NCBI RefSeq assembly: GCF_028622875.1
Contig: NZ_CP117709.1
Coordinates: 620,001-684,000 of the forward strand
Length of the DNA: 64,000 nucleotides
Direction of reading: 5' to 3'
Source of the DNA: Streptomyces sp. MMBL 11-1
GTDB lineage: Bacteria > Actinomycetota > Actinomycetes > Streptomycetales > Streptomycetaceae
Part shown: positions 1 through 64,000 of the stretch, piece after piece
How the letters are laid out: every line of letters begins with the position of its first letter
Position numbering within the stretch: position 1 is the first letter of the stretch
Notes under the pieces: generated by a model
What the model was told of the DNA's origin: nothing
The model's database searches: none
The model's input: the letters and a program-made list of their open reading frames with translations, nothing else
Program-made: the position numbers and the translations under genes

Positions 1-3000
1 GTCCGGGGACCGCTTCCCCGGCCGCCGGGCCCGTAAGGGGCGCCGCGGAGTTGATCGCCGGAAGCGGGGGGAGCGGGGGTTGGTCCGGGGCAGGGGTGTC
101 GAGCAGGGCCTGGGCGTGCTCGTCGGGGAAGAGCCCGTCCCGGGCGACGTGGTCGCGCAGTTCCCGCTCGGTGAGCGGGTGGACGTTCCAGTACCGGCCC
201 CAGTTGTCCTGGTAGTCCAGCGCCGGATCATGACCGGGAAGGTCATTGAGCGCCAACTGGGCGCCCCGCATCACCTCGTGGAACGAGTGGTGGCCCGCCG
301 ACAGCGAGGTGGCGATCATGCCGGCCCGGATCAGGCCGAGGTCCAGGTCGATCCCCCACTGGTCCCGCATCCGGGCTGCGTGCACCAGCAAGCGGTACGT
401 CGAACCCGCGGTGCCGGTCGCGACCAGTCCGCCCGAATCCTCGGACAGTCCCTGGAAGCCGGAGCCCATCGCGAGGTCGTACACCGAGGTGGCCGGTATC
501 CAGGTGAGGTTCTGGTCGTCGACCGCCAGCAGACGCTCCGCCCGGCTCAACGGGGGGCGCACATCGTCCGGGTGGGTCTGGACCGCCTGGGCCCTCGTGG
601 CCCGGGCGAGGACTGCCTGCTTCTCCTGCGGGGAAAGGCTGTCGTCCAGCCTGATCTCCTCGGCGAGCCGCTCCAGCTCTGCGCGGGCTTCCGCCTGCCG
701 GCGGCTGGGCCGCTCCGCCTCGATCTCCGGGTGCTGGTCCTCGCGTCCGCCGAGCATCGCCGGCACCAGGTCGCTGGAGACGCCCTGGAACAGGAAGGTC
801 ACGAGTTCCCGCAGGTTCCCGGTCCGCAGCACCCGCTGGAGTGCGGGCCTGCCGGTTCCGACGGAACCCGCCAGGCTCGGGTTCTCACTGCCGAACGTGG
901 CCAGGTCGCCGGGGAACTGCTGGCGCGCCCGCTCCCACGCGGCGCGCGCCATCTTCCGGAACTCCTCGGTCACCCTCTCGTTCTCGGCGAGGTGCCCGGC
1001 CAGGCGCCGCTCGAAGGCGACGGACTCCTCGGCGTAGCGGATGCGCGCCCGGACCCACGCGGGCACCTCGGCACCACGGCCGGGGCTCGTCGCCCCGGAC
1101 CGGCGAGGTGTCCGGGACCCGTCCCGGACGGGAGAGGTGACGGACTCGGCGCTCCGGGAGGGCTCGGGCCGGGGCCCGGCCGCCGGGGCGGGGACGGAGG
1201 TGGGGCGGGGCAGCACGGGCGTCTCGGACGGGGGCGGCCCTCCGAGGGGCCCGGGGTGGTCCGGGCGTGGCGTCGGGGTGTTGCGGCGGTCGTCGATGGT
1301 TACCGTCACCACCCGTCCCCGGTCCGGGTCGGTGGCGCCGCGGACCCGCTTCGCGTCCTGGGTGAGCTGGAAGTCGGAGAGCGTGACGTGCGGTCCGGGG
1401 GCGCCTGCCTGGAAGGTCCTGAGCAGCCGGCCGAGCCGCTCGCCGAGCGCGTGGGCGACCGCCTCGGCCCGCTTACGGCCGCTGGCCCGCGAACGGTTGC
1501 CGTGTCCGGTGACGGTGACGGCCGGCAGGGGCAGTCCGTGGGCCCTGTTCCACAGTCCCGCGCGGGCCAGCGACAGCGCCAGCGCGTTCAGGTTCTCGTC
1601 GGCGTTGGACACGGTGTGCTGCTGCTCCGCGAACCGCAGGGTCCGCTGGTGCGGACGGGGCGTGTGCCCGTGCAGGGCCACCGTGGTCAGCGGGTTGGCG
1701 ACGGCGGGCGAACCCTCCGACAGCAGTGCGGCGTTGACCGCGTGCGCCGACTCCCCCGGGCGCTTGCTGTAGGCACGGAAGAACCAGAGGTCCTTGTCGT
1801 CCGTGACCGGCGCCGCACTCCGGACGGCGTCCCGGGCGCGGGCGCGGGCCTGGTCCACCTCGCGCTGTGCCAGCGCGTGCTCGGGGCCGCCCTCGGTGAA
1901 GTACCAGCGGACCTGCTCCGCCTCGTGGACGCCGGCCAGGGCCCGGGCGGCGCGCGCGAAGCCCTCCAGCCGGGTGATGTCCGCCGCCTCCGCGCCACCG
2001 CGCCGCGCCGCCTCGGCGGACCGGTCGGTCTCCTCGGCCAGCCTGCCGAGTTCGTCCGCGTCGTAGCGGTCGAGGTTGTCGTCGACGATGCCGTCGAGCC
2101 GGTCCGCCGGGATCTCGGTGCGGGAGTGGGTCTCGTTCTCCAGGGTGATCTGGTGGGTGCCGTCCTCACTGGCCAGCACCACCTGGGCGAAGTGGTAGGG
2201 GGCGTGCGGACCGACCCGGTCGCCGGGCTTTGCGTGGTTGTGGGTGAACAGCTGGGCGCCGCCGTCGTTCGTCGTGCTGACCGACTGGATCAGATAGCCC
2301 TCGCCGACCTCCGCCCAGGCGAACTGGTTGACGCCGATGTGCGCCGCGGCGGTGTTCAGCGGCCCGCGCAGCGTGTTGTCCGGCGTGTGGCTCAGGGCCC
2401 GGCCGTACGTCTCGCCCGGGGTGGGCGCTCCCACCACGCCACCGGTGAAGCGCGGGTCCGAGCCCGCTCGGCGGGCCGCCCAGCCGGGGGTGACGCCGGT
2501 GGCGAGGCGGGTGCCGTGGGCGGCCTCCGTCAACGCCTGGGCCAGGTGGTGGGTACCGGTGACCTCCCGGCCGTGCAGTGCGTTGACCGGGGCGGTGGCG
2601 ACGGTGCCGTCCGGACCGCGGAAGGCGATGTGGGAGAGCGGCGCGGCCTCCGCTCCGGCGACCATCCGGGCGAAGTCCCGGGTGGAGGCGTGCTCGGAGG
2701 CGCCGGACGCGGTCAGGAACTGCGGCTCCACCCGGAACAGCGGCTCGCCCGTCGAGCCGTCCTCCCGGGTCAGGAGCACGCTCATCGAGGTGTCGGTCAC
2801 CAGCCTCACCCCGGCGCCGGTGGCGGCCAGTCGCGCGGTGGAGCGTTCGATCGCCGCCCGGGTCGCGTACACCTGCCGGCTCCGGCCGGTGGTGTCGTCG
2901 CCGGCCGAGTGCAGGGCGAGCGTCCGGTCCGCGGAGATGTGCAACGGCGGCCGGTCGGCGGCGTGGACGGCGCCCTGGTCCTGGTGCGGCAGGAAGAGGG

Positions 3001-6000
3001 CGGGCGTGTCGGACCCGTCCTCGGCCCGGACCTCACCGACGGCCCGGGGCCGCGGCTCGGTGAACAGCACCCCGGTGCCGCTCTCGTCGACGACCCGGTA
3101 GTCACGGGTGACCAGGGGCCGGGGGCGCAGGGCGTCGATCCGGCGCTCCCACTGGGCCCGGTCGGCGAGCCGGTCGAACTCGGCGTCCCCGTCGCTGGTG
3201 GAGCCGCTGTCGCTCTCGGTGTCACTGCCGTCGTCGCTGTCGCTGCTGAGGTCGCGCGCGCCGGTCAGGCCGCGGTCCCGCGGTGGCGGCGGCGTGGCCC
3301 AGCCCGGCCCGTCGCCCCCCTGGCTCCGGCGCACCACCAGGCGGCGGTCCCCGGAAGTGGGGTGGGTGGCCGCCTCGGCCACACCCAGCGGGTACCAGAC
3401 GGGGCGCGCCGTCGTGCCGGAGACCAGGTTGGCGACCTCTGCGGCGAACGCCGGGGGCAGCACCAGGACGATGTCCGCGCCGCGCGGCCGCCGGGCGTCG
3501 TAGGAAATGATCCGGGCCATCTCCACGGCGTCGCGGACCACGAAGGTCCGCCACGGCGTGACGATCTCGACGCCCTCCCCGTCCGCCTCCTCGGCCACGA
3601 TCACATACGGGCCGCGCCACGGCGCGGGCCGCCGGGTGAAGCCGCCGGAGTGCTCGGCGAGGTAGGAGTCCAGCTCTGGCGGACGCCGGCCCGTCCCGGT
3701 GAAGTCGCGTCCGGTCGGGCTCCGGTCCGCGGTGCGCAGCAGGGTCTCCTCGGCCAGGGCGTCCCGCCGGGTCTCGATCTGGCGGTCGATGAAGTACGCG
3801 GCGAGGTCCTCGGCGCTTTCCAGGTCGTCCGAGGACGCCTCCAGCACCAACGCCCCGAGATCCAGCACGTCCTGGGAGCTCGCCCGGGCCCGGCGGGGAA
3901 GGTGCAGGACCTCGCGGGTGAGGTCGGCCAGCCCGGCCTGCGGCGGGCGGTTGCCCGCCGCCCGCTCGACCAGCGCGTACAGCGCCTCGGAGGTCTCCTG
4001 GAGCCGGGGGCGCGGGGCCCTGCTCCACTGCGGGCCGAACACCGTGCTGAGCCACCGCGGGTCGGCCCAGGCCGGAGGGCCGTCCTCGGTCTCGGAGTCC
4101 GTGTCCCCGTCCTCGGACTCCGTTCCGCCGTCCGGGTCCTCGGAGTCCCTTCCCCCGTCCGGCCCGGGCGGCGCGCCGGAGAACGTGCTCAGTTCGTACG
4201 CCTCTTCCTCGTCCGGCAGCCCGGGGCGGTCGCTGTCGGCGAGGGTCGGGGGCAGCGGGACGGCGGCCGGGTCCGGGTGCCGGGCGGGCGGGGCCGGCAC
4301 GGACATGTCGACGGTGGAGGCGGTCGGGTCGGTGACCGGCCTGGCCGGGGCGTCGGGGCCGGTGGGCTTCTGCCGCGCCGGGATCCCGTGCGTCGGCGCG
4401 GGCGCCGGGGTGCGCGGGAGCAGCGGGACGAAGTCGCCGCCACGGCGGCGGAGCCGGAGGACGGAGGCGTCGGCGGACGGGCCGGGGTAGGTGTGGGCGG
4501 TGCCGTTCTCCTCGATCAGCGTGACCGTGGTGCCGGTCGCGGCTGCGGCCCACTCGGCCACCGCGCGGTCGGCTTCCGGGCCCCACGGGGCATTGGCCAA
4601 GTGGCGGCGCAGGTGGCCTTCGTGGGCGTCCTTGCCCGGCGCGGGTGCGCCCGCGAGGGGGCGGGGGGCCGGGGGCGTGAAGAGCGCGTCGCGTGCGGCC
4701 GGGTCGCCGGGCAGGCCGTTCAGTCGCAGCAGCTGGGCGGGCGACGCCCCCGCACGGTGGCGGAGCCGCGCGGCCTCCTGACGGTCCAGGCCGGGCTGCG
4801 CGGCGGCCTGGCGCATGGCCGTGGAGAGCGCGGCGAAGAAGCCGTTGCCCCGGCCCGCGGGGGTGCCTTGGGTGTAGGTCGCGCCGTCGGGGGCGGTGAG
4901 TACGCCGTCCCGGTCCAGGCGGTAGCGGGGGCCGGTGAGGTCGGCCGGCGGCAGCCAGGGGGCGGTGGCGTGGCTGCGGTGGGTGGGTGGCTTCGCTGGC
5001 CCCGTGGACGTGGCCGTCGTGGACGTGGTCATGGACGTGCCAGTCGTGGACGTGGCCGTCGTGGCCGTCGGCAACGGTGTCGCGACCGGGGGCGCGGTAC
5101 CGGCCGGGAGCGTGGCGTGGAAGAAGCCCCCCTCGGCGAGGAGCACCGGATCGGTGGCCGCGTCGACCGCGGCCGGATCCGCTCCGTGCGGGACGAAGAG
5201 CTGCTGCCGCCCCTCCCCCGTCACCACCGTCAGTGGGATGCCCAGGACCCGGGCGGCGAGAGCGGGCAGCAGGTCGGCGCCGCCGTGGTCGCCCGCGCGG
5301 CGCTCGGGTGGAGCCGGCTCCCCCGCGTCCCGGTCCGTCGTGTCCGCTGCCGGCGGCTCGGCCGCGAACGGGCGGGACAGGGCCGCGACGGCCAGCGCGA
5401 CCCGCTGTTCTGGCGTCGGCCAGAACGTCTGCGGGAGACGACCGAGCGCGTCGAACTCCGCCTGCTGTACGGCGGACAACTCCACCCCCGCGACATCGAG
5501 TTCGTCCTGTGTGAAGGTGTCCGCGACATCCAGCGCCAGAGCGTCGATCAGATCCTCGTTGCCGTGGTCGGCCAACGCCCAGGCAAGGCGGTCGCGCGCT
5601 GCGGCGACGGCCTCGGCCGTGACCGACGGATCCCCGGCGCCGGCCGCGAACCGGTCGGCGAGACCGGGGCCGAGGAGGTGGGAAAGGCGTCCGCGGTCCT
5701 GGGCCACGGCGAGCAACGCGTGGAAGAACGAGGCGCCGTCGTGCGGCACGGTGTGCACCTCGCGCACCGTGGTGCCGTCCGGCGAGGTGAGGGTGCGAGG
5801 AGCCGAGTCGGTGGCATCGGTGATCGTGTACGGCTCCGGTGCCTCGGAGCGCCAGCCGGGGACGGTGTACTCCTGCGGGGGGTCCTTTACGGCGGCCGAG
5901 GCCGAACCCTGGTGGTGGGCGGTGAGTCGGGTCGCGGCGAGGTGCAGTCGGTGGTGGTCGGCGGCGGCGGCGTCGGTGTGCCGCGCCCACCGGCGTACCT

Positions 6001-9000
6001 CTTCGCGGGCGGCCTGCCAGGCCGTGGCGGCCGGGGAGCGGTCCACGGACCGGGGCAGGACGGTCGGCCGGTCGGGGTCGCCGTCGCCGAGCGCGGTCTG
6101 CTCGTCCGCGCTCAGGCCGAGCCAGGCCTCCCGGGCCCTCGCGCGGGCGTCGTAGTAGTTCTTCTCGGCGGCGGCGAGGTCGGCCGCGGCTCTGGCCTGG
6201 TCGTCCCAGGCCGCGCCGGCCTCATCGGGGAACGTGGTGTCGTCCAGGAGTCCGTGATCGCGGGCGAGGTCCTCGCGCAGCCAGACCAGGACGGTGGTCT
6301 CGGCCTCGGCGGCGCGCGGTCCACGCCTCGCGTGGCCGAGCGCCCGCATCGGGCGGCTGTCGGTGAACCGGTGGTCGACCTCGGACACCGACAGCCAGCT
6401 CACCGGTACCGCGAAGAGCATGCTGCGGTCGGTGACGACCTTGAGGTGGGTGCCGAGTGTGGTGTCCATGGCGCCCTTCGACGTGGTGCTGTCGTTCGCC
6501 CCGCCGATCGGGACCGTAGCGCCGGGGTTGGTCACTCCCGCGTTGCTGTTGCCCGCCATCGGCGACGAGCTCACCGCGCCCTCGACGTTGTCGACGATGC
6601 CCGCCTCCAGCGCGTCGGAGGTCTTGCGTCGCCGCATGGCCTCCATCCGCGGCTTGTTCTCCACCGCGAGCAGACGGGCGCCCCTGCGGTGCATCCTCGC
6701 GTAGAGGCGGGAGTCGGCGGTGTGGGACTGGCCGAAGAGGTGGGCGGAGGCCTGGGTGGGCAGCGGCGAACCGTTCGGGCCGAGCGCCTCGCGGAACCCG
6801 GCGGTCAGGCCGACCTGGGTGGTGGCCTCCTGCTGGGCCTGGGCGGGGGCGGTGCCGAGGCCGGTGAGCGGGGTGTGGCGGGCCATCCGTACGCGCTCGG
6901 CGAGCTCCGTGCCGGTGTACTGCCGGCCGAGGTCGCTGTCGCCGGGGAAGCCGTCGGCGCGCGCGGTGGCGAGGGTCAGGGCATCGCGTACCCGGGAAGC
7001 GCCGAGCACGTCCACGGCGAGGATGCCGGATCCTGTGCGGTCGTCGAAGCGCAGGATGTCCGGGTTGGGGGCGCCGGTGTCCCCGTCCGTGTTGCGACGC
7101 CAGTTCGCGACGGCCTCCGGCCGCGCCTGATGCGCCGTCAACAGGCGCACCGCGCCCTCGGGTTCCGCGATGTCCTGCTCGGAGAGCGCGCCGTCGGCGC
7201 CGTCGCCGTCCGGGGTGAGCAGGCTCGTCGGGAGGATCTCGTTGAGGCTGCCGACCGAGGCGGTGGCGGTGGGACTCAGCGGCTCGCCGGAAGCGTCCGT
7301 CATGGTGACGGTCAGGGTGTACGAGGTGATGATCTCGGCGTGCGTCTGGGTGGTGGCGATGTTCGGCATCGCGGTGCTGCCGGTGGTCTCGGTCCGGGTG
7401 CTCGACCGCTGCTTGGCCGCGGTGCCCTGCAGCGCCGGGTTGGCGACCAGCACACCGCTGCCCGCCGCGCGCTGGCTCGCGCTGAGCGTCACATCGGCCC
7501 CGCGGTCCTGGGACGTTCCCTTGGCGTCGTCCCGGGACGTGGTGCGGTAGTCCTCCAGCTCGTAGCCGGTGCGCAGCCGCTCCACGGTGGTCGTGACCGG
7601 CGTCAGCGTGAACCTGAGCTGCCCCGGACTGCCGCCGACCGGCAGGTGGTGCGGGCGGGTCCACGCGCGGTGGCGGACCGGCAGGGTCATCCCGTCGGTC
7701 GTCAGCTCGTGCAGGTGGGAGCGGAGGAAGTCCGGCGAGAGGCGCTGGAGGACCTGCTCGCGGTCGTGCGAGGGCACGCCGATCCGCTCCAGACGCCCCA
7801 TCAACTCCTGTGCCACTCCGCTCGCGTCGAGCCGGCCGCTGGGATGGGAGGGGAAGCGACGGCGGCGCAGGAAGGGCGGAAGCCGGTAGCCGCCGCCGAG
7901 GTTGCCCGGCGTGGCGGTGCCGAGGCCGTCCGGGGCGAGGCCGGTCTCGATGGCGTCCTGCAACGGCAGGTGGAACATCACCGCGTCGCGGATGTGCTGG
8001 AGCGCGGCGGCGGCCCGGCGCGGCGCCAGCCCGCGCCCGAGCCGTTCGGAGATCCGCCCGGCGGCTGCGCTGATCCCGGCCCCGGCGCGGGTGCCGACCG
8101 CCCCCATGGCGGCCGTCCAGCGGTCCCGCACCGCGACGGTCTCGGCGGCGTCGGCCACCACCAGGTACATCCGCCCGGCGTAGGTGAGGGTGGTGTTACG
8201 GCCCCGGGTGAGGGTCTCCGAGGCGCTGCGGCCCTTGCCCCAGGCGTACTGGAGAGCCGTCGCGTACGAGCCGAGTACCGCCTGTTCGCCGGGCGCCTGC
8301 TGCAACGGCATGGCGGCGCCCTGAAGGCCGAGTGTCGTGCGTGACACGGCGCTGGAGCTGCCGGTGACGCGGTGCTCGTTGCCGAGCGTGGCTTCGAGGC
8401 TGCCGGGCTTCGGGTCGCTCACGACCCGTACGTTGCCGAGTTCGCCGCGGATCGCCGCCTTCAGGTAGTGGGTCGAAAAAGGGCCCGCACCGTTGAGCCC
8501 GGTGACGCGGGACCCGAACGGGCCCAGGTACTGGCCGAGTTGCCCGGCGATGCTGAGGTTCGCCATCGCCCGGCGCAGGGCGGTGCGGATCGGGGCGCCG
8601 GGGGCGCTGACGTGCCAGGAGGTGCCGGAGGCGCGGTCGGCGGTGTCCTGCACGAGCTGCTGACGCTGCCGGCCTCCCTCGGCGCTGAGGACCACGTGCG
8701 GGGCGCTGAGGAGCCTGCGGACGAGGCTCCGGTCGGACGTTTCGCCCCGGGCCACGGGTCGGGTTCCGTCGAGGAGTTGGTCCGCCTCGGTGGCGGAGAG
8801 GGGGCGCGGTGCGGGGGTGGGTGCGGGGGCCGCTGACGTCGCCGTCGCCGCTCCTGTCGTGGGGCCGGTGGCCGGAGGGTCGGTGGGGGCGTAGCGGGCG
8901 GAGCCGTGCGCCGCGGGCACGGCCAGCTCCACCCGGCCCACGGTCTCCATCCCCCGGCTGAACAGCGGGCGCTCCTCGACCTTGCTGACGAAGACGCCCG

Positions 9001-12000
9001 CGCCCAGCAGACCGGCCGAGGCGAGCCGGGCCCAGCCGCGCGGGCGGCGGTGGCCCTCGAAAGTGGCGGCCAGCTCCACCTGGTAGCTGTAGAGGTCGGC
9101 ACCGTTCTGGAAGGTCAGCTGGTCGTGGGCGACCGCGACGGTGTTCCGGGTGGCCTTCGCGTCGCTCTTCGCGTAGCGGCCGCCGAGGGAGACGTTGCCC
9201 ATCCGGCGCGGCAGCCCGGCGTCGGGCGCCTTGTCGTGGTCGCGCGGCGAGATGCCCATCTCGACCCCGGCGGAGAGCGTGGTGGACGCCTGCTGCCCCT
9301 GGCCGGAGACCTCGGTACCGATCACCGCGTTGCGCAGGGACCGCTCGCTCATGGTGGTCTCGAACCGCCGGTCGGTGAGGCGCGCCCGCAGGATCAGGGT
9401 GTGGTGGCCGCGTCGCACCTTGCCGTCCTCGGTGAGGAGGACGGGCACCCCGGTGGTCGTCAGGTCGTCCAGACTCTGCGCCAGGCTGGGCCTGTTGAGT
9501 GCCTCGCGCACCTGGCGGTCGTTGAACTGCGCGGTCCGGACGCGCCCGTCGCCGTACCAGAGCCGGGCCAGCCGGGGGTGCCGCAGCATCAGCGGCGGGA
9601 CGAAGAGGGACGGGTAGGAGCGGTAGAGCGTGTCCACCACCGTGTCGGCGAAGGCCCGCAGGGGATCCTGGGGAGCCGGGGCAGGGGCGGGGGCAGGAGC
9701 AGGAGCCGGGAGCGGCTGCCCGTTCCGGTGCTGCTGACCCTGCTGGTCCTGCTGGTCCTGCTGGCTCTGCTGGGCGGGGGGCCGCACGTTCCGGTCGGGC
9801 GGGGCGGGAGGCCGTTGGTCCGGCCGGAAGCCCTCGGCACGGACCTGGCCGCCCAGGTGCACCGGATCCTCACGGGTGAGGTACCACGGCAGGGGCGGCT
9901 CGGCGTCCGGGTTCGGGCCCGTCGCGCCGGGCGTTCGGCTGTCCCAGCCCGCGAGCCGGCGCGCGTCCTGGGTGGATATCCAGTCCAGGCTGACCACCCG
10001 GACCGGGCGGGCCGCGGACGCCGGTTCACCGGCCTTCCGCACCATCAGGGTGCGCTCCACCCGGTAGAGCGCGAGCGGGTGGTTGCGGACGCGCCCGGTG
10101 ACCTTGCGGGCCGCGTCGTTACCGAGGTAGTGGCCCCGGCCGGTGCCGAGATCCGCCCGGACCAGCGGGCCGCCCTGGAGCCGGACGTCGGTCTCCGGGC
10201 CGATGAGGGTGAAGTTGGGACCGGAGGTGACCTGGGCTCCGAGACGGGTGTCACGGACGTGGGCGCGCTGGTTCTGGTAGGTGGTCTGGGCGATGTCGCG
10301 CACCTCGGCCTTGACCGACTCCGTGACCAGGGTGGCCCGGTGCGGGATCGATCGCTCGACGACCAGGTGCCCGAGGGGGCGCTGACCGCTGCCACGGGTC
10401 AGCCCGGGCCCGCTGACCGGTCCGGCGAGCCGCCCGAAGAGTCCGTGCAGTCGCCCCGGCCTGACGTAGGAGACCAGCGTGCGGTGCGCCGAACTTCCGG
10501 GTCGCGCCCCGGAGATGGCGAGCGCCACCTCCTCGGGCGGGTCCGTCAGGTGCAGTCCGGCGGTGTCGCTGACCCGTGGCTCGACGCCGTCCGGGAAAGT
10601 GAGCGTCTCCGGTGCCCGCTTCGGCCCCTTGAACGGCACGGTGAGGTCGTCCGGCAGCCGCCAGCTCAGCCCGTCCCGGACGGCGAACGTCGCGGTGTGC
10701 ACGGGGGTGCGCTGCCAGCGAGGGGCAGGCGCGGGCGGGGTGGCATCCGGCCCGGTGGTCCTCGGCGCCTCGGTGACGCGCTCCACCCGCACCCGGTAGT
10801 GGACGTCGTCCAGGTGCAGATGCGAGCCGTCCACCGCCCGGTACTCGGACTGGTTGTACGCCTGTGTGCCCAGGGTGTAGTCGGTCCGGCGGCTCCAGCC
10901 CAGCGAAACGCCGATCTTGAGCATCCAGTTGAGCGGCGGCCCCATGCCCACCGCGGCGGCCACCCGACGCCCGACGCCGACACTGCGCCCGCCCCCCGTA
11001 CCGGCCTGGCCACGCCGCATGGTGTCCACCCGGACCGTGGAGCCGTTGACGTCGGAGAAGCGTTCCCAGCGGTGGTACGGGGCGGCCTCGACGGTCATCT
11101 CGTGGCCGACACCGGACTTCTCCCGGCCCACGAAGCGGGCGCCGCGCGGGGCGGTGAAGGCGGCGGGCTGATCGGTCAGCAGACGCAGCAGCTCCGCCTC
11201 GTCGAACTGGGCGCGCACTTTACCGGGCAGCTTGCCGAGGATCTCCTGGGCCACCTGCTCGGCCGAGCGGAGGGTGAGGACACCGACGCCGCTCAGGAGC
11301 CCGGTCCGGGGGGCGGCGGCCGTGCGGGGGCCCGGCCCTCCGTCGCCCGGACCGGCGTCCGGGCTGATCAGGACGGTGGGCAGCCGGGCGCCGTCCTCGA
11401 AGGTCACCGTACGCGGGGCGGGACCCGGCGGCCGGGCGTCCTCGCCCGTCAACAGCCGTGCGGGCCGGTGCCGTTCGAGCTGCGTCTCCAGCGGCACGGG
11501 ATCGCCCCGGTCCGGGGCCGGGGTGTCGGGGGCGTCCAGCCCGGTGATCCCGCCCATGCTCCGCAGCCACTGTCCGAAGACATCGGAGCCGGCCGGGTCC
11601 TGGGTGGCCGGAGCGGGGGTGAGGACGGGCGCCGGGGCGGGGGTGAAGGGCGCCGAGTCGGGAACCAGGGCGTCGAAGTGGTCGGTGCCGTTGTAGGACA
11701 GGTGGAGGGCCCCGCCCCGGCCGCCCGGGTTGAGGGGGGTGACGAAGGTACTTCCCGGTGCCCGCGGGTCCGGCTGGACGAGCCGCAGGTCGAGGTCAAG
11801 GGTGTGCGCCAGCGCCTGCGGGAGTACGTCGGCGAAGGGCGACGCCCACAGCGCGGGGAGATCCGCCGCCGCGAGGATCAGGCCGTCGGTGCCGAGCCGT
11901 CGCGCGTCGGCGGGGGTCGGTGCCACCTCGGCGAGGTGGGGGTAGCCGCTGTTCCGGAGCATCCGCCGCCACTGTCGGCCGTCTCCGTCGGTGACGACCG

Positions 12001-15000
12001 CCTGCGCCATCCGGTCCCAGCGCTGGGCGATCCGGCCCTGCGCGTCCGGGTCCCGTACCCCGGCGAGGGCGGTCATCCGCAGGTCGTCGACGACGGCGAG
12101 CACGGGGTCGGGGTTGGCCTCGGCCGCCGTGTCGAGGAGTTCGGAGCCGGTGAGCCGGTCGCGCAGCAGCTCGCGCAGCCGGGTGGTGTCCCGAGCGGCC
12201 CACGCCGGAGGTACGGGCCGGCTGCGCGCGCTGTCGAGCAGCGCCCGGAAGAGGCAGTTGCCGCCGCCCGGGGTGTGCAGTCGGCGGAAGGCCAGCCCGT
12301 CCGCGCGCACGGAGTCCGCGGAGCCGGGTGCCGCAGGGGCCTTGCTGAACAGCGTCAGCTCCTCGGCGAGGCTCTCCGGGCTGCTCGGCGCGGGTGCCAG
12401 ATCGGGTCGGCGCCGGGCGAGTTCGACGGTGTCCTCGGGGCTCAGGGCCAGGTCGGAGAGGGGCAGCGGGGCGGTGGAGAGCGACCAGGTGATCCGCGCG
12501 GCGGGCGCGTAGGTGAGCCCGGTCACGTCTTGCGGTGAGACCAGGGTGGTCGGTGGGAGCTCGGGGGGTGGCGGGGGCAGCAGGGCGTCGAGCGACGTGC
12601 CGGTCTCCGCGGTGGCGCTCAACTCGGCTGCCGCGCGCAGGAATTCCCGGTAGTCGTCGGGGGTGGGGTCGGTGGGGTCTGCCGAGGTTCCCCCGGTGGT
12701 GGCCGTGGCGCCCGCAGGGCCCGCCTCCGGTCCGCCGGTCGTCGCACCCGTCTCGCGGCGCCGGTCGACGACCATCCGGCGCAGCAGGTCCGGGGTCATC
12801 CGGCCGTCGCCGTATCGGGCCGCCGTCTCCTGGTGGAGCCAGCGCAGGCCGTCCACGTACGCGAGTCCGGCGAGCGACTCCCGGTGTTCGGGCTGTTGTT
12901 CGGAATCCGGACCGAAGACTTCGCGCAGCGTGCGGATCTGCTGGAGGGTGCGGGCGCGGGCGAACGCGTCGGCCGGGTCCGGGCCCGCGTGCAGACCGGC
13001 GTCGCGTGCCAGCGAGTCCAGTGCGGTGCCGCCGGGCTCCGGGGTGAAGAGCCTCCACCGACCCGGCCCGTCCGGTCCGTCGGTGAGTACCGCGCGGACG
13101 TTGCCGTCCCGGTCCTTGGCCGTGCCCGCCTCGGTCGTCGGGGCGTACACCGTGCGCCCGGTCCGGTTCGCCACGTGCTGGGCCACGGGCAGCCCCGCGA
13201 TCTGCGGCTGCCGCCCGGTCTCGCAGGAGAACAGCACCAGCGGCCGGTCCTGGTCGCCGTCCTCGGCCCAGTACTTGAGCACCTCGCCGAGCTGCACGCC
13301 GCTGACCTTCACGCTGGGACGCGCGGCGTCATCGGTGCCGAGTGTGACGGTACGGGGGGTGCCGTGCGCCGCGAGGTAGTCCGCGTCCCGCGCCGTTCCG
13401 GAGCCGGGTAGCGCGGTCGGCGGTCCGGTGAACACCGTACGGGGGACCGGCGCAGTCTCGGTGGCCGCCGGGTCCGGGGCCTCGGAGGAAGCGGTGCGCA
13501 CGCCGCGAAAGGTGTCCTGGCCGAGCAGCGCCCGGCGCCCCGCGCTCTGCCCCGTACCGTCCTCGGCGGGGCTCTGCGAGATGGTCAACGTCTGCACCGC
13601 GCGGCCGGGCCGGGGCTGGTGAGGCCCTCCAGGCACCCAGCGCCGCAGCTGCGCGAAGGGCACCGCGTGGCCGCTCAGGGTGGTGACGACCCGCTGCTCC
13701 TCGGGAGGCGTGGGGCTGTCTCCCTCGGTGGTGGCCACGTCGCCGCGCCCCGACTCCGGTGCGGTGGCGGTCTGTTCCGGGGGCGGGTGCGGTCGGCCGG
13801 CGGGCAGGGCGCCGTCGCGGACCAGCGACTCGACCATCTGCGGTACCGAACGGCTGCCCTGGAACAGGCCGTGCATGTCTTCGGGTACGACGGGCCGGAA
13901 GCCCTGCTCCAGCAGGAGCTTGGGCAGCAGGAGCTGGACGTTGGTGCGGAGGTTGCCGTCCTGGAAGGGGTGGACCACGTGCAGTGCCCGGACGGTGCGG
14001 GCGATGGAGGCGAGCTTGGCTCCGTCGTCGGCCCCGGGTCGGCCGACGCGGGCGTAGTGCTGCTGGAACAACGTGTCGACGAGGTCGGCGGCGGCCCCCT
14101 TCTTGTAGTTGGTCGCCAGCGACGGGACGCCGTGCAGGAAGCGGGTGAGGATCGTGACCGGCCGGGGCGAGGGCAGCGGGTCGGCCCAGTTGTGCGTGGT
14201 CATGTCGTAGACCAGGGCCTGGCCCCCGACGCGCTCGTCGAAGATGTCGGGAGCGAGAGCGTCACCACGCAGCGGGAACTGGGTGGTCCCGTCGCCGGAC
14301 CAGCCGATCGCACGGCCGAGATGGCCGGTCGCCAGAGCGTGCATGGCCTGGTACGCGGCCGAGTCCATGGGAGCCGCGACGGTGTCGGGATCGCCAAGGA
14401 ACCGGGTGTACGCCGCGACCATGCCCGCCTGGAAACCCGGGGACCGGTCGTGGTCGTAGTAGGACCCGGGGTCGTCGGGGAAGGCTGCCAGGGCGGCTTC
14501 GTGATTCTTGGGGTCGATGTAGAACTGCCACCACTCGTTCTCCGGCAGGACGTCCCGCAGAGTCTCGCGCTGCTCCGGCGGTCCCGGCCGCCCCTGGTCC
14601 GGGAAGGGCCCGCCGGTCCCGGTACTCGCGTCGGTGGTGGTCGCGTCGGTGGTGGTCGCGGGGGTGGTGGTCGCGGGGGTGGCTCCGTCGTCGCGCCCCG
14701 ACTCCAGGTGCAGATCGGTGGCCGTCTCGGTCCAGGGGGTGGACAGGGTGACCGGCTTGGAGGCGGCTGGGACGTCGGTGGCGGCGCCGGGGCTGTCCGT
14801 GGCCGTGGCCGTGGCCGTGGCGAGCGTCGGCTTGACGTCCCGGGCGGGTGCGGTGTCGGTCGTGGTGACGATCGGCGGCTTGATGTCCGTGCCGTCTTCG
14901 ATGCCGGTCACGGGGGTCGGTTCGCCCGAAAGTACCTTCACGGGGCGCAGGTCCGGGTCGCCAGGCGCCGACGCGCCGCCGACCGGCTTGTCGGCGGGCT

Positions 15001-17479
15001 TCTCCCCGGGCGGCGGAGGGGCCGACGCGGCGGGCGCGGAGGCCGCCGACGTCACGGGCGTGGGAACGGTCGACGTCACGGGCGTGGCAGACGCCGGCCC
15101 GGCGGACGTGACCGGCGACGGGGTATTCGAGGCGCCGGGCGACGGAGTCGCCGACGTGATGGGCGGCGGGCCGAGGGCGGCCGAAAGCGGCAGCAGCACA
15201 TCGGCGCCGGAGAACGCGGTGCCCGAGATGCCTTCCGGCGTCACCGTGACGTACGGACCGGTGAGCGTACGGGCCCGGACCGGGTCACCGGGACTGTGAC
15301 GGGTCAGCTCGACGGCGCTGCGTACCGGCTCTCCGGCCTCCCCCGTCACGTCCTGCGCTACCGGCGGGCCGAGCACCACAGCCCGGTCGGCGTCGGCGCC
15401 GTCCAGCAACTCAGCGGCCTCCGGGGACCCCGCGGCCGGTGGCGGCGCCTCCGAGACGACCACCGTCAGCGGGGGCGGCCCGGCGTCGGCCGTAGGGCCC
15501 GCGGCGACAACGGGCGGGGCGTCGGCGGACGCCCCGCGCCCGTCCGAACCGCCGCCGGTCCGTCCCGGATCGCGCCCATCCGAACCGGCGCCCGCCCCAC
15601 CCACGTCGCGCCCGATGGAACCGGTGCCCGTCTCCCCAGGACCACGCGCCCCCGAGCCGCCTCCCGACGGCGCCGGGACTCCCCCGGCCATGGAGCCGCC
15701 CGCGCCGATCGGCGGGGCCACCGTCACCGGCGTACCGAAGCCCCCCAGGGCCCTGCGGACCTCCTCGGCGTCCACCCGGGCCGCGGGGCTGTTCCCCGCG
15801 GGTACCACCCGGACCTCGGGCACCTGCGACAGACCGGCGTTCAGGCTGTCGCGTACGCCTGTCTCGGTGCCGCTGGGCGGCTGGCCGCCCCGTAGGGCGG
15901 CAAGGTCGCGCAGCGCCTGTTCGCGCGTCTCGGCGGGACCCTGGTGGAACTGTTGCCACAGCTTGTTCTCGGCGGCGGTCACGGGCATCGGGCCCGGGGA
16001 ATAAGGGGGCGGGTCCGCCGGGACGTACGGCGGGGGGTCCTGCGCCAGGTAGGGCGGAGGCGACTGGCTGCCCGTGAAGCCACCCTGGCCGGTGACCTGT
16101 TGGGCGACCGGCGGAGGCCCGCCGAGGGCGGGTCCGTCGCCGCCGGTGGTGTCCGTGCGCGAGGGGCCGCCGGTGCGGTCGGGACCGTCAGCGGCGCGGG
16201 AGGAGTGCTCCGAGCCGCGCGTACCGGAGTCACCGCCGCCGGAGACGGTGGGCAGCGGCTGGTCGCGCAACTTGTCGATCGCGTGCCGCAGTTCGGCGCC
16301 GCTGTTGAGGGCGGTACTGGTGAGCGACGCCTCGACCTGGCTGCTGACGCCCGCGCCGACAAAGGTGGACCAGCTGGTGGACCAGTCGCCGTCGAAGGCC
16401 CCCTTGATCAGGATCTCCGCGAGCGCTTCGCCGGACCCGGCGGCGAGGAAGTCGGCCGTTCCCTTGAGCCCGTAGTGCCCGGCCAGCGCGGCCGGCCGGT
16501 CGGAGTTGTAGCGAAGGATCTGACTGTTCCGCCACAGATCGGGGTTGTTCCGGAAGGCGAGCGGGCCGTCCCGGAAGGTGACCGGGGGCCTGGGCGGGGG
16601 GACGGGCCCGCTCCCGTTCGGGTCGGGTCCGGGGCGGTCGTCCGGAGGACTGGCGCGGTCGGGGTTCGGCTTGGAGTCGGGGTCGGGGGTCGGACCATTG
16701 CTCTTCGGGTCGACGTTCGGGGTGTCCCGCAGGTTGGGGTTGTCCTTGAAGTCGGGTCCGTTCTTCAGGAAGTTGCCGTCGAAGCTTCTGACGATGTCCT
16801 TCGCGAACGTGTCGAAGACGCTCGTGAAGAATCCCGCCGCCGCACCGAAGGCGGCGGCCTTGCCGATGTCGCTCCAGTCGATGCCGTCGGGGCGGCGGCC
16901 GTCCGGGGCGAAGTTCATCATCGCCAGCCGCACGGCGAACGTGGTGAACGCCTCGGCGAACGCCTCGGTCAAGGAGGGCGTCAGGTGCAGCCGCTGGAGG
17001 AGGTGGCTGAGCGTGGTGAGGATGAAGAAGCGGCTGCGGAGCTTGGCCATCATGATCTGGCTGGCCGAGGCTCCGCCGGTGAAGAAGGACATCGCCAGGT
17101 AGATGGCGATCTCGATGAGCAGCCGGATGATCTCGGCGATGACCTGCCACTTGGACTCCATGATGTCCATGGAGGTCTTGCGCCGGCCCTCGGCGATCCT
17201 GTCGAGCTGCTCGGCGAAGTCGCGCAGGTAGTTCTTGCCGCCGTCGTCGACGAGCATCCCCATCGCCCGGCTGTACGAGGTGGCGAGGTCGTCCGGCATG
17301 GACTCGCCGATGTCGTGGATCGACTTGTCGATCAGCGAGGACAGTCGTTCCAGTTTGCGCCCGAGGCCGGAGTAGGGCCGACGACTGTCGAAGGCGAGGT
17401 CCTCGTCGGCGTCCATGAGCTTCTCCCCGGTGAGGATGAAGATCATGGCGTTGACCTCGGGCGATACCTGGATGCTCAC
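1..17479 (-). CDS. Giant T7SS-linked multidomain protein, 3' end outside window
   Basis: The frame starts at a GTG (17477-17479) and has no stop down to base 1, giving at least 5,826 residues. Residues 1 to about 240 are helical with hydrophobic stretches (IAIYLAMSFFTGGAS; AAAFGAAAGFFTSVFD) and resemble the WXG100-like N-terminal domain of CpnT-type T7SS toxins. A Pro/Ser/Thr-rich linker (about 250-950) follows. Then come a Fic-like motif (H1170), a clan-CD-like HG...SC pair (H1372, C1419), an OTU-like core (C1742, H1934), long beta-rich stretches (about 2000-3800), two decayed OTU-like modules (3917-4119, 4213-4349), acidic DSE-rich linkers, and an OmpA-like segment near 5326. The gene is last in the esx gene string, 81 bp after a WXG100-like gene. 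Streptomyces giants of this kind are often annotated as lonely-Cys-domain proteins. Role as exported effector is inferred. The family resemblance is by motif only. Confidence 0.85.
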   Translation of the reverse strand, partial: MSIQVSPEVNAMIFILTGEKLMDADEDLAFDSRRPYSGLGRKLERLSSLIDKSIHDIGESMPDDLATSYSRAMGMLVDDGGKNYLRDFAEQLDRIAEGRRKTSMDIMESKWQVIAEIIRLLIEIAIYLAMSFFTGGASASQIMMAKLRSRFFILTTLSHLLQRLHLTPSLTEAFAEAFTTFAVRLAMMNFAPDGRRPDGIDWSDIGKAAAFGAAAGFFTSVFDTFAKDIVRSFDGNFLKNGPDFKDNPNLRDTPNVDPKSNGPTPDPDSKPNPDRASPPDDRPGPDPNGSGPVPPPRPPVTFRDGPLAFRNNPDLWRNSQILRYNSDRPAALAGHYGLKGTADFLAAGSGEALAEILIKGAFDGDWSTSWSTFVGAGVSSQVEASLTSTALNSGAELRHAIDKLRDQPLPTVSGGGDSGTRGSEHSSRAADGPDRTGGPSRTDTTGGDGPALGGPPPVAQQVTGQGGFTGSQSPPPYLAQDPPPYVPADPPPYSPGPMPVTAAENKLWQQFHQGPAETREQALRDLAALRGGQPPSGTETGVRDSLNAGLSQVPEVRVVPAGNSPAARVDAEEVRRALGGFGTPVTVAPPIGAGGSMAGGVPAPSGGGSGARGPGETGTGSIGRDVGGAGAGSDGRDPGRTGGGSDGRGASADAPPVVAAGPTADAGPPPLTVVVSEAPPPAAGSPEAAELLDGADADRAVVLGPPVAQDVTGEAGEPVRSAVELTRHSPGDPVRARTLTGPYVTVTPEGISGTAFSGADVLLPLSAALGPPPITSATPSPGASNTPSPVTSAGPASATPVTSTVPTPVTSAASAPAASAPPPPGEKPADKPVGGASAPGDPDLRPVKVLSGEPTPVTGIEDGTDIKPPIVTTTDTAPARDVKPTLATATATATDSPGAATDVPAASKPVTLSTPWTETATDLHLESGRDDGATPATTTPATTTDATTTDASTGTGGPFPDQGRPGPPEQRETLRDVLPENEWWQFYIDPKNHEAALAAFPDDPGSYYDHDRSPGFQAGMVAAYTRFLGDPDTVAAPMDSAAYQAMHALATGHLGRAIGWSGDGTTQFPLRGDALAPDIFDERVGGQALVYDMTTHNWADPLPSPRPVTILTRFLHGVPSLATNYKKGAAADLVDTLFQQHYARVGRPGADDGAKLASIARTVRALHVVHPFQDGNLRTNVQLLLPKLLLEQGFRPVVPEDMHGLFQGSRSVPQMVESLVRDGALPAGRPHPPPEQTATAPESGRGDVATTEGDSPTPPEEQRVVTTLSGHAVPFAQLRRWVPGGPHQPRPGRAVQTLTISQSPAEDGTGQSAGRRALLGQDTFRGVRTASSEAPDPAATETAPVPRTVFTGPPTALPGSGTARDADYLAAHGTPRTVTLGTDDAARPSVKVSGVQLGEVLKYWAEDGDQDRPLVLFSCETGRQPQIAGLPVAQHVANRTGRTVYAPTTEAGTAKDRDGNVRAVLTDGPDGPGRWRLFTPEPGGTALDSLARDAGLHAGPDPADAFARARTLQQIRTLREVFGPDSEQQPEHRESLAGLAYVDGLRWLHQETAARYGDGRMTPDLLRRMVVDRRRETGATTGGPEAGPAGATATTGGTSADPTDPTPDDYREFLRAAAELSATAETGTSLDALLPPPPPELPPTTLVSPQDVTGLTYAPAARITWSLSTAPLPLSDLALSPEDTVELARRRPDLAPAPSSPESLAEELTLFSKAPAAPGSADSVRADGLAFRRLHTPGGGNCLFRALLDSARSRPVPPAWAARDTTRLRELLRDRLTGSELLDTAAEANPDPVLAVVDDLRMTALAGVRDPDAQGRIAQRWDRMAQAVVTDGDGRQWRRMLRNSGYPHLAEVAPTPADARRLGTDGLILAAADLPALWASPFADVLPQALAHTLDLDLRLVQPDPRAPGSTFVTPLNPGGRGGALHLSYNGTDHFDALVPDSAPFTPAPAPVLTPAPATQDPAGSDVFGQWLRSMGGITGLDAPDTPAPDRGDPVPLETQLERHRPARLLTGEDARPPGPAPRTVTFEDGARLPTVLISPDAGPGDGGPGPRTAAAPRTGLLSGVGVLTLRSAEQVAQEILGKLPGKVRAQFDEAELLRLLTDQPAAFTAPRGARFVGREKSGVGHEMTVEAAPYHRWERFSDVNGSTVRVDTMRRGQAGTGGGRSVGVGRRVAAAVGMGPPLNWMLKIGVSLGWSRRTDYTLGTQAYNQSEYRAVDGSHLHLDDVHYRVRVERVTEAPRTTGPDATPPAPAPRWQRTPVHTATFAVRDGLSWRLPDDLTVPFKGPKRAPETLTFPDGVEPRVSDTAGLHLTDPPEEVALAISGARPGSSAHRTLVSYVRPGRLHGLFGRLAGPVSGPGLTRGSGQRPLGHLVVERSIPHRATLVTESVKAEVRDIAQTTYQNQRAHVRDTRLGAQVTSGPNFTLIGPETDVRLQGGPLVRADLGTGRGHYLGNDAARKVTGRVRNHPLALYRVERTLMVRKAGEPASAARPVRVVSLDWISTQDARRLAGWDSRTPGATGPNPDAEPPLPWYLTREDPVHLGGQVRAEGFRPDQRPPAPPDRNVRPPAQQSQQDQQDQQGQQHRNGQPLPAPAPAPAPAPAPQDPLRAFADTVVDTLYRSYPSLFVPPLMLRHPRLARLWYGDGRVRTAQFNDRQVREALNRPSLAQSLDDLTTTGVPVLLTEDGKVRRGHHTLILRARLTDRRFETTMSERSLRNAVIGTEVSGQGQQASTTLSAGVEMGISPRDHDKAPDAGLPRRMGNVSLGGRYAKSDAKATRNTVAVAHDQLTFQNGADLYSYQVELAATFEGHRRPRGWARLASAGLLGAGVFVSKVEERPLFSRGMETVGRVELAVPAAHGSARYAPTDPPATGPTTGAATATSAAPAPTPAPRPLSATEADQLLDGTRPVARGETSDRSLVRRLLSAPHVVLSAEGGRQRQQLVQDTADRASGTSWHVSAPGAPIRTALRRAMANLSIAGQLGQYLGPFGSRVTGLNGAGPFSTHYLKAAIRGELGNVRVVSDPKPGSLEATLGNEHRVTGSSSAVSRTTLGLQGAAMPLQQAPGEQAVLGSYATALQYAWGKGRSASETLTRGRNTTLTYAGRMYLVVADAAETVAVRDRWTAAMGAVGTRAGAGISAAAGRISERLGRGLAPRRAAAALQHIRDAVMFHLPLQDAIETGLAPDGLGTATPGNLGGGYRLPPFLRRRRFPSHPSGRLDASGVAQELMGRLERIGVPSHDREQVLQRLSPDFLRSHLHELTTDGMTLPVRHRAWTRPHHLPVGGSPGQLRFTLTPVTTTVERLRTGYELEDYRTTSRDDAKGTSQDRGADVTLSASQRAAGSGVLVANPALQGTAAKQRSSTRTETTGSTAMPNIATTQTHAEIITSYTLTVTMTDASGEPLSPTATASVGSLNEILPTSLLTPDGDGADGALSEQDIAEPEGAVRLLTAHQARPEAVANWRRNTDGDTGAPNPDILRFDDRTGSGILAVDVLGASRVRDALTLATARADGFPGDSDLGRQYTGTELAERVRMARHTPLTGLGTAPAQAQQEATTQVGLTAGFREALGPNGSPLPTQASAHLFGQSHTADSRLYARMHRRGARLLAVENKPRMEAMRRRKTSDALEAGIVDNVEGAVSSSPMAGNSNAGVTNPGATVPIGGANDSTTSKGAMDTTLGTHLKVVTDRSMLFAVPVSWLSVSEVDHRFTDSRPMRALGHARRGPRAAEAETTVLVWLREDLARDHGLLDDTTFPDEAGAAWDDQARAAADLAAAEKNYYDARARAREAWLGLSADEQTALGDGDPDRPTVLPRSVDRSPAATAWQAAREEVRRWARHTDAAAADHHRLHLAATRLTAHHQGSASAAVKDPPQEYTVPGWRSEAPEPYTITDATDSAPRTLTSPDGTTVREVHTVPHDGASFFHALLAVAQDRGRLSHLLGPGLADRFAAGAGDPSVTAEAVAAARDRLAWALADHGNEDLIDALALDVADTFTQDELDVAGVELSAVQQAEFDALGRLPQTFWPTPEQRVALAVAALSRPFAAEPPAADTTDRDAGEPAPPERRAGDHGGADLLPALAARVLGIPLTVVTGEGRQQLFVPHGADPAAVDAATDPVLLAEGGFFHATLPAGTAPPVATPLPTATTATSTTGTSMTTSTTATSTGPAKPPTHRSHATAPWLPPADLTGPRYRLDRDGVLTAPDGATYTQGTPAGRGNGFFAALSTAMRQAAAQPGLDRQEAARLRHRAGASPAQLLRLNGLPGDPAARDALFTPPAPRPLAGAPAPGKDAHEGHLRRHLANAPWGPEADRAVAEWAAAATGTTVTLIEENGTAHTYPGPSADASVLRLRRRGGDFVPLLPRTPAPAPTHGIPARQKPTGPDAPARPVTDPTASTVDMSVPAPPARHPDPAAVPLPPTLADSDRPGLPDEEEAYELSTFSGAPPGPDGGRDSEDPDGGTESEDGDTDSETEDGPPAWADPRWLSTVFGPQWSRAPRPRLQETSEALYALVERAAGNRPPQAGLADLTREVLHLPRRARASSQDVLDLGALVLEASSDDLESAEDLAAYFIDRQIETRRDALAEETLLRTADRSPTGRDFTGTGRRPPELDSYLAEHSGGFTRRPAPWRGPYVIVAEEADGEGVEIVTPWRTFVVRDAVEMARIISYDARRPRGADIVLVLPPAFAAEVANLVSGTTARPVWYPLGVAEAATHPTSGDRRLVVRRSQGGDGPGWATPPPPRDRGLTGARDLSSDSDDGSDTESDSGSTSDGDAEFDRLADRAQWERRIDALRPRPLVTRDYRVVDESGTGVLFTEPRPRAVGEVRAEDGSDTPALFLPHQDQGAVHAADRPPLHISADRTLALHSAGDDTTGRSRQVYATRAAIERSTARLAATGAGVRLVTDTSMSVLLTREDGSTGEPLFRVEPQFLTASGASEHASTRDFARMVAGAEAAPLSHIAFRGPDGTVATAPVNALHGREVTGTHHLAQALTEAAHGTRLATGVTPGWAARRAGSDPRFTGGVVGAPTPGETYGRALSHTPDNTLRGPLNTAAAHIGVNQFAWAEVGEGYLIQSVSTTNDGGAQLFTHNHAKPGDRVGPHAPYHFAQVVLASEDGTHQITLENETHSRTEIPADRLDGIVDDNLDRYDADELGRLAEETDRSAEAARRGGAEAADITRLEGFARAARALAGVHEAEQVRWYFTEGGPEHALAQREVDQARARARDAVRSAAPVTDDKDLWFFRAYSKRPGESAHAVNAALLSEGSPAVANPLTTVALHGHTPRPHQRTLRFAEQQHTVSNADENLNALALSLARAGLWNRAHGLPLPAVTVTGHGNRSRASGRKRAEAVAHALGERLGRLLRTFQAGAPGPHVTLSDFQLTQDAKRVRGATDPDRGRVVTVTIDDRRNTPTPRPDHPGPLGGPPPSETPVLPRPTSVPAPAAGPRPEPSRSAESVTSPVRDGSRTPRRSGATSPGRGAEVPAWVRARIRYAEESVAFERRLAGHLAENERVTEEFRKMARAAWERARQQFPGDLATFGSENPSLAGSVGTGRPALQRVLRTGNLRELVTFLFQGVSSDLVPAMLGGREDQHPEIEAERPSRRQAEARAELERLAEEIRLDDSLSPQEKQAVLARATRAQAVQTHPDDVRPPLSRAERLLAVDDQNLTWIPATSVYDLAMGSGFQGLSEDSGGLVATGTAGSTYRLLVHAARMRDQWGIDLDLGLIRAGMIATSLSAGHHSFHEVMRGAQLALNDLPGHDPALDYQDNWGRYWNVHPLTERELRDHVARDGLFPDEHAQALLDTPAPDQPPLPPLPAINSAAPLTGPAAGEAVPG
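1420..1519 (-). other. OmpA-like segment in the giant protein
   Basis: VTVTGHGNRSRASGRKRAEA, followed by VAHALGERL (around residue 5326), looks like the peptidoglycan-binding OmpA C-terminal pattern (a GHTD-type strand followed by a helix with xRAxxVxxxL). Cell-wall binding is only a guess. Confidence 0.3.
4415..4859 (-). other. Second decayed OTU-like module, Cys to Gly, His to Asp
   Basis: GRGNGFFAALSTAM aligns with the same nucleophile motif, with Gly4213 at the Cys position; GGDFVPLLP (Asp4349) aligns with the His strand. Both catalytic residues are gone. It lies about 90 residues after the other decayed copy, suggesting tandem duplication. Confidence 0.35.
5105..5761 (-). other. Decayed OTU-like module, Cys to Ser, His to Phe
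   Basis: HDGASFFHALL aligns with DGNCLFRALL, with Ser3917 in place of the nucleophile. EGGFFHATLP 202 residues later aligns with the catalytic strand, with Phe4119 where His should be. The fold is probably kept and the activity lost. Confidence 0.45.
11663..12280 (-). other. OTU-like cysteine protease core, intact residues
   Basis: GGGNCLFRALLDSAR (Cys1742) matches the OTU nucleophile motif DGNCLFRA, and YNGTDHFDALVP (His1934), 192 residues later, matches the catalytic-His strand. Spacing and both motifs fit the OTU deubiquitinase/cysteine protease superfamily. In bacteria such domains act as toxins, host-modifying proteases or processing modules. Confidence 0.6.
13202..13372 (-). other. Clan-CD-like cysteine peptidase dyad in the giant protein
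   Basis: AAHGTPRTVTLG (H1372) is followed 47 residues later by PLVLFSCETGR (C1419). A His-Gly motif and a Cys at the end of a hydrophobic strand are the pattern of caspase/C80-type (clan CD) peptidases, some of which self-cleave large toxins. It may be the lonely-Cys domain used to name such Streptomyces giants. This is a motif match only. Confidence 0.45.
13946..13972 (-). other. Fic-like motif in the giant protein
   Basis: Residues 1170-1178 read HPFQDGNLR, followed by TNVQLLLPKLLLEQGF. The Fic (AMP/nucleotidyl transferase) consensus is HPFx(D/E)GNGRxxR; the catalytic His, Phe, Asp, Gly, Asn and first Arg are kept, while the Gly before that Arg is Leu and the last Arg is Asn. A helical region precedes it. 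Activity is uncertain. Confidence 0.55.
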
Positions 17480-17560
17480 CGACGGCCGCCTCGCGGGGCG
17501 CCCGGGCAGGACGGAGCGGCCGCTCCCGGTCGCGTACGGGAGCGGTGTGCGCTGCGCGGA

Positions 17561-17929
17561 TCAGCGGCGTCCATGCCCGCCCGGGTCGTCGAATCCATCG
17601 GTGTCGAGGCGGCTGTTGCCGTGCTCGATCTCGTCGATGTTGCGGTCACGGGTGTCCTTCATCATCCGGACGTTGCTGACCGTGGCGTCGGTGATGCCCA
17701 CCAGCGCGTCACGGATGGACATCATGGTGTCCTTGGTGGTCTGCCGCTCCTTCTGCTCCTGCGGTCGGGCCTTCTCCGAGAACTCACTGTTGGTGCCGGG
17801 CCACGAGACCGTGGGGGCCAGCTCGTCGAGGAACTCCTCGGTCATGCTCCTGGTGAGCGTGCCGATCTCCTCCAACTGCCGTGCCAGGGCCTCGATGCGG
17901 TGCGGGTCGACGTAGTACCGCTGTCCCAT
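17561..17929 (-). CDS. WXG100-like protein preceding the giant gene
   Basis: A 122-residue helical protein. The N-terminal half (VDPHRIEALARQLEEIGTLT) and C-terminal half (MMSIRDALVGITDATVSNV) are predicted helices joined by a turn with a Trp-Pro-Gly (SWPGTNSEF), the position of the WXG motif in Esx proteins. The start ATG follows AGGAGG by nine bases, and that site overlaps the end of the upstream YbaB-like gene, four bases away, so the two are probably translated together. It directly precedes the giant gene by 81 bp and may be its secretion partner, as Esx-like proteins often are for LXG/CpnT toxins. No C-terminal YxxxD/E signal is seen. Confidence 0.75.
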   Translation of the reverse strand: MGQRYYVDPHRIEALARQLEEIGTLTRSMTEEFLDELAPTVSWPGTNSEFSEKARPQEQKERQTTKDTMMSIRDALVGITDATVSNVRMMKDTRDRNIDEIEHGNSRLDTDGFDDPGGHGRR

Positions 17930-17933
17930 CGCG

Positions 17934-18392
17934 TCAGTCCTCCTCTCCCTCGTCGCCGAGCGCGTCCCGCCAGGCGGGGGTGGCCGGGCCGCCCCGTGCC
18001 AGGTCCTCGTCGTCCTCGCGCAGCACCTCGGGCCCGAAGATGCGCTCCCAGTCCAGCTCGAAGCCCTTCAGCTCCGGCACGTTGCTGCTGGGCTCGGCGA
18101 AGGGGGCCATCGCCCGCATCACATGCCGGTTCATCTTCAGGCGTGCCGCGCTCGCCGCCTCCAGCACGCTGGCGGCCAGCTCCTGCGGGGACATGTCGCG
18201 GTACTTGTTGTCCAGGAACTCGATCCCGGTCAGCTCGCCCTGCGGGCCCGAGGTGGCCCGTACCGCACGGTCGGAGGAGAGCACGGCGAACGACGCCGTC
18301 CGCAGCTCGCGCTCGGTGCGCGCGACCGCCTCCTGGGCGGCGTGCAGTTCGGCCATGGCCTTCTCCAGGCGCTTCTCCAGCGGCTCCGTCAC
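17934..18392 (-). CDS. YbaB/EbfC-family protein (EspL-like)
   Basis: 152 residues: a charged N-terminal helix (about 5-40), then the YbaB-type beta segment and helix (RAVRATSGPQGELTGIEFLD, NKYRDMSPQELAASVLEAAS), and an acidic tail ending in EGEED. YbaB/EbfC proteins are small nucleoid-associated DNA-binding dimers; versions in actinobacterial ESX loci (EspL) act as accessory factors. The GTG start has AGGAGGGGAG upstream. The gene sits between the repeat-rich WXG-like protein and the small WXG100-like gene with almost no spacing to the latter, so it is in the same transcript. The family call is firm; a chaperone or regulatory role in secretion is inferred. Confidence 0.75.
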   Translation of the reverse strand: MTEPLEKRLEKAMAELHAAQEAVARTERELRTASFAVLSSDRAVRATSGPQGELTGIEFLDNKYRDMSPQELAASVLEAASAARLKMNRHVMRAMAPFAEPSSNVPELKGFELDWERIFGPEVLREDDEDLARGGPATPAWRDALGDEGEED

Positions 18393-18504
18393 ACCCGCTC
18401 CCCTCCTGGCTCGTTCGCCTCGCTCTTCCCGGCTCCACGCACGACCGTACGGTCACCGTGTCCGGCCTGCGCGTCCGGCCCCGCCGACCGGGCCTGAGGG
18501 CCCG

Positions 18505-21500
18505 TCACCTGCCAATGACGGCCGGGGTGCCGCCCTCCTCCGTGCCCCACACGTCCGCGTCCTCCTCCAGGTAGTCCGCGGAGGTGGCCGGGCGACGTTC
18601 CTGCTCCGCCTCCTCCTCGGGGGAGTCGCCGCCGGTGGTCGTCACCCGGGAGGAGGGGGCCAGGAAGGTGTCGTTGTCCTCCTGCCTGTTCCATGGGCTG
18701 CGCCTGCGGCGGTTGCGTCGTTCACTCTCCTCCGCGGCGTCGACCAGGACGGCGCGCACGCGCTCGCCGTTGCCCTTCTCGCCACCCGCGCCCATGCCTC
18801 CCATGCCGCCGCCCATCGGCATACCGGGGCTGCCCGGCGTGCCCGGGGCGCCGGGGGCGCCCGGGCCGCTGCCACCGGCGCCGGGGGGCGCCGCGTTGTC
18901 CGCCACGCTGTCGGAGAGCGGGGACACCTGGCCGAGGATCTCCGACGAGGGGAGGTTCGCACCCGAAAGACCGCCGCCGGAGCCTCCTGCTCCGGCCTGG
19001 GCGCCCAGCCCCAGCTCCGAGAGCGAGACGTCCCGGGTGGCGGCTCCACCGCCGGCGCCCCCGCCGCCGCTGCTTCCGCCACCGACTCCCTCGATCGCAT
19101 CGAGATCGAGCTCGCGGTTCCCGTCGAGGCCGTCGAGGTGACGGTTCCCGTTGAGGTCACCGAGGCTGCCGAGATCACTGTTCGTGCCGAGGTCCCGCAG
19201 GTCGTCCAGGAATCCGGGGCCGCGGTCGCTGCCGCGCGAGTTGATCTCGTCGAGCGTGACCGTTTCGGTCCTGCCCTGCGGGTCGGTCACGGTGGTGGCG
19301 CCGGAGTCCGGGTCGATGGAGTGGCTGGAGCCGTCGGGGAAGGAGTTGACGAACCGTCCGTTGTCCAGAGATGAGACGGAGCCGTCCGGGTTGGTCACGT
19401 CCGCCCCGTGGGTGAGGTCGGTGGTGATCCTGGAGCCGTCCGGAGCGATGCTGGTGAGCTGCCCCGTGTCCGGGTCGAAGACGGCCTTGCCGCCGTCCGG
19501 GAAGAGCGTGGCGAAGTCGCCGTTCTCCAGTCCGGTCAGGCTGCCCGTGAAGGACGTGAGGCCCGTGTCGCCGGTGTTGAGGTTTCCGAGGTCACCGAGG
19601 TCGTTGGCGGCCTGCCGGCCGCCGAGGTCGCCGGGCGACTCGGTGGGCAGGTCGGCGTTGATGCCGCCGAGGTCACCCAGGCCCCGGAGGCCCCCGAGGT
19701 CCCCTATCCCGTTGCGGCCGTTCAGGCCACCGAGACTCCCCAGATTCTCGGTGGTGACGGTGCCGTCGGGCGCGGTGGAGGTGACCTCACCGGACGCCGG
19801 GTCGACAACCTGCGACGTACCGTCCGGGAAGGTCGTGGTCAGCCTGCCGTCGCCACCCAACGAGGTGACCGAACCGTCCGGGTTGGTCACCCGGACCCCG
19901 TCGCCCAAGCCCTGCGTGGTGACGCTGCCGTCCGGGAGCGTCGTGGTGAGCAGCCCGCTGTCCCGGTCGAACGACGCGCTACTGCCATCCGGGAAATCAG
20001 TCCTCAGCCCGGAACCATCGAGCTGAACGGAGCCACCCGTCGGAGTGTCCAGAGAACCGCCCGACCCGTTCAGACCACCGAGACTCCCCAGGTTCTCGGT
20101 GGTGACGGTGCCGTCGGGCGCGGTGGAGATGGCCTCACCGGACGCCGGGTCGACGACCTGCGACGTACCGTCCGGGAAGGTCGTGGTCAGCCTGCCGTCG
20201 CCACCCAACGAGGTGACCGAACCGTCCGGGTTGGTCACCCGGACCCCGTCGCCCAAGCCCTGCGTGGTGACGCTGCCGTCCGGGAGCGTCGTGGTGAGCA
20301 GCCCGCTGTCCCGGTCGAACGACGCGCTACTGCCATCCGGGAAATCAGTCCTCAGCCCGGAACCATCGAGCTGAACGGAGCCACCCGTCGGAGTGTCCAG
20401 AGAACCGCCCGACCCGTTCAGACCACCGAGACTCCCCAGGTTCTGAGTGATCGCGTCGTTGGCCGCGGCGCCGGGGTTCCTTGTGGTGCCCGAGCCGTTG
20501 ACGTTGAGGTTGCCAAGGTTGCCGAGGTTCTGGCCCACGGGGAGGGGCCCGCCGCCCGGGGCGTGCTGGTTCTCGCCGCCCGGGGCGTGCTGGTTCTCGC
20601 CGCCCGGGGCGTGCTGGTTCTCGCCGCCCTGGCTGTTCACGTCGCCGAGGCTGCCGAGGTTCTCCGAGATCGCGTTGCCCACGCCGTCGAGGTTCGGGGC
20701 GTTTTCGCCGCCGGGACCGGAGGTGTTGAGGTTGCCGAGGTCACCGAGGCTCTCGGTCACCGGGACGTCCGGCTTGGGGTTCAGCAGGTCGTCGAGGCCG
20801 TCGAGGCTTCCGCCCCCGCCGCCCGGGCCGTTGATGTTCCCGAGGCTCTCCTGCATCTGCTTGGCCTGCTCCTCGGCCGCCCGCTCGGCCTCCTCCCGCT
20901 CGCGCCGCTGCTCCTCACGCAGCTCGTCCGCGTACCGGCGGTCCTCGTCGCGCTGGTTCTTCTGTTCCTCACGCAGTTCGTCCTGGAGCTTCTTGTCCTC
21001 CTCCCGTTGCTTGTTCTGCTCGTCACGCAACTCGTCCTGGAGCCTCTTGTCCTCCTCCCGTTGCTTCCTCTGCTCGTCACGCAACTCGTCCTGGAGCCTC
21101 TTGTCCTCCTCCCGTTGCTTGTTCTGCTCATCACGCAACTCGTCCTGGTAGCGGCGGTTCTCCTCGTTCTCCTCGTTGAGCTTCTCCTTCTCCTCCTCCA
21201 ACTTGTTCTTCTCGTACTCCTCACCCGCCGTGCTCGTCGACTTGGGCGCGGGCACGTTGTCGGTGAAGTCCTCGGAGAGCGAGAGGAACTGGTTGTTGAG
21301 CTTCGACTGCACTTCGCGGGCGGGGACGACGAGAAGCTCGTCGACGGCCCGGCTCCAGATGTCGACCGCCTTGTCGCCGACCTTCGCCCAGTTGGCGATG
21401 TCGTTGAGGTCGCCGTAGTCCGGGTGCACCTGGCTGAAGTCGGTATGCGGACTGTGCGTGATCGACGAGACGTACTGGTACGTGTGCGAGGTGATGTCCG

Positions 21501-22464
21501 TCCTCGCCACGTTCTCCTTGTCGACCCACTGGGCGAGATCGTCGAGGACATAGCGCAGCACCCGGTGCGGGTCGTAGTAGTCGGACTGGGCCCAGGCCAG
21601 CCACTTGTCCAACAGTGTCCTGGCCGCCTCCTCCAGGTGCGCGCGGCCCAGGGAGAGGGCGCGGGAGTACACGGTGCTGCCGGTGCCGTTCCGGTCACCG
21701 GTGCCCTCCGTGTTGTTGAAGGTCTCGACGTAGTTGTCGTAGTTCTCGCGGACCTTCCTGATGAGGCTGATGAAGACGTCTGCGGCCTCACCCTTCCAAC
21801 TGGCGTCGTCCCGGCCGAAGCGGTCCTCCCACTCCTTGAGCAGCGGCGCCTGGTCCTTGAAGAACTTGGCCGCGTAGTCGAAGGAGTCGCCGGTGGAGTT
21901 GAAGGTGTCCAGGTCGACGACGCCCTTGTCATCGGCCCCCTCCCCGCTGAAGCGGCCGTCCCCGCTGTTTCCCCGCAGCAGGGCGAGGAGTGCCGCCCGC
22001 GGCCCGTTCATGTACCGGGCCAGGGGGATGGTGCTCATCTTGTCCTTGTTGTAGTCCGTGAACTCGTTGCCCTCACGGACGCTCACGTCCTCGACGTTGT
22101 CGGAGTCGGTGCCGGCGAAGATGACCTCGTCCCCCGACTTCACGCGGCCCTCGAAGACGATCCGGGCCTGCTTGATGGAGCGCCTCTCTCCGCTGTCGAA
22201 GAACCAGACGTCGTAGTCCTGACCCGTGTTCTGCAGAAATCCGGAGTCCCTGGAGAGGAGGCTGAGGCTGCGCTCCTGGATGTCCATCCGGAAAAGCTTG
22301 CCGCCGTGGTCGGAGCGGAGCGTGTCGAAGATGACGGCGCGGTCGGGCACCGGGTAGCCGGTGAGGTGGGTGACGAGTGCGGCCCAGTTGTCGGAGGACG
22401 CCGCGTCGGTCTCCCTGTACTTGTCGACGTTGCTCTTGGATTCATCGTCGTACTCGCCGGCCAC
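18505..22464 (-). CDS. Large repeat-rich WXG-like (AAWKG-type) T7SS protein
   Basis: 1,319 residues starting at a GTG with GAGGGG six bases upstream. The first 410 residues form a soluble domain containing DDASWKGEAADVF at about residue 221, the hallmark of the AAWKG group of WXG-like Streptomyces proteins. A highly charged coiled coil follows (about 420-540) made of five 18-residue units (QDELRDEQNKQREEDKRL type). Next comes a long Gly/Asn/Leu-rich region with recurrent NLGSLGGLNG segments, two near-identical 116-residue repeats of short PDGS beta motifs, and a Gly-rich then charged C-terminus. It lies inside the esx gene string. It could be an extended secreted or surface fibre, by inference from the repeats. 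No catalytic motif is visible. Confidence 0.75.
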   Translation of the reverse strand: MAGEYDDESKSNVDKYRETDAASSDNWAALVTHLTGYPVPDRAVIFDTLRSDHGGKLFRMDIQERSLSLLSRDSGFLQNTGQDYDVWFFDSGERRSIKQARIVFEGRVKSGDEVIFAGTDSDNVEDVSVREGNEFTDYNKDKMSTIPLARYMNGPRAALLALLRGNSGDGRFSGEGADDKGVVDLDTFNSTGDSFDYAAKFFKDQAPLLKEWEDRFGRDDASWKGEAADVFISLIRKVRENYDNYVETFNNTEGTGDRNGTGSTVYSRALSLGRAHLEEAARTLLDKWLAWAQSDYYDPHRVLRYVLDDLAQWVDKENVARTDITSHTYQYVSSITHSPHTDFSQVHPDYGDLNDIANWAKVGDKAVDIWSRAVDELLVVPAREVQSKLNNQFLSLSEDFTDNVPAPKSTSTAGEEYEKNKLEEEKEKLNEENEENRRYQDELRDEQNKQREEDKRLQDELRDEQRKQREEDKRLQDELRDEQNKQREEDKKLQDELREEQKNQRDEDRRYADELREEQRREREEAERAAEEQAKQMQESLGNINGPGGGGGSLDGLDDLLNPKPDVPVTESLGDLGNLNTSGPGGENAPNLDGVGNAISENLGSLGDVNSQGGENQHAPGGENQHAPGGENQHAPGGGPLPVGQNLGNLGNLNVNGSGTTRNPGAAANDAITQNLGSLGGLNGSGGSLDTPTGGSVQLDGSGLRTDFPDGSSASFDRDSGLLTTTLPDGSVTTQGLGDGVRVTNPDGSVTSLGGDGRLTTTFPDGTSQVVDPASGEAISTAPDGTVTTENLGSLGGLNGSGGSLDTPTGGSVQLDGSGLRTDFPDGSSASFDRDSGLLTTTLPDGSVTTQGLGDGVRVTNPDGSVTSLGGDGRLTTTFPDGTSQVVDPASGEVTSTAPDGTVTTENLGSLGGLNGRNGIGDLGGLRGLGDLGGINADLPTESPGDLGGRQAANDLGDLGNLNTGDTGLTSFTGSLTGLENGDFATLFPDGGKAVFDPDTGQLTSIAPDGSRITTDLTHGADVTNPDGSVSSLDNGRFVNSFPDGSSHSIDPDSGATTVTDPQGRTETVTLDEINSRGSDRGPGFLDDLRDLGTNSDLGSLGDLNGNRHLDGLDGNRELDLDAIEGVGGGSSGGGGAGGGAATRDVSLSELGLGAQAGAGGSGGGLSGANLPSSEILGQVSPLSDSVADNAAPPGAGGSGPGAPGAPGTPGSPGMPMGGGMGGMGAGGEKGNGERVRAVLVDAAEESERRNRRRRSPWNRQEDNDTFLAPSSRVTTTGGDSPEEEAEQERRPATSADYLEEDADVWGTEEGGTPAVIGR
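19721..20426. repeat. Two tandem 348-bp repeats in the WXG-like gene
   Basis: The block beginning CGAGACTCCCC recurs at 19731, 20079 and 20427, giving an exact period of 348 bp (116 codons). The two full copies differ at only a few bases, so the duplication is recent or kept uniform by gene conversion. Each copy encodes a run of FPDGS/LPDGS/NPDGS/APDGT beta motifs. Confidence 0.9.
20551..20622. repeat. Three perfect 24-bp repeats
   Basis: A 24-bp unit encoding the octapeptide ENQHAPGG occurs three times head to tail with no differences seen. It is prone to slippage and probably varies in copy number between strains without breaking the frame. Confidence 0.9.
20889..21160. repeat. Five 54-bp coiled-coil repeats
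   Basis: Five diverged copies of an 18-codon unit encode the charged coiled coil (ELRDEQ(N/R)KQREEDKRLQ). The three central copies are nearly identical, the outer ones diverged. Confidence 0.85.
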
Positions 22465-22517
22465 CGGGCACCCCTCTGGTCGTGTGTCGTCCTCGCCGCC
22501 GCCGCGCGCGGGTCGTG

Positions 22518-22994
22518 CTACTTCTCTTCCGTGCCCGTGGACCCGCTGGTGAGCGTGTCGACCTCTTCGAAGGTCTGGAGCAGCGTCTGGGCGTCGATCG
22601 CGTCCAGGTTCTTGTTCTTGGTCTTCTCGGCCTCTTCGATGGTGTCGGTGAGAGCCTCCTTGAGCTCTCTGAAGAGGTCCATCTGGTCACCGAGCAGCTT
22701 GTCCAGGGCGGTCGCCGCGGTGGTGACGCTCTCGATCAGCGTGGGTCCCGAGACCAGCTTGTCGGTGTTCATCAGCCCCAGACGCAGGATCTGCCGGCCC
22801 TGTTCGAGGTTGTCCGGAGTCGTGTAGCCATCGATGAGCTGACCGAGGGGCCGGATGTGGGCCTCGCCCTCCTCGGCGCTGCCGTCCTCCCGGTGCTGCT
22901 TGGCCTTGGTGTAGACCGGGTGCACCTCGTTGTCCCGGAAGTTCTCCATCTGCTTGAGGTCAAAGTGCTTGACGTCGGCCTTCTCGCCGGCCAT
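22518..22994 (-). CDS. T7SS-associated helical (WXG-like) protein
   Basis: 158 residues from an ATG with a perfect AGGAGG eight bases upstream; a longer frame upstream (to 23030) lacks such a site. The protein is all-helical and acidic: FDLKQMENFRDNEVHPVYTK at the front, a central helix around ESVTTAATALDKLLGDQMDL and a coiled tail (ALTDTIEEAEKTKNKNLDA). It contains YTTPD, a YxxxD-type motif, but not at the C-terminus. It lies between EsxA and the large WXG-like gene, so it is likely another small T7SS substrate or partner of that 1,319-residue protein. I know no closer family name for it. Confidence 0.65.
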   Translation of the reverse strand: MAGEKADVKHFDLKQMENFRDNEVHPVYTKAKQHREDGSAEEGEAHIRPLGQLIDGYTTPDNLEQGRQILRLGLMNTDKLVSGPTLIESVTTAATALDKLLGDQMDLFRELKEALTDTIEEAEKTKNKNLDAIDAQTLLQTFEEVDTLTSGSTGTEEK

Positions 22995-23103
22995 GGGGCG
23001 TCCTCCTGCGGTTGGAGCGGGACAGGTCACGGGAACGGGGCGGAGCGGGGAACACGCGGACGCCGGGGTTCACCTCCGTACCGCAGGCGAACCCCGGCGG
23101 GGA

Positions 23104-23412
23104 CTACCGGGCGCGCACACCGCCCCAGTTGTCGGCGCTCCTGCGCTCGTCGCGGGAGTGGTTGTCGTGGATGCTCTGGACCAGCTCGCCGCTGTCGCCG
23201 AGGAGCAGGGCCATGTTCTTGGTCGCCTGGTCCCACTCGGCCTGGACACCGCGGTACATCTGCTGGTCGTCACCCTCCCACGAGGTCACGAGCGGCTTGA
23301 GCTCGTCCTCCAGGTTGTTGAGGGTGGTGATGATCTGCTGGGTCTGCTGCTTCAGTTCCTCGATCGCGTTGCGGACCGTGGAGTACTGCACATCGATGAT
23401 GCCGTCGGCCAT
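23104..23412 (-). CDS. esxA: WXG100 family protein, EsxA-like
   Basis: 102 residues with the two-helix hairpin of the WXG100 family: helix 1 (STVRNAIEELKQQTQQIITT), the turn VTSWEGDDQQMY with the WXG motif as Trp-Glu-Gly near residue 45, and helix 2 (EWDQATKNMALLLGDSGELV). WXG100 proteins are secreted by T7SS as heterodimers. GAGAGGAGA precedes the ATG. It follows the EsxB-like gene by about 90 bp, the standard Streptomyces order. The tail is charged and lacks a clear YxxxD/E. Which member plays the EsxA role is assigned from order and motif. Confidence 0.88.
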   Translation of the reverse strand: MADGIIDVQYSTVRNAIEELKQQTQQIITTLNNLEDELKPLVTSWEGDDQQMYRGVQAEWDQATKNMALLLGDSGELVQSIHDNHSRDERRSADNWGGVRAR

Positions 23413-23503
23413 GACATCTCCTCTCGGGTGGCCGGGCCCCTGGGCCCGGGGATGCTCACGGGTTCCGGCCTCCGCGCAAGGGGCCGGTGCCGCCGGGGAC
23501 GGG

Positions 23504-23839
23504 TCAGCGCAGCGCCTCGAAGACGCCCTGGCTGGTCTTGCTGTTGAGCACCTCGGTCAGGTCCTGGTTCTCCTTCGCCAGCCGGTCGGCCGACGTCACG
23601 TTCTCCTGGAGCGCGTCGACCATCCTGCTGATCTGCACGACGACCTTCTGCGCCTCGCCGTTCCAGCTGCGGAACAGCTTCAGCAGGGCCTGACCCTCGT
23701 CACCGCCGACGCCTGAACGCGCGGCGATCTCGGCGACGTTGTTCTGGATCTTCTCGACCGCGGCCCGGGCCGACTCCAGAGAGGAGACACCCCCCAAGCC
23801 CTTGGCATAGTCCGCCCGCCTCTGGCCACTGTCCGCCAT
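23504..23839 (-). CDS. esxB: WXG100 family protein, EsxB-like
   Basis: 111 residues from ATG 23839 with GGGAG just upstream; a frame extending to 23875 has no ribosome site and adds residues atypical for the family. Helix 1 is SLESARAAVEKIQNNVAEIA, the WXG turn is RSWNGEAQKV, and helix 2 is VVQISRMVDALQENVTSADR. It is the first gene after EccB in this strand, so it heads the substrate part of the operon. The partner is the EsxA-like protein downstream. No C-terminal YxxxD/E is visible. Confidence 0.88.
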   Translation of the reverse strand: MADSGQRRADYAKGLGGVSSLESARAAVEKIQNNVAEIAARSGVGGDEGQALLKLFRSWNGEAQKVVVQISRMVDALQENVTSADRLAKENQDLTEVLNSKTSQGVFEALR

Positions 23840-24284
23840 GTCGCGCTCCCTTCGTTGAGTGACTTCCCATCGCACCGTTGCCCGCTGAGGCTAAAGAGAA
23901 CTCCGTGTCCGGCGCAACGCGTGCGGGGAAGATTTGAGCATAGTTCCGCGCGTCAGAATCCTTGCACCCCAACGGAGTTGTCCGAAGGTTTCCACGAAAT
24001 GAACGCGGCCTGCCCGCCGGGCCCCAGGCCCGTTCCATGCGGACGGAAAACGGGCGGCCGGAGAATCCGAACGGTCACCGAGCCGGTCCGTATCCGGTAC
24101 TGTGCGCCCCTTTTCGCAGGATCCCCCGGAGGAGCGGGCGGTCAATTTTCTGAGCTTTTTCTGAGGTTTCCCCGAGCGCTCCACCGACGCCGAATAGTCC
24201 CTCGGACGATGCCGAGCCGAGCGCGAAGTCCCACCTCCCCGCCCTTTTCCCTTTCTTCGGCACCGTTTGGGGCGTTTGCCTGGA
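23840..24284. promoter_or_regulatory. Intergenic region between eccB and esxB
   Basis: 445 bp without a credible gene, of clearly lower GC than its surroundings (for example around 23890-24000 and 24110-24180). It probably holds a separate promoter for the highly expressed esx genes. I cannot place -35/-10 boxes with confidence. Confidence 0.45.
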
Positions 24285-25829
24285 TCATGGCTGGAAGTCG
24301 ACTGTTCCGGTCTTACCGGGCGCGCCGCACTCCGGAGCGGTGAACCTGGGCTTCGCGGCGCCGGAGGCGGCTGCCGGGTCGAGGTCCGCTCCGGTCGGCA
24401 GAGCGGCGAGCAGAGGTGCGGGGACCGAGCCGATGTCCCCCTCCCCGTACCCGAGTGCCTCCAGGGCGCCCTTGGCCGGGACCCGGTACTTCACGCCGTT
24501 GTCCGCGACCAGATAGGTGGTTCCGGAGTGCGCGGCGCCGCTCGCGTGCAGGGCTCTGACCAGCGCGCCGTGCCCGGGGCGTACCACCGTGGCGTCCGTC
24601 CGGGCACAGGCCGCGACCAGCGGCTGAGCGGTTCCCTGCGACACCGCGACGGGGGCGAGCCCGGTCAGCGGGACCAGCACCGAACCGATCCGGGCGCCGC
24701 CGTTGCCGCCGTCCACCTGTGCGCAGAGGGCGGTGCCGCGCGGCGCGGACCGCGGGACGGGCGGCGTGCGGGGCAGCTCCGCGGTCGCGGAGCCGGCGGG
24801 TGCCTTCCCCTTGGCCCGGTGCGTACGCAGCGCGTCCGCGCCGACCGCCCGGGCCTCGGGCGAGCGCCCCTGGTAGGCGTCCTTCTGGGTGGCCGGGTCG
24901 CCCAGCACCAGGGCGGCCTCCAGCCGGGACAGCGGCACCAGGCCGTCCTTCCGCAGCAGGTGGTACGTGCTGCCGCCGCCGGGCACGCTGATCTCGAAGA
25001 GCTGGCCGATCCGGCTCGGTTCGCCGCCGAGCACCGGTCCCTGGCCTCCGCGCCCCGGCACCTCCGGCGGCTTCAGGGCCGGGCCGGGAGCGAGGGCGTC
25101 GAGGAACGCCGCCGAGACCGGCATCGCCCGCTCGGAGCCGTAACCGAGCGCGTTGCGGGCGTCGGAGTCCGGGTCCAGCGGGAGCCGGCTGCCCCGCCAC
25201 ACCAGGTACTGGGTGCGGTCCGGGCCCTCCACCAGGACCCCGCGGTCGGCGCCGACACCCCGGGATTTCAGCGGCGCCCCGACGACCACGGTGGTGGTCC
25301 CCGGCCGGTCCACACCGGCGGCCGCGACGGCGCCGGACGTGCTGGGCAGGGCGCCGTCCGGTCCGGTGACGCACATGTGCCAGGCGCCGGCGTCGAGCCC
25401 GCCCGGGCCGGGCAGGGTGTCCGGGGCTCCGGGGATGCCGGCCGGGGCTCCGACGGGGACGTCCCGCAGCGAGGCGGTGGAGACGTCCACGGTCTTGAGG
25501 TCGGACCCGCCGATCAGCCGCGCCGAGGCGTAGTTGCGCACCGGGTGCAGTACGCCGTCGGTGCCGGTCCACAGGTAGCGGGCGCCGGTCTCACGGTTGA
25601 CCACCAGGTGCTCGCCCTTGCGCCAGGTGTCGTTCCCGCCGGGCCGCAGCAGCCCGTAGACGGTGGCGCCCGCTCCGATCAGGACGGTCACCAGCAGGCC
25701 GAAGACGACGCCCCGGGTGGTGCGGCCCAGTGGGCTCTCCGGGGCGTCCGGGTCGGCCGTCAGCAGGCCCGAGCTGAGCCTGCCCATCATGAAGCCGTGG
25801 GCCTGGACCTGGTCGCGCTTGGACTGCAC
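24285..25829 (-). CDS. eccB: T7SS core protein EccB
   Basis: 514 residues from a GTG with GAGGAGAGG upstream. The N-terminus MQSKRDQVQAHGFMMGRLSS is the EccB signature (a short cytosolic segment rich in Arg/Gln), followed by a single membrane helix at about residues 40-62 (VVFGLLVTVLIGAGATVYGL) and a long extracytoplasmic domain with the repeated WRKGEHLVVNRETGARYLW-type blades. EccB is a membrane component of the ESX complex with EccC and EccD. Length is normal for the family (about 480-520). It is encoded 45 bp downstream of eccD on the same strand. Confidence 0.95.
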   Translation of the reverse strand: MQSKRDQVQAHGFMMGRLSSGLLTADPDAPESPLGRTTRGVVFGLLVTVLIGAGATVYGLLRPGGNDTWRKGEHLVVNRETGARYLWTGTDGVLHPVRNYASARLIGGSDLKTVDVSTASLRDVPVGAPAGIPGAPDTLPGPGGLDAGAWHMCVTGPDGALPSTSGAVAAAGVDRPGTTTVVVGAPLKSRGVGADRGVLVEGPDRTQYLVWRGSRLPLDPDSDARNALGYGSERAMPVSAAFLDALAPGPALKPPEVPGRGGQGPVLGGEPSRIGQLFEISVPGGGSTYHLLRKDGLVPLSRLEAALVLGDPATQKDAYQGRSPEARAVGADALRTHRAKGKAPAGSATAELPRTPPVPRSAPRGTALCAQVDGGNGGARIGSVLVPLTGLAPVAVSQGTAQPLVAACARTDATVVRPGHGALVRALHASGAAHSGTTYLVADNGVKYRVPAKGALEALGYGEGDIGSVPAPLLAALPTGADLDPAAASGAAKPRFTAPECGAPGKTGTVDFQP

Positions 25830-25874
25830 AGCCTCTCCTCAACTCGTTTCTGGTGGTCCGGCTTACGGGGTGGC

Positions 25875-27281
25875 TCAGCCGAACAGGCCGCGCAGCCAGC
25901 CGAAGAGACCCGCCACCCACAGCGTGAGCGGGAGCAGCGCGACGGCCAGGCCGGTGTGCGCCAGTTCCGCCGCCCGGCCCCAGTACGGCAGCATCCGTCG
26001 ACCGGGCACCGTCCAGGAGGCGGTCACGAGGGCGGCCGCCGCGGCGAGCAGCACCCCGAAGACGACCACGCGTCCGTCCCCGTCGCTGTCCACCGCCCAG
26101 GCCCGGGCGAGCAGCAGCAGCCCCCAGATGCCGGGCACCGCCAGGGTGAGGCGCTGGCCGATGTGGATCAGCCCACGGGAGTGCAGGAGCAGCAGCAGGG
26201 TCAGCGCGAGGGCGGTGAGCGTTTCCGGGAGGTCCGGGCGCTGGGCGAGGACCGTGAGCGCGGCGGCAACGATGGTGCCGGTGGCGGCGAAGAGCGCGGT
26301 GACCCAGCGCCCGGCGAGTTCGGTGCGCTCGGCGACCTCGTCACCCGCGTACGGGTCGATGCCTTCCTGGAGTTGTCCGGCGGTGGACGGCAGCGCGGGC
26401 ATCCGCATGCCGGCCAGCTTGAAGGCGAAGGGTGCCACGGCCCCGGCGGCGAGCGCGACGACCGTCGCCACCAGCGCCACCGCCGCCGCCGTGTCCAGGC
26501 CCGTGTATCCCATCAGGGTCCCGGAGACAGCGGTCGCCACGGCGACCACGGCGGTGGCCAGCAGGGCGGGGGCGCCGACCGCGGTGGCGGCGAGCGCGAG
26601 GACCGCGCCGCCCGCCGCCGCGGCGCCCGCCGCCAGCAGCCGCGCGCCCGCGACCCGTGCCGCGTCGGGGCCGGAGAGGTCGCCGCCGGGCAGCACCCAG
26701 CCGACCAGCGCGAAGCACGGGGCGACCAGCAGGGCGAGCACGGTCGCGGAGAGCCGGTCGCCGACCGCCCGGCTGGCGGAGCCGGCGCCGGCGAGGAGCA
26801 GCAGCCCGGTCACGGCCGCGAGGACCGCCCGGGTGGTGGCGGAGCCGGTCACTCCCGGCCGGAACACCAGCAGGAGGGCGGCCACCACGGTCGCCGCGGC
26901 GGTGCCGATCAGCAGGCCGCGTGCCGCGCCGGCGTGCCAGGTGTGCAGGCGGCGGCCCACTGTCTCGGCTATCCCGTCGACCAGGTCGTCGAGCCGTGCC
27001 TCGGGAAGCGCCTCGGTGTGCGGGCGCAGGTGGAGCACGGTTCCGTCGGCGAGCCCGGCGCGGGCCAGGGTCGTCTCCTCGTCGAGCGGAGCGTCACCGA
27101 GCCGCTGGAGCACCCAGCCTGCGTGGTCGAGCCCGGCCTCCTCGGCCTCCTCCCCGACGTACCGCAGCAGGGTGGGCAGCAGATCGGCGACCGGTACGTC
27201 GGCGGGCACGGCCAGATCGATGGTGACGCTCGGCGCACGTACGGTCAGGCGGCATGATTCGGCCACGGCACTGTCGGTCAT
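25875..27281 (-). CDS. eccD: T7SS channel-forming membrane protein EccD
   Basis: 468 residues. Residues 1 to about 90 form the ubiquitin-like cytosolic domain typical of EccD (RLTVRAPSVTIDLAVPADVP, then LLPTLLRYVGEE). From about 125 onward there are some eleven hydrophobic helices (GLLIGTAAATVVAALLLVFR, AVLAAVTGLLLLAGAG and so on) ending in WVAGLFGWLRGLFG. EccD dimers form the membrane vestibule of the ESX translocon. It is the first gene of the minus-strand operon, divergent from eccC across about 400 bp. Confidence 0.95.
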   Translation of the reverse strand: MTDSAVAESCRLTVRAPSVTIDLAVPADVPVADLLPTLLRYVGEEAEEAGLDHAGWVLQRLGDAPLDEETTLARAGLADGTVLHLRPHTEALPEARLDDLVDGIAETVGRRLHTWHAGAARGLLIGTAAATVVAALLLVFRPGVTGSATTRAVLAAVTGLLLLAGAGSASRAVGDRLSATVLALLVAPCFALVGWVLPGGDLSGPDAARVAGARLLAAGAAAAGGAVLALAATAVGAPALLATAVVAVATAVSGTLMGYTGLDTAAAVALVATVVALAAGAVAPFAFKLAGMRMPALPSTAGQLQEGIDPYAGDEVAERTELAGRWVTALFAATGTIVAAALTVLAQRPDLPETLTALALTLLLLLHSRGLIHIGQRLTLAVPGIWGLLLLARAWAVDSDGDGRVVVFGVLLAAAAALVTASWTVPGRRMLPYWGRAAELAHTGLAVALLPLTLWVAGLFGWLRGLFG

Positions 27282-27683
27282 CAGTAGAACTCTCGTCTTC
27301 CGTGCAGGCTTTGACAGAGGACTTCCCCGGGAGAGGGAATGTGCGAACAGTACGGATAGGTCCGCGTGGCTGTGAACCGGGGGGCTGGGCCAGGAAATTT
27401 CGCCCCCGCACCGAGCGACCGCCCCTCCCGCGTGGACAGTTCGCGTTCCGTGAATGCAGACTACTGCCTGCGGCCACCGGTCGTGCTGCGGGCCGGATCC
27501 TCGAATCCGGTATGTGGTTGGTCATCACGGAAGTTGGCCGCTCCGCGCTCCCCCGCTCGAAACATTCACCCGGTGTTCATCGGGGCGCGTACCGCCCGGA
27601 GAATCCGCCTGGTGCGGTCTTTCCCCTGCCGGTGCGCCGGTATTCGGCGGGTCGGAAAGTCAGTGAACCGGAGGTTCTGTTCC
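27282..27683. promoter_or_regulatory. Divergent promoter region eccD / eccC
   Basis: 402 bp between the two divergent core genes, with no convincing ORF of its own although the eccC frame stays open upstream. It must carry promoters for both arms of the locus. I could not identify boxes or an operator with confidence. GGAGG at 27670-27674 is the eccC ribosome site. Confidence 0.5.
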
Positions 27684-30600
27684 TTGAGTGTCGTGCTGTT
27701 TCGCCGCCCGGCCCGCAGGCGTGGGCCGGAGATGCCCGATGGGCAATTGACCCTCCAGGAGCCGCCCGTCCTCGCCGAGACGGTGCCCGACACCTCGGCG
27801 GTGTGGACCTACCTGCCGATGGCGCTGATGTCGGTGTCGATGATGCTGATGTTCCTGCGTCCCGGCGGTGGCAACGGCGTCTTCATGTACCTGGCGATGG
27901 GCGTCATGGCGCTCTCCGCCGGCGCCATGCTGCTGGGGCAGTTGATGCGGCGCTCCAGCGAGCGCAAGCAGCGGCTGAAGGGCGAACGCCGCGACTACCT
28001 GCGCTACCTGGCCCAGACCCGCAGGCGGGTGCGGACCACCATCGCGGAGCAGCAGCGGGCGCTCGCCTGGCGTCACCCGGAGCCGGCCTCGCTCCGCTCC
28101 CTGGCCCGCACCTCCCGGCTGTGGGAGCGCCGCCCGGCCGACGAGGACTTCGGCGAGGTCCGCATCGCGGTCGGTGAACAGCAGCTGGCCCTCACCCTGA
28201 ACCCCGTCTCCACCCGGCCGGTGGAGGATCTCGAACCCCTCTGCGCGCACGCCCTGCGCCGTTTCGTCCGCGCCTACTCCACCGTCCCGGAGCAGCCGCT
28301 GGGGCTCTACCTGCGCTCCTCGGCCAGGATCCTGCTGCGCCCGGAGGAGGCGCCGGACGAGGGGGCCGCGCAGACTCCGGAGGGGAGCGGCGAGGAGCCG
28401 GAGGGTCCCGACGCCGTACGTGCGCTGGTGCGGGCCGTGCTGGGGCAGCTCGCGGTGTTCCACGCGCCCGAGGAGCTGTGGGTCGCCCTCTGCGTCAGCG
28501 ACGAGCGGCGGCCCGACTGGGAGTGGGTCAAGTGGCTGCCGCACGTGCTGGACCCGCACGAGGAGGACGGCGCGGGCCAGGCCCGCCGCATCACCGCCGA
28601 CGTCACCGAGCTGGACGACCTGCTCGGCCCCGAGTTCGCCGAGCGTCCCGCATTCGACCCGGACGCCCGCCTCGGCCGTGACGAGCCGTACACGGTCGTC
28701 GTGCTCGACGGCGTCACCGTCCCGGAAGGTCACCGCTGGGAGGGTCACGGCTACCGCAACGCCCTGATCCTCGACGTGTCCGGGGCGCTGCGCTGGCGGC
28801 CCGGCCGCAACACCCTGCGGCTGACCGTCGGGCCGGACCGGGTGAGTCTGGTGCGCACCGACCGCAGCCGCAAGGAGCGCTCGGTGCCGCTGGGCGTGCC
28901 CGACCGGCTCGGCCCGCTCGGCGCGGAGTCGCTGGCCAGGATCCTCACCCCGCGCCGGATGGGCCTCGGCACCGACATCGCGCAGCCGCTGGACACCGAC
29001 GTCGAGCTGACCACCCTGCTCGGCATCCCCGACCTGCACCGGCACGACCCGCAGACCCTGTTCGACCGGCACTCCGGCTCCGGCCGGCTGCGGGTGCCGG
29101 TCGCGGTCGGCGTGGACGGCCGCCCGGTCGAGCTCGACATCAAGGAGTCCGCGCAGGGCGGCATGGGCCCGCACGGCATGCTCATCGGCGCGACCGGCTC
29201 CGGCAAGAGCGAGCTCCTGCGCACCCTCGTCCTCGGCCTCGCCCTGACCAACTCCTCCGAGACGCTCAACTTCGTGCTGGTCGACTTCAAGGGCGGGGCC
29301 ACCTTCCTCGGCCTGGAGGAACTCCCGCACACCTCCGCCGTCATCACCAACCTCGCGGACGAGGTCGCCCTGGTGGAACGCATGCAGGACGCCCTGCACG
29401 GCGAACTGATCCGCCGTCAGGAACTCCTGCGCTCGGCGGGCAACTACACCTCTGCCCTGGAGTACGAGCGGGCCCGGGCCGGCGGGGCGGACCTGGCGCC
29501 GCTGCCCAGCCTGTTCGTGGTGGTCGACGAGTTCAGCGAACTGCTGTCCACGCACCGGGAGTTCATGGAGCTGTTCGTGATGATCGGCCGTCTCGGCCGC
29601 TCGCTGGGCGTGCACCTGCTGCTCGCCTCCCAGCGCCTGGACGAGGGGCGCATGCACCAGCTGGAGAGCCACCTCTCGTACCGCATCGGGCTGCGCACCT
29701 TCTCCGCGATGGAGAGCCGCGGTGTGCTCGGTGTCCCGGACGCCTACGAGCTCCCCGCCGCGCCCGGAAGCGGCTATCTGAAGTCGGGGGTGGAGGCCCT
29801 GACCCGGTTCCGCGCCGCGTACTCCTCGGGGACGTACCGGCGTCGGACGGGGGCGGTGGTGCAGGCCCGGGTGGCCAGTCAGGTCGTTCCGTGGACCAGC
29901 GGCTGGGTGGTGCCCCGCACCTTGGAGACCCCGCCCGGGCCGGAGCCCGAAGCGGAGGAGGCGGAGGAGGCGGAGGCCCTGCTGGACGTGGCCCTCGACC
30001 GGCTGCGCGGCTCGGGGCCGGCCGCCCACCAGGTGTGGCTGCCGCCGCTGGACGAGCCGTCCTCGCTGGACTCACTGCTGCCCGGCATCGCGCCGGACGA
30101 GAGGCGCGGTCTGATCGCCGCCGGCCGGCCCGGCGCCGGGCGGCTGCGGGTCCCGGTCGGACTCGTCGACAAGCCCTTCGAGCAGCGCCGCGACCCGCTG
30201 ATCGTGGACCTCTCCGGAGCGGGCGGCCATGTCGCGGTGGCGGGCGGTTCGCAGAGCGGAAAGTCCACCCTCGCCCGCACGCTCATCGCCGCCCTGGCAC
30301 TGACCCATACGCCTGCCGAAGTCCAGTTCTACTGTCTGGACTTCGGCGGCGGCGGACTCTCCCAGCTGGCCGCCCTCCCGCACGTGGGCGGAGTCGCGGC
30401 GCGGCTCAACCCGGAGCGGGTGCACCGGGCGGTGGCCGAGGTGATGACGCTCCTGGCCCGCCGCGAGCAGTTCTTCGTGGACCACACGCTCGACTCCATG
30501 CAGTCCTACCGTCGTCGCCGGGCCGCCGGGGAGTTCCCCGACGAGCCGTTCGGCGATGTGTTCATGGTGGTCGACGGCTGGTCCACGGTCCGTCAGGACT

Positions 30601-31715
30601 ACGACGACCTGATCCCGAAGTTCAACGAACTCGCCGCCCGGGGACTCAACTACGGCATCCACCTGATCATCACCACCACCCGCTGGGTGGAGCTGTCCGC
30701 CCAGGTGCGCGACCAGGCCGGGACCCGTCTGGAGCTGCGGATGGGTGATCCGATGGACTCCGAGATCGACACCCGCAAGGCCCGTTCGGTGCCGCGCACC
30801 GGCGGACGGGGCATCACCGCCGACAGCAAGATGCACTTCCTCGCGGGCCTGCCCCGCCTGGACGGCAGCGGCTCCCTGGAGGACCTGGGCGACGGCGTCG
30901 CCCACCTGGTCGGTGAGATCTCACGGCACTGGCAGGGCCCTCCCGCCCCCCAGGTCCGGATGCTCCCGCACCGCCTCCCGCTCACCGATCTGCCCGCCCC
31001 CGAGGCCACGGAGGGCGGCGGCATGCGCCTGGCACTCGGCCTCGACCAGGACGCCCTGGAACCGGTCTGGCACGACTTCAGCCGCACCCCGCACCTGATC
31101 GCGGTCGGCGACACCGAGAGCGGCAAGACCAACCTGCTGCGCCTGGTCACCCGGGGCATCACCGCCCGCTACTCCCCGGAGGAGGCGAAGATCATCGCGG
31201 TGGACTACCGCCGCACCCTGGTGGACGCCATCCCCGAGGAGTACCGCATCGGTCACGTGATCTCCCTCGACAACCTCAACGAGACCATCGAGGGCGCGGC
31301 CCGCGCGATGAAGACCCGCGTCCCGGGCGCGGACATCGCCCCGGCCCGGATGCGCCGGTGCGACTGGTGGACCGGACCGCGTCTGTTCATCCTGGTCGAC
31401 GACTACGACATGGTCTCCGGGAACTCCTTCCAGAGCCCCTTCGAGCCGCTCTTCGAGAGTCTGACGCTCGGCTACGAGATGGGCCTGCACCTGGTCGTCG
31501 CCCGTAGCGCCATGGGCGCGGGCCGCGGTCTCAGCGACGGCCTCATCCGCCGCCTCGACGAGGCCAACAACCCCGCCGTGCTGCTCTCCTGCCCGCCCAC
31601 GGAGGGCCGCCTCTTCGGCAACGCGAAGCCGCTCAACCTCCCGCCGGGCCGAGCCCTGCACATCGCCCGCCGCAAGCCGCGGCTGATGCAGACGGCGCTG
31701 GTGGAGGAGGGCTGA
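27684..31715 (+). CDS. eccC: T7SS ATPase EccC (fused, three FtsK/SpoIIIE domains)
   Basis: 1,343 residues if started at TTG 27684, nine bases after GGAGG; the frame is open further upstream but lacks a ribosome site, and GTG 27693 is an alternative. Two membrane helices (about residues 41-61 and 68-90) precede three ATPase domains. Walker A motifs are GATGSGKSE (about 502), GGSQSGKST (about 854) and GDTESGKTN (about 1142). The first domain has a complete Walker B (LFVVVDEFSE); the second and third have VVDGWS and LVDDYD, lacking the catalytic Glu, as is usual for EccC, where domains 2 and 3 bind substrate signal sequences. This is the motor of the system. Stop codons of eccC and the mycosin gene face each other. 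Confidence 0.96.
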   Translation: MSVVLFRRPARRRGPEMPDGQLTLQEPPVLAETVPDTSAVWTYLPMALMSVSMMLMFLRPGGGNGVFMYLAMGVMALSAGAMLLGQLMRRSSERKQRLKGERRDYLRYLAQTRRRVRTTIAEQQRALAWRHPEPASLRSLARTSRLWERRPADEDFGEVRIAVGEQQLALTLNPVSTRPVEDLEPLCAHALRRFVRAYSTVPEQPLGLYLRSSARILLRPEEAPDEGAAQTPEGSGEEPEGPDAVRALVRAVLGQLAVFHAPEELWVALCVSDERRPDWEWVKWLPHVLDPHEEDGAGQARRITADVTELDDLLGPEFAERPAFDPDARLGRDEPYTVVVLDGVTVPEGHRWEGHGYRNALILDVSGALRWRPGRNTLRLTVGPDRVSLVRTDRSRKERSVPLGVPDRLGPLGAESLARILTPRRMGLGTDIAQPLDTDVELTTLLGIPDLHRHDPQTLFDRHSGSGRLRVPVAVGVDGRPVELDIKESAQGGMGPHGMLIGATGSGKSELLRTLVLGLALTNSSETLNFVLVDFKGGATFLGLEELPHTSAVITNLADEVALVERMQDALHGELIRRQELLRSAGNYTSALEYERARAGGADLAPLPSLFVVVDEFSELLSTHREFMELFVMIGRLGRSLGVHLLLASQRLDEGRMHQLESHLSYRIGLRTFSAMESRGVLGVPDAYELPAAPGSGYLKSGVEALTRFRAAYSSGTYRRRTGAVVQARVASQVVPWTSGWVVPRTLETPPGPEPEAEEAEEAEALLDVALDRLRGSGPAAHQVWLPPLDEPSSLDSLLPGIAPDERRGLIAAGRPGAGRLRVPVGLVDKPFEQRRDPLIVDLSGAGGHVAVAGGSQSGKSTLARTLIAALALTHTPAEVQFYCLDFGGGGLSQLAALPHVGGVAARLNPERVHRAVAEVMTLLARREQFFVDHTLDSMQSYRRRRAAGEFPDEPFGDVFMVVDGWSTVRQDYDDLIPKFNELAARGLNYGIHLIITTTRWVELSAQVRDQAGTRLELRMGDPMDSEIDTRKARSVPRTGGRGITADSKMHFLAGLPRLDGSGSLEDLGDGVAHLVGEISRHWQGPPAPQVRMLPHRLPLTDLPAPEATEGGGMRLALGLDQDALEPVWHDFSRTPHLIAVGDTESGKTNLLRLVTRGITARYSPEEAKIIAVDYRRTLVDAIPEEYRIGHVISLDNLNETIEGAARAMKTRVPGADIAPARMRRCDWWTGPRLFILVDDYDMVSGNSFQSPFEPLFESLTLGYEMGLHLVVARSAMGAGRGLSDGLIRRLDEANNPAVLLSCPPTEGRLFGNAKPLNLPPGRALHIARRKPRLMQTALVEEG

Positions 31716-31727
31716 GCGTACGGATGC

Positions 31728-31756
31728 GGGGGCGCCCTCCGGTCGGGGGCGCCCCC
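31728..31756. terminator. Bidirectional hairpin between eccC and mycP
   Basis: A nine-bp perfect stem GGGGGCGCC / GGCGCCCCC with an 11-base loop lies in the 46-bp gap between the convergent stops. It lacks a T-tract, as is common in this GC range. Confidence 0.7.
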
Positions 31757-31761
31757 ACGCG

Positions 31762-33006
31762 TCACCCCTTGCGCGGTGCGCCCGCTTCCGCAGGGCGCCA
31801 GCCCCGGGCACGGGCCCGGGAGAAGGCGAAACCGGCCCAGAGGACGGCGAGCACACCGGCCGAGCCCAGGAGGACGAAGAGGGTGGCCCTGCCCGTGGTG
31901 CGGTCGGTGCCGGAGGTGTCGCGTACGGCCACGGGCTCGGCGGCACGCTCCGCGCCGGCGGCCGGTGCGACCGTGTCTCCGAGGACCGTGGTGACGGCGG
32001 CGTAGGCGTCCAGCTGGGGCAGGTCGGCCGGGTACGCGGTGGCGGTCAGCCGACGGGCCACCGCGTCGGCCGATGCGTCGGGGTGGGTGGCGCGGACGGC
32101 CGCGGCGGCCCCGGCGGTGTACGCGGTGGCCACCGCCACGCCGCCGCCGAGGTAGTGGCCCTCGCCGCGCGGTCCGCCGGAGACCACCCCGGCGCCGGGA
32201 GCGGCCAGGTCGACGGTGCCGGTGGGAAGGGCGCTGTCCGGGCGGGTGCCGGCGGGCAGCATGTCGGCGACCGAGAGGACGCCGGGTTCGCCGGCGGGCC
32301 AGTAGGTGCGGGAGGGGATCTCGTCGGCGGAGCCCCGCGACGGCGGGTCCGGGGTGGCCGCGGCGAGCACCACCGCTCCCGCCCGGCGGGCGTCGGCGAC
32401 CGCCCGGGTCAGTGCCTTGTCCCGGCGCGGCAGGGCGACCGCCACCGCGATCACTCCGACCCGGGCCGCGGTCGCCTCACGCACCGCCGCCGCGACGAGG
32501 CCAGGGGTCGGACGCCCCCGCCGGTCGGTGCCGCGCAGGGCCAGGATCTTCGCGCCCGGGGCGACGCCGGCCAGCCTCGGGGTGCTCCCCCCGGTCCCGG
32601 CGATCAGGCCGGCCAGGAACGTACCGTGTCCGACGCAGTCGTCGGCGGCGGCCCCCTCGGCGGTGACCCGGCCGTCGAGCCCGACCGCGTCGGGGTCGAC
32701 CCCGGTGCCGATCAGGGCGACGGTGACGCCCGCCCCCGTGGAGTGCCGGTGCAGGCGGTCCAGGTCGAGGCGCTGACGCGACCAGTCCTGCTTCTTCGCC
32801 CGCTCCTCGGATGCGGGGGTGCAGACCGTCTCCTCGGCCCGCGGGTCGAGCGCGGAGGGCATGCCGGGCAGCTCCTGGCCCTTCTTCCCGTCGGCCGAGG
32901 GAAGGGCCATCGGTGTACGGGCGAGGGGCATGGCCTGGGCGGGTACGGCCGCGGGCAGCATCAGGGCGGCAGCGAGCCCGGCGCCGTACAGCAGGGCGGG
33001 CCTCAT
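31762..33006 (-). CDS. mycP: Mycosin (MycP)-like subtilase with lost catalytic residues
   Basis: 414 residues from ATG 33006, which overlaps the stop of the upstream AAA+ gene (ATGA), indicating translational coupling. It has a signal peptide (about 1-26), an S8 subtilase domain and a C-terminal membrane helix (ATLFVLLGSAGVLAVLWAGF), the layout of mycosins. The His motif is kept (GHGTFLAGLIAG, about 127), but the Asp motif reads ALIGTGVD instead of IDTGV, the Ser motif reads GGGVAVATAYTAG instead of GTSxAxP, and the oxyanion Asn region reads AAATPDP. Asp to Gly and Ser to Ala should abolish proteolysis. Since mycosins also stabilise the ESX complex structurally, a non-catalytic role is plausible. 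Confidence 0.85.
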   Translation of the reverse strand: MRPALLYGAGLAAALMLPAAVPAQAMPLARTPMALPSADGKKGQELPGMPSALDPRAEETVCTPASEERAKKQDWSRQRLDLDRLHRHSTGAGVTVALIGTGVDPDAVGLDGRVTAEGAAADDCVGHGTFLAGLIAGTGGSTPRLAGVAPGAKILALRGTDRRGRPTPGLVAAAVREATAARVGVIAVAVALPRRDKALTRAVADARRAGAVVLAAATPDPPSRGSADEIPSRTYWPAGEPGVLSVADMLPAGTRPDSALPTGTVDLAAPGAGVVSGGPRGEGHYLGGGVAVATAYTAGAAAAVRATHPDASADAVARRLTATAYPADLPQLDAYAAVTTVLGDTVAPAAGAERAAEPVAVRDTSGTDRTTGRATLFVLLGSAGVLAVLWAGFAFSRARARGWRPAEAGAPRKG

Positions 33007-36000
33007 CGGGGGACCACCTTCGGTGCCGCGGCCGTGACGTCCGCCGGGAGAAGGACGCGCAGGTCTTCCAGGGTGGGCGCGGCCAGCGAACTGAGCCTGC
33101 CCGCCTGGCGGGTGACCATCGACTCGACGACCTGGCGGGCCAGGCGGGCGTTGCCGAAGGAGCGGTCGCGGGGCACCGCGTCGAAGCACTCCTTGAGCAG
33201 GGGGCCGGTGCCGGGCCCGCACTCGTACCCCATGTTCGCGGCCTGGGCGCGCACGATGGTGACCAGTTCCTCGGAGGAGTAGTCGGCGAAGGAGATCCGA
33301 CGCGGGAAGCGGGAGGAGAGACCCGGGTTGGAGGCGAGGAAGCGTTCCATCTCGTCGGTGTAGCCCGCGACGATGACGACGACCTCGTCGCGGTGGTCCT
33401 CCATCAGTTTCAGCAGGGTGTCCACCGCTTCCTGACCGAAGTCGGCACCCCCGCCGCGCGGGGTGAGGGTGTACGCCTCGTCGATGAACAGCACACCGCC
33501 GCGCGCGCGTTCGAAGGCCTCTCGGGTCAACTGGGCGGTGTGGCCGATGTAGCGGCCGACGAGGTCGGCGCGGGCCGCCTCGATCAACTGGCCGCGTTCC
33601 AGGACGCCGAGCTGGGTCAGCACCTCCCCGTAGAGCCGGGCGACGGTGGTCTTGCCGGTGCCGGGCGGACCGGTGAAGACCAGGTGGTTGCTGAGCGAGG
33701 GGACGGGCAGCCCGGCGGCGGCCCGGTGCCGGGCGGTGGTGATGAGGTTGACCAGGTCCGCGACCTCGCGCTTCACCTCGGCAAGGCCGATCATGTCACC
33801 GAGGCGGGTGAGCGGGTCGTCGGCCGGTGCGGCGGTCTCCGCGGCGGACGCGGCGGCGGTGGCGGAGACGTCGTCGGGCAGCAGCAGCCGCAGATCGTGC
33901 TCGCCGACCTGGGGCTGCGCGGAGAGCCGGACCGCCTGCCGGTCCACCATCTCCTCGAACACTCCGCGTGCGGCACGGCCGTTGCCGAACCCGGCGTCCC
34001 GGGGCATCGCGCCGAAGTGCGCGGCCAGCGCCTCGGCGGTTCCCTCGCCGAGCTCGTACTGGTGCTGGGCGCACATGCTCTCCATGATCGCGACCAGGTC
34101 GGGGACCGAGTAGTTCTCGAACTCGACGGTCCGTGAGAAGCGGGACGCCAGGCCCGGGTTGGAGCCGAGGAAGGAGTCCATCTCGCGGGAGTAGCCGGCC
34201 GCGACCACCACCACGTCGTCGCGGTGGTCCTCCATGAGTTTCAGCAGGGTGTCCACGGCCTCGCGTCCGAAGTCGGCGCCACCATTGCCGCTGTCCGAGG
34301 TGAGGGTGTACGCCTCATCGATGAAGAGCACGCCTCCCAGAGCCCGTTGGAAGGTCTCGGAGGTCTTGATGGCGGTGCCGCCGACGACCTGGGCGACCAG
34401 GTCGGCCCGTGCGACCTCCACCAGGTGCCCGCTGCGCAGCGAACCCAGCTCGGCCAGGATCGCCCCGTAGAGGCGGGCGACCGTGGTCTTGCCGGTGCCG
34501 GGCGGGCCGGCGAAGACCAGGTGTCTGCTCATCGGCGGTGCGGGCATGCCGAGTTGTTCGCGGCGCTGGGCAAGCTGGGTGAGGTTGACCAGGGTGCCCA
34601 CCTGCTGCTTGACGTTCTCCAGGCCGATGAGCGCGTTGAGAGCGCCGAGCGGGCCGTCCGGGCGGTCCGGCGGGGGTGCGTCGGCCGCGCCGGAACCCGC
34701 CGGGTCGGTGTTCTCGGCGCTGCCGCTGCCCCAGGCGTCCCGCTTGCCGTTGCCGACGCTGTTCAGGCCCTCCACGGCGAGCCGTTCGCCGGGGGCGGTC
34801 TGCACCAGGCCGCCGCCCTCGTTCTCCCGGGCGGCGCAGTTGACGAGCGAGACGGGGGAAGTGGACTCCACCCGGAAGCCGTCCTGCGCACCGCCGTTCG
34901 CCTCGCAGCCGCTGAGCGAGGCGAGCGCGCCCTCACGGAGCAGGAAGCCGTGGCCCTTGGGTGCGTGCACCGAGGTGCGGTTGGCGGTCAGCTCGCCGCC
35001 GGCGGCGACGACCACACCCTCCTCACCGGATATCTCGACGCGGAAGTCGCGGACGGTGACGTTGCCGCCGTCCTCCACGACCAGGCCACAGGTGGCCGTG
35101 TCGGAGACCCCGCCGCCGGCCAGGTAGAGCGTGGAGCCGGAAGCCACCCGGACACCGGCGCCCCTCGGCCGGACGATCTCGCAGTCCTCGACGCGGCCCC
35201 GGGCGTCCCGGGTGGCCACGATGCCGTCGCCGGCGGGCTCCACCAGCCGAGCCCGGCGCAACAGCGGGTTGGCGCCGCCGAGCACGGCGACGGCGGGCGA
35301 GGAGCCGATCACCTCCAGACGGTCCAGCTCGGGTGCCGAGTCCTCCTCCAGGAGCAGCCCGGCCCCCTCGCAGTCGCGGACGGTCAGGCCGGTCAGCGCC
35401 GGGGAGGACGCCCCGGCGACGCGCAGCGCCGCCCCCTGCGCGCCGTCCACCCAGCAGTCCTCGAAGGTGCCGCACGCCCGGTCGGTGACGACCACGCCGT
35501 GGCCGCGCACGCGCGAGACGCGGCAGCGGCGCAGTACGGGGTCGGCGCCCTGGGCCAGGGCGATCCCGTTGCCGGAGGCGCCGGTCACGCGGACGTCCTC
35601 CAGGGTGGTGCGGCCCGCGCTGCTCAGGTGCACGCCGGTGCTGGTGTCGTGCACCACGGTCCGGACGACCGAGACGGCGGAGTCTCCCTCCAGGGCGATG
35701 GAGGGCTTGTCGGTGGAGGAGATGTCGCAGTCCTCGACGGTGCCACGGGTCTCGCCGTTGGCGAGCAGGCCGTTGCCGCGGGCGCCCCGTACCGTGCAGT
35801 CGCGGACGCGCGCCTCGCCCTGTTCTGCGAGGACGATACCGCTGGTCCCGAGGTGTTCGAGCGTGCAGGACTCGACGGTGGTGGGGGTGGTGGAGGTGAT
35901 CACGATGCCCGCGCCCTGCGGGTTGCTCACCCGGCAGTCGCGCAGCGCGAGGGAGCCGGTCCCGCCGGCCAGCATCGCGGTCCAGGCGGCGCCGACGATC

Positions 36001-36314
36001 TCACACCCGTCGAAAGCGGCCTGACCGCGCCGCACGTCCACGGCGGGCAGCTCGGCGTCGCCGCCGCGCAGGGTGAGTTCGGAGAACATGACGGCGTCGG
36101 CGCGCAGGGCGATGACGCTGCCCGTGCGCGGCCGGATCTCCACCGTGCCCCGTCCCTCGGCCGCGGTGAGGGTGACCCGGGTGTGGATCACCAGGTTCTC
36201 CGCGTACGTTCCGGGCCGGACGCTGATGAGCGCACCGGTACGGGCGGCGGCGAGCGCCTCACCGATCGTGGAAAAGCGGTCCGCGGGGCCGACCGACAGT
36301 ACCTGGCGCGACAC
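33003..36314 (-). CDS. eccA: EccA-like protein: beta-helix fused to two AAA+ domains
   Basis: 1,103 residues from a GTG with AAGGAGG upstream. Residues 1 to about 520 are a right-handed parallel beta-helix of some 20 coils (units such as RDCRVSNPQGAGIVI, VEDCEIVRPRGAGVRV). After a linker come two CbxX/EccA-type AAA+ domains, each with LNxLIGLENVKQQV-type or MIGLAEVKREV-type entry helices, Walker A GPPGTGKTTVARLYG (about residues 603 and 883), Walker B GGVLFIDEAYTL and a sensor Arg region. EccA proteins are cytosolic ATPases that assist ESX substrates. The beta-helix replaces the usual TPR-like N-terminus and may bind repetitive substrates. It overlaps mycP by four bases. Confidence 0.88.
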   Translation of the reverse strand: MSRQVLSVGPADRFSTIGEALAAARTGALISVRPGTYAENLVIHTRVTLTAAEGRGTVEIRPRTGSVIALRADAVMFSELTLRGGDAELPAVDVRRGQAAFDGCEIVGAAWTAMLAGGTGSLALRDCRVSNPQGAGIVITSTTPTTVESCTLEHLGTSGIVLAEQGEARVRDCTVRGARGNGLLANGETRGTVEDCDISSTDKPSIALEGDSAVSVVRTVVHDTSTGVHLSSAGRTTLEDVRVTGASGNGIALAQGADPVLRRCRVSRVRGHGVVVTDRACGTFEDCWVDGAQGAALRVAGASSPALTGLTVRDCEGAGLLLEEDSAPELDRLEVIGSSPAVAVLGGANPLLRRARLVEPAGDGIVATRDARGRVEDCEIVRPRGAGVRVASGSTLYLAGGGVSDTATCGLVVEDGGNVTVRDFRVEISGEEGVVVAAGGELTANRTSVHAPKGHGFLLREGALASLSGCEANGGAQDGFRVESTSPVSLVNCAARENEGGGLVQTAPGERLAVEGLNSVGNGKRDAWGSGSAENTDPAGSGAADAPPPDRPDGPLGALNALIGLENVKQQVGTLVNLTQLAQRREQLGMPAPPMSRHLVFAGPPGTGKTTVARLYGAILAELGSLRSGHLVEVARADLVAQVVGGTAIKTSETFQRALGGVLFIDEAYTLTSDSGNGGADFGREAVDTLLKLMEDHRDDVVVVAAGYSREMDSFLGSNPGLASRFSRTVEFENYSVPDLVAIMESMCAQHQYELGEGTAEALAAHFGAMPRDAGFGNGRAARGVFEEMVDRQAVRLSAQPQVGEHDLRLLLPDDVSATAAASAAETAAPADDPLTRLGDMIGLAEVKREVADLVNLITTARHRAAAGLPVPSLSNHLVFTGPPGTGKTTVARLYGEVLTQLGVLERGQLIEAARADLVGRYIGHTAQLTREAFERARGGVLFIDEAYTLTPRGGGADFGQEAVDTLLKLMEDHRDEVVVIVAGYTDEMERFLASNPGLSSRFPRRISFADYSSEELVTIVRAQAANMGYECGPGTGPLLKECFDAVPRDRSFGNARLARQVVESMVTRQAGRLSSLAAPTLEDLRVLLPADVTAAAPKVVPR

Positions 36315-36452
36315 GCACCAACCTCCTTGCTACGGCGGCGTCCTCGACGGACGCCCCTCTGCGCCGGGGACGCGGGTCGGCGTTCCGGCGGTGCCATCAT
36401 GCCTGCCCCGGCGCACGAGGCGCGCGGGAGCCCCGGCACCCGTGCGGTCAGG

Positions 36453-37679
36453 TCAGACGCTCCACTTCTGGTTGTCGAGACCCGTGCAGGTCCACAGGAT
36501 CAGGTAGGTCTCCGGGCCCCTGTTCCGGCTGTGGTCCGGGATGTCGACGCACTTGCCGACGGCGGTGTTGACCAGATCGTGAGCGGCGTTGAGGGCGAAC
36601 TTCTGGGCGTCCGCCCCGTTGCACCAGGCGATCTGGATGGGCGTGCCGTCGTTGAAGTTCGCGTTGGCGACGTCCAGGCACTTGTCCTTGACCCGAATCG
36701 TGCCGTCGGAGGCGAACCGCCACTTCTGGGCGTCGGCGCCGTTGCAGTCCCACATGAACAAGGGCCGGCCGTCGTTGAAGTTGTGGCCGGGGACGTCGAT
36801 GCAGCGGCCGGAGAGGTGGCTGCGGAAGGAGACGGGCCCGCTGAGGGTCACCGCGGGGGCGGCCTCGGCAGGCCGGCTCTTCGCGCCGTCGGCCTTCTCC
36901 GGCCGCGCCTGTGGGCTGTCTGCCTTCTCCGGCGGGTCCTCGGGGGCGTCGTCCGCCTTCTCCTTCGCCCCGTCCTCGTCCCCGCCCGATGCGGGGGCGG
37001 GCAGGGAAGACTGCCGCACGGGCCCGGCGGGCTTCGCCTGCTTTCCCTGCTTTCCCGCGTCGCCCCTGTCGTCGGCCGGGGGGCTGGTCCCGGGCGCGGT
37101 GACGGCGAACTCTCCCGGCGCCTCCTGGCCGCTGCCGTCCAGCACGGTCCCGGCCGCCGCCGTCGACGGCTGCTCGGGCCCCTCGTCGTCATTCCCGGCC
37201 GGCACGAGGAAGGGCACGGACACGAGGAGCGCGCCCGCGACCGCGGCCCCGGCCAGCACGGCCCTGCCCGGCCGCCCGACAGGCCCGGCCTGCGGCTGCG
37301 GCCGGTCGATGGCGGTGGCGGTCATGGTCCGTACGAGGGAGGGGAGCCGGCTCTGCGCGGCGGCGGAGGCACTGAGGCCGGGGGCGGGGCCGGTGGCGGT
37401 GGCTCCGGACCCGCCATCGGTCGTTCCGGCCCTGGGTCCGGGGACCGTGGCCCCCGGGTCGGTGACGGTGGTGTCCGCGGCCCCGGGGTTCTCCCGCTCT
37501 GCGGACGTCTCGCTCTCCGGGGCCTTCGGACCGGGCGCTACGGGCTCATCGGGCACAGCGGGAGCCGCAGGCCCCTCGGGTCCGGGGGCGGCGGCGTTCG
37601 CGACAGTCCCCTCGCTCTCGCCGCCGGGCTCCACCCGAGCGCCCTGGGAGGCGGGGGTCTGCTGGGACGAACGCGTCAC
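36453..37679 (-). CDS. Membrane-anchored ricin-type (R-type) lectin
   Basis: 408 residues: a long Pro/Ala/Gly/Glu-rich N-terminal region, one membrane helix (RAVLAGAAVAGALLVSVPFL, about 132-155), a charged low-complexity stalk, and a C-terminal ricin B lectin trefoil (about 275-408). The three trefoil units carry CIDVPGHNFNDG...QKWRF, CLDVANANFNDG...QKFAL and CVDIPDHSRNRG...QKWSV, the QxW/QxF motif. The lectin would face outward and bind glycans. The GTG start has GGGAGGAC upstream and overlaps the stop of the SseB-like gene (37676-37679), so they are co-translated. Association with the T7SS is by position only. Confidence 0.8.
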   Translation of the reverse strand: MTRSSQQTPASQGARVEPGGESEGTVANAAAPGPEGPAAPAVPDEPVAPGPKAPESETSAERENPGAADTTVTDPGATVPGPRAGTTDGGSGATATGPAPGLSASAAAQSRLPSLVRTMTATAIDRPQPQAGPVGRPGRAVLAGAAVAGALLVSVPFLVPAGNDDEGPEQPSTAAAGTVLDGSGQEAPGEFAVTAPGTSPPADDRGDAGKQGKQAKPAGPVRQSSLPAPASGGDEDGAKEKADDAPEDPPEKADSPQARPEKADGAKSRPAEAAPAVTLSGPVSFRSHLSGRCIDVPGHNFNDGRPLFMWDCNGADAQKWRFASDGTIRVKDKCLDVANANFNDGTPIQIAWCNGADAQKFALNAAHDLVNTAVGKCVDIPDHSRNRGPETYLILWTCTGLDNQKWSV

Positions 37680-38377
37680 GGGGTCCTCCCTGTGGTTGGG
37701 GGGCGGGGGTCGGCCGAGCTGTGGCCGTCCGGCCCGCTCACGGGTCCGAGAAGGCTGTCGGCCGGGACGAGCAGCGGAGCCGCGGCCCCGGCGTTGACCA
37801 TCAACAGGACGTCGGTAGCCCTCAACGACCTGGCCAACTCCCTGGCGCGAAGGCTGTCATGGTGAAGTGCCGGGGACATGAATTCATGAGTGGGCGAGGT
37901 GAACAACAACATCACCGGGGACCCGTCCCGCCCGGCCGCCGTGAGCGGACCGCCGTCCGGCCCGCGCACGACGGTGATCTCCGCCTCCGCGAGGGCCTCC
38001 AGCGCCGCGTCCACCGAGCCGTACCCGGTAGCGGCACGCTGGGCTGCCGCGTCCACCGGATCAGTGGGCTCCGGCCACCCGAGAACCCGGGCCGAGGGCC
38101 GGTACGCCGGGTTGGCGCGGTACTCCCCGACGCCCCCGTCCTCGTCCGACCGCCACTCCCCCAGCACAGCCCACTGGGGCGGCGTCCGCTCCTCGGCCCA
38201 CTCCGGGTCGACGATCCCGACCCAGTGCCCCGGCGCCCGCCGGGCTGCGTCCTTCACGGCATCGGGCACCACGGAGGCGTCGACCACCTCGGCCGAGCCG
38301 GTCGCTCCAGGGGCACCGGAAACGCCGAACGGAACATCCTGTCCACCCACTTGCCGCTCTCCGGGCCGTATCTCCAC
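37676..38377 (-). CDS. T7SS-associated protein with SseB-like domain
   Basis: 233 residues. The first half has HWVGIVDPEWAEERTPPQWA and GEWRSDEDGGVGEYRANPAY, which I recognise from actinobacterial proteins annotated as type VII secretion system-associated. The second half resembles the SseB N-terminal domain (AALEALAEAEITVVRGPDGG, then VMLLFTSPTHEF). No membrane segment. The start is unsure: GTG 38377 has a poor ribosome site, and a GTG near 38350 with GGAG eight bases upstream is a good alternative. It is coupled to the ricin-type lectin gene. Confidence 0.7.
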   Translation of the reverse strand: MEIRPGERQVGGQDVPFGVSGAPGATGSAEVVDASVVPDAVKDAARRAPGHWVGIVDPEWAEERTPPQWAVLGEWRSDEDGGVGEYRANPAYRPSARVLGWPEPTDPVDAAAQRAATGYGSVDAALEALAEAEITVVRGPDGGPLTAAGRDGSPVMLLFTSPTHEFMSPALHHDSLRARELARSLRATDVLLMVNAGAAAPLLVPADSLLGPVSGPDGHSSADPRPPTTGRTP

Positions 38378-38661
38378 CTGAACTCTTTACTCCGTACGCG
38401 TTCTTGAGCGCCGAAGGGCATGCGCTCGCCGCCGAAAGCGATCAGATCGGGGAGCCATCAGGATGTCACAGGAGCACCGCCCACGGGACTCGGCCGGAGG
38501 TCCGTTTCGGGCTCCCACATGCCCGTTTGCTGCCCGGGCCGAGAACTTTCCGGGACCAGTGAGGCGTGGGAGGACAAAGCGCCGAGGAAGTTCGGGGCTC
38601 GATCACACCGCCGCCCTCATCACCGGCTACCTTGGGCGCGCCACCGAGGAGGAATCACCGC
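38378..38661. promoter_or_regulatory. Divergent promoter region between the two lectin units
   Basis: 284 bp separating the minus-strand SseB-like/ricin-lectin unit from the plus-strand bulb-type lectin. TACCTT at about 38629 could be a -10 for the plus-strand gene, and GAGGAGG at 38646-38652 is its ribosome site. No confident -35. Confidence 0.4.
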
Positions 38662-39660
38662 ATGTCCCCCGAGCACCCCACCCCCGGCGCCACCACCGCG
38701 GCAGCCACCGCCCGCGCGGAGGAGTCCAGCTCCCCGCCCCCCACCACACCTGCGGCACCGACGCATACCCCTGCCCCCGCCACCGGGGCGGAGCCCGCCA
38801 CGACGCCGGCCGGAGAGCAGGCCGCCGCGTCCGAGCCCTCGGCCACGGCGAAACCGGCCGAGGAGCCGGAAGCACCCGAGGCCCGCGCCGAGGGACACGG
38901 AGTGGCAGCCGCCATCGGCACGACGCCGGAGACCCGGACCGTCACGGCTGTCGACAGGGGACGCCCCCGCACACCGGTCCTGGCGGGTGCCGCGTTCATC
39001 GGGGCCGCCCTGGTCGCGATACCCGTGCTGTTGATGGGCAGCGCGAACGACGACGAGCCCCGTGACACCGCCACAACCCCGGTCGCGGGGAGCGCCGACA
39101 CGGTCCTCAACCCCGCCTCGGCCCCGGCCGCCCTGGACGACTACGTGGCGGCGAAGCCCACCCCGTCCCCGACGGAACGGGCGAAGGCCGCCCCGGCGAA
39201 GACCGCGGCCGCACCCGTGGCACCCGCACCCATGCCGAAGTCCGGCACGAGCGCCCCCGCCGAAAAGCCGAAAGCCTCACCGAAGCCGAAGCCGAAAGCG
39301 AAGCCGACGCCGAAGCCGAAGGTTGCCCCGAAGCCGAACTGGGGCTCCCAGACGGTCTCCGCGACCAGCTCCATCGGGGTCGGCCAGTCCTGGGCCACCA
39401 ACCGCATCCGCATGACGATGCAGCCGGACGGCAACCTCGTCGTCTACAACGAGCAGAACAAACCGATCTGGGCCGCCATGACTTTCGGCGAGAACCACCG
39501 GGCCATCTTCCAGCCCGACGGCAACCTGGTCATCCACAACGGCGACGACCGAGCCATCTGGGCCTCCAAGACGCACGACTTCGGCGGCGCCCGGATGGTC
39601 CTGAGGCCCGACGCCAAGGTGGTCATCGTGCACAACGGCAGGGTGGTCTGGTCGACCTGA
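38662..39660 (+). CDS. Membrane-anchored bulb-type (mannose-binding) lectin
   Basis: 332 residues from ATG 38662 with GAGGAGG nine bases upstream. Ala/Pro/Glu-rich cytosolic region, one membrane helix (PVLAGAAFIGAALVAIPVLL, about 105-125), a Lys/Pro-rich stalk (KASPKPKPKAKPTPKPKVAP) and a C-terminal B-lectin domain. The mannose-site motif QxDxNxVxY appears as MQPDGNLVVYNE and FQPDGNLVIHNG; the third repeat is degenerate (LRPDAKVVIVHNG). Same architecture as the ricin-type lectin across the divergent promoter, with a different sugar-binding fold. Confidence 0.82.
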   Translation: MSPEHPTPGATTAAATARAEESSSPPPTTPAAPTHTPAPATGAEPATTPAGEQAAASEPSATAKPAEEPEAPEARAEGHGVAAAIGTTPETRTVTAVDRGRPRTPVLAGAAFIGAALVAIPVLLMGSANDDEPRDTATTPVAGSADTVLNPASAPAALDDYVAAKPTPSPTERAKAAPAKTAAAPVAPAPMPKSGTSAPAEKPKASPKPKPKAKPTPKPKVAPKPNWGSQTVSATSSIGVGQSWATNRIRMTMQPDGNLVVYNEQNKPIWAAMTFGENHRAIFQPDGNLVIHNGDDRAIWASKTHDFGGARMVLRPDAKVVIVHNGRVVWST

Positions 39661-39724
39661 CCGGCGCGGCGTACATCGGAACCCGGCGGACCGCAGACGA
39701 CCGGACGGGCCGCGGAGCTGCCCT

Positions 39725-39781
39725 ACCCGAGAAAGCTCAGCCGCACCTGACGCTCCGGGTTGTCCCGGTTCGTGTCCACCA
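39725..39781 (-). pseudogene. Displaced 3' end of yjbQ
   Basis: The minus strand encodes ...RQVRLSFLG followed by a TAG stop, in register with the C-terminus of the intact yjbQ copy at 45930-46352 (...RQVRLSFLS, TGA). It is the original end of that gene, cut off by integration of the element. Confidence 0.8.
39733..39781. repeat. Left 49-bp direct repeat (attL-like)
   Basis: Begins AAGCTCAGCCGCACCTGACG and is identical over 49 bp to 45941-45989. Sequence on both sides differs completely. Confidence 0.88.
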
Positions 39782-40143
39782 AACTCCGTTAAGGCAACCC
39801 CGAGGATAGCCCTCGCCTGTCGGCTTCGGCGATAGAAGCCATGGGCGGCGCGCGCAGGGGCGGGTGGCCTCGTTGCCCTCGTCAGCCCCCTCACCTCCAC
39901 TGAGGAGCGCATCGCCGCGCGACGAGAGACCCGGGACGTGCGCCGCGAAGACCGGAAGCGGAGCAGGAACTGCTGCGTCAGGAGTTCGCCCCGATCGGAG
40001 AACCCACACGGCGCAGGCAAAGGCCGAGGTCGCAGAGCGACCTCGGCCTCGGCGGGAACCGACGGGGTACCGCGGAACCCGGTTCGTCCTGCCGAGTGCA
40101 GGTCGTACCGGTCGACGTCGAGACAGTGTCAGACCCACCGGCC
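39782..40143. other. Gene-poor left end of the element
   Basis: About 360 bp with no supported gene. A short inverted repeat CGAGGTCGC / GCGACCTCG occurs near 40027-40047. The frame around 39900-40000 reads like an Arg/Glu-rich helix but has no clear start or end; it may be a gene remnant. Confidence 0.4.
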
Positions 40144-40335
40144 ATGATGAGCACCATGCCGACCACGATGCAGAGCTACGCCCTCACCTGTACCGATGCA
40201 GCTGGGAAACATCGAGCGTCTTCCGTCGCCTACGACAAGGGCAGTGCCAACGGCCGCAAGGACGGCCTCGAAGCTGCCGGTGCCACCGACGTCACCATCG
40301 TGCTCATCCGCCCGGGAGAACTCCCTCGGCCCTGA
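40144..40335 (+). CDS. Small conserved-looking protein of unknown function
   Basis: 63 residues (MMSTMPTTMQSYALTCTDAA...). The body SSVAYDKGSANGRKDGLEAA, then GATDVTIVLIRPGEL, looks like a compact alpha/beta protein; similar 60-residue ORFs occur in Streptomyces. The start is not fixed: ATGs at 40144, 40147 and 40156 are all possible and none has a good ribosome site. It is followed by two strong hairpins, which supports a real transcript. Confidence 0.5.
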   Translation: MMSTMPTTMQSYALTCTDAAGKHRASSVAYDKGSANGRKDGLEAAGATDVTIVLIRPGELPRP

Positions 40336-40380
40336 TTCCGGGCAGTCGCGAAGCCTCCAGTGGAAAGCCTGGAGGAGCGG

Positions 40381-40418
40381 CAGGCCCTGTCCGCAGCGGG
40401 GGGCGCGGGCAGGGCCTG
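40381..40418. terminator. Strong hairpin after the small ORF
   Basis: A 14-bp stem (CAGGCCCTGTCCGC / GCGGGCAGGGCCTG, one G-U pair) with a 10-base loop. A second hairpin, CCTCCAG / CTGGAGG, sits just before it at 40354-40375. Confidence 0.7.
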
Positions 40419-40656
40419 AGAAGGAAGACAACAGCTGGCTGACGCAGTGGGCGCGAATCGAGCCCTCACGCCTGGAGCGGACACCGTGGCAGGGTGACCG
40501 TCAGCGGGAACACAGATGCAGATTGGCTGCGCCGACCTCACCGGGTCCACGGCGCCCGGGTCAGCTTGGATACGAGCCGGTCTCGGACGCCTGGATCTCA
40601 CCGGCATCGAGTGTGCCGCGGCTCCCCCTGGGGGACCGTGGTTCGACCGAGGGGAA

Positions 40657-41040
40657 TCAGCCGCAACCGCCCTTCTGCAGCGAGCTGAACTTGTCGTTTT
40701 GTGAGGGGAACCGGTCGGGCAGGTTCGTCTGAGCGCCAGGGTAGACGGTGAAGCAGCCTGAGCCGTAGTTGTAACCGTCGTACAGGGCCCACTGGTCCCC
40801 GCTGCGGTTCCAGTACGAGGAGGTCCGGTTGTCCATGGACTGGCCTCGCAGGTCCGGCGACCCGGAGCGGAACCAGGCGATCGTCCCGGTTCCGTTGACC
40901 CCGTCGAAGATGCAGAAGGAACCGCTGGGGCAGCGGTCCCACCCGGCTGCCGGGACGGCCGATGCTGGCTGCGCCGAAGTCGTGCCAAGAGCGAGGACGA
41001 GGGCGGCTGCGGAACCGAGCGTCGCAAGCTTCACGTGCAT
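40657..41040 (-). CDS. Secreted peptidase inhibitor family I36-like protein
   Basis: 127 residues from ATG 41040 with GGAGGAAA upstream. Signal peptide (KLATLGSAAALVLALGTTSA, cut near ASA) and a mature domain with CPSGSFCIFDGVNGTG, SPDLRG and DNRTSSYWNRSGDQWALYDG, then SGCFTVYPGAQ. This is the beta/gamma-crystallin-like fold of the I36 family (SMI metalloprotease inhibitor) with conserved Cys pairs. Expected to be exported. It is followed on the same strand side by another small secreted protein gene upstream, 62 bp away. Confidence 0.75.
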   Translation of the reverse strand: MHVKLATLGSAAALVLALGTTSAQPASAVPAAGWDRCPSGSFCIFDGVNGTGTIAWFRSGSPDLRGQSMDNRTSSYWNRSGDQWALYDGYNYGSGCFTVYPGAQTNLPDRFPSQNDKFSSLQKGGCG

Positions 41041-41102
41041 TGCGTTTCCTCCGATAGGCGATGTCCGGTAGGACATCGGGGCGGTGTGCGGGTCTGAGGG
41101 TG

Positions 41103-41414
41103 TTACGGCCTGCAGTTCTCGCCTCCGGCGTATTTGGAGCTGCTGATGAACCAGGTCGGGCCCAGGGTGTAGGTGGAGTAGGCCGCCACACACTGGTAAC
41201 TCTTGCTGGCGCCCAGCGCCCAGGTCTCGATCAGGTGACTGAAGTTTCCGCAGTTCCTCCACACCGCCCGACCACCGTAGTTGTCGTTGTAGCCACAGTT
41301 CGGCTCGGCGGCTGCCGTGGGCCGTTCCGCCGCTTGTACTGATGCAGGCATCAGCACGAGGCTGGACAGAGCCAGTCCCAGCGCCGCAGCGGTGACCGGT
41401 AGTTTCCGGAGCAT
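41103..41414 (-). CDS. Small secreted cysteine-containing protein
   Basis: 103 residues with a signal peptide (MLRKLPVTAAALGLALSSLV... AQA near residue 29) and a mature part of about 75 residues with four Cys (NCGYNDNYGG, WRNCGNFSH, SYQCVAAYS, GENCRP), likely two disulfides. AAAGGAA precedes the ATG. It is encoded just upstream of the I36-like gene on the same strand, so the two are probably co-transcribed exported proteins. Family unknown to me. Confidence 0.65.
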   Translation of the reverse strand: MLRKLPVTAAALGLALSSLVLMPASVQAAERPTAAAEPNCGYNDNYGGRAVWRNCGNFSHLIETWALGASKSYQCVAAYSTYTLGPTWFISSSKYAGGENCRP

Positions 41415-41647
41415 CGCATGTTTCCTTTCCGGTTCCGTCCTGACCCTCCGGTTGAGGGGCAGGCGGCTGTCACCGTGGCACCGCCTGGATGGCTGTCGCC
41501 ATCGTTTCAGGTAGTGCTGAAAGGATGGCCCCGCCTGCGGGGATCACGTATGGCGTCGTGCGAGGGCAGATCGGCCGCCGCGTCGATGCCGGGGGCACCG
41601 GGAAGACTGGAGAGGTCGGAGGCGGCAGTGCGAAGGGGGCGGGGGCC

Positions 41648-42808
41648 GTGAAACGCATTCATTTCACTGCGGAGGATCTCGCACGGACCAGGGTGGCCGT
41701 ATCCCTCGGAGTGGCGGCAGAGACGTTCGACAGTGTGAGGCTGCTTTCGGTAAGCACGGGTACTCCGGACCTGGCACCGTTCCTACGGTGGCGGGCTGCA
41801 GTTGGCGGTCGGCTGGGTGAACAGGTAGCGCCGTTAGCTGCGTTGATGCCCGGGCACGGACCGGTAGTCGACGCGATGAGCCTGATGGGAAACACGGCGG
41901 ACCTCGACGAGGCGGTGGAGAACTTCCTGGCGGCTCCGCGGGATCTGCTGCGCGCGGAGCTGGAGAACCTCCGTATCGGGCCCGCCCACCGCAACTGGGC
42001 TCGGAAGCTGGCGGATGGCGACCGCGAGGCCCGGCTCCAGGTGGCTACGGCGCTGCGGACATGTCACGCGGTGACCGTCGCGCCGTACTGGCCACGCCTG
42101 CGCAGGTTCCTCGCCTCCGTGCGGGAAAGGCACGTGGGAGCGATGGGCGAGGGCGGGACCGAGCGGTTGCTGGAGTCGCTCGATCCGGCCCTGGTGCGCT
42201 GGCGGCCGCCGGTGCTCGAAGTCCACCACAGCCGCGAGGCCGATGTGGTCTTGGGCGGACGCGGCTTGGTCATCTCCTCGGCCGTGTTCTCGTCGCACCA
42301 AGCCGAAGTGCTGGCCTGCCCCGGGGACTCGGCGCAGGCACCGGTCCTTGCCCTGCCCGCCTTCGGGGCAGATCCGCCGCCGGCGTACCTGTGGAGCGTC
42401 GGTGACACAGAGGGCCGACCGCTGGAGGAGCTGCTGGGCCGCACGCGGACAGCGGTGCTCGAAGCGCTGGCGGACGGTTGCTCTTCCACCGGATGCAGCA
42501 CCACTGACCTGGCTCGCCGGGTACGCGTATCTGCCAGCTCCGTGAGCCAGCACGCGACCGTGCTCCGCAGAGCCGGCCTGATCACCACCGGCCGCGACGG
42601 AAAGGCCGTCCGCCACACGCTGACCACGCTCGGCGCAGCACTGCTGGAATCCGGTATCCCCCACCGGCTCCGCGACACGGTCGACCCGACCGGCACCCTC
42701 GACTTCGCTGCCCTGCCAGATCCGGGGGAAGCTGCTAGGCCGTGTGTCAAAAGTGGATCTTGGACTGTGGATGATCACGGTCATGGGTCGGGGAGATCTC
42801 ACAGATGA
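41648..42808 (+). CDS. ArsR-like winged-helix transcriptional regulator, 3' end altered
   Basis: About 386 residues from GTG 41648 (VKRIHFTAEDLARTRV, the usual start of this Streptomyces family); the frame is open upstream without a ribosome site. The large N-terminal region has no known domain name. Residues about 275-345 are a winged helix (RTAVLEALADGCSS, DLARRVRVSASSVSQHATVL, RRAGLITTGRDGKAVRHTLT). The end after LPDPGEA runs into sequence belonging to an IS5-type element, so the last 20 or so residues are probably not native. The regulator may still work. Confidence 0.72.
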   Translation: MKRIHFTAEDLARTRVAVSLGVAAETFDSVRLLSVSTGTPDLAPFLRWRAAVGGRLGEQVAPLAALMPGHGPVVDAMSLMGNTADLDEAVENFLAAPRDLLRAELENLRIGPAHRNWARKLADGDREARLQVATALRTCHAVTVAPYWPRLRRFLASVRERHVGAMGEGGTERLLESLDPALVRWRPPVLEVHHSREADVVLGGRGLVISSAVFSSHQAEVLACPGDSAQAPVLALPAFGADPPPAYLWSVGDTEGRPLEELLGRTRTAVLEALADGCSSTGCSTTDLARRVRVSASSVSQHATVLRRAGLITTGRDGKAVRHTLTTLGAALLESGIPHRLRDTVDPTGTLDFAALPDPGEAARPCVKSGSWTVDDHGHGSGRSHR

Positions 42809-43007
42809 GCAGTGGGCGCTGCTGGAGCCTCTGCTGCCGAGGGGCACGAGGGCGGGGGCCCCGCCGGTCTGGTCTCGGCGGCGGTTGATCGACGGCATAC
42901 GGTTCCGGGTCCGGACCGGTGTTCCGTGGCGGGACGTACCCGTCGAGTACGGGCCATGGGGTCGGGTCTACGACCTGTTCCGCCGCTGGCAGCGCAACGG
43001 GCCTTCT
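42783..43007 (+). pseudogene. IS5-family transposase, 5' fragment
   Basis: MGRGDLTDEQWALLEPLLPR, then RRLIDGIRFRVRTGVPWRDV and YGPWGRVYDLFRRWQRNG, is the N-terminal DUF4096-type domain of IS5/IS4-type transposases. The match stops abruptly after about 75 residues; the catalytic DDE part is missing. The sequence before its start, overlapping the regulator's 3' end, is probably the IS terminus. Confidence 0.8.
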
Positions 43008-43099
43008 TGCGGCCGATCGCGTAGTGAGCGGCAGGCGGGTCGAGGAACACCGGCGGTGCACACGCCCGCCCTGCTGGTGTTGCGTAACCTCTCCGGTGC

Positions 43100-43645
43100 T
43101 CAGCCGGAGAGCGAGCCTGGCTCGGGGCGCCGTCGTTGCCCCTCAGGGGTGAAGGTGAGGGCTTCATCAAAGGGTGTGTCTGCGAAGCGGACAGCAAGCA
43201 GAATCGGTTCGTCGAGCTCGTGCCATGTGGACTTGGCTGCAGTGGTGCTGCCATTCCAGAGATGGAAGAAGACCATGGGCTCTTCGGGGTCCTCTCCCAG
43301 GTAGCCGGCGTCAACAAGGCCCTTCGGGCGCCACAGAGCGGCCATCAGCAACCAGAGCCCCCGGTCCTCGGTCATACTCGGCGGCCACTGCCCCGAAAGC
43401 GCACCCGACTTGAGGTCGCGAAGCTCGATCTGCTGCGGCCGCGGCAGTGCCGCGTCGAGCGCGTCCACGGCCGTCACGTCGCCGTCCATGACGACGTCGT
43501 ACAGCAGGTCCCACACGTCGTCCGGCTCCTGTCGGGCGAGATCGTCGTCACCGAGGAAGGACTGTCGTCGCAGGTACGCCGAGCGGCCACCGGGTCCGTC
43601 ATCTCGTACACCCCGACAGGCTATCCGCACGATCTGACAATCCAT
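43100..43645 (-). CDS. Hypothetical protein between two IS remnants
   Basis: 181 residues at most; the start is uncertain, with ATG 43645 lacking a ribosome site and an in-frame ATG at about 43492 possible. The body is acidic and globular looking: EPDDVWDLLYDVVMDGDVTA, RPQQIELRDLKSGALSGQWP, LWLLMAALWRPKGLVDAGYL, EPMVFFHLWNGST. No membrane or signal segment and no family I recognise. Trapped between IS5-type and IS3-type fragments. It could be an immunity-like or regulatory accessory protein, but nothing in the sequence proves that. Confidence 0.5.
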   Translation of the reverse strand: MDCQIVRIACRGVRDDGPGGRSAYLRRQSFLGDDDLARQEPDDVWDLLYDVVMDGDVTAVDALDAALPRPQQIELRDLKSGALSGQWPPSMTEDRGLWLLMAALWRPKGLVDAGYLGEDPEEPMVFFHLWNGSTTAAKSTWHELDEPILLAVRFADTPFDEALTFTPEGQRRRPEPGSLSG

Positions 43646-43837
43646 ACGGACTCATTCGATTCGTGACCACGAATGATCAGCGGATTCAGCGGGAACGGCC
43701 CGCGCCTCGGCCCCTACACACAGGCCGGAACAGCTCTGCAGGCAAGGAGCGATCGACTGAGGCTGGTAGAAGTGGGGGGCTGCTCCAGCGGTGGGTGGGT
43801 TCAGGCGCGCGGCCTGGAAAGTCGGCGCGGTCGTGAC

Positions 43838-44100
43838 CGTCTCGGACTCGTCGGGGGTCAGCCGACCGAGTGCGGCTTGTCTACGGCGCCGGTGGTAGGT
43901 CCGCTCGATCCACGTCACGGTCGCGAGGTGCAGTTCCTCGCGGGTGGACCAGTTGCGGCAGCCGTGGAGTCCTTCTGCAGCCTGCTGCAGAAGGACTCCA
44001 CGGCTGCGTTGTGGCCGCCCCCGCCGACTCTTCCTATCGTGCTGGCCATTCCGTTGCGGCTGAGGGCCCGGGCAAATTCCCGGGAGCCAAATAGGGCGAT
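43838..44100 (-). pseudogene. IS3-family transposase, frameshifted C-terminal remnant
   Basis: The minus strand reads EFARALSRNGMASTIGRVGG, GHNAAVESFCSRLQKD and then, in a second frame, RNWSTREELHLATVTWIERT, YHRRRRQAALGRLTP, the C-terminal half of an IS3-type DDE integrase. A frameshift near the 23-bp inverted repeat and absence of the N-terminal part make it a pseudogene. Confidence 0.8.
43958..44007. repeat. Perfect 23-bp inverted repeat in the IS3 remnant
   Basis: GCAGCCGTGGAGTCCTTCTG plus CAG is followed by a four-base spacer (CCTG) and its exact reverse complement. It falls where the transposase frame breaks. Confidence 0.9.
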
Positions 44101-44223
44101 GTTAACCAGTCGTTGCAACACCGGACTGTTGCGTGGACAATGATCACCTCGTTACGCCCATCGGCGTCGGCACACGTCTTCCGCAACCCACACCACTGGC
44201 CTCACCAGGTGAGTCGGGCACGC

Positions 44224-45537
44224 CTACCCGGGCAGGGCAGGGAAGACAACCACCGAGCCGTCCCTGTTGCGGGCGATCTCGATCGTCACGTCCGTGGCGC
44301 GGCTGTTGACCGTCACATTCTCGCCCAGCCGGTTGATCCGGTGTGCCGCACGCATCAGGCGATCGACTTCACCGGGCGTGAACACGGGCCGCAATCCGTT
44401 CGGGCGAGCCAACTCCAGCGCCGACAGACGTAGCAGGACCCCGGCGATGCCCGACTCCAGTTCGTCGAGATCCTGCTGGTCCCGTTTGAGCTCACGGGTG
44501 AAGCTCTCGAACACGTTCCCAGGGTTGTTCTGCGCATGCTCGACCGCTTGCAGGACGACGACCCGCCGCTTCAACGCAACTGCCAGCGAAGCGAGTTCGA
44601 GGTGGGCACGGAATTCGCCACCTTGGTCGTCGATGCCGGGGAACGACTTGGTCAGTGTGCCGATCTCGACGGCCTCGCCATCGGGCAGCGCATCAAGTGT
44701 GTTCTGCCACCGGGTGAGACGGCGGCCGGCCTTGCCCAGCGCCGTGTCGATGGCATACACGGCCGAGTCCAGCCCAAGCGAGACACCGAGTTTGCCCTGG
44801 TCGAGCAGAATCGCAGTGGCCTTTTCGATGGCACCCCGGCAGCCGTCGAGGGCACTGTGCTCGTCGTCAAGCTTTTCCTCGTGCAGTCGCTCCAGCAGTT
44901 CCGTGATGTGTTCGATGGCCTGCTGACGCTGCTGGTCGGCATGCGCACTCACCCCCACCGCCACGGCCATGAGCACGAGCGGCGCGGCCACGGTGAGCGC
45001 CGCACCGCCGACGGCAGCGACGCCGGCCGTCGCACCGGCTCCACCGGCTGCGCCCGCTGCCGCCGCCTTGCCGACCGGCACGTATGTCGCGTGGGCGACG
45101 ATGCGGCCCATGGGATCCACGAGCGGACTACGGACGCCACCGGCCACCGTCTTCGAGGCCATCTGGCGGACCATGCCCTGACCGACCTGGGCTGCGACTT
45201 TCGCCGGAATCACTATGCGATACAGGTTCTCGCCGCCGGCGGTCGCCGTGGCCGCAGCGGAGGAGTTCCGTGCTGTCTGCGTGACGAGTTGTGACAGGTG
45301 CTGCGCCAAGGGGCTCACGGCATCGAGCGGGAGGCCTCGGCCGCGGTCGAGCTCGTCGGGCAGCGGATGTACCTCGAGAGTGGCGATCGGCTCGTCGGCC
45401 AGGACGGCCAGCACGCCGCGCAGCTCACTCAGGCGCTCAGCCGTCATCGGTCCGTCCCCGACCACGGTGGGCACCCGGACGTCACCGGTCGCGAGCGTCC
45501 ACACCGGAACAGCTGTTGCCTTACGGTAGTCAATCAT
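44224..45537 (-). CDS. Hypothetical protein with central hydrophobic segment
   Basis: 437 residues from ATG 45537 just after AAGGGGAG (MIDYRKATAVPVWTL). An N-terminal domain (1-95) is followed by a region with HATYVPVGKAAAA and a long Ala/Gly-rich hydrophobic stretch (about 170-200: GATAGVAAVGGAALTVAAPL, then VLMAVAVGVSA) that looks membrane inserting. Then come coiled helices (QQRQQAIEHITELLERLHEE) and an alpha-rich C-terminal domain. This arrangement recalls membrane-active accessory or defence proteins, but I recognise no family. It is the largest intact gene of the element. Confidence 0.6.
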   Translation of the reverse strand: MIDYRKATAVPVWTLATGDVRVPTVVGDGPMTAERLSELRGVLAVLADEPIATLEVHPLPDELDRGRGLPLDAVSPLAQHLSQLVTQTARNSSAAATATAGGENLYRIVIPAKVAAQVGQGMVRQMASKTVAGGVRSPLVDPMGRIVAHATYVPVGKAAAAGAAGGAGATAGVAAVGGAALTVAAPLVLMAVAVGVSAHADQQRQQAIEHITELLERLHEEKLDDEHSALDGCRGAIEKATAILLDQGKLGVSLGLDSAVYAIDTALGKAGRRLTRWQNTLDALPDGEAVEIGTLTKSFPGIDDQGGEFRAHLELASLAVALKRRVVVLQAVEHAQNNPGNVFESFTRELKRDQQDLDELESGIAGVLLRLSALELARPNGLRPVFTPGEVDRLMRAAHRINRLGENVTVNSRATDVTIEIARNRDGSVVVFPALPG

Positions 45538-45929
45538 CGTCTCCCCTTGCGTTCCCACAACAGCCTACGGCTGACATGCGGTTGGGGTGCTCGATTCCCA
45601 CCCTCGCGGATCACGGCGCCCGGCCGTCACTCGCCACTCCTCGGGCCCAGATCACAGCCTGGACGGCCGCATCGCACCCTCGCAGTCCCAGCTGCAACGT
45701 CACCGCGGCCGTACCCAGGCGGCGGCAGTGAGCACGTTCTCTCGCTGGCGCTCAGGTGAAGACGTCGCCAGCTTCATGCGCGACAGTCGCCGCACCCCGA
45801 GCAGGCACTTGCCGCATCCGTCGTAGGGTCGTTCGATCGAGTTGAGGTCCGTACCACGCATTTCCTCTCTCCGTTCGAGCGCGCATCGTACGGAGAATCG
45901 GCGGCCATGCCCCCTCTGGACGATCTTGG
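45538..45929. other. Gene-poor right end of the element
   Basis: About 390 bp between the 437-residue gene and yjbQ. A plus-strand frame (45587-45826) ends FSRWRSGEDVASFMRDSRRT but has no ribosome site or family match. An integrase would be expected near here or at the left end; none is seen. Confidence 0.4.
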
Positions 45930-46352
45930 TCAACTGAGGAAGCTCAGCCGCACCTGACGCTCCGGGTTGTCCCGGTTCGTGTCCACCAGGCAGACCGACT
46001 GCCAGGTGCCCAGCTCCAGCCTGCCGCCGATCACCGGCAGCGTGGCGTGGGGCGGGACCAGGGCCGGGAGCACGTGGTCGCGGCCGTGGCCGGGGCTGCC
46101 GTGGCGGTGTTGCCAGCGGTCGTCGGCGGGGAGCAGGTGGTGGAGGGCGGCCAGCAGGTCGTCGTCGCTGCCCGCGCCGGTCTCCAGTACGGCGATGCCG
46201 GCCGTGGCGTGCGGGACGAAGACGTTGAGCAGGCCGTCGCGGCCCGGCGCGGTGCGGGTGAGGAACTCCTCGCAGGCGCGTGTCAGGTCCGTGACGTTCT
46301 CGGACGTGCCCGTGGTGATGTTCAGGACCGTGGTGGCGAAGGAATCGGACAT
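45930..46352 (-). CDS. yjbQ: YjbQ / UPF0047 family protein
   Basis: 140 residues, full family length. Family signatures are FVPHATAGIAVLETGAGSDD, the His-rich LHHLLPADDRWQHRHGSPGH and TWQSVCLVDTNRDNPERQVR near the C-terminus. YjbQ-like proteins are small trimeric metal-binding enzymes with reported weak thiamine-phosphate synthase activity; the real substrate is unclear. The last 17 codons or so lie in the 49-bp repeat and come from the integrated element, yet the encoded end (RLSFLS) nearly equals the displaced original (RLSFLG), so the protein stays intact. Confidence 0.88.
   Translation of the reverse strand: MSDSFATTVLNITTGTSENVTDLTRACEEFLTRTAPGRDGLLNVFVPHATAGIAVLETGAGSDDDLLAALHHLLPADDRWQHRHGSPGHGRDHVLPALVPPHATLPVIGGRLELGTWQSVCLVDTNRDNPERQVRLSFLS
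45941..45989. repeat. Right 49-bp direct repeat (attR-like), inside yjbQ
   Basis: Identical to 39733-39781; within the coding end of yjbQ. Position may be off by one base. Confidence 0.88.
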
Positions 46353-46508
46353 GCCTTCATCTTCACCCACCGGCGTGAGATGACGCGTCCACGCTCCGGG
46401 ACGCGAAGAGTCGTGTCCCGTCGGATGACTCCGTCCTGGGACACCACGGGACTCCGGGGCCCTTCCCCGTGCGGGAAGATCCCGGAGCCCCGAAGAGTTA
46501 GTAGAAGC

Positions 46509-47639
46509 GTGAACATTTCTGGGGTGCGTGAGCTGGACGTGGTCGTGATCGGCGCGGGGCAGGCGGGGCTGTCCGCCGCGCACCACCTGCGCCGCGTCGG
46601 TCTGCAGCCGGACATCGGCTTCGTCGTGCTGGACCACTCGCCCCGGCCGGGCGGCGCGTGGCAGTTCCGCTGGCCCTCGCTGACGTACGGCAGGGTCCAC
46701 GGGATGCACGCGCTGCCGGGCATGGAACTGACCGGAGCCGACCCCGACCGGCCCTCGTCGGAGGTGATCGGCGCGTATTTCGCCGCGTACGAGGAGCGCT
46801 TCGGCCTGCGGGTCCACCGCCCCGTGGAGGTGAGCGCCGTACGGGAGGGGAGCAGCGGGCGGCTGCTGGTGGAGACGTCCGAGGGGATGTACGCCCCGAG
46901 GGCCCTGATCAACGCGACGGGCACCTGGGACCGGCCGTTCTGGCCCCGCTACCCGGGCCAGGAGACGTTCCGGGGGCGGCAGTTGCACACGGCGAACTAC
47001 CCGGGACCCGAGGAGTTCGCGGGGCAGCGGGTCATCGTCGTCGGGGGCGGGGCCTCCGGTACGCAACATCTGATGGAGATCGCCGAGCACGCGGCCGACA
47101 CCTTCTGGGTGACCCGGAGTGAACCGGTCTTCCGTGAGGGGCCGTTCACCGAGGAATGGGGCCGGGCGGCCGTGGCGATGGTGGAGGAGCGGGTGCGCGA
47201 GGGGCTGCCGCCGCGGAGCGTGGTCAGCGTGACCGGGCTGCCGGTGACCGATGCGGTGCGGCGGGCCAGGGAGCAGGGGGTGCTGGACCGGCTGCCGATG
47301 TTCGACCGGATCACGCCGAGCGGCGTGGCCTGGGACGACGGTCGTGTCGTGGAGGCCGATGTGATCCTCTGGGCCACCGGGTTCCGGCCTGCCGTGGAGC
47401 ATCTGGCGCCGCTGAAGCTGCGCGAGCCGGGCGGTGGTATCCGGGCCGAGGACACCCGGGCCGTACGCGACGGGCGCGTCCATCTCGTCGGGTACGGTCC
47501 GTCCGCCAGCACCATCGGCGCCAACCGTGCGGGCCGCGCGGCGGTCCGGTCGGTGATGCGGCTGCTGAGGGAGACCGGCGGAGAGAGGGTGGACCGGGAC
47601 GCCGGGGCCGCCGTCGGCGTCCCGGTCTCCGGGGCGTGA
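46509..47639 (+). CDS. Flavin-dependent monooxygenase-like oxidoreductase (CzcO/FMO type)
   Basis: 376 residues starting at GTG 46509 (VNISGVRELDVVVIGAGQAG); GTG 46524 is an alternative. The FAD motif is VIGAGQAGLSAAHHL, the NADPH motif is VIVVGGGASGTQHL near residue 175, and between them is LINATGTWDRPFWPRYPGQE; ILWATGFRPAVEHL is the ATG-type FMO signature. Such proteins oxidise organic or metalloid compounds or act in secondary metabolism; the substrate cannot be told. Divergent from yjbQ, convergent with the MltG-like gene. Confidence 0.82.
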   Translation: MNISGVRELDVVVIGAGQAGLSAAHHLRRVGLQPDIGFVVLDHSPRPGGAWQFRWPSLTYGRVHGMHALPGMELTGADPDRPSSEVIGAYFAAYEERFGLRVHRPVEVSAVREGSSGRLLVETSEGMYAPRALINATGTWDRPFWPRYPGQETFRGRQLHTANYPGPEEFAGQRVIVVGGGASGTQHLMEIAEHAADTFWVTRSEPVFREGPFTEEWGRAAVAMVEERVREGLPPRSVVSVTGLPVTDAVRRAREQGVLDRLPMFDRITPSGVAWDDGRVVEADVILWATGFRPAVEHLAPLKLREPGGGIRAEDTRAVRDGRVHLVGYGPSASTIGANRAGRAAVRSVMRLLRETGGERVDRDAGAAVGVPVSGA

Positions 47640-47695
47640 GGTTCTGGGGACCTGTAAGCCCCGGCGGGTGCGGGGAGTTCTCGTCGGCAGACCGG

Positions 47696-48556
47696 TCAGC
47701 TCGTGGTGGCGGAAGCGCGGTTGCGGTTGAACTCCTGGACGTTCTTCTGCTGCTCGTCATAGCTGTCGGTGAACCGGGTGTCGCCGGGGCCGACCGTGAC
47801 GAAGTAGAGCCAGGGTCCGGGCGTGGGGCTGACGGCCGCGCGCAGCGCCTCCTCCCCCGGGTTGCCGATGGGTGTGGGCGGCAGCCCCTTGATCCGGTAG
47901 CTGTTGTACGGGCTGTCCAGCTGGGTTTCCGCGGTCGTCGTGTCCAGGGTGGAGCGGTCGAGGGCGTAGTTGATGGTGGAGTCCATCTGCAGCGGCATGT
48001 CCTTGAGCAGCCGGTTGTAGACGACCCTGGCCACCTTCCCCATGTCGGACGCGGTGTCGGCCTCGGCCTGGACGATGCTGGCGATCGTGATCGTGTCGTA
48101 GACGGAGACGTTGTTGCGCCGGGCCCCCGCCGTGACGTGGTCCGCGCCGAAGTGCTTGCGGGCGGTGTCCGTCATGTACCGCAGCAGGCCGACGGGCTCG
48201 GTCGCGGCGTCGATCGGATACGTGGCCGGGAAGAGATATCCCTCGGGGTTGCCCTCGGCCTGGGCGGGCAGAGCCAGGTCCGCCGTCGTCGCGGCCTCGC
48301 GCGTACTGCCGGGCTTCAGGTCGAGCGCCCGGTCGACGGCCGCGTACACCTGCGAGGCGCGACGGCCCTCGGGGATCACCAGAGTGCTGTGCGGGCTCTC
48401 CTTCTCGTGCCCGCCCTCGTCCGATCCGGTCAGGGACAGCGGGATCAGGACGGCGGCCGACGCGACGAGCAGGGCGCCGACGGCCAGGACGACCTTTCCG
48501 CGGCGGGTCGGGCGGAGTCTGCGACGGGGTCGGGCGTCCGGGGACTCGTTCACCAT
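47696..48556 (-). CDS. MltG-like endolytic transglycosylase (YceG family)
   Basis: 286 residues: Arg-rich cytosolic start, one membrane helix (KVVLAVGALLVASAAVLIPL), a LysM-like part (STLVIPEGRRASQVYAAVDR) and the YceG catalytic region with GNPEGYLFPATYPI, TITIASIVQAEADTASDMGK, RLLKDMPLQMDSTINYAL and YNSYRIKGLPPTPIGNPGEE. MltG cuts nascent glycan strands in the periplasmic space. The ASIVEKE-type catalytic stretch reads ASIVQAEA, with one Glu kept. It is shorter than typical Streptomyces MltG, so it may be a second paralogue. Confidence 0.82.
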   Translation of the reverse strand: MVNESPDARPRRRLRPTRRGKVVLAVGALLVASAAVLIPLSLTGSDEGGHEKESPHSTLVIPEGRRASQVYAAVDRALDLKPGSTREAATTADLALPAQAEGNPEGYLFPATYPIDAATEPVGLLRYMTDTARKHFGADHVTAGARRNNVSVYDTITIASIVQAEADTASDMGKVARVVYNRLLKDMPLQMDSTINYALDRSTLDTTTAETQLDSPYNSYRIKGLPPTPIGNPGEEALRAAVSPTPGPWLYFVTVGPGDTRFTDSYDEQQKNVQEFNRNRASATTS

Positions 48557-48856
48557 GCGGGCACGTTAACCCGGGGCACGAGCCACGGCCGGGAGCCCGA
48601 CCACGGCGTCGACTCCGGCGACTCGAACGCCGTACTCGGGCGTCCGGAACACCCGTAGCCCCGAACGTACGGGGACGGAACACACGAGCACGGAACGCAC
48701 GAACAAGGGATCGGGTGTTCGCTGGAACGTGTGAGCGTCAGGGGATTCGTTGGTGTTCACCCGTCCGGGGCGTGATGATTGCAGAGCGCAGTCAACGGGC
48801 TGCAGACCGCTACTGCGCAGTCCCACAGATGCACCATGTACAAGGAGAAGGACCAG
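48557..48856. promoter_or_regulatory. Upstream region of the small peptide gene
   Basis: 300 bp with no ORF of weight. It must carry the promoter of the MltG-like gene (minus) and of the 19-residue peptide gene (plus). AAGGAGAAGG at 48842-48851 is the peptide's ribosome site. Confidence 0.5.
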
Positions 48857-48916
48857 ATGAACTTCCTGACCAACCTGCTTGCCGGCGTCGTCCACTTCGT
48901 GGGTTGGCTCGTCTGA
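48857..48916 (+). CDS. 19-residue hydrophobic peptide
   Basis: MNFLTNLLAGVVHFVGWLV, preceded by AAGGAGAAGGACCAG with ideal spacing and followed 14 bases after the TGA by a strong hairpin terminator. It has no charged side chain, a single His, and would span or lie in a membrane as one amphipathic helix. It is a self-contained minigene between the MltG-like gene and an ABC exporter. It could be a membrane-active peptide, a small regulator of a membrane protein, or a type I toxin. Function unknown. Confidence 0.7.
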   Translation: MNFLTNLLAGVVHFVGWLV

Positions 48917-48930
48917 CCATCGCTCCGCCC

Positions 48931-48968
48931 GGCGCCGTCGCTCCCCGTCCCACGGGAGCGGCGGCGCC
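48931..48968 (+). terminator. Terminator of the small peptide gene
   Basis: A 15-bp stem GGCGCCGTCGCTCCC / GGGAGCGGCGGCGCC (one G-U pair) with an eight-base loop. It supports a short independent transcript. Confidence 0.8.
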
Positions 48969-49214
48969 GCCGTGTGTACGGAAGCCGGCCGGCTCGGCCG
49001 TTCGCCGCCGCCTGGATCCTCACCGCGGTGCCGCATCGGGTGGGCGGCGCGGTGAAGCCGCCGGGGGGACGCCCGCCCGCCAGGCTGCCCGGGCAGCGGC
49101 AGTCGAGTATCGGACGCGGGGCCATACGCGCGCCCTGCCAGGGGTTTCAGGGACTGTCGCATCACCCTGGCGCCGGAGGCAGCCCTGCCGGAGGCGGTCC
49201 TGCCGGGGGCGGTG

Positions 49215-51032
49215 TCAGGGGGCCGGCGCCGGGGCCGGGTGGGAGTCGCGGCGGATCAGGGAGGCGTAGCGGCCGTCGCGGTCGAGGAGTTCCTCGTGTG
49301 TACCGCGCTCGGCTGCCCGGCCGTCCTCCAGGACGACGATCTGGTCCGCGTCGCGGATGGTGGAGAGGCGGTGCGCGATGGTGAGCGTGGTCCGTCCGGC
49401 GGAGAGGGCGTCGATCGCTTGCTGCACGGCCTGTTCCGTACGGGTGTCGAGCGCGCTGGTCGCCTCGTCGAGGATCAGCACCGGTGGGTCGCGCAGGATG
49501 GTGCGGGCGATGGCGAGGCGCTGCTTCTCGCCGCCCGAGAAGCGGTAGCCGCGCTCGCCGACCAGGGTGTCGTAGCCGTCGGGCAGGGAGACGATGTGGT
49601 CGTGGATCTGCGCCGCGCGGGCCGCGGCCTCGATCTCCTCGTCGGTGGCGTCCGGCTTGGCGAAGCGCAGGTTGTCGGCGACCGAGGCGTGGAAGAGGTA
49701 GGTCTCCTGGGAGACGACGCCGACCGCTCGCGCGAGGGTGTCGAAGTCCAGATCGCGGACGTCGACCCCGTCGAGCGTGACCCGGCCGCCGGTGACGTCG
49801 TACAGCCGGGGCACGAGGTAGCTCAGGGTGGACTTGCCGGAACCGGTGGATCCGACGACCGCGAGACTGCCGCCCGCGGGAACGGTCACGTCGATGCCGG
49901 TCAGCGTCGGGCCGTTCTTCTCGTCGTAGCTGAAGTCGACGTCCTCGAAGGCGATCTCGCCGCGGATCTTCTCCAGGCGGACCGGGTGTTCCGGTTCGGT
50001 GATGTCCACCGTGAGGTCGATGTACTCGAAGATGCGCTGGAAGAGGGCGAGGGAGGTCTGCATCTGCACACCGGTGGAGAGCAGGCTGACCGCCGGGCGG
50101 AACAGCCCCTGCTGCAGCGTGACGAAGGCGACCAGCGTGCCGATGGAGACGGCGGCGGCTCCGGACGCGAAGGTGAGACCGGCCGCCCAGTAGATGACGG
50201 CGGGCATGGCGGCCATCACGATGCCGATCGTGGACATCCGCCAGCGGCCGGCCATGTTGGAGCGCACTTCGAGGTCCACCAGGCGCTCGGACTCCTCGGC
50301 GAAGCCCTGGGTGAGGGAGTCGGAGCGGCCCATCGTGCGGCCGAGGAGGATGCCGCTGACCGAGAGGGACTCGGTGACCGTGGCGGCCATCGCGGCCATC
50401 TGCTTCTGGCGCTGGGTGGTGATCCTCTTGCGCTCCCGGCCGACGCGGCGGCTGATCGCGACGAAGACCGGCAGCAGGAGCAGCGAGACGACGGTGAGCC
50501 GCCAGTCGAGGGCGAGCATGGCGACGACGGTCGCGATGACGGCCGTGAGGTTGGAGACGAGCGAGGTGGCGGTGGAGGTGACCGTCGCCTGCATGCCGCC
50601 GATGTCGTTGGCGATGCGGGACTGGACCTCGCCCGTGCGGGTGCGGGTGAAGAAGGCGAGCGGCATCCGCTGGAGCTGGGTGTAGACGGCGGTGCGCAGG
50701 TCGTGCATGACCCGCTGTCCGACGGTGGTCGAGATCAGGGTCTGGAGCACGCCGAAGACGCCGGTCATCACGGCGGTGAGGATCATGCCGAGCGCCAGCA
50801 GGGTCAGCAGGCCCGTGCGCCCCTGCGGGATCGCGGTGTCCAGGATCTCGCGCAGCAGGAACGGGGAGGCGACCGATACCAGGGAGGACGCGCCGACCAG
50901 CAGGCCGACGACGGCCAGGCGGCCTCGGTAGGGGTGGAAGAGGCGGAGGATGCGGCGCACCTGGGCGGGTGGCCGGTCGGCGGCGGCGCGGGCATCGGGT
51001 GGGGGCGTCCACGTGGGCTCGTCGGGCTTCAT
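49215..51032 (-). CDS. ABC exporter, fused membrane and ATPase domains
   Basis: 605 residues from ATG 51032 (MKPDEPTWTPPP) after GAAGGAG; a longer frame reaching 51119 would run through the operator and is less likely. Six membrane helices (about 45-330) and a complete nucleotide-binding domain: Walker A VVGSTGSGKSTLSYL, Q-loop GVVSQETYLFHASV, signature YRFSGGEKQRLAIA, Walker B PVLILDEATSALD, H-loop LTIAHRLSTI. All motifs are intact, so it can work as a homodimer. Divergent from a MarR gene across a short operator, the classic layout of drug-inducible efflux. Confidence 0.9.
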   Translation of the reverse strand: MKPDEPTWTPPPDARAAADRPPAQVRRILRLFHPYRGRLAVVGLLVGASSLVSVASPFLLREILDTAIPQGRTGLLTLLALGMILTAVMTGVFGVLQTLISTTVGQRVMHDLRTAVYTQLQRMPLAFFTRTRTGEVQSRIANDIGGMQATVTSTATSLVSNLTAVIATVVAMLALDWRLTVVSLLLLPVFVAISRRVGRERKRITTQRQKQMAAMAATVTESLSVSGILLGRTMGRSDSLTQGFAEESERLVDLEVRSNMAGRWRMSTIGIVMAAMPAVIYWAAGLTFASGAAAVSIGTLVAFVTLQQGLFRPAVSLLSTGVQMQTSLALFQRIFEYIDLTVDITEPEHPVRLEKIRGEIAFEDVDFSYDEKNGPTLTGIDVTVPAGGSLAVVGSTGSGKSTLSYLVPRLYDVTGGRVTLDGVDVRDLDFDTLARAVGVVSQETYLFHASVADNLRFAKPDATDEEIEAAARAAQIHDHIVSLPDGYDTLVGERGYRFSGGEKQRLAIARTILRDPPVLILDEATSALDTRTEQAVQQAIDALSAGRTTLTIAHRLSTIRDADQIVVLEDGRAAERGTHEELLDRDGRYASLIRRDSHPAPAPAP

Positions 51033-51100
51033 GGGCTCCTTCGTCGGGCGTGAGGCGTGGCCGGGGGCGGAACCGGCCCTCGCACATGAAGAGCCTAGCT

Positions 51101-51123
51101 CATTGTTACCTATACTCACAATG
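51101..51123. promoter_or_regulatory. MarR-type operator
   Basis: CATTGT-N11-ACAATG, a perfect inverted repeat in an AT-rich island between the divergent exporter and MarR genes. A second near half-site TATTGT lies at 51137-51142. This spacing and symmetry suit a MarR dimer. Confidence 0.7.
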
Positions 51124-51148
51124 AACGAGGTCCTGATATTGTTCCCGT

Positions 51149-51655
51149 ATGGACGCCCCAGATTCCCCCGGTCCGCCCGGCTCCTCCCGCTCGACCGGCT
51201 CGACCGGCTCGACCGGCTCGACCGACGCCGACGGCATGCTCGCCGAGCAGTTGCTGCGGCTGACCCGCCGACTGCACCGCATCCAGAGCCGCCAGCTGGA
51301 GCCGATCGGCATCACTCCGGCCCAGTTCCGGCTGCTGCGGACGGTCGCGGGTTACGACGCCGCCCCCCGGATGGCGGATCTCGCCCGGCGCCTGGACGTC
51401 GTTCCCCGCGCCGTGACGACGCTCGTCGACGCACTGGAGGCGAGCGGCCGGGTGCGCCGCGCCCCGGATCCCGACAGCCGCCGGGTGGTCCGCGTCGAGA
51501 TCACGGACGAGGGACGCGCCACGCTGCGGTCCCTGCGCAGCGCGCGCCGGGCCGCCGCGGAGGAGATCCTGGCCCCATTGACCGCCGATCAGCGCGAGGT
51601 CCTCGGCGGGCTGCTGTCCGCCCTGGTCGACGGCATGCCGGAACGCCACTGCTGA
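51149..51655 (+). CDS. MarR family transcriptional regulator
   Basis: 168 residues. After a Ser/Gly/Thr-rich lead (STGSTGSTGSTD, encoded by four tandem CTCGACCGG units) comes a MarR winged helix: LLRLTRRLHRIQSRQLEPIG, ITPAQFRLLRTVAG, ADLARRLDVVPRAVTTLVDA, RRAPDPDSRRVVRVEITDEG (the wing). It probably represses itself and the divergent exporter through the inverted repeat at 51101-51123, released by a small ligand. Its start may lie at an internal Met (MLAEQLL), since the repeat region is not conserved in the family. Confidence 0.88.
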   Translation: MDAPDSPGPPGSSRSTGSTGSTGSTDADGMLAEQLLRLTRRLHRIQSRQLEPIGITPAQFRLLRTVAGYDAAPRMADLARRLDVVPRAVTTLVDALEASGRVRRAPDPDSRRVVRVEITDEGRATLRSLRSARRAAAEEILAPLTADQREVLGGLLSALVDGMPERHC

Positions 51656-51688
51656 CCACCGCGCCGAGCCGCCGAGGAGATGACCGAC

Positions 51689-54634
51689 ATGCCGCTGCTG
51701 GAGCCCGACCCGGAAGCCCTGCGCCCCGGAACGCCACGGGAACCCGCCCCCGACCGGGTCACCGACCGCAGCGCGGGCGGCACCCCGGAGCCGCTGCGGA
51801 GCGAGCTGACGGCCCTGCTCGGTGCGGACAAGGTGCTCTGGAAGATCTCCGACCTCGTGCGGTACGCCTCCGACGCCAGCCCCTACCGCTTCCTCCCTCG
51901 GGTCGTGCTGGTCCCCGAGGATCTCGACGACGTCTCCGCGATCCTGTCGTACGCCCACGGCAAGGGCCGTGACGTGGTCTTCCGGGCCGCAGGCACCAGC
52001 CTCAACGGCCAGGCGCAGGGCGAGGACATCCTCGTCGACGTACGCCGCCACTGGACCGGCGTCGAGGTGCTGGACGACGGGGCACGGGCCCGGATCGGGC
52101 CGGGGACGACGGTGATGCGGGCCAACATCGCCCTCGCCCGCCACGGCAGGCTGCTGGGCCCCGACCCGGCCAGCGCCATCGCCTGCACCGTCGGCGGGGT
52201 CGTCGCCAACAACGCCTCCGGCATGACCGCGGGCACCACCCGCAACTCCTACCGGACGCTCGCCTCGCTCACCTTCGTCCTGCCGAGTGGCACCGTCGTC
52301 GACACCGCCGACCCGGCCGCCGACGAGGAACTGGCCCGCGCCGAACCGGAGCTGTGCGCGGGGCTGATGGAGCTGAAGGCGGAGATCGAGGCGGACGAGG
52401 AGCTGACCGCCAGGATCCGCGCCAAATACACGATCAAGAACACCAACGGCTACCGCCTGGACGCCTTCCTCGACGGGGCGACGCCGGTGGAGATCCTGCG
52501 CGGGCTGATGGTCGGCTCCGAGGGCACCTTCGGCTTCATCTCCGAGGTCGTCTTCGACACCCTGCCGCTGGACCGGCGGATCTCCAGCGCCCTGCTGTTC
52601 TTCCCCTCCCTCACCGCCGCCGCGTCCGCCGTGCCCCGGTTCAACGAGGCGGGGGCCATCGCCGTGGAGCTGATGGACGGCAACACGCTGCGAGCCTCCG
52701 TCAGCGTGCCGGGCGTTCCGGCGGACTGGGCGGTGCTGCCCCGGACCACGGCCGCGCTGCTGGTGGAGTTCCGGGCGGCCGACGAGGCGGGCCAGGAGGC
52801 GTTCGAGCGGGCGGCCGACGCCGTCGTCGCCGACCTGGACCTGGTCGTCCCGGCCGCGTCGGTGACCAACGCCTTCACCCGGGACGCCGGGACGATCGCC
52901 GGGTACTGGAAGGCCCGCAAGGCGTTCGTCACGGCGGTCGGCGGGTCCCGGCCCTCGGGCACCACCCTGATCACGGAGGACTTCGCGGTGCCGCCCGCAC
53001 GGCTGGCCGAAGCCTGCGAGGCGCTTCTGGAGCTCCAGTCACGCCACGGTTTCGACGCCGCCGTGGCCGGTCATGCCGCGCACGGCAATCTGCACTTCCT
53101 GCTCGCGTTCGACGCGGCGAAGCCTGCCGACGTCGAGCGGTACGACGCGTTCATGCAGGAGTTCTGCGCGCTGGTGGTGGACCGTTTCGACGGGTCGCTC
53201 AAGGCGGAGCACGCGACCGGACGCAATATCGCGCCCTTCCTGGAGCGGGAGTGGGGGCCGCGCGCCACCGAGCTGATGTGGCGGACGAAGCAGGTCATCG
53301 ATCCCGCCGGGGTACTCGCTCCGCGCATCGTCCTGGACCGGGATCCGCGGGCCCACCTGCGGGGCCTCAAGACCATTCCGAAGGTGGAGGCGGTCGCCGA
53401 CCCGTGCATCGAGTGCGGCTTCTGCGAACCGACCTGCCCCAGCGAGGATCTGACGACCACTCCGCGCCAGCGGATCGTGCTGCGCCGGGAGATGCTGCGG
53501 CAGGCGGACGGTTCGCCGGTCGAGACCGGTCTGCTCGACGCCTATGGGTACGACGCCGTCGACACCTGCGCCGGGGACTCCACCTGCAAGCTCGCCTGTC
53601 CGGTCGGCATCGACACCGGGGCGATGATGAAGGGCTTCCGGCACCGCAGGCACACCCCGCGCGAGGAGCGGATCGCCGCGCTCACCGCGAAGAACTTCCG
53701 GGTGGTGGAGGCCTCGGCGCGGCTGGCCGTGGCGGTGGCCGACGCGGTCGGCGACCGGGTGGGCGACGGTCCGCTCGGGGCCGTGACGCGGCTCGCCCGC
53801 AAGGCCGTCCGCCCCGACCTCGTACCGGAGTGGCTGCCCCAGATTCCCGGCGCGGCGGCCCGGCGGCTGCCGCGTACCGACCGCGCCGGGGCGAGCGCCG
53901 TCTACTACCCGGCCTGCGTCAACCGCATCTTCGCCGGTCCGGACGGCCGCCCCGGCCTTTCCCTGGCCGAGGCGGTGGTCGCCGTGTCCGGGCGGGCCGG
54001 CAAGCCGGTGTGGATCCCCGAGGACGTCGCGGGGACGTGCTGCGCGACGATCTGGCACTCCAAGGGGTACGACGCGGGCAACAGGATCATGGCGAACCGC
54101 ATCGTGGAGGCCGCCTGGGCCTGGACGGCGGGCGGGGCGCTGCCGCTGGTCGTGGACGCGTCCTCGTGCACACTCGGCATCGCCGAGGAGGTGGTGCCCT
54201 ACCTCACCGAGGACAACCGGGCGCTGCACCGTGAGCTGACCGTCGTGGACTCGCTGGTGTGGGCGGCCGACGAACTGCTGCCGCGTCTGACGGTGTTCCG
54301 CACCGCCGGGTCGGCCGTCGTGCATCCGACCTGTTCGATGGAGCACCTGGGTGACGTGGGGCAGTTGCGCACGCTGGCCGAGGCGTGCGCGGACGAGGTC
54401 GTGGTGCCGGACGACGCGGGGTGCTGCGCGTTCGCGGGCGACCGGGGCATGCTGCACAAGGAGCTGACCGACTCGGCCACGGCCAAGGAGGCGGCCGAGG
54501 TCGGCCGTCGGCCCTACGACGTCCATCTGTCGGCGAACCGGATGTGCGAGATCGGCATGGAACGGGCCACCGGGCAGCCCTACCGCTCGGCGTTGATCGA
54601 GCTGGAGCACGCCACCCGGCCGACCGTCCACTAG
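51689..54634 (+). CDS. FAD-binding and Fe-S oxidoreductase, YdiJ-like
   Basis: 981 residues. ATG 51689 is chosen over 51680 because GAGGAG ends directly at 51679, leaving a proper gap only for the second ATG. Domains: FAD_binding_4 ([34 protein letters not shown]), FAD-linked oxidase C-terminal, a 4Fe-4S pair ([13 protein letters not shown] near 570; [16 protein letters not shown] near 625) and two CCG domains ([30 protein letters not shown]). This is the one-chain layout of E. coli YdiJ and related D-2-hydroxyacid dehydrogenases, about 1,000 residues, passing electrons to the respiratory chain. The exact substrate (D-lactate or D-2-hydroxyglutarate) is not decided by sequence here. Confidence 0.9.
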
Positions 54635-54962
54635 CGGGCCAGGGAGTGGCCGCGAAGAATCGTCGTCCGCCCTCCGGGCGGGGCCCGCGGCGTCCGGTGC
54701 GTGCTCCCGCAAGGCGCCGGAGCGCCCCGTACGGCCTGCACAAGTGAGCGTTCAGAGGCCCCGATTGGTTGCACCAGTCGGGGCTTCGGCGCGCCGTGAA
54801 GAAAGTCCATGGTTTGAGGACGAGAGTCCAAATACCTCCCTTGCGCACCAGCAGCCTCACCCTCCAGGGTCCTTACCGAGACCCGGCCCCCGCGCTCGCC
54901 ATCCGTACGGGGACCGGACGCGCTCGCGCACGTCTGAACCCCCAACCCCACCTGGAGGCTCG
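54635..54962. other. Intergenic region with an imperfect hairpin
   Basis: 328 bp without a supported gene. GCCCCGATTGG / CCAGTCGGGGC with a five-base loop at 54758-54784 may end the upstream transcript. TGGAGG just before 54963 is the ribosome site of the next gene. Confidence 0.5.
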
Positions 54963-56447
54963 ATGAACGACGACGCCCGGCCCGCACCGGAACCGCAGGG
55001 CATACCCCCGCACAGCGGCGCTGCCGACGAGGCGGCACGGCAGGATCCCAGCCGTCGTTCGGTGCTGTGGACCACGGCGGGCGTGGCCGGCGCCGGACTC
55101 GGCCTCGGCGCGCTGGGCGGGGGGAACGCGTCGGCGGCCGAGGCGACCGCCCCGCAAGCCCTCTCCGCCGCGGAAGCGGCCGCCGCCGCTCCCGCCCGGC
55201 GGGGCCGCACCATGGCGGGCGTCCGCTTCGAGGGACGCTCCACGATCCGGGTCGGCATCGTGGGCCTCGGCAACCGGGGCGGCAGCATGATCGACCTGTT
55301 CCTCGCCGTCCCGGGCGTCCAGGTGAAGGCGGTCTGCGATCCGGTCCGGGAGAAGGCGGAGAAGGCCGCCGCCAAGGTGACGGCCGCCGGTCAGCCCGCC
55401 CCCACCGTCTACGCCAAGGGCGAGGACGACTACGAGAACCTCTGCGAGCGCGGCGACCTCGACTTCGTCTACGTGGCGACGCCCTGGGAACTGCACTTCC
55501 CGATGGCGAAGGCGGCGATGCTGAACGGGAAGCACGTCGGCGTGGAGTGCCCGATCGCCATGCGGCTGGAAGAGCTCTGGCAGCTGGTGGACCTCTCCGA
55601 GCGCACCCGACGGCACTGCATGCAGCTGGAGAACTGTTGCTACGGCAAGAACGAGATGCGGGTGCTGCGCATGGCGCACGCGGGTCTCTTCGGCGATCTG
55701 CTGCACGGGGCGGGCGCCTACAACCACGATCTGCGCGAGCTGATGTTCGACCCCGACTACTACGAGGGCCCCTGGCGCCGGCTGTGGCACACCCGGCTGC
55801 GCGGTGACCTCTACCCCAACCACGGGTTCGGGCCGGTCGCCAACTACATGGACATCAACCGGGGCGACCGGGCCGTGAGCATCACGAGCATCGGCACCCC
55901 GGCCCTGTCGCTCGCCGAGTACCGGAAGGAGCACATGCCGGCCGGCGACCCCAGCTGGAAGGAGTCGTACATCGGGGCCGACCGGACGATCAGCCTCGTC
56001 CAGACGGCCAAGGGCCGGGTGATCCGGCTGGAGCACGACGTGTCCTCCCCGCACCCGTATTCGCGGATCAACAGCCTCGGCGGCACGCGGGGCGTGTTCG
56101 AGGACTACCCGGCGCGCATCTACCTGGAGCCCACGAACACCAACCACCAGTGGGACGACTTCACGAAGTACACCGAGTGGGACCACTGGCTCTGGAAGGA
56201 GCACGCGAACCCGCCGGGCGGGCACGGCGGTATGGACTACATGATGATTTTCCGCCTGATGCAGTGCATGCGGCTCGGGCTGGTCCCCGACTTCGACGTG
56301 TACGACGCGGCGACCTGGACGGCCCCCGTGCCATTGAGCCATCTCTCCATCAAGGCCAAGGGCGCGCCGCTGCCGATCCCGGACTTCACCCGGGGCGAGT
56401 GGAGGAAGGCCCGGCCCGGCATGGACTCCGAGAAGCCCGCGGAGTGA
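54963..56447 (+). CDS. Tat-exported Gfo/Idh/MocA-type protein, GH109-like
   Basis: 494 residues from ATG 54963 after GGAGG. The N-terminus has a twin-arginine signal ([20 protein letters not shown]). The mature protein has a Rossmann NAD motif ([13 protein letters not shown], about residue 96), [34 protein letters not shown], then [31 protein letters not shown] and [20 protein letters not shown]. These fit GH109 family NAD-dependent alpha-N-acetylgalactosaminidases, which keep NAD bound and hydrolyse by a redox mechanism. It is likely active outside the membrane on GalNAc glycans. Confidence 0.85.
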
Positions 56448-56455
56448 CGGCCCCC

Positions 56456-56486
56456 GGGGCCCCCGGCCGAGCCGGCCCGGGGCCCC
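56456..56486 (+). terminator. Hairpin after the GH109-like gene
   Basis: A 13-bp GC stem with one mismatch (GGGGCCCCCGGCC / GGCCCGGGGCCCC), nine bases after the stop. Confidence 0.65.
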
Positions 56487-56607
56487 GCAGGGCGGCGGAG
56501 AAGTCCGGAAAACCGGTTGCCCCGGACCGGGACGAACAGGGAACCTTGCACGTCACCCCGTTCTTCGAGGTCCGTTCGGATCTCCGTTTCACAAGCCCTG
56601 GGACCTC

Positions 56608-58449
56608 ATGCAGATTCGCGACCTTCCGTATTCGGATCCCGGCGACCCCGATGTCCGTTCAGGCCCACGATTCCTGTACTGGCTCGGGCGCAACCAGCTC
56701 GCGGGGCAGCTGAAGTCCCTCTCCTGGGGGCTGCTGCACCAGCTGGGCATAGCCGGTCTTCCGGTCACCGTGGGGCTCGCCGTGCAGGCCGTCATCGACC
56801 GCTCCGGGGCCCGGCTCGCCCTGGCCGGTGGCCTCATCGTGGCTCTCGGAATCCTGATCGCCGTCGGCGACACCATGCTCCACCGCACCGCCGTGACCAA
56901 CTGGATCACCGCCGCCGCCCGGGTCCAGCAACTGCTCGCCCGTAAGACCGCCGAGCTGGGCTCGGCGCTGACACGGCGGGTCGCGGCCGGTGAGGTCGTC
57001 GCCGTCTCGACCGGCGACGTGGAGAAGATCGGCTGGTTCGTCGAGGCGCTCTCCCGCTTCGCGGCCGCCGCCACCGCGCTCGTGGTGATCTGTGTGGGGC
57101 TGGCCTTCTATCTCCCGTCCCTCGGTCTGATGGTGGCGCTCGCCATGCCGGTGCTCGCCCTCGCCGTGCTGCCGTTGCTGCCGCGCGCCACCCGGCGCGC
57201 CGACGAGCAGCGCGAGAAGGCGGGCAGGGCCACCGAGCTGGCCTCGGACACGGTCGCCGGGCTGCGCGTGCTGCGCGGTATCGGCGGCGAGGAGCTGTTC
57301 CTCGGCCGCTACCGCCGCGCCTCGCAGGAGGTCCGCGGGGCGGCGGTGCGCTCGGCCCGGATGTGGGCGCTGATCTCGGCGGTGCAGGTGCTGCTGCCGG
57401 GGATCCTGCTGATCTCCCTGGTCTGGTACGGGGCGACGCTGGCCCGCGACGGCCGCATCGACGTCGGCCAGCTGGTCACCGTCTACAGCGCGGCCACCCT
57501 GATGCTGTTCCCCCTGCGCCACTTCGAGGAGATCGCGATGGCGTACTCCTTCTCGCGGCCGTCCGCCCAGCGCGCGGTGCGCGTGCTGTCGCTGCGCCGC
57601 AGTGCGCGGGAGGCCACCGTCGAGGGTGTGACGCCCTCCGGTGATCTGTACGACCCGGCGACCGGGCTGATGGCTCCCCGGGGGCAGTTCACCGCCGTCG
57701 TCTGCGGCGACCCGGACGAGGCGGGGCGGCTGGCCGAACGGCTCGGCGGGCACGCGGAGACCGGCGAGGAGGACCCGGAGGCCGCGGCGAAGACTCCGTC
57801 GGTGCTGCTCGGCGGGGTCGCCCTGGACGAGATCCCGCTGGACGCCGCACGGACCGCGGTGCTGGTCCAGGACAAGGACCCGGTGCTGCTGTCCGGCACG
57901 CTCCAGGAGCTGCTGGACATCCCGGCCTCGGGCCTGGTCACCGCCGAGGCGGCGTTGGAGGCGGCGCAGTGCGGTGACGTGCTGAGCGCTCTGGCACAAG
58001 CCTCCCCCGACAACGACGGGGACCCGATGCGGACCAGGATCACCGAGCGCGGCCGGTCGCTGTCCGGCGGCCAGCGCCAGCGCCTCGCGCTGGCCCGGTC
58101 GCTGGTCACCGACCCGGAGGCGCTGGTGCTGGACGAGCCGACCTCCGCGGTCGACTCGCACACCGAGGCGCGGGTCGCCGCCGGGATCGCGAAGCTGCGC
58201 CAGGGCCGTACGACGGTGGCGTTCGCCTCGTCCCCGCTGCTGCTCGACGCCGCCGACCGGGTGGTGCTCGTCCATGAGGGCACCGTGGTCGCCGTGGGGG
58301 CCCACCGCGACCTGCTGCGCACCGAGCCCCGCTACCGGGCGGTCGTCACCCGCGAGACGGGCGACGAGGCGGCCGCCGCGAGCGCGCTGAACGGCCTCGG
58401 CGAAGTCCCCGCCATGAAGAGCAACCAGGAAATCGAGGAGAGGGCATGA
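56608..58449 (+). CDS. ABC exporter half with decayed Walker A
   Basis: 613 residues: six membrane helices (about 30-320) and a nucleotide-binding domain in which the Walker A position reads [17 protein letters not shown], with no GxxGxGKST and no Lys, and the H-loop reads [10 protein letters not shown] without His. The signature [14 protein letters not shown] (about 485) and Walker [13 protein letters not shown] remain perfect. It cannot bind ATP through its own P-loop but can supply the signature to the partner. It overlaps the partner gene by four bases (ATGA), so the two form a heterodimer. Confidence 0.88.
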
Positions 58450-60227
58450 TCGGCGTCGCACCCCCGGCGTACGACCCCGCGGCCCCGGAGTCGGCGACGA
58501 CGCTGCCCGTGGGGACGCCGACGACCGTGCGGAGTTACGTACGGAGTCTGCTGCGCCGGCACCGCAGGGCGTTCGCCGTCCTGATCACCGTCAACGCGGT
58601 GGCGGTGATCGCCTCGATCACCGGACCGTATCTGCTGGGCGGGCTGGTGCAGGACCTGTCGGACGGCGGCGCCGACCTGCGTCTGGAGCGCACCGCCGCG
58701 ATCTTCGCGGTCGCGCTGGTCGTCCAGACCGTGTTCACCCGCAGCATGCGGCTGCGCGGCGCGATGCTCGGCGAGGAGATGCTCGCGGATCTGCGCGAGG
58801 ACTTCCTCGTACGGTCCGTCCGGTTGCCGCCCGGGGTCCTGGAGCGGGCCGGGACGGGCGATCTGCTGTCCCGGATCACCACGGACATCGACCGGCTGGC
58901 GAACGCGATGCGCGAGGCCGTGCCGCAGTTGGCGATCGGCGTCGTGTGGGCCGGTCTGCTGATCGGCGCGATGACGGTGACCGCTCCCCCGCTGGCGCTG
59001 GCCGTGCTGGTCGCGCTGCCGGTGCTGATCGTGGGCTGCCGCTGGTACTTCCGCCGCGCCCCCTCGGCGTACCGCTCGGAGGCCGCCGGTTACGCGGCCG
59101 TCGCCGCGATGCTCGCGGAGACCGTCGACGCCGGGCGGACCGTGGAGGCGCACCGCCTCGGCGACCGCCGGGTGGCGCTGTCGGACCGGCGGATCACGGA
59201 GTGGACGGCCTGGGAGCGGTACACGCTGTTCCTGCGTTCGGTGCTGTTCCCCGTCATCAACGCGACGTACGTGACGATCCTCGGCGCGGTTCTCCTGCTC
59301 GGCGGCTGGTTCGTGCTGGAGGGCTGGCTCACGGTCGGGCAGCTGACGACGGGCGCGTTGCTGGCGCAGATGATGGTCGACCCGATCGGTCTGATCCTGC
59401 GCTGGTACGACGAGCTCCAGGTGGCCCAGGTGTCGCTGGCCCGGCTGGTCGGTGTCCGGGACATCGAGCCGGACGCGGGCGACGCGGGGGTCGGTCCGGA
59501 CGGGCGCGACATGCGGGCGGACGACGTCCGGTTCGGGTACCGGGAGGGCGTCGACGTCCTGCACAAGGTGTCGCTCGACGTGGCTCCGGGCACCCGGCTC
59601 GCCCTGGTCGGCCCCTCCGGCGCGGGCAAGTCCACGCTGGGCCGGCTGCTGGCGGGGATCTACGCCCCGCGCGCCGGTGAGGTGACGCTCGGCGGGGCGG
59701 AGCTGTCGCGGATGACGGCGGAGCGGGTGCGCGAGCATGTGGCCCTGGTCAACCAGGAGCACCACGTCTTCGTCGGTTCGCTCCGGGACAACCTCCTGCT
59801 GGCCCGCGACGGGGCGAAGGACGCGGAGCTGTGGGCGTCGCTGGCCGCGGTCGACGCGGACGGCTGGGCGAAGGCTCTGGAGAAGGGGCTGGACACCGAG
59901 GTCGGCTCGGGCGGGTTCGCGCTGACTCCGGCGCAGGCCCAGCAGATCGCGCTGGCCCGTCTCGTGCTGGCCGATCCGCACACGCTGGTGCTGGACGAGG
60001 CGACCTCGCTGCTGGACCCGCGGGCCGCCCGTCATCTGGAGCGTTCGCTGGCCCGGGTGCTGGAGGGCCGCACGGTGGTGGCGATCGCGCACCGGCTGCA
60101 CACCGCGCACGACGCGGATGTGATCGCGGTCGTGGAGGACGGCCGGATCAGCGAGCTGGGCAGCCACGACGAGCTGGTGGCGGCGGACGGCGCGTACGCG
60201 TCCCTGTGGCGGTCCTGGCACGGGTGA
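58446..60227 (+). CDS. ABC exporter half with intact Walker A, decayed signature
   Basis: 593 residues: membrane domain with helices such as [20 protein letters not shown], and a nucleotide-binding domain with intact Walker A ([16 protein letters not shown], about 387), Q-loop [10 protein letters not shown], Walker [13 protein letters not shown] and H-loop [11 protein letters not shown]. The LSGGQ signature is replaced by [14 protein letters not shown] (about 495). It complements the defects of the upstream subunit, leaving exactly one complete ATP site in the heterodimer. The substrate is not predictable; there is no regulator next to it. Confidence 0.9.
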
Positions 60228-60240
60228 GCCCCCCGGCGGG

Positions 60241-60262
60241 CGGCCCGGGGATCACCGGGCCG
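60241..60262. terminator. Bidirectional hairpin between convergent genes
   Basis: Perfect eight-bp stem CGGCCCGG / CCGGGCCG, six-base loop, overlapping the last codons of the minus-strand gene. Confidence 0.6.
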
Positions 60263-61814
60263 TCCGCGTGCGGTCGGGCTGGAGGAGCTGGTCGACGGGC
60301 GCGTGGTCGTCGGTGAGGAGCCGGGCGTCCCCGGTCCAGGTGGCGAGAGCGTCGCCGGTGGCGATCCTCCAGCCGACGTCCCGGGCGTCCAGGGCTTCCT
60401 GGATCGCGGGGGCGTCGACCGGCCGGCCGGAGGCGACCACCACCAGATTGCCGCCCACGGTGGACGCGGTCGGGTCCAGCCCGATGTCCGCGGGCTTCCC
60501 GAGGATGGCGATGTGCCCGAAGGTCGCGGCGAGGGTGGCGACCTCGGCGCGGGCGAAGGCCAGCTCGCCGTGGTCGATGAGGTTGGCGACGTACAGGCCG
60601 TCCTCGGCGAGCGCCCGGCGGACGTCTCGCAGCGCCTGCGACGTCGTGAGGTGCCACGGCACGCTGACTCCCCCGAAGGCGTCGCCCACGACCAGGTCAT
60701 GGCTGCCCGCGTCCAGCCTGCGCAGGCCCAGCCGGCCGTCCTCCACGGTCACGTCGATGCCGGTGGCGGTCGACGGCCCCAGGCCGAACCGGTCGCGGTC
60801 GATGCGCACGACTCCGCCGTCGATCTCGGAGACGGTACTGCGGGTCCCGGGGCGTACGGCCGCGAGGTAGCGGGGGAAGGTGAGGCCGCCGCCCCCGATG
60901 TGGTGGGCGGTCAGCGGCTCGCCCGCGGGGAAGGCGGTGTCGACCACCGAGGCGATGGCGCGCACGTACGCGAACTTCAGGTGGGTCGGGTCCTCGACGT
61001 CGACGTAGGAGTGGCTCAGGCCGTCGAGGACGAGGGTGCGGCCACTGTCCCGGTCGGGGTCCGCGACGACCTGGGCGCAGTGGTAGCGGGTCTCCGCGTC
61101 ACAGCCGCCGGGGGCGAAAGCGGTGGCGAGGGAGCCCGCGACGACGGCGGCGAGCGCCACGGCCGCGGCGCGTCGCCAGTGGCGGGCCCGCCATCCGACC
61201 AGTGCGGCGCCGAGCACCAGCAGGGTGCCGAGGCCGATCAGGATGGAGCTGACGGGCAGCCGCGAGACGAGGACGAATCCGGTGAGGACGGTGCCGACGA
61301 TGGCGCCGAAGGTGCCCACGCCCGACAGCCGCCCGACGACCGTCCCGGTCTCGGCGAGGCTGGTGAGCCGCAGCTTTGTCACGAACGGGGTCACCGCGGA
61401 GAGCAGCGCGCCGGGCACCAGGAGGGTCGCCGACGCGACCAGCAGGAGCAGCGCCGGCGACCACTGGGCGGTGGTGCGCAGGAGGAGCGGGGTGAGCGCG
61501 ACGACCACGCCCGACACGCCGAGCGCCGGGGCGATGAGCCGGTGGGGGTCGATCTGGTCCGCGACGCGCCCGCCCAGCCAGGAGCCGAGCGCGATGGCGG
61601 TGAGGGCGACGCCGATCACCATCGTGCTGGTTTCCAGGGTGAGGCCGAGGTACGGGGCCAGCAGCCGCAGGGCGACGATCTCGACCACCAGGACCGCGGC
61701 CGATGACCCGAACACGAGGACCGCGGCGGCGCGGGGGCCCAGGCCGCGAACGCGGGGCAGGTCCTCGCCCAGGGGGGATCCGTCGGTCACGGGCGAGGGG
61801 GGTGAGGGGGGCAC
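60252..61814 (-). CDS. Membrane-anchored spermidine synthase-like protein
   Basis: 520 residues from GTG 61814, eight bases after GAGG; the frame is open further up without a ribosome site. The N-terminal half has about seven to eight membrane helices (AAAVLVFGSSAAVLVVEIVA, MVIGVALTAIALGSWLGG, LLLVASATLLVPGALLSAV). The C-terminal half is a spermidine-synthase/methyltransferase fold: HHIGGGGLTFPRYLAAVRPG, STVSEIDGGVVRIDRDRFGL, HDLVVGDAFGGVSVPWHLTT. Fused MFS/spermidine-synthase proteins are common in actinobacteria, but their reaction is unproven. The aminopropyl donor site looks partly kept (GGGG, SEIDGG). Confidence 0.82.
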   Translation of the reverse strand: MPPSPPSPVTDGSPLGEDLPRVRGLGPRAAAVLVFGSSAAVLVVEIVALRLLAPYLGLTLETSTMVIGVALTAIALGSWLGGRVADQIDPHRLIAPALGVSGVVVALTPLLLRTTAQWSPALLLLVASATLLVPGALLSAVTPFVTKLRLTSLAETGTVVGRLSGVGTFGAIVGTVLTGFVLVSRLPVSSILIGLGTLLVLGAALVGWRARHWRRAAAVALAAVVAGSLATAFAPGGCDAETRYHCAQVVADPDRDSGRTLVLDGLSHSYVDVEDPTHLKFAYVRAIASVVDTAFPAGEPLTAHHIGGGGLTFPRYLAAVRPGTRSTVSEIDGGVVRIDRDRFGLGPSTATGIDVTVEDGRLGLRRLDAGSHDLVVGDAFGGVSVPWHLTTSQALRDVRRALAEDGLYVANLIDHGELAFARAEVATLAATFGHIAILGKPADIGLDPTASTVGGNLVVVASGRPVDAPAIQEALDARDVGWRIATGDALATWTGDARLLTDDHAPVDQLLQPDRTRTAR

Positions 61815-61980
61815 CGCAGCATCCTCGCACGGGGGGCGTCCGCCGAACTCCCGCTGTCCCAGGGGGCGGAGGGGCGGAGCCACCGGTCGTGCGGGACGGG
61901 AACGGGTGTTCCCGGAAAATGCGGTGCGTACCCATCGGGACGGGTGATCCCATGATCCGGTGCGCGAAGAAGACGAAACC

Positions 61981-63009
61981 ATGACGGACGGCACCACGAC
62001 CGGCGTGCCCACGACCGTGGACCGGGGGCGCTTCCCGGACGCCGTGACCCCCTGGGAGGACCCGGCCTGGCGGGCGGAGACCCTCGCCTGGGTGACCGAG
62101 GGCCTCGCCGCCCACGGGCTGACGGAGACGGGCTCCCGGAAGGTGCGTCTGCGTCCCTGGTCGGTGCTGGTGCGGCTGACCGTCGAGGGGCCGACGACCG
62201 TGTGGTTCAAGGCCGTTCCGCCCTCCGCGGCGTTCGAGGCGGGGCTCACCCAGGCTCTGGCGCGCTGGGTCCCGGAGCGGGTGCTAGCCCCGCTCGCCGT
62301 CGAGGCTCCACGCGGCTGGACGCTCACCCCGGACGGCGGCCCGGTGCTGTGGGACGTGCTGGAAGGACGCGAAGGAGGGGCCGTCGACCCCCGGTACTGG
62401 GAGGAGCCGCTGCGCCAGTACGCCGCGATGCAGCGGGCGCTGACCCCGTACGCGGACGCGATCGAGGCGCTCGGCGTGCCGACGGCCCGGCCGCGCGCCC
62501 TGCCGGCGCTGTTCGACCGGCTGGTCGCGGAGAACACCACGCTGACCCGGGAGGACCGGGCGGCGCTGGAGGGACTGCGGCCCCGGGTGGCGGACTGGTG
62601 CGAGGAGCTGGCGTCGTCGGGGGTGGCGGACTCGCTGGACCACGCCGATCTGCACGAGAAGCAGCTCTTCGCGCCCGTGGAGGGCCGGTACGCGTTCTTC
62701 GACTGGGGCGACGCGCTGGTCGGGCATCCGTTCTCCAGTCTGCTGGTGCCCGCCCTCGCGGCCCGTGAGCGCTGCGGCCCCGAGGTGCTGCCCCGGCTGC
62801 GCGACGCCTATCTGGAGCCGTGGACCGGCGGGGGCGTCACGACGGCCGGGTTGCGGCGCTCGGTGAGCCTGGCGTGGCGGCTGGCGCCGCTCGGCCGGGC
62901 CGCCTCGTGGGGGCGGATGTTCCCCGTACCGCCGGGTGGGCCGGCCGTGCCGGGGGACGCCGAGGCCGCCCACTGGCTGCGGGAGCTGTCGGTCGCCCCG
63001 CCCCTGTGA
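61981..63009 (+). CDS. Aminoglycoside phosphotransferase-like kinase
   Basis: 342 residues from ATG 61981; a GTG at 61960 is an alternative. Bilobal kinase-like pattern: VWFKAVPPSAAFEAGLTQAL in the N-lobe (Lys near residue 72), SLDHADLHEKQLFAP as the Brenner catalytic loop (HxDLHxxQ, equal to HGDLHxxN) and YAFFDWGDALVGHPF as the DWxD metal loop. The second Asn of the loop is Gln. The APH superfamily includes antibiotic kinases, choline and sugar kinases; the phosphate acceptor cannot be told. Divergent from the spermidine-synthase-like gene. Confidence 0.78.
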   Translation: MTDGTTTGVPTTVDRGRFPDAVTPWEDPAWRAETLAWVTEGLAAHGLTETGSRKVRLRPWSVLVRLTVEGPTTVWFKAVPPSAAFEAGLTQALARWVPERVLAPLAVEAPRGWTLTPDGGPVLWDVLEGREGGAVDPRYWEEPLRQYAAMQRALTPYADAIEALGVPTARPRALPALFDRLVAENTTLTREDRAALEGLRPRVADWCEELASSGVADSLDHADLHEKQLFAPVEGRYAFFDWGDALVGHPFSSLLVPALAARERCGPEVLPRLRDAYLEPWTGGGVTTAGLRRSVSLAWRLAPLGRAASWGRMFPVPPGGPAVPGDAEAAHWLRELSVAPPL

Positions 63010-63135
63010 GCGGCCCCCGTTCACCCCTGTCAGGAGGCGGATGCCGGGGCGTCCGGTTAAGGATGAGAAGTGAATCACCCGGTAAACGGGGCAGGCGAGC
63101 GCAGAACCACGCAAGCCCGAGAAGGGACGCAGACC
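63010..63135. promoter_or_regulatory. Upstream region of the NDH-2 type gene
   Basis: 126 bp; probable promoter. AAGGGACGC ahead of GTG 63136 serves as ribosome site. No confident boxes. Confidence 0.35.
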
Positions 63136-64000
63136 GTGGCACCACCCAGGATTCTCGTCGTCGGCGCCGGTTTCGCAGGCGTTGAGTGCGTACGCCGCCT
63201 GGAGCGCAGGCTCGCTCCGGGAGAGGCCCGGATCACGCTCGTCACACCGTTCTCCTACCAGCTCTACCTGCCACTGCTCCCCCAGGTGGCCTCCGGAGTG
63301 CTCACACCCCAGTCCGTCGCGGTGTCGCTGCGCCGCAGCAGCCGCCACCGGACCCGGATCGTGCCGGGCGGGGCGATCGGCGTGGACACGCAAGCGAAGG
63401 TCTGTGTGATCCGGAAGATCACGGACGAGATCGTCAACGAGCCGTACGACTACATCGTGCTGGCGGCGGGCAGCGTCACCCGGACCTTCGACATCCCCGG
63501 GCTGCTGGACAACGCCCGCGGGATGAAGACGCTGGCCGAGGCCGCCTACGTCCGGGACCACGTCATCGCCCAGCTGGATCTGGCGGACGCCAGTCACGAC
63601 GAGGCCGAGCGGGCCTCCCGGCTCCAGTTCGTGGTGGTCGGCGGCGGTTACGCGGGCACCGAGACGGCCGCCTGCCTCCAGCGGCTGACCACCAGCGCGG
63701 TCCGGCACTATCCACGGCTGGACCCGCGGCTGATCAAGTGGCACCTGATCGACATCGCGCCCAAGCTGATGCCGGAGCTGGGCGACAAGCTGGGGCAGGC
63801 CGCCCTGGAGGTGCTCCGCAAGCGGAACATCGAGGTGTCGCTCGGGGTCTCGATCGCGAAGGCGGGACCGGAGGAGGTCACGTTCACCGACGGCCGGGTG
63901 CTGCCCTGCCGGACCCTGATCTGGACCGCCGGAGTGGCCGCCAGCCCGCTGATCGCCACCCTCGGCGCGGAGACCGTACGCGGCCGGCTCGCGGTGACAC
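63136..64000 (+). CDS. NADH dehydrogenase type II-like, 3' end outside window
   Basis: The first 288 residues are present. FAD motif PRILVVGAGFAGVECVRRLE, the FSYQLYLPLLPQVASGVLTP segment typical of NDH-2, LAAGSVTRTFDIPG, and the NADH motif LQFVVVGGGYAGTETAACLQ, then LIWTAGVAASPLIATLG. NDH-2 enzymes are single-chain peripheral membrane flavoproteins that pass electrons from NADH to quinone without proton pumping. GTG start. Confidence 0.9.
   Translation, partial: MAPPRILVVGAGFAGVECVRRLERRLAPGEARITLVTPFSYQLYLPLLPQVASGVLTPQSVAVSLRRSSRHRTRIVPGGAIGVDTQAKVCVIRKITDEIVNEPYDYIVLAAGSVTRTFDIPGLLDNARGMKTLAEAAYVRDHVIAQLDLADASHDEAERASRLQFVVVGGGYAGTETAACLQRLTTSAVRHYPRLDPRLIKWHLIDIAPKLMPELGDKLGQAALEVLRKRNIEVSLGVSIAKAGPEEVTFTDGRVLPCRTLIWTAGVAASPLIATLGAETVRGRLAVT

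Follow-up and report, generated by a model that had tools for sequence, protein, structure and literature searches.

The window analyzed here (G000:C1:620001-684000; 64,000 nucleotides of a Streptomyces genome) contains the first part of a very long minus-strand gene, referred to below as the giant, linked to T7SS genes encoding EccB, EccC, EccD, an EccA-type ATPase, a mycosin-like protease and WXG100 (Table 1). The original prediction placed the start of the giant just after a WXG100-like gene, and the distance between the two is 81 bp. The ESX linkage that it also claimed extends to related loci, 16 of which (own locus included) were compared for the AAWKG/YbaB/WXG100-type/Ecc order. AAWKG and YbaB stand in order before the head of the giant at 15/16 loci, a WXG100-type gene lies directly before the head at 14/16, EccB occurs at 13/16, and EccC and EccD at 10/16; several of these stretches end before the genes in question, and one (G057) was masked. 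The three lone7para_assoc genes of the locus scored 202, 165 and 208 bits on NF033532 (cut-off 85). The genome holds four EccC loci, so another ESX could export the giant.

Table 1. Features of the locus, numbered from the first base of the window or, where marked C1, along the contig
Feature	Position	Strand	Remarks
Giant gene, part inside window	2..17479	-	aa 1-5826 of 9,821; GTG start, 5,826 codons open
Head, aa 1-240, WXG100_2 (PF25547) export-type domain	16760..17479	-	Pfam 33 bits alone, cut-off 27
Pro/Ala/Thr-rich linker, aa 241-990, fast-evolving	14510..16759	-	dN/dS 0.36-0.42, 63-67% identity
Fic-like region, aa 1001-1260, motif at aa 1170	13700..14479	-	Pfam Fic 15.6 bits, cut-off 24
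First clan-CD-like (lonely-Cys type) domain, aa 1346-1458, His1372/Cys1419	13106..13444	-	
OTU-like domain, aa 1690-1965, Cys1742	11585..12412	-	
Body, aa 2000-3800, divergent internal repeats	6080..11482	-	present at least partly in 19/25 giants
Two OTU-like stretches, aa 3860-4370, Cys position Ser and Gly	4370..5902	-	by eye
Conserved domain, aa 4720-5190	1910..3322	-	13-sequence alignment; no PDB match
Domain aa 5473-5800	80..1063	-	repeated at 50% identity at C-terminal end, aa 9476-9788
WXG100-type protein (WPG turn)	17561..17929	-	directly before giant; position conserved; no Pfam match
YbaB/EbfC family protein	17934..18392	-	Pfam 36 bits
AAWKG family protein, 1,319 aa, no Cys	18505..22464	-	NCBIfam NF038047 195 bits
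lone7_assoc_B, type VII secretion system-associated	22518..22994	-	NF033533 146 bits
WXG100 protein	23104..23412	-	Pfam 43.6 bits
Small WXG100/EspB-PE-like protein (weak)	23504..23836	-	EspB_PE E 0.036, below cut-off
EccB	24285..25829	-	Pfam 342 bits
EccD	25875..27281	-	Pfam 253 bits
EccC (EccCa+EccCb)	27366..31715	+	TIGR03924 913 bits, TIGR03925 828 bits
Mycosin-like subtilase	31762..33009	-	TIGR03921 157 bits, below equivalog cut-off; Pfam Peptidase_S8
EccA/SpoVK-type AAA ATPase, beta-helix N-terminus	33003..36314	-	
Ricin-B lectin domain protein	36453..37679	-	Pfam
lone7para_assoc, third copy, far end of locus	37676..38377	-	NF033532
Two lone7para_assoc genes after giant	C1:607165-607956, 606539-607153		NF033532

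An unbroken frame of at least 17.5 kb without a stop at base 1 had been claimed, with a product of more than 5,800 residues and more than 600 kDa. The frame is indeed open throughout the window, runs 12 kb further left than the window edge and reaches a stop at C1:608014-608016 without interruption, giving a product of 9,821 aa and 1,036.8 kDa (1.04 MDa). The GC content of the three codon positions was 0.757/0.577/0.923, and GC3 stayed within 0.88-0.96 in all 20 of the 500-codon chunks into which the gene was divided, a coding-type signal along its whole length. Giants for comparison were drawn from a genus sample in which the head is present in 48/199 genomes: 28 of these 48 (large contigs and long frames first), together with G057 and G066, were fetched, and 25 giants from 24 genomes of the genus were used. 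The frames of the 24 other giants comprise 4,288-17,015 aa, each with its stop inside the fetched stretch except that of G061, which the stretch cuts. The dN/dS values against four relatives were 0.14-0.54 in modules aligned with an evident counterpart and 0.6-1.1 in stretches aligned at 31-41% identity, which are saturated or not orthologous; where the giant is comparable, these values indicate purifying selection. A decaying or artefactual frame, arising from assembly error or by chance in GC-rich DNA, might be suspected from the spurious 2,780-aa frame on the opposite strand of the window (GC-rich DNA yields long chance frames) and from the 4/16 related loci at which head and remainder are in different frames. 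However, the continuous GC3 signal, the purifying selection and the long frames of the 24 other giants leave this explanation with hardly any probability and rule out a chance frame, confirming a genuine frame, longer than first stated.

The N-terminus had been described as CpnT-like, and the domain part of this claim was borne out: WXG100_2 matched the head above cut-off when scanned alone (33 vs. 27 bits; 26 bits inside 5,000 aa) and matched 21/21 heads scanned. The tile aa 1-200 is present in 25/25 giants, which were selected for bearing the head, and a PDB profile search with the head returned nothing credible. Fic-like, clan-CD-like and OTU-like motifs had also been predicted, and motifs are present at aa 1170, 1372/1419 and 1742, respectively; the clan-CD layout was supported and the OTU identity is likely, whereas the Fic assignment failed. 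The latter region is "Fic-like" only, as its Pfam score remains below cut-off (15.6 vs. 24 bits) and its motif is incomplete, lacking the final Arg of the canonical form; NCBIfam AnkX scored 19 bits, far below its cut-off. The tile aa 1001-1200 matches only G100 (75%) and G069 (51%) among the 24 other giants, being common to G100 and absent from giants closer in head and body. The likely OTU identity of aa 1690-1965 is suggested by its Cys and C-terminal His motif, neither of which varies in an alignment of 11 relatives (the giant itself counted), and by the match of both motifs with OTUD3 (4bou; best E 0.019, PDB profile search). The 11 PDB matches to the OTU-like profile comprised two named OTU, two Pumilio and seven viral polymerase/replicase chains of 174-203 aa, which we take to be viral OTU domains; Pfam OTU matched 1/11 members of the alignment (E 0.3). 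Pfam gave no credible match for the two OTU-like stretches at aa 3860-4370.

Profile comparison indicated that body repeats B/C and B/D are related, and a PDB search with body aa 2595-3480 yielded no credible match. The body as a pore or translocator is a speculative guess, and the body-like pieces that G752 carries at several places speak against one pore per chain. For the conserved domain aa 4720-5190, perhaps a domain of the MCF1-SHE type that Zhang et al. name (SHE-like below), a PDB profile search returned nothing credible. The domain aa 5473-5800 had no significant PDB or Pfam match; its best PDB match, the Shiga toxin A chain, was not significant (E 0.28) and no assignment was made.

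Clan CD cysteine peptidases possess a His/Cys dyad spaced about 45-50 residues apart. The giant has four His/Cys domains of this kind, one before the body and three lonely_Cys units in the tail, all with a spacing of 47, and its C-terminal 4,821 aa scored 2,102 bits over seven stretches with NCBIfam lonely_Cys (NF012197; cut-off 200). H and C were the only invariant columns in an alignment of 51 domains, 41 of them chosen for the pair and one of 52, without the pair, left out. The domain profile gave 77 matches, 52 with both residues, 24 with neither (4 of them gapped on one side), none with His alone and one with Cys and an unaligned His. As 41 of the 52 paired matches were seeds selected for the pair, the fair count is that of the other 36, namely both in 11, neither in 24, Cys only in 1 and His alone in 0. 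This count indicates that the two residues are retained as a pair or disappear as a pair. Moreover, a pairless copy lies 160-264 aa upstream of 33/52 strong matches, 25 of which have one downstream as well, and three of the four domains of the giant have such pairless copies on both sides. Pfam DUF4347 was found in 13/51 domains (E up to 0.01), a PDB search with the domain profile gave no credible match, and the structure model of the first domain, built with six close sequences, had a mean pLDDT of 44. The layout of the domain is clan-CD-like, and a caspase-like fold is putative.

Cysteine is scarce in these proteins. The giant has five Cys in total, four in the His/Cys domains and one in the OTU-like domain, all at predicted nucleophile positions. 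Across the 25 giants, 125 Cys were observed, compared with 2,556 predicted from base composition and about 1,590 at the rate of a polyketide synthase (PKS) frame of the same genome (7,099 aa, 52 Cys, 0.73%), making Cys about 13-fold rarer than in that synthase. Forty-five of the 125 do not fit, lying outside the clan-CD column, the SHE-like domain and the OTU-type pattern (22 Cys; a loose pattern rather than a profile). Three relatives with a different tail hold 18 of the 45 and G510 holds 15, whereas 15/25 giants have none such. A TEE-C cysteine of five relatives was rejected as catalytic, as it belongs to the SHE-like domain and other copies have no Cys at that column. Furthermore, 5/31 giants, three from other genera, have 0 Cys. 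Plasmid giants carry 2, 2 and 8 Cys, only some of them within the column, pattern or domain just named. YbaB, lone7_assoc_B and one lone7para protein, none obviously secreted, also have no Cys. In a chain of 9,821 residues, the pattern singles out likely catalytic positions with no need of a structure, and the near-loss of Cys outside predicted active sites offers a handle on the export and cutting of such a giant.

The tail of the giant carries a Scabin-like ADP-ribosyltransferase (PF22596, 70.6 bits, cut-off 27, profile 1-130 of 130), whose PDB matches included 5zj4 (E 4.7e-16), Scabin chains, mosquitocidal toxin and pierisin-1. Four giants, own included, have this module; an EndoU C-terminal module was found in G023 (above cut-off) and G528a (below), and EndoU is annotated on S. 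atratus plasmids. Among 20 other tails scanned with Pfam (E up to 0.01), 9 had a match, Scabin-like in 3, EndoU in 2 and DUF7662, PARP, DUF745 and DUF3626 in the other four, all four below cut-off; a toxin-type match was absent in 15/20, 11 of these being without any match. These matches indicate that the C-terminal module is variable. With regard to the immunity gene that might be expected beyond the stop, no classical one was recognised, and two lone7para genes follow the giant. A lone7para gene lies within 1 kb downstream of 12/13 giants with tail His/Cys domains vs. 1/11 without (Fisher p 8.9e-5, uncorrected for kinship), the exceptions being G519, which lacks lone7para despite its tail domains, and G075, which has lone7para without them; in G529, a weak lone7para stretch (E 0.013) lies about 2.5 kb downstream. 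This link provides a concrete candidate partner for a family named by NCBI.

The distribution of these proteins is patchy. lonely_Cys was present in 22/101 genomes of the genus sample and in 5/396 of the phylum sample, own included; four of these five genomes belong to the genus, and the fifth, from a different genus, matched marginally (E 5.5e-4). As scoring in the phylum sample was confined to two candidates per genome, it tests absence weakly. Giants are also carried on plasmids, and three Streptomyces plasmids inspected have ESX synteny. No head homologue was found in phages.

We propose, with a probability of about 0.6, that the giant is a megadalton multi-module toxin that is exported by its own ESX and cuts itself into effectors, with lone7para as partner; its secretion, cleavage and toxicity are what we infer from sequence. 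The WXG100_2 head would target the chain to EccC/EccD, probably in a pair with the WXG100-type protein of the preceding gene, and the conserved body would carry the chain, speculatively as a delivery device. Exchangeable effectors would reside in the tail, here the Scabin-type ADP-ribosyltransferase, with the Fic-like and OTU-like modules preceding the body. After export, the four clan-CD-like cysteine protease domains may cut the chain into separate effectors. The loss of other Cys would be expected if so long a chain has to thread through a secretion channel and fold outside while avoiding disulphide tangles. Inside the producer, the lone7para proteins of the next genes probably restrain the tail proteases or chaperone the tail, a role suggested by their co-occurrence with tail His/Cys domains. 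Counting against the proposal are the Cys at other sites, the Cys-free YbaB, lone7_assoc_B and lone7para proteins, the scores of the Fic-like and OTU-like modules, the low pLDDT and lack of a PDB match of the clan-CD-like domain, the lack of a recognised classical immunity gene, the 15/20 tails with no toxin-type match, the four EccC loci and the developmental role reported for ESX.

It is possible instead that the clan-CD-like and OTU-like domains are effectors cutting target-cell proteins, the chain being left uncut by itself or cut by the mycosin or outside proteases. Both roles are named for caspase-like and OTU domains of such proteins in excerpts of Zhang et al. 2012 (PMC3482391). In the giant, the OTU-like domain and the first clan-CD-like domain sit together before the body, away from the C-terminal toxin, and the locus encodes a mycosin-like protease. 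However, the tail His/Cys domains are repeated, stand mid-chain between pairless copies and track with a producer partner gene, which suits self-acting proteases better. Surface proteins are often very large and repetitive, and the giant could be no toxin but a developmental protein of Streptomyces that ESX anchors at the surface or deposits in a matrix. For S. coelicolor and S. scabies, ESX was reported to be tied to sporulation and development rather than virulence (PMC8401907). This explanation is rather improbable: the exchangeable C-terminal ADP-ribosyltransferase or EndoU modules, the patchy distribution (head and lonely_Cys alike) and plasmid carriage all fit conflict systems.

The self-cutting toxin can be taken further, to a doubtful reading in which actinobacterial ESX systems would export single chains of up to ~19,000 residues at the price of a near-total Cys ban, proteases flanked by inactive copies of themselves would cut outside and lone7para would hold the proteases shut in the producer; the corollary that many chains keep Cys only as the nucleophile of built-in proteases is just as tentative. 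If true, Cys content would be a readable mark of T7SS passage. As the genus is culturable and the predicted 1-MDa substrate is encoded next to ESX genes of its own, the family permits a direct test of how ESX handles large substrates, and removal of the four predicted active-site Cys should stop processing.

The class to which the giant belongs is already known, having been predicted by Zhang et al. 2012 (PMC3482391). Excerpts of that work describe actinobacterial proteins of more than 10,000 aa with caspase-like, OTU, MCF1-SHE and ART domains, Streptomyces caspase-like arrays, some without catalytic residues, and a pierisin-kind ART. They also mention RTX toxin autoprocessing and propose WXG/T7SS delivery for caspase-like and OTU toxins with multiple autoproteolytic events, so that T7SS export and cutting had in substance been proposed for this class. 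Like those giant T7SS polymorphic toxins, the giant has a WXG-type leader, linked T7SS genes and a variable C-terminal toxin domain. Relative to these excerpts, the present analysis adds the exact length and stop, a head/body/tail scheme across 25 giants and plasmid carriage, together with the more interesting cysteine purge with His/Cys co-retention and the lone7para co-occurrence. The tail of the giant and three neighbour genes scored above the cut-offs of NCBIfam lonely_Cys (NF012197) and lone7para_assoc (NF033532), respectively; beyond the lonely_Cys naming, the His partner and the pairless-active-pairless order were found here. The open-licence PMC literature yielded no paper on the lonely Cys domain or AAWKG.

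MARTX toxins are very long secreted chains that combine several effectors with one clan-CD protease inside the chain. The giant may be likened to them in working, not as a member, as it has several protease-like domains vs. one in MARTX and a type VII locus; a Pfam scan of all 9,821 aa (E up to 1) gave no match to RTX repeats. The PDB chains of Scabin comprise about 195-200 aa, whereas the Scabin-like ART of the giant lies near the end of the 9,821-aa chain and is followed by the repeated domain at aa 9476-9788.

The original prediction of one unbroken minus-strand frame was borne out in the window sequence, and reading of the left flank revealed that this frame continues to a stop outside the window (table). 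The window corresponds to C1:620001-684000 of a genome of 8.5 Mb (G000), which probably belongs to Streptomyces, the genus of the named relatives of this locus. The giant gene encodes a protein of 9,821 aa (1,036.8 kDa). Its codon-position GC was 0.757/0.577/0.923, with a GC3 of 0.88–0.96 in all 20 chunks of 500 codons, and TTA codons were absent. Nei-Gojobori comparison with four relatives gave a dN/dS of 0.14–0.54 for modules with an evident counterpart and 0.6–1.1 for stretches aligning at only 31–41% identity, the latter being saturated or not orthologous. The giant is split in G005, G072, G082, and G063 (G-numbers denote other genomes and L-numbers stretches read from them), with the head in one frame and the remainder in another (L042-L044, L069-L071, L073-L074, L076); either decay or sequencing error may account for these cases.

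Coordinates of the giant, its modules, and neighboring features
Feature	Position	Remark
Giant gene	window 2-17479	minus strand; stop at C1:608014-608016
Head (WXG100_2)	aa 1-240	
First clan-CD-like domain	His1372/Cys1419	predicted catalytic pair
OTU-like domain	Cys1742	
Body	aa 2000-3800	divergent repeats inside
Domain without known identity	aa 4720-5190	beyond the Cys-free OTU-like stretches
Recurring domain	aa 5473-5788; aa 9476-9788	50% identity
WXG100-type gene	window 17561-17929	
EccC	window 27366-31715	strand opposite neighboring ESX genes
EccA/SpoVK-type double AAA ATPase	window 33003-36314	N-terminus a parallel beta-helix
Third lone7para and ricin-B lectin genes	window 36453-38377	overlap of 4 bp
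Second head-bearing frame	C1:7356263 onward	4,973 aa, 2 Cys (L144, L145)

WXG100_2 was found in all 21 heads scanned; that of our giant reached 33 bits, against a cut-off of 27, in a scan of the head by itself, and 26 bits in a scan of the first 5,000 aa. The head is followed by a linker, a Fic-like region (Pfam Fic 15.6 bits, under the cut-off of 24), a clan-CD-like domain, an OTU-like domain, and the body. The best PDB matches of the OTU-like domain were OTUD3 and EschOTU at E 0.019, and the remaining ones were two Pumilio proteins and seven viral chains, which we take to be viral OTUs. The body, whole or in part, occurs in 19 of the 25 head-bearing giants of the genus, and two Cys-free OTU-like stretches, seen by eye, follow it. 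After the domains at aa 4720-5190 and 5473-5788 (table) come three lonely_Cys units and then a Scabin-like ART (70.6 bits; PDB matches 5zj4 and Scabin). Across the C-terminal 4,821 aa, NCBIfam lonely_Cys scored 2,102 bits over 7 stretches. Guanine is the substrate modified by Scabin- and pierisin-type enzymes (covered in part in PMC3482391).

Passages of Zhang et al. (2012; PMC3482391) describe actinobacterial proteins of >10,000 aa with caspase-like, OTU, and MCF1-SHE domains, ART domains in giant proteins, and WXG-led caspase-like and OTU toxins delivered by T7SS. Since NCBI models for lonely_Cys and lone7para also exist, the giant belongs to an already known class; no literature on "lonely Cys" or "AAWKG" was found among open-licence PMC papers. 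The giant is probably toxic.

Tiles of the giant were compared with the 24 other giants, all chosen for bearing the head. The head tile was present in 24/24 and body tiles in most, and the Fic-like tile matched only G100 (75%) and G069 (51%). ART tiles were present in G029, G052, and G529 and absent from G557, though it is equally close in the body. In other tails, EndoU scored 46.6 bits in G023 (over cut-off) and 22.8 bits in G528a (under), and the S. atratus plasmid giant carries EndoU by annotation; a Pfam scan gave no toxin-type match in 15 of 20 other tails. The tile and tail variation is as expected of exchangeable toxin modules, many as yet unnamed.

A His/Cys profile built from 41 domains picked for the HG..C pair gave 77 matches at E < 1e-3. 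Both residues were present in 52 of these and absent from 24; one match had Cys but an unaligned His, and no match had His alone. Among 51 aligned domains (the pairless one of 52 omitted; identity to the first domain 17–83%), His and Cys were the only invariant columns. Because most aligned domains were selected for the pair, weight rests on the 36 non-seed matches, of which 11 had His and Cys, 24 neither, one Cys only, and none His only. A copy lacking the His/Cys pair lies 160–264 aa upstream of 33/52 strong matches, and 25 of these 33 also have one downstream; those lacking the upstream copy were 14 domains preceding OTU/body and five of G069. Each of our giant's three tail units has a pairless copy on both sides. 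Arrays containing dead copies, and a proposal of multiple autoproteolytic events, appear in passages of Zhang et al. (PMC3482391). The giant may cut itself.

The giant contains five Cys, every one at a predicted nucleophile. The 25 giants come from 24 of 48 head-bearing genomes (broken or masked frames excluded, G061 truncated by its stretch) and total 217,349 aa; they contain 125 Cys vs. 2,556 predicted from position-specific base composition. A PKS frame of our genome (7,099 aa) has 52 Cys (0.73%) vs. 97 predicted, indicating that composition overstates Cys about two-fold; the PKS rate gives ~1,590 for the 25 giants. Two more synthase-region frames had 0.71% and 0.63% Cys. Tryptophan, whose codon also starts with TG, exceeded expectation in 25/25. 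Of the 125 Cys, 53 fell in the clan-CD column; 22 matched an OTU-type pattern, 5 lay in the SHE-like domain, and 45 were elsewhere, mainly in G510 (15) and three G049-type tails (18); 15/25 giants had none elsewhere. Adding six giants, of which four belong to other genera and two are open-ended as read, gave 135 Cys in 278,197 aa, with 5/31 giants Cys-free. Three plasmid giants had 2, 2, and 8 Cys. In our locus, Cys was absent from AAWKG, YbaB, and those small ESX and lone7 proteins that were counted; it made up 0.69% of EccC and 1.45% of the EccA-type protein. The largest open frame encountered (G340:C17:1913 onward; 19,630 codons; L146-L148) had 2 Cys in 19,362 aa read. Giants of other genera with zero Cys were found in G752:C16 (12,025 aa read, open-ended; L149-L150), which has body-like pieces at several places, G930 (8,643 aa; L153-L154), and G813 (7,416 aa; L155-L156). 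G528:C2 carries tandem giants of 8,655 aa (2 Cys) and 7,984 aa (0 Cys) (L103-L106).

A lone7para gene (NF033532) lies <1 kb downstream in 12/13 giants with tail His/Cys domains (exception G519) and in 1/11 without (G075), with G061 excluded as its end lies outside the stretch (Fisher p 8.9e-5, kinship uncorrected). This association is consistent with a role of lone7para as an inhibitor. In our locus, two lone7para genes lie downstream of the giant, besides the third one inside the window.

Beyond the WXG100-type gene, the locus encodes YbaB, an AAWKG protein, lone7_assoc_B, WXG100, a small WXG-like protein, EccB, and EccD, followed by EccC, a mycosin-like protease, the EccA/SpoVK-type ATPase, a protein with a ricin-B lectin domain, and the third lone7para protein. 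EccE was not among the locus genes scanned. Among 16 loci, ours included, AAWKG and YbaB precede the head in order in 15 and the WXG100-type gene immediately precedes it in 14, with none detected directly before the head in G079; EccB was present in 13 and EccC and EccD in 10, although several stretches stop short of these genes and G057 is masked upstream. This arrangement suggests that the giant is exported by the ESX system of its own locus. EccC is likewise on the opposite strand in other loci where it was reached. Our genome has four EccC loci, and its second head-bearing frame lies ~8 kb from another of them.

The head was present in 48/199 genomes of the genus sample, and its profile matched in 35/394 genomes (11/137 genera) of the class sample. 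Lonely_Cys was found in 22/101 of the genus sample, 12 above cut-off, and in 5/396 of the phylum sample, in which scoring covered few candidates. Fifteen Streptomyces plasmid records carry the head; the three inspected had EccC, EccD, EccB, AAWKG, YbaB, and the giant in conserved order. Lectin genes lie near the giant on two of these three, and the plasmid counterparts of the EccA/SpoVK-type ATPase are annotated as beta-helix protein only.
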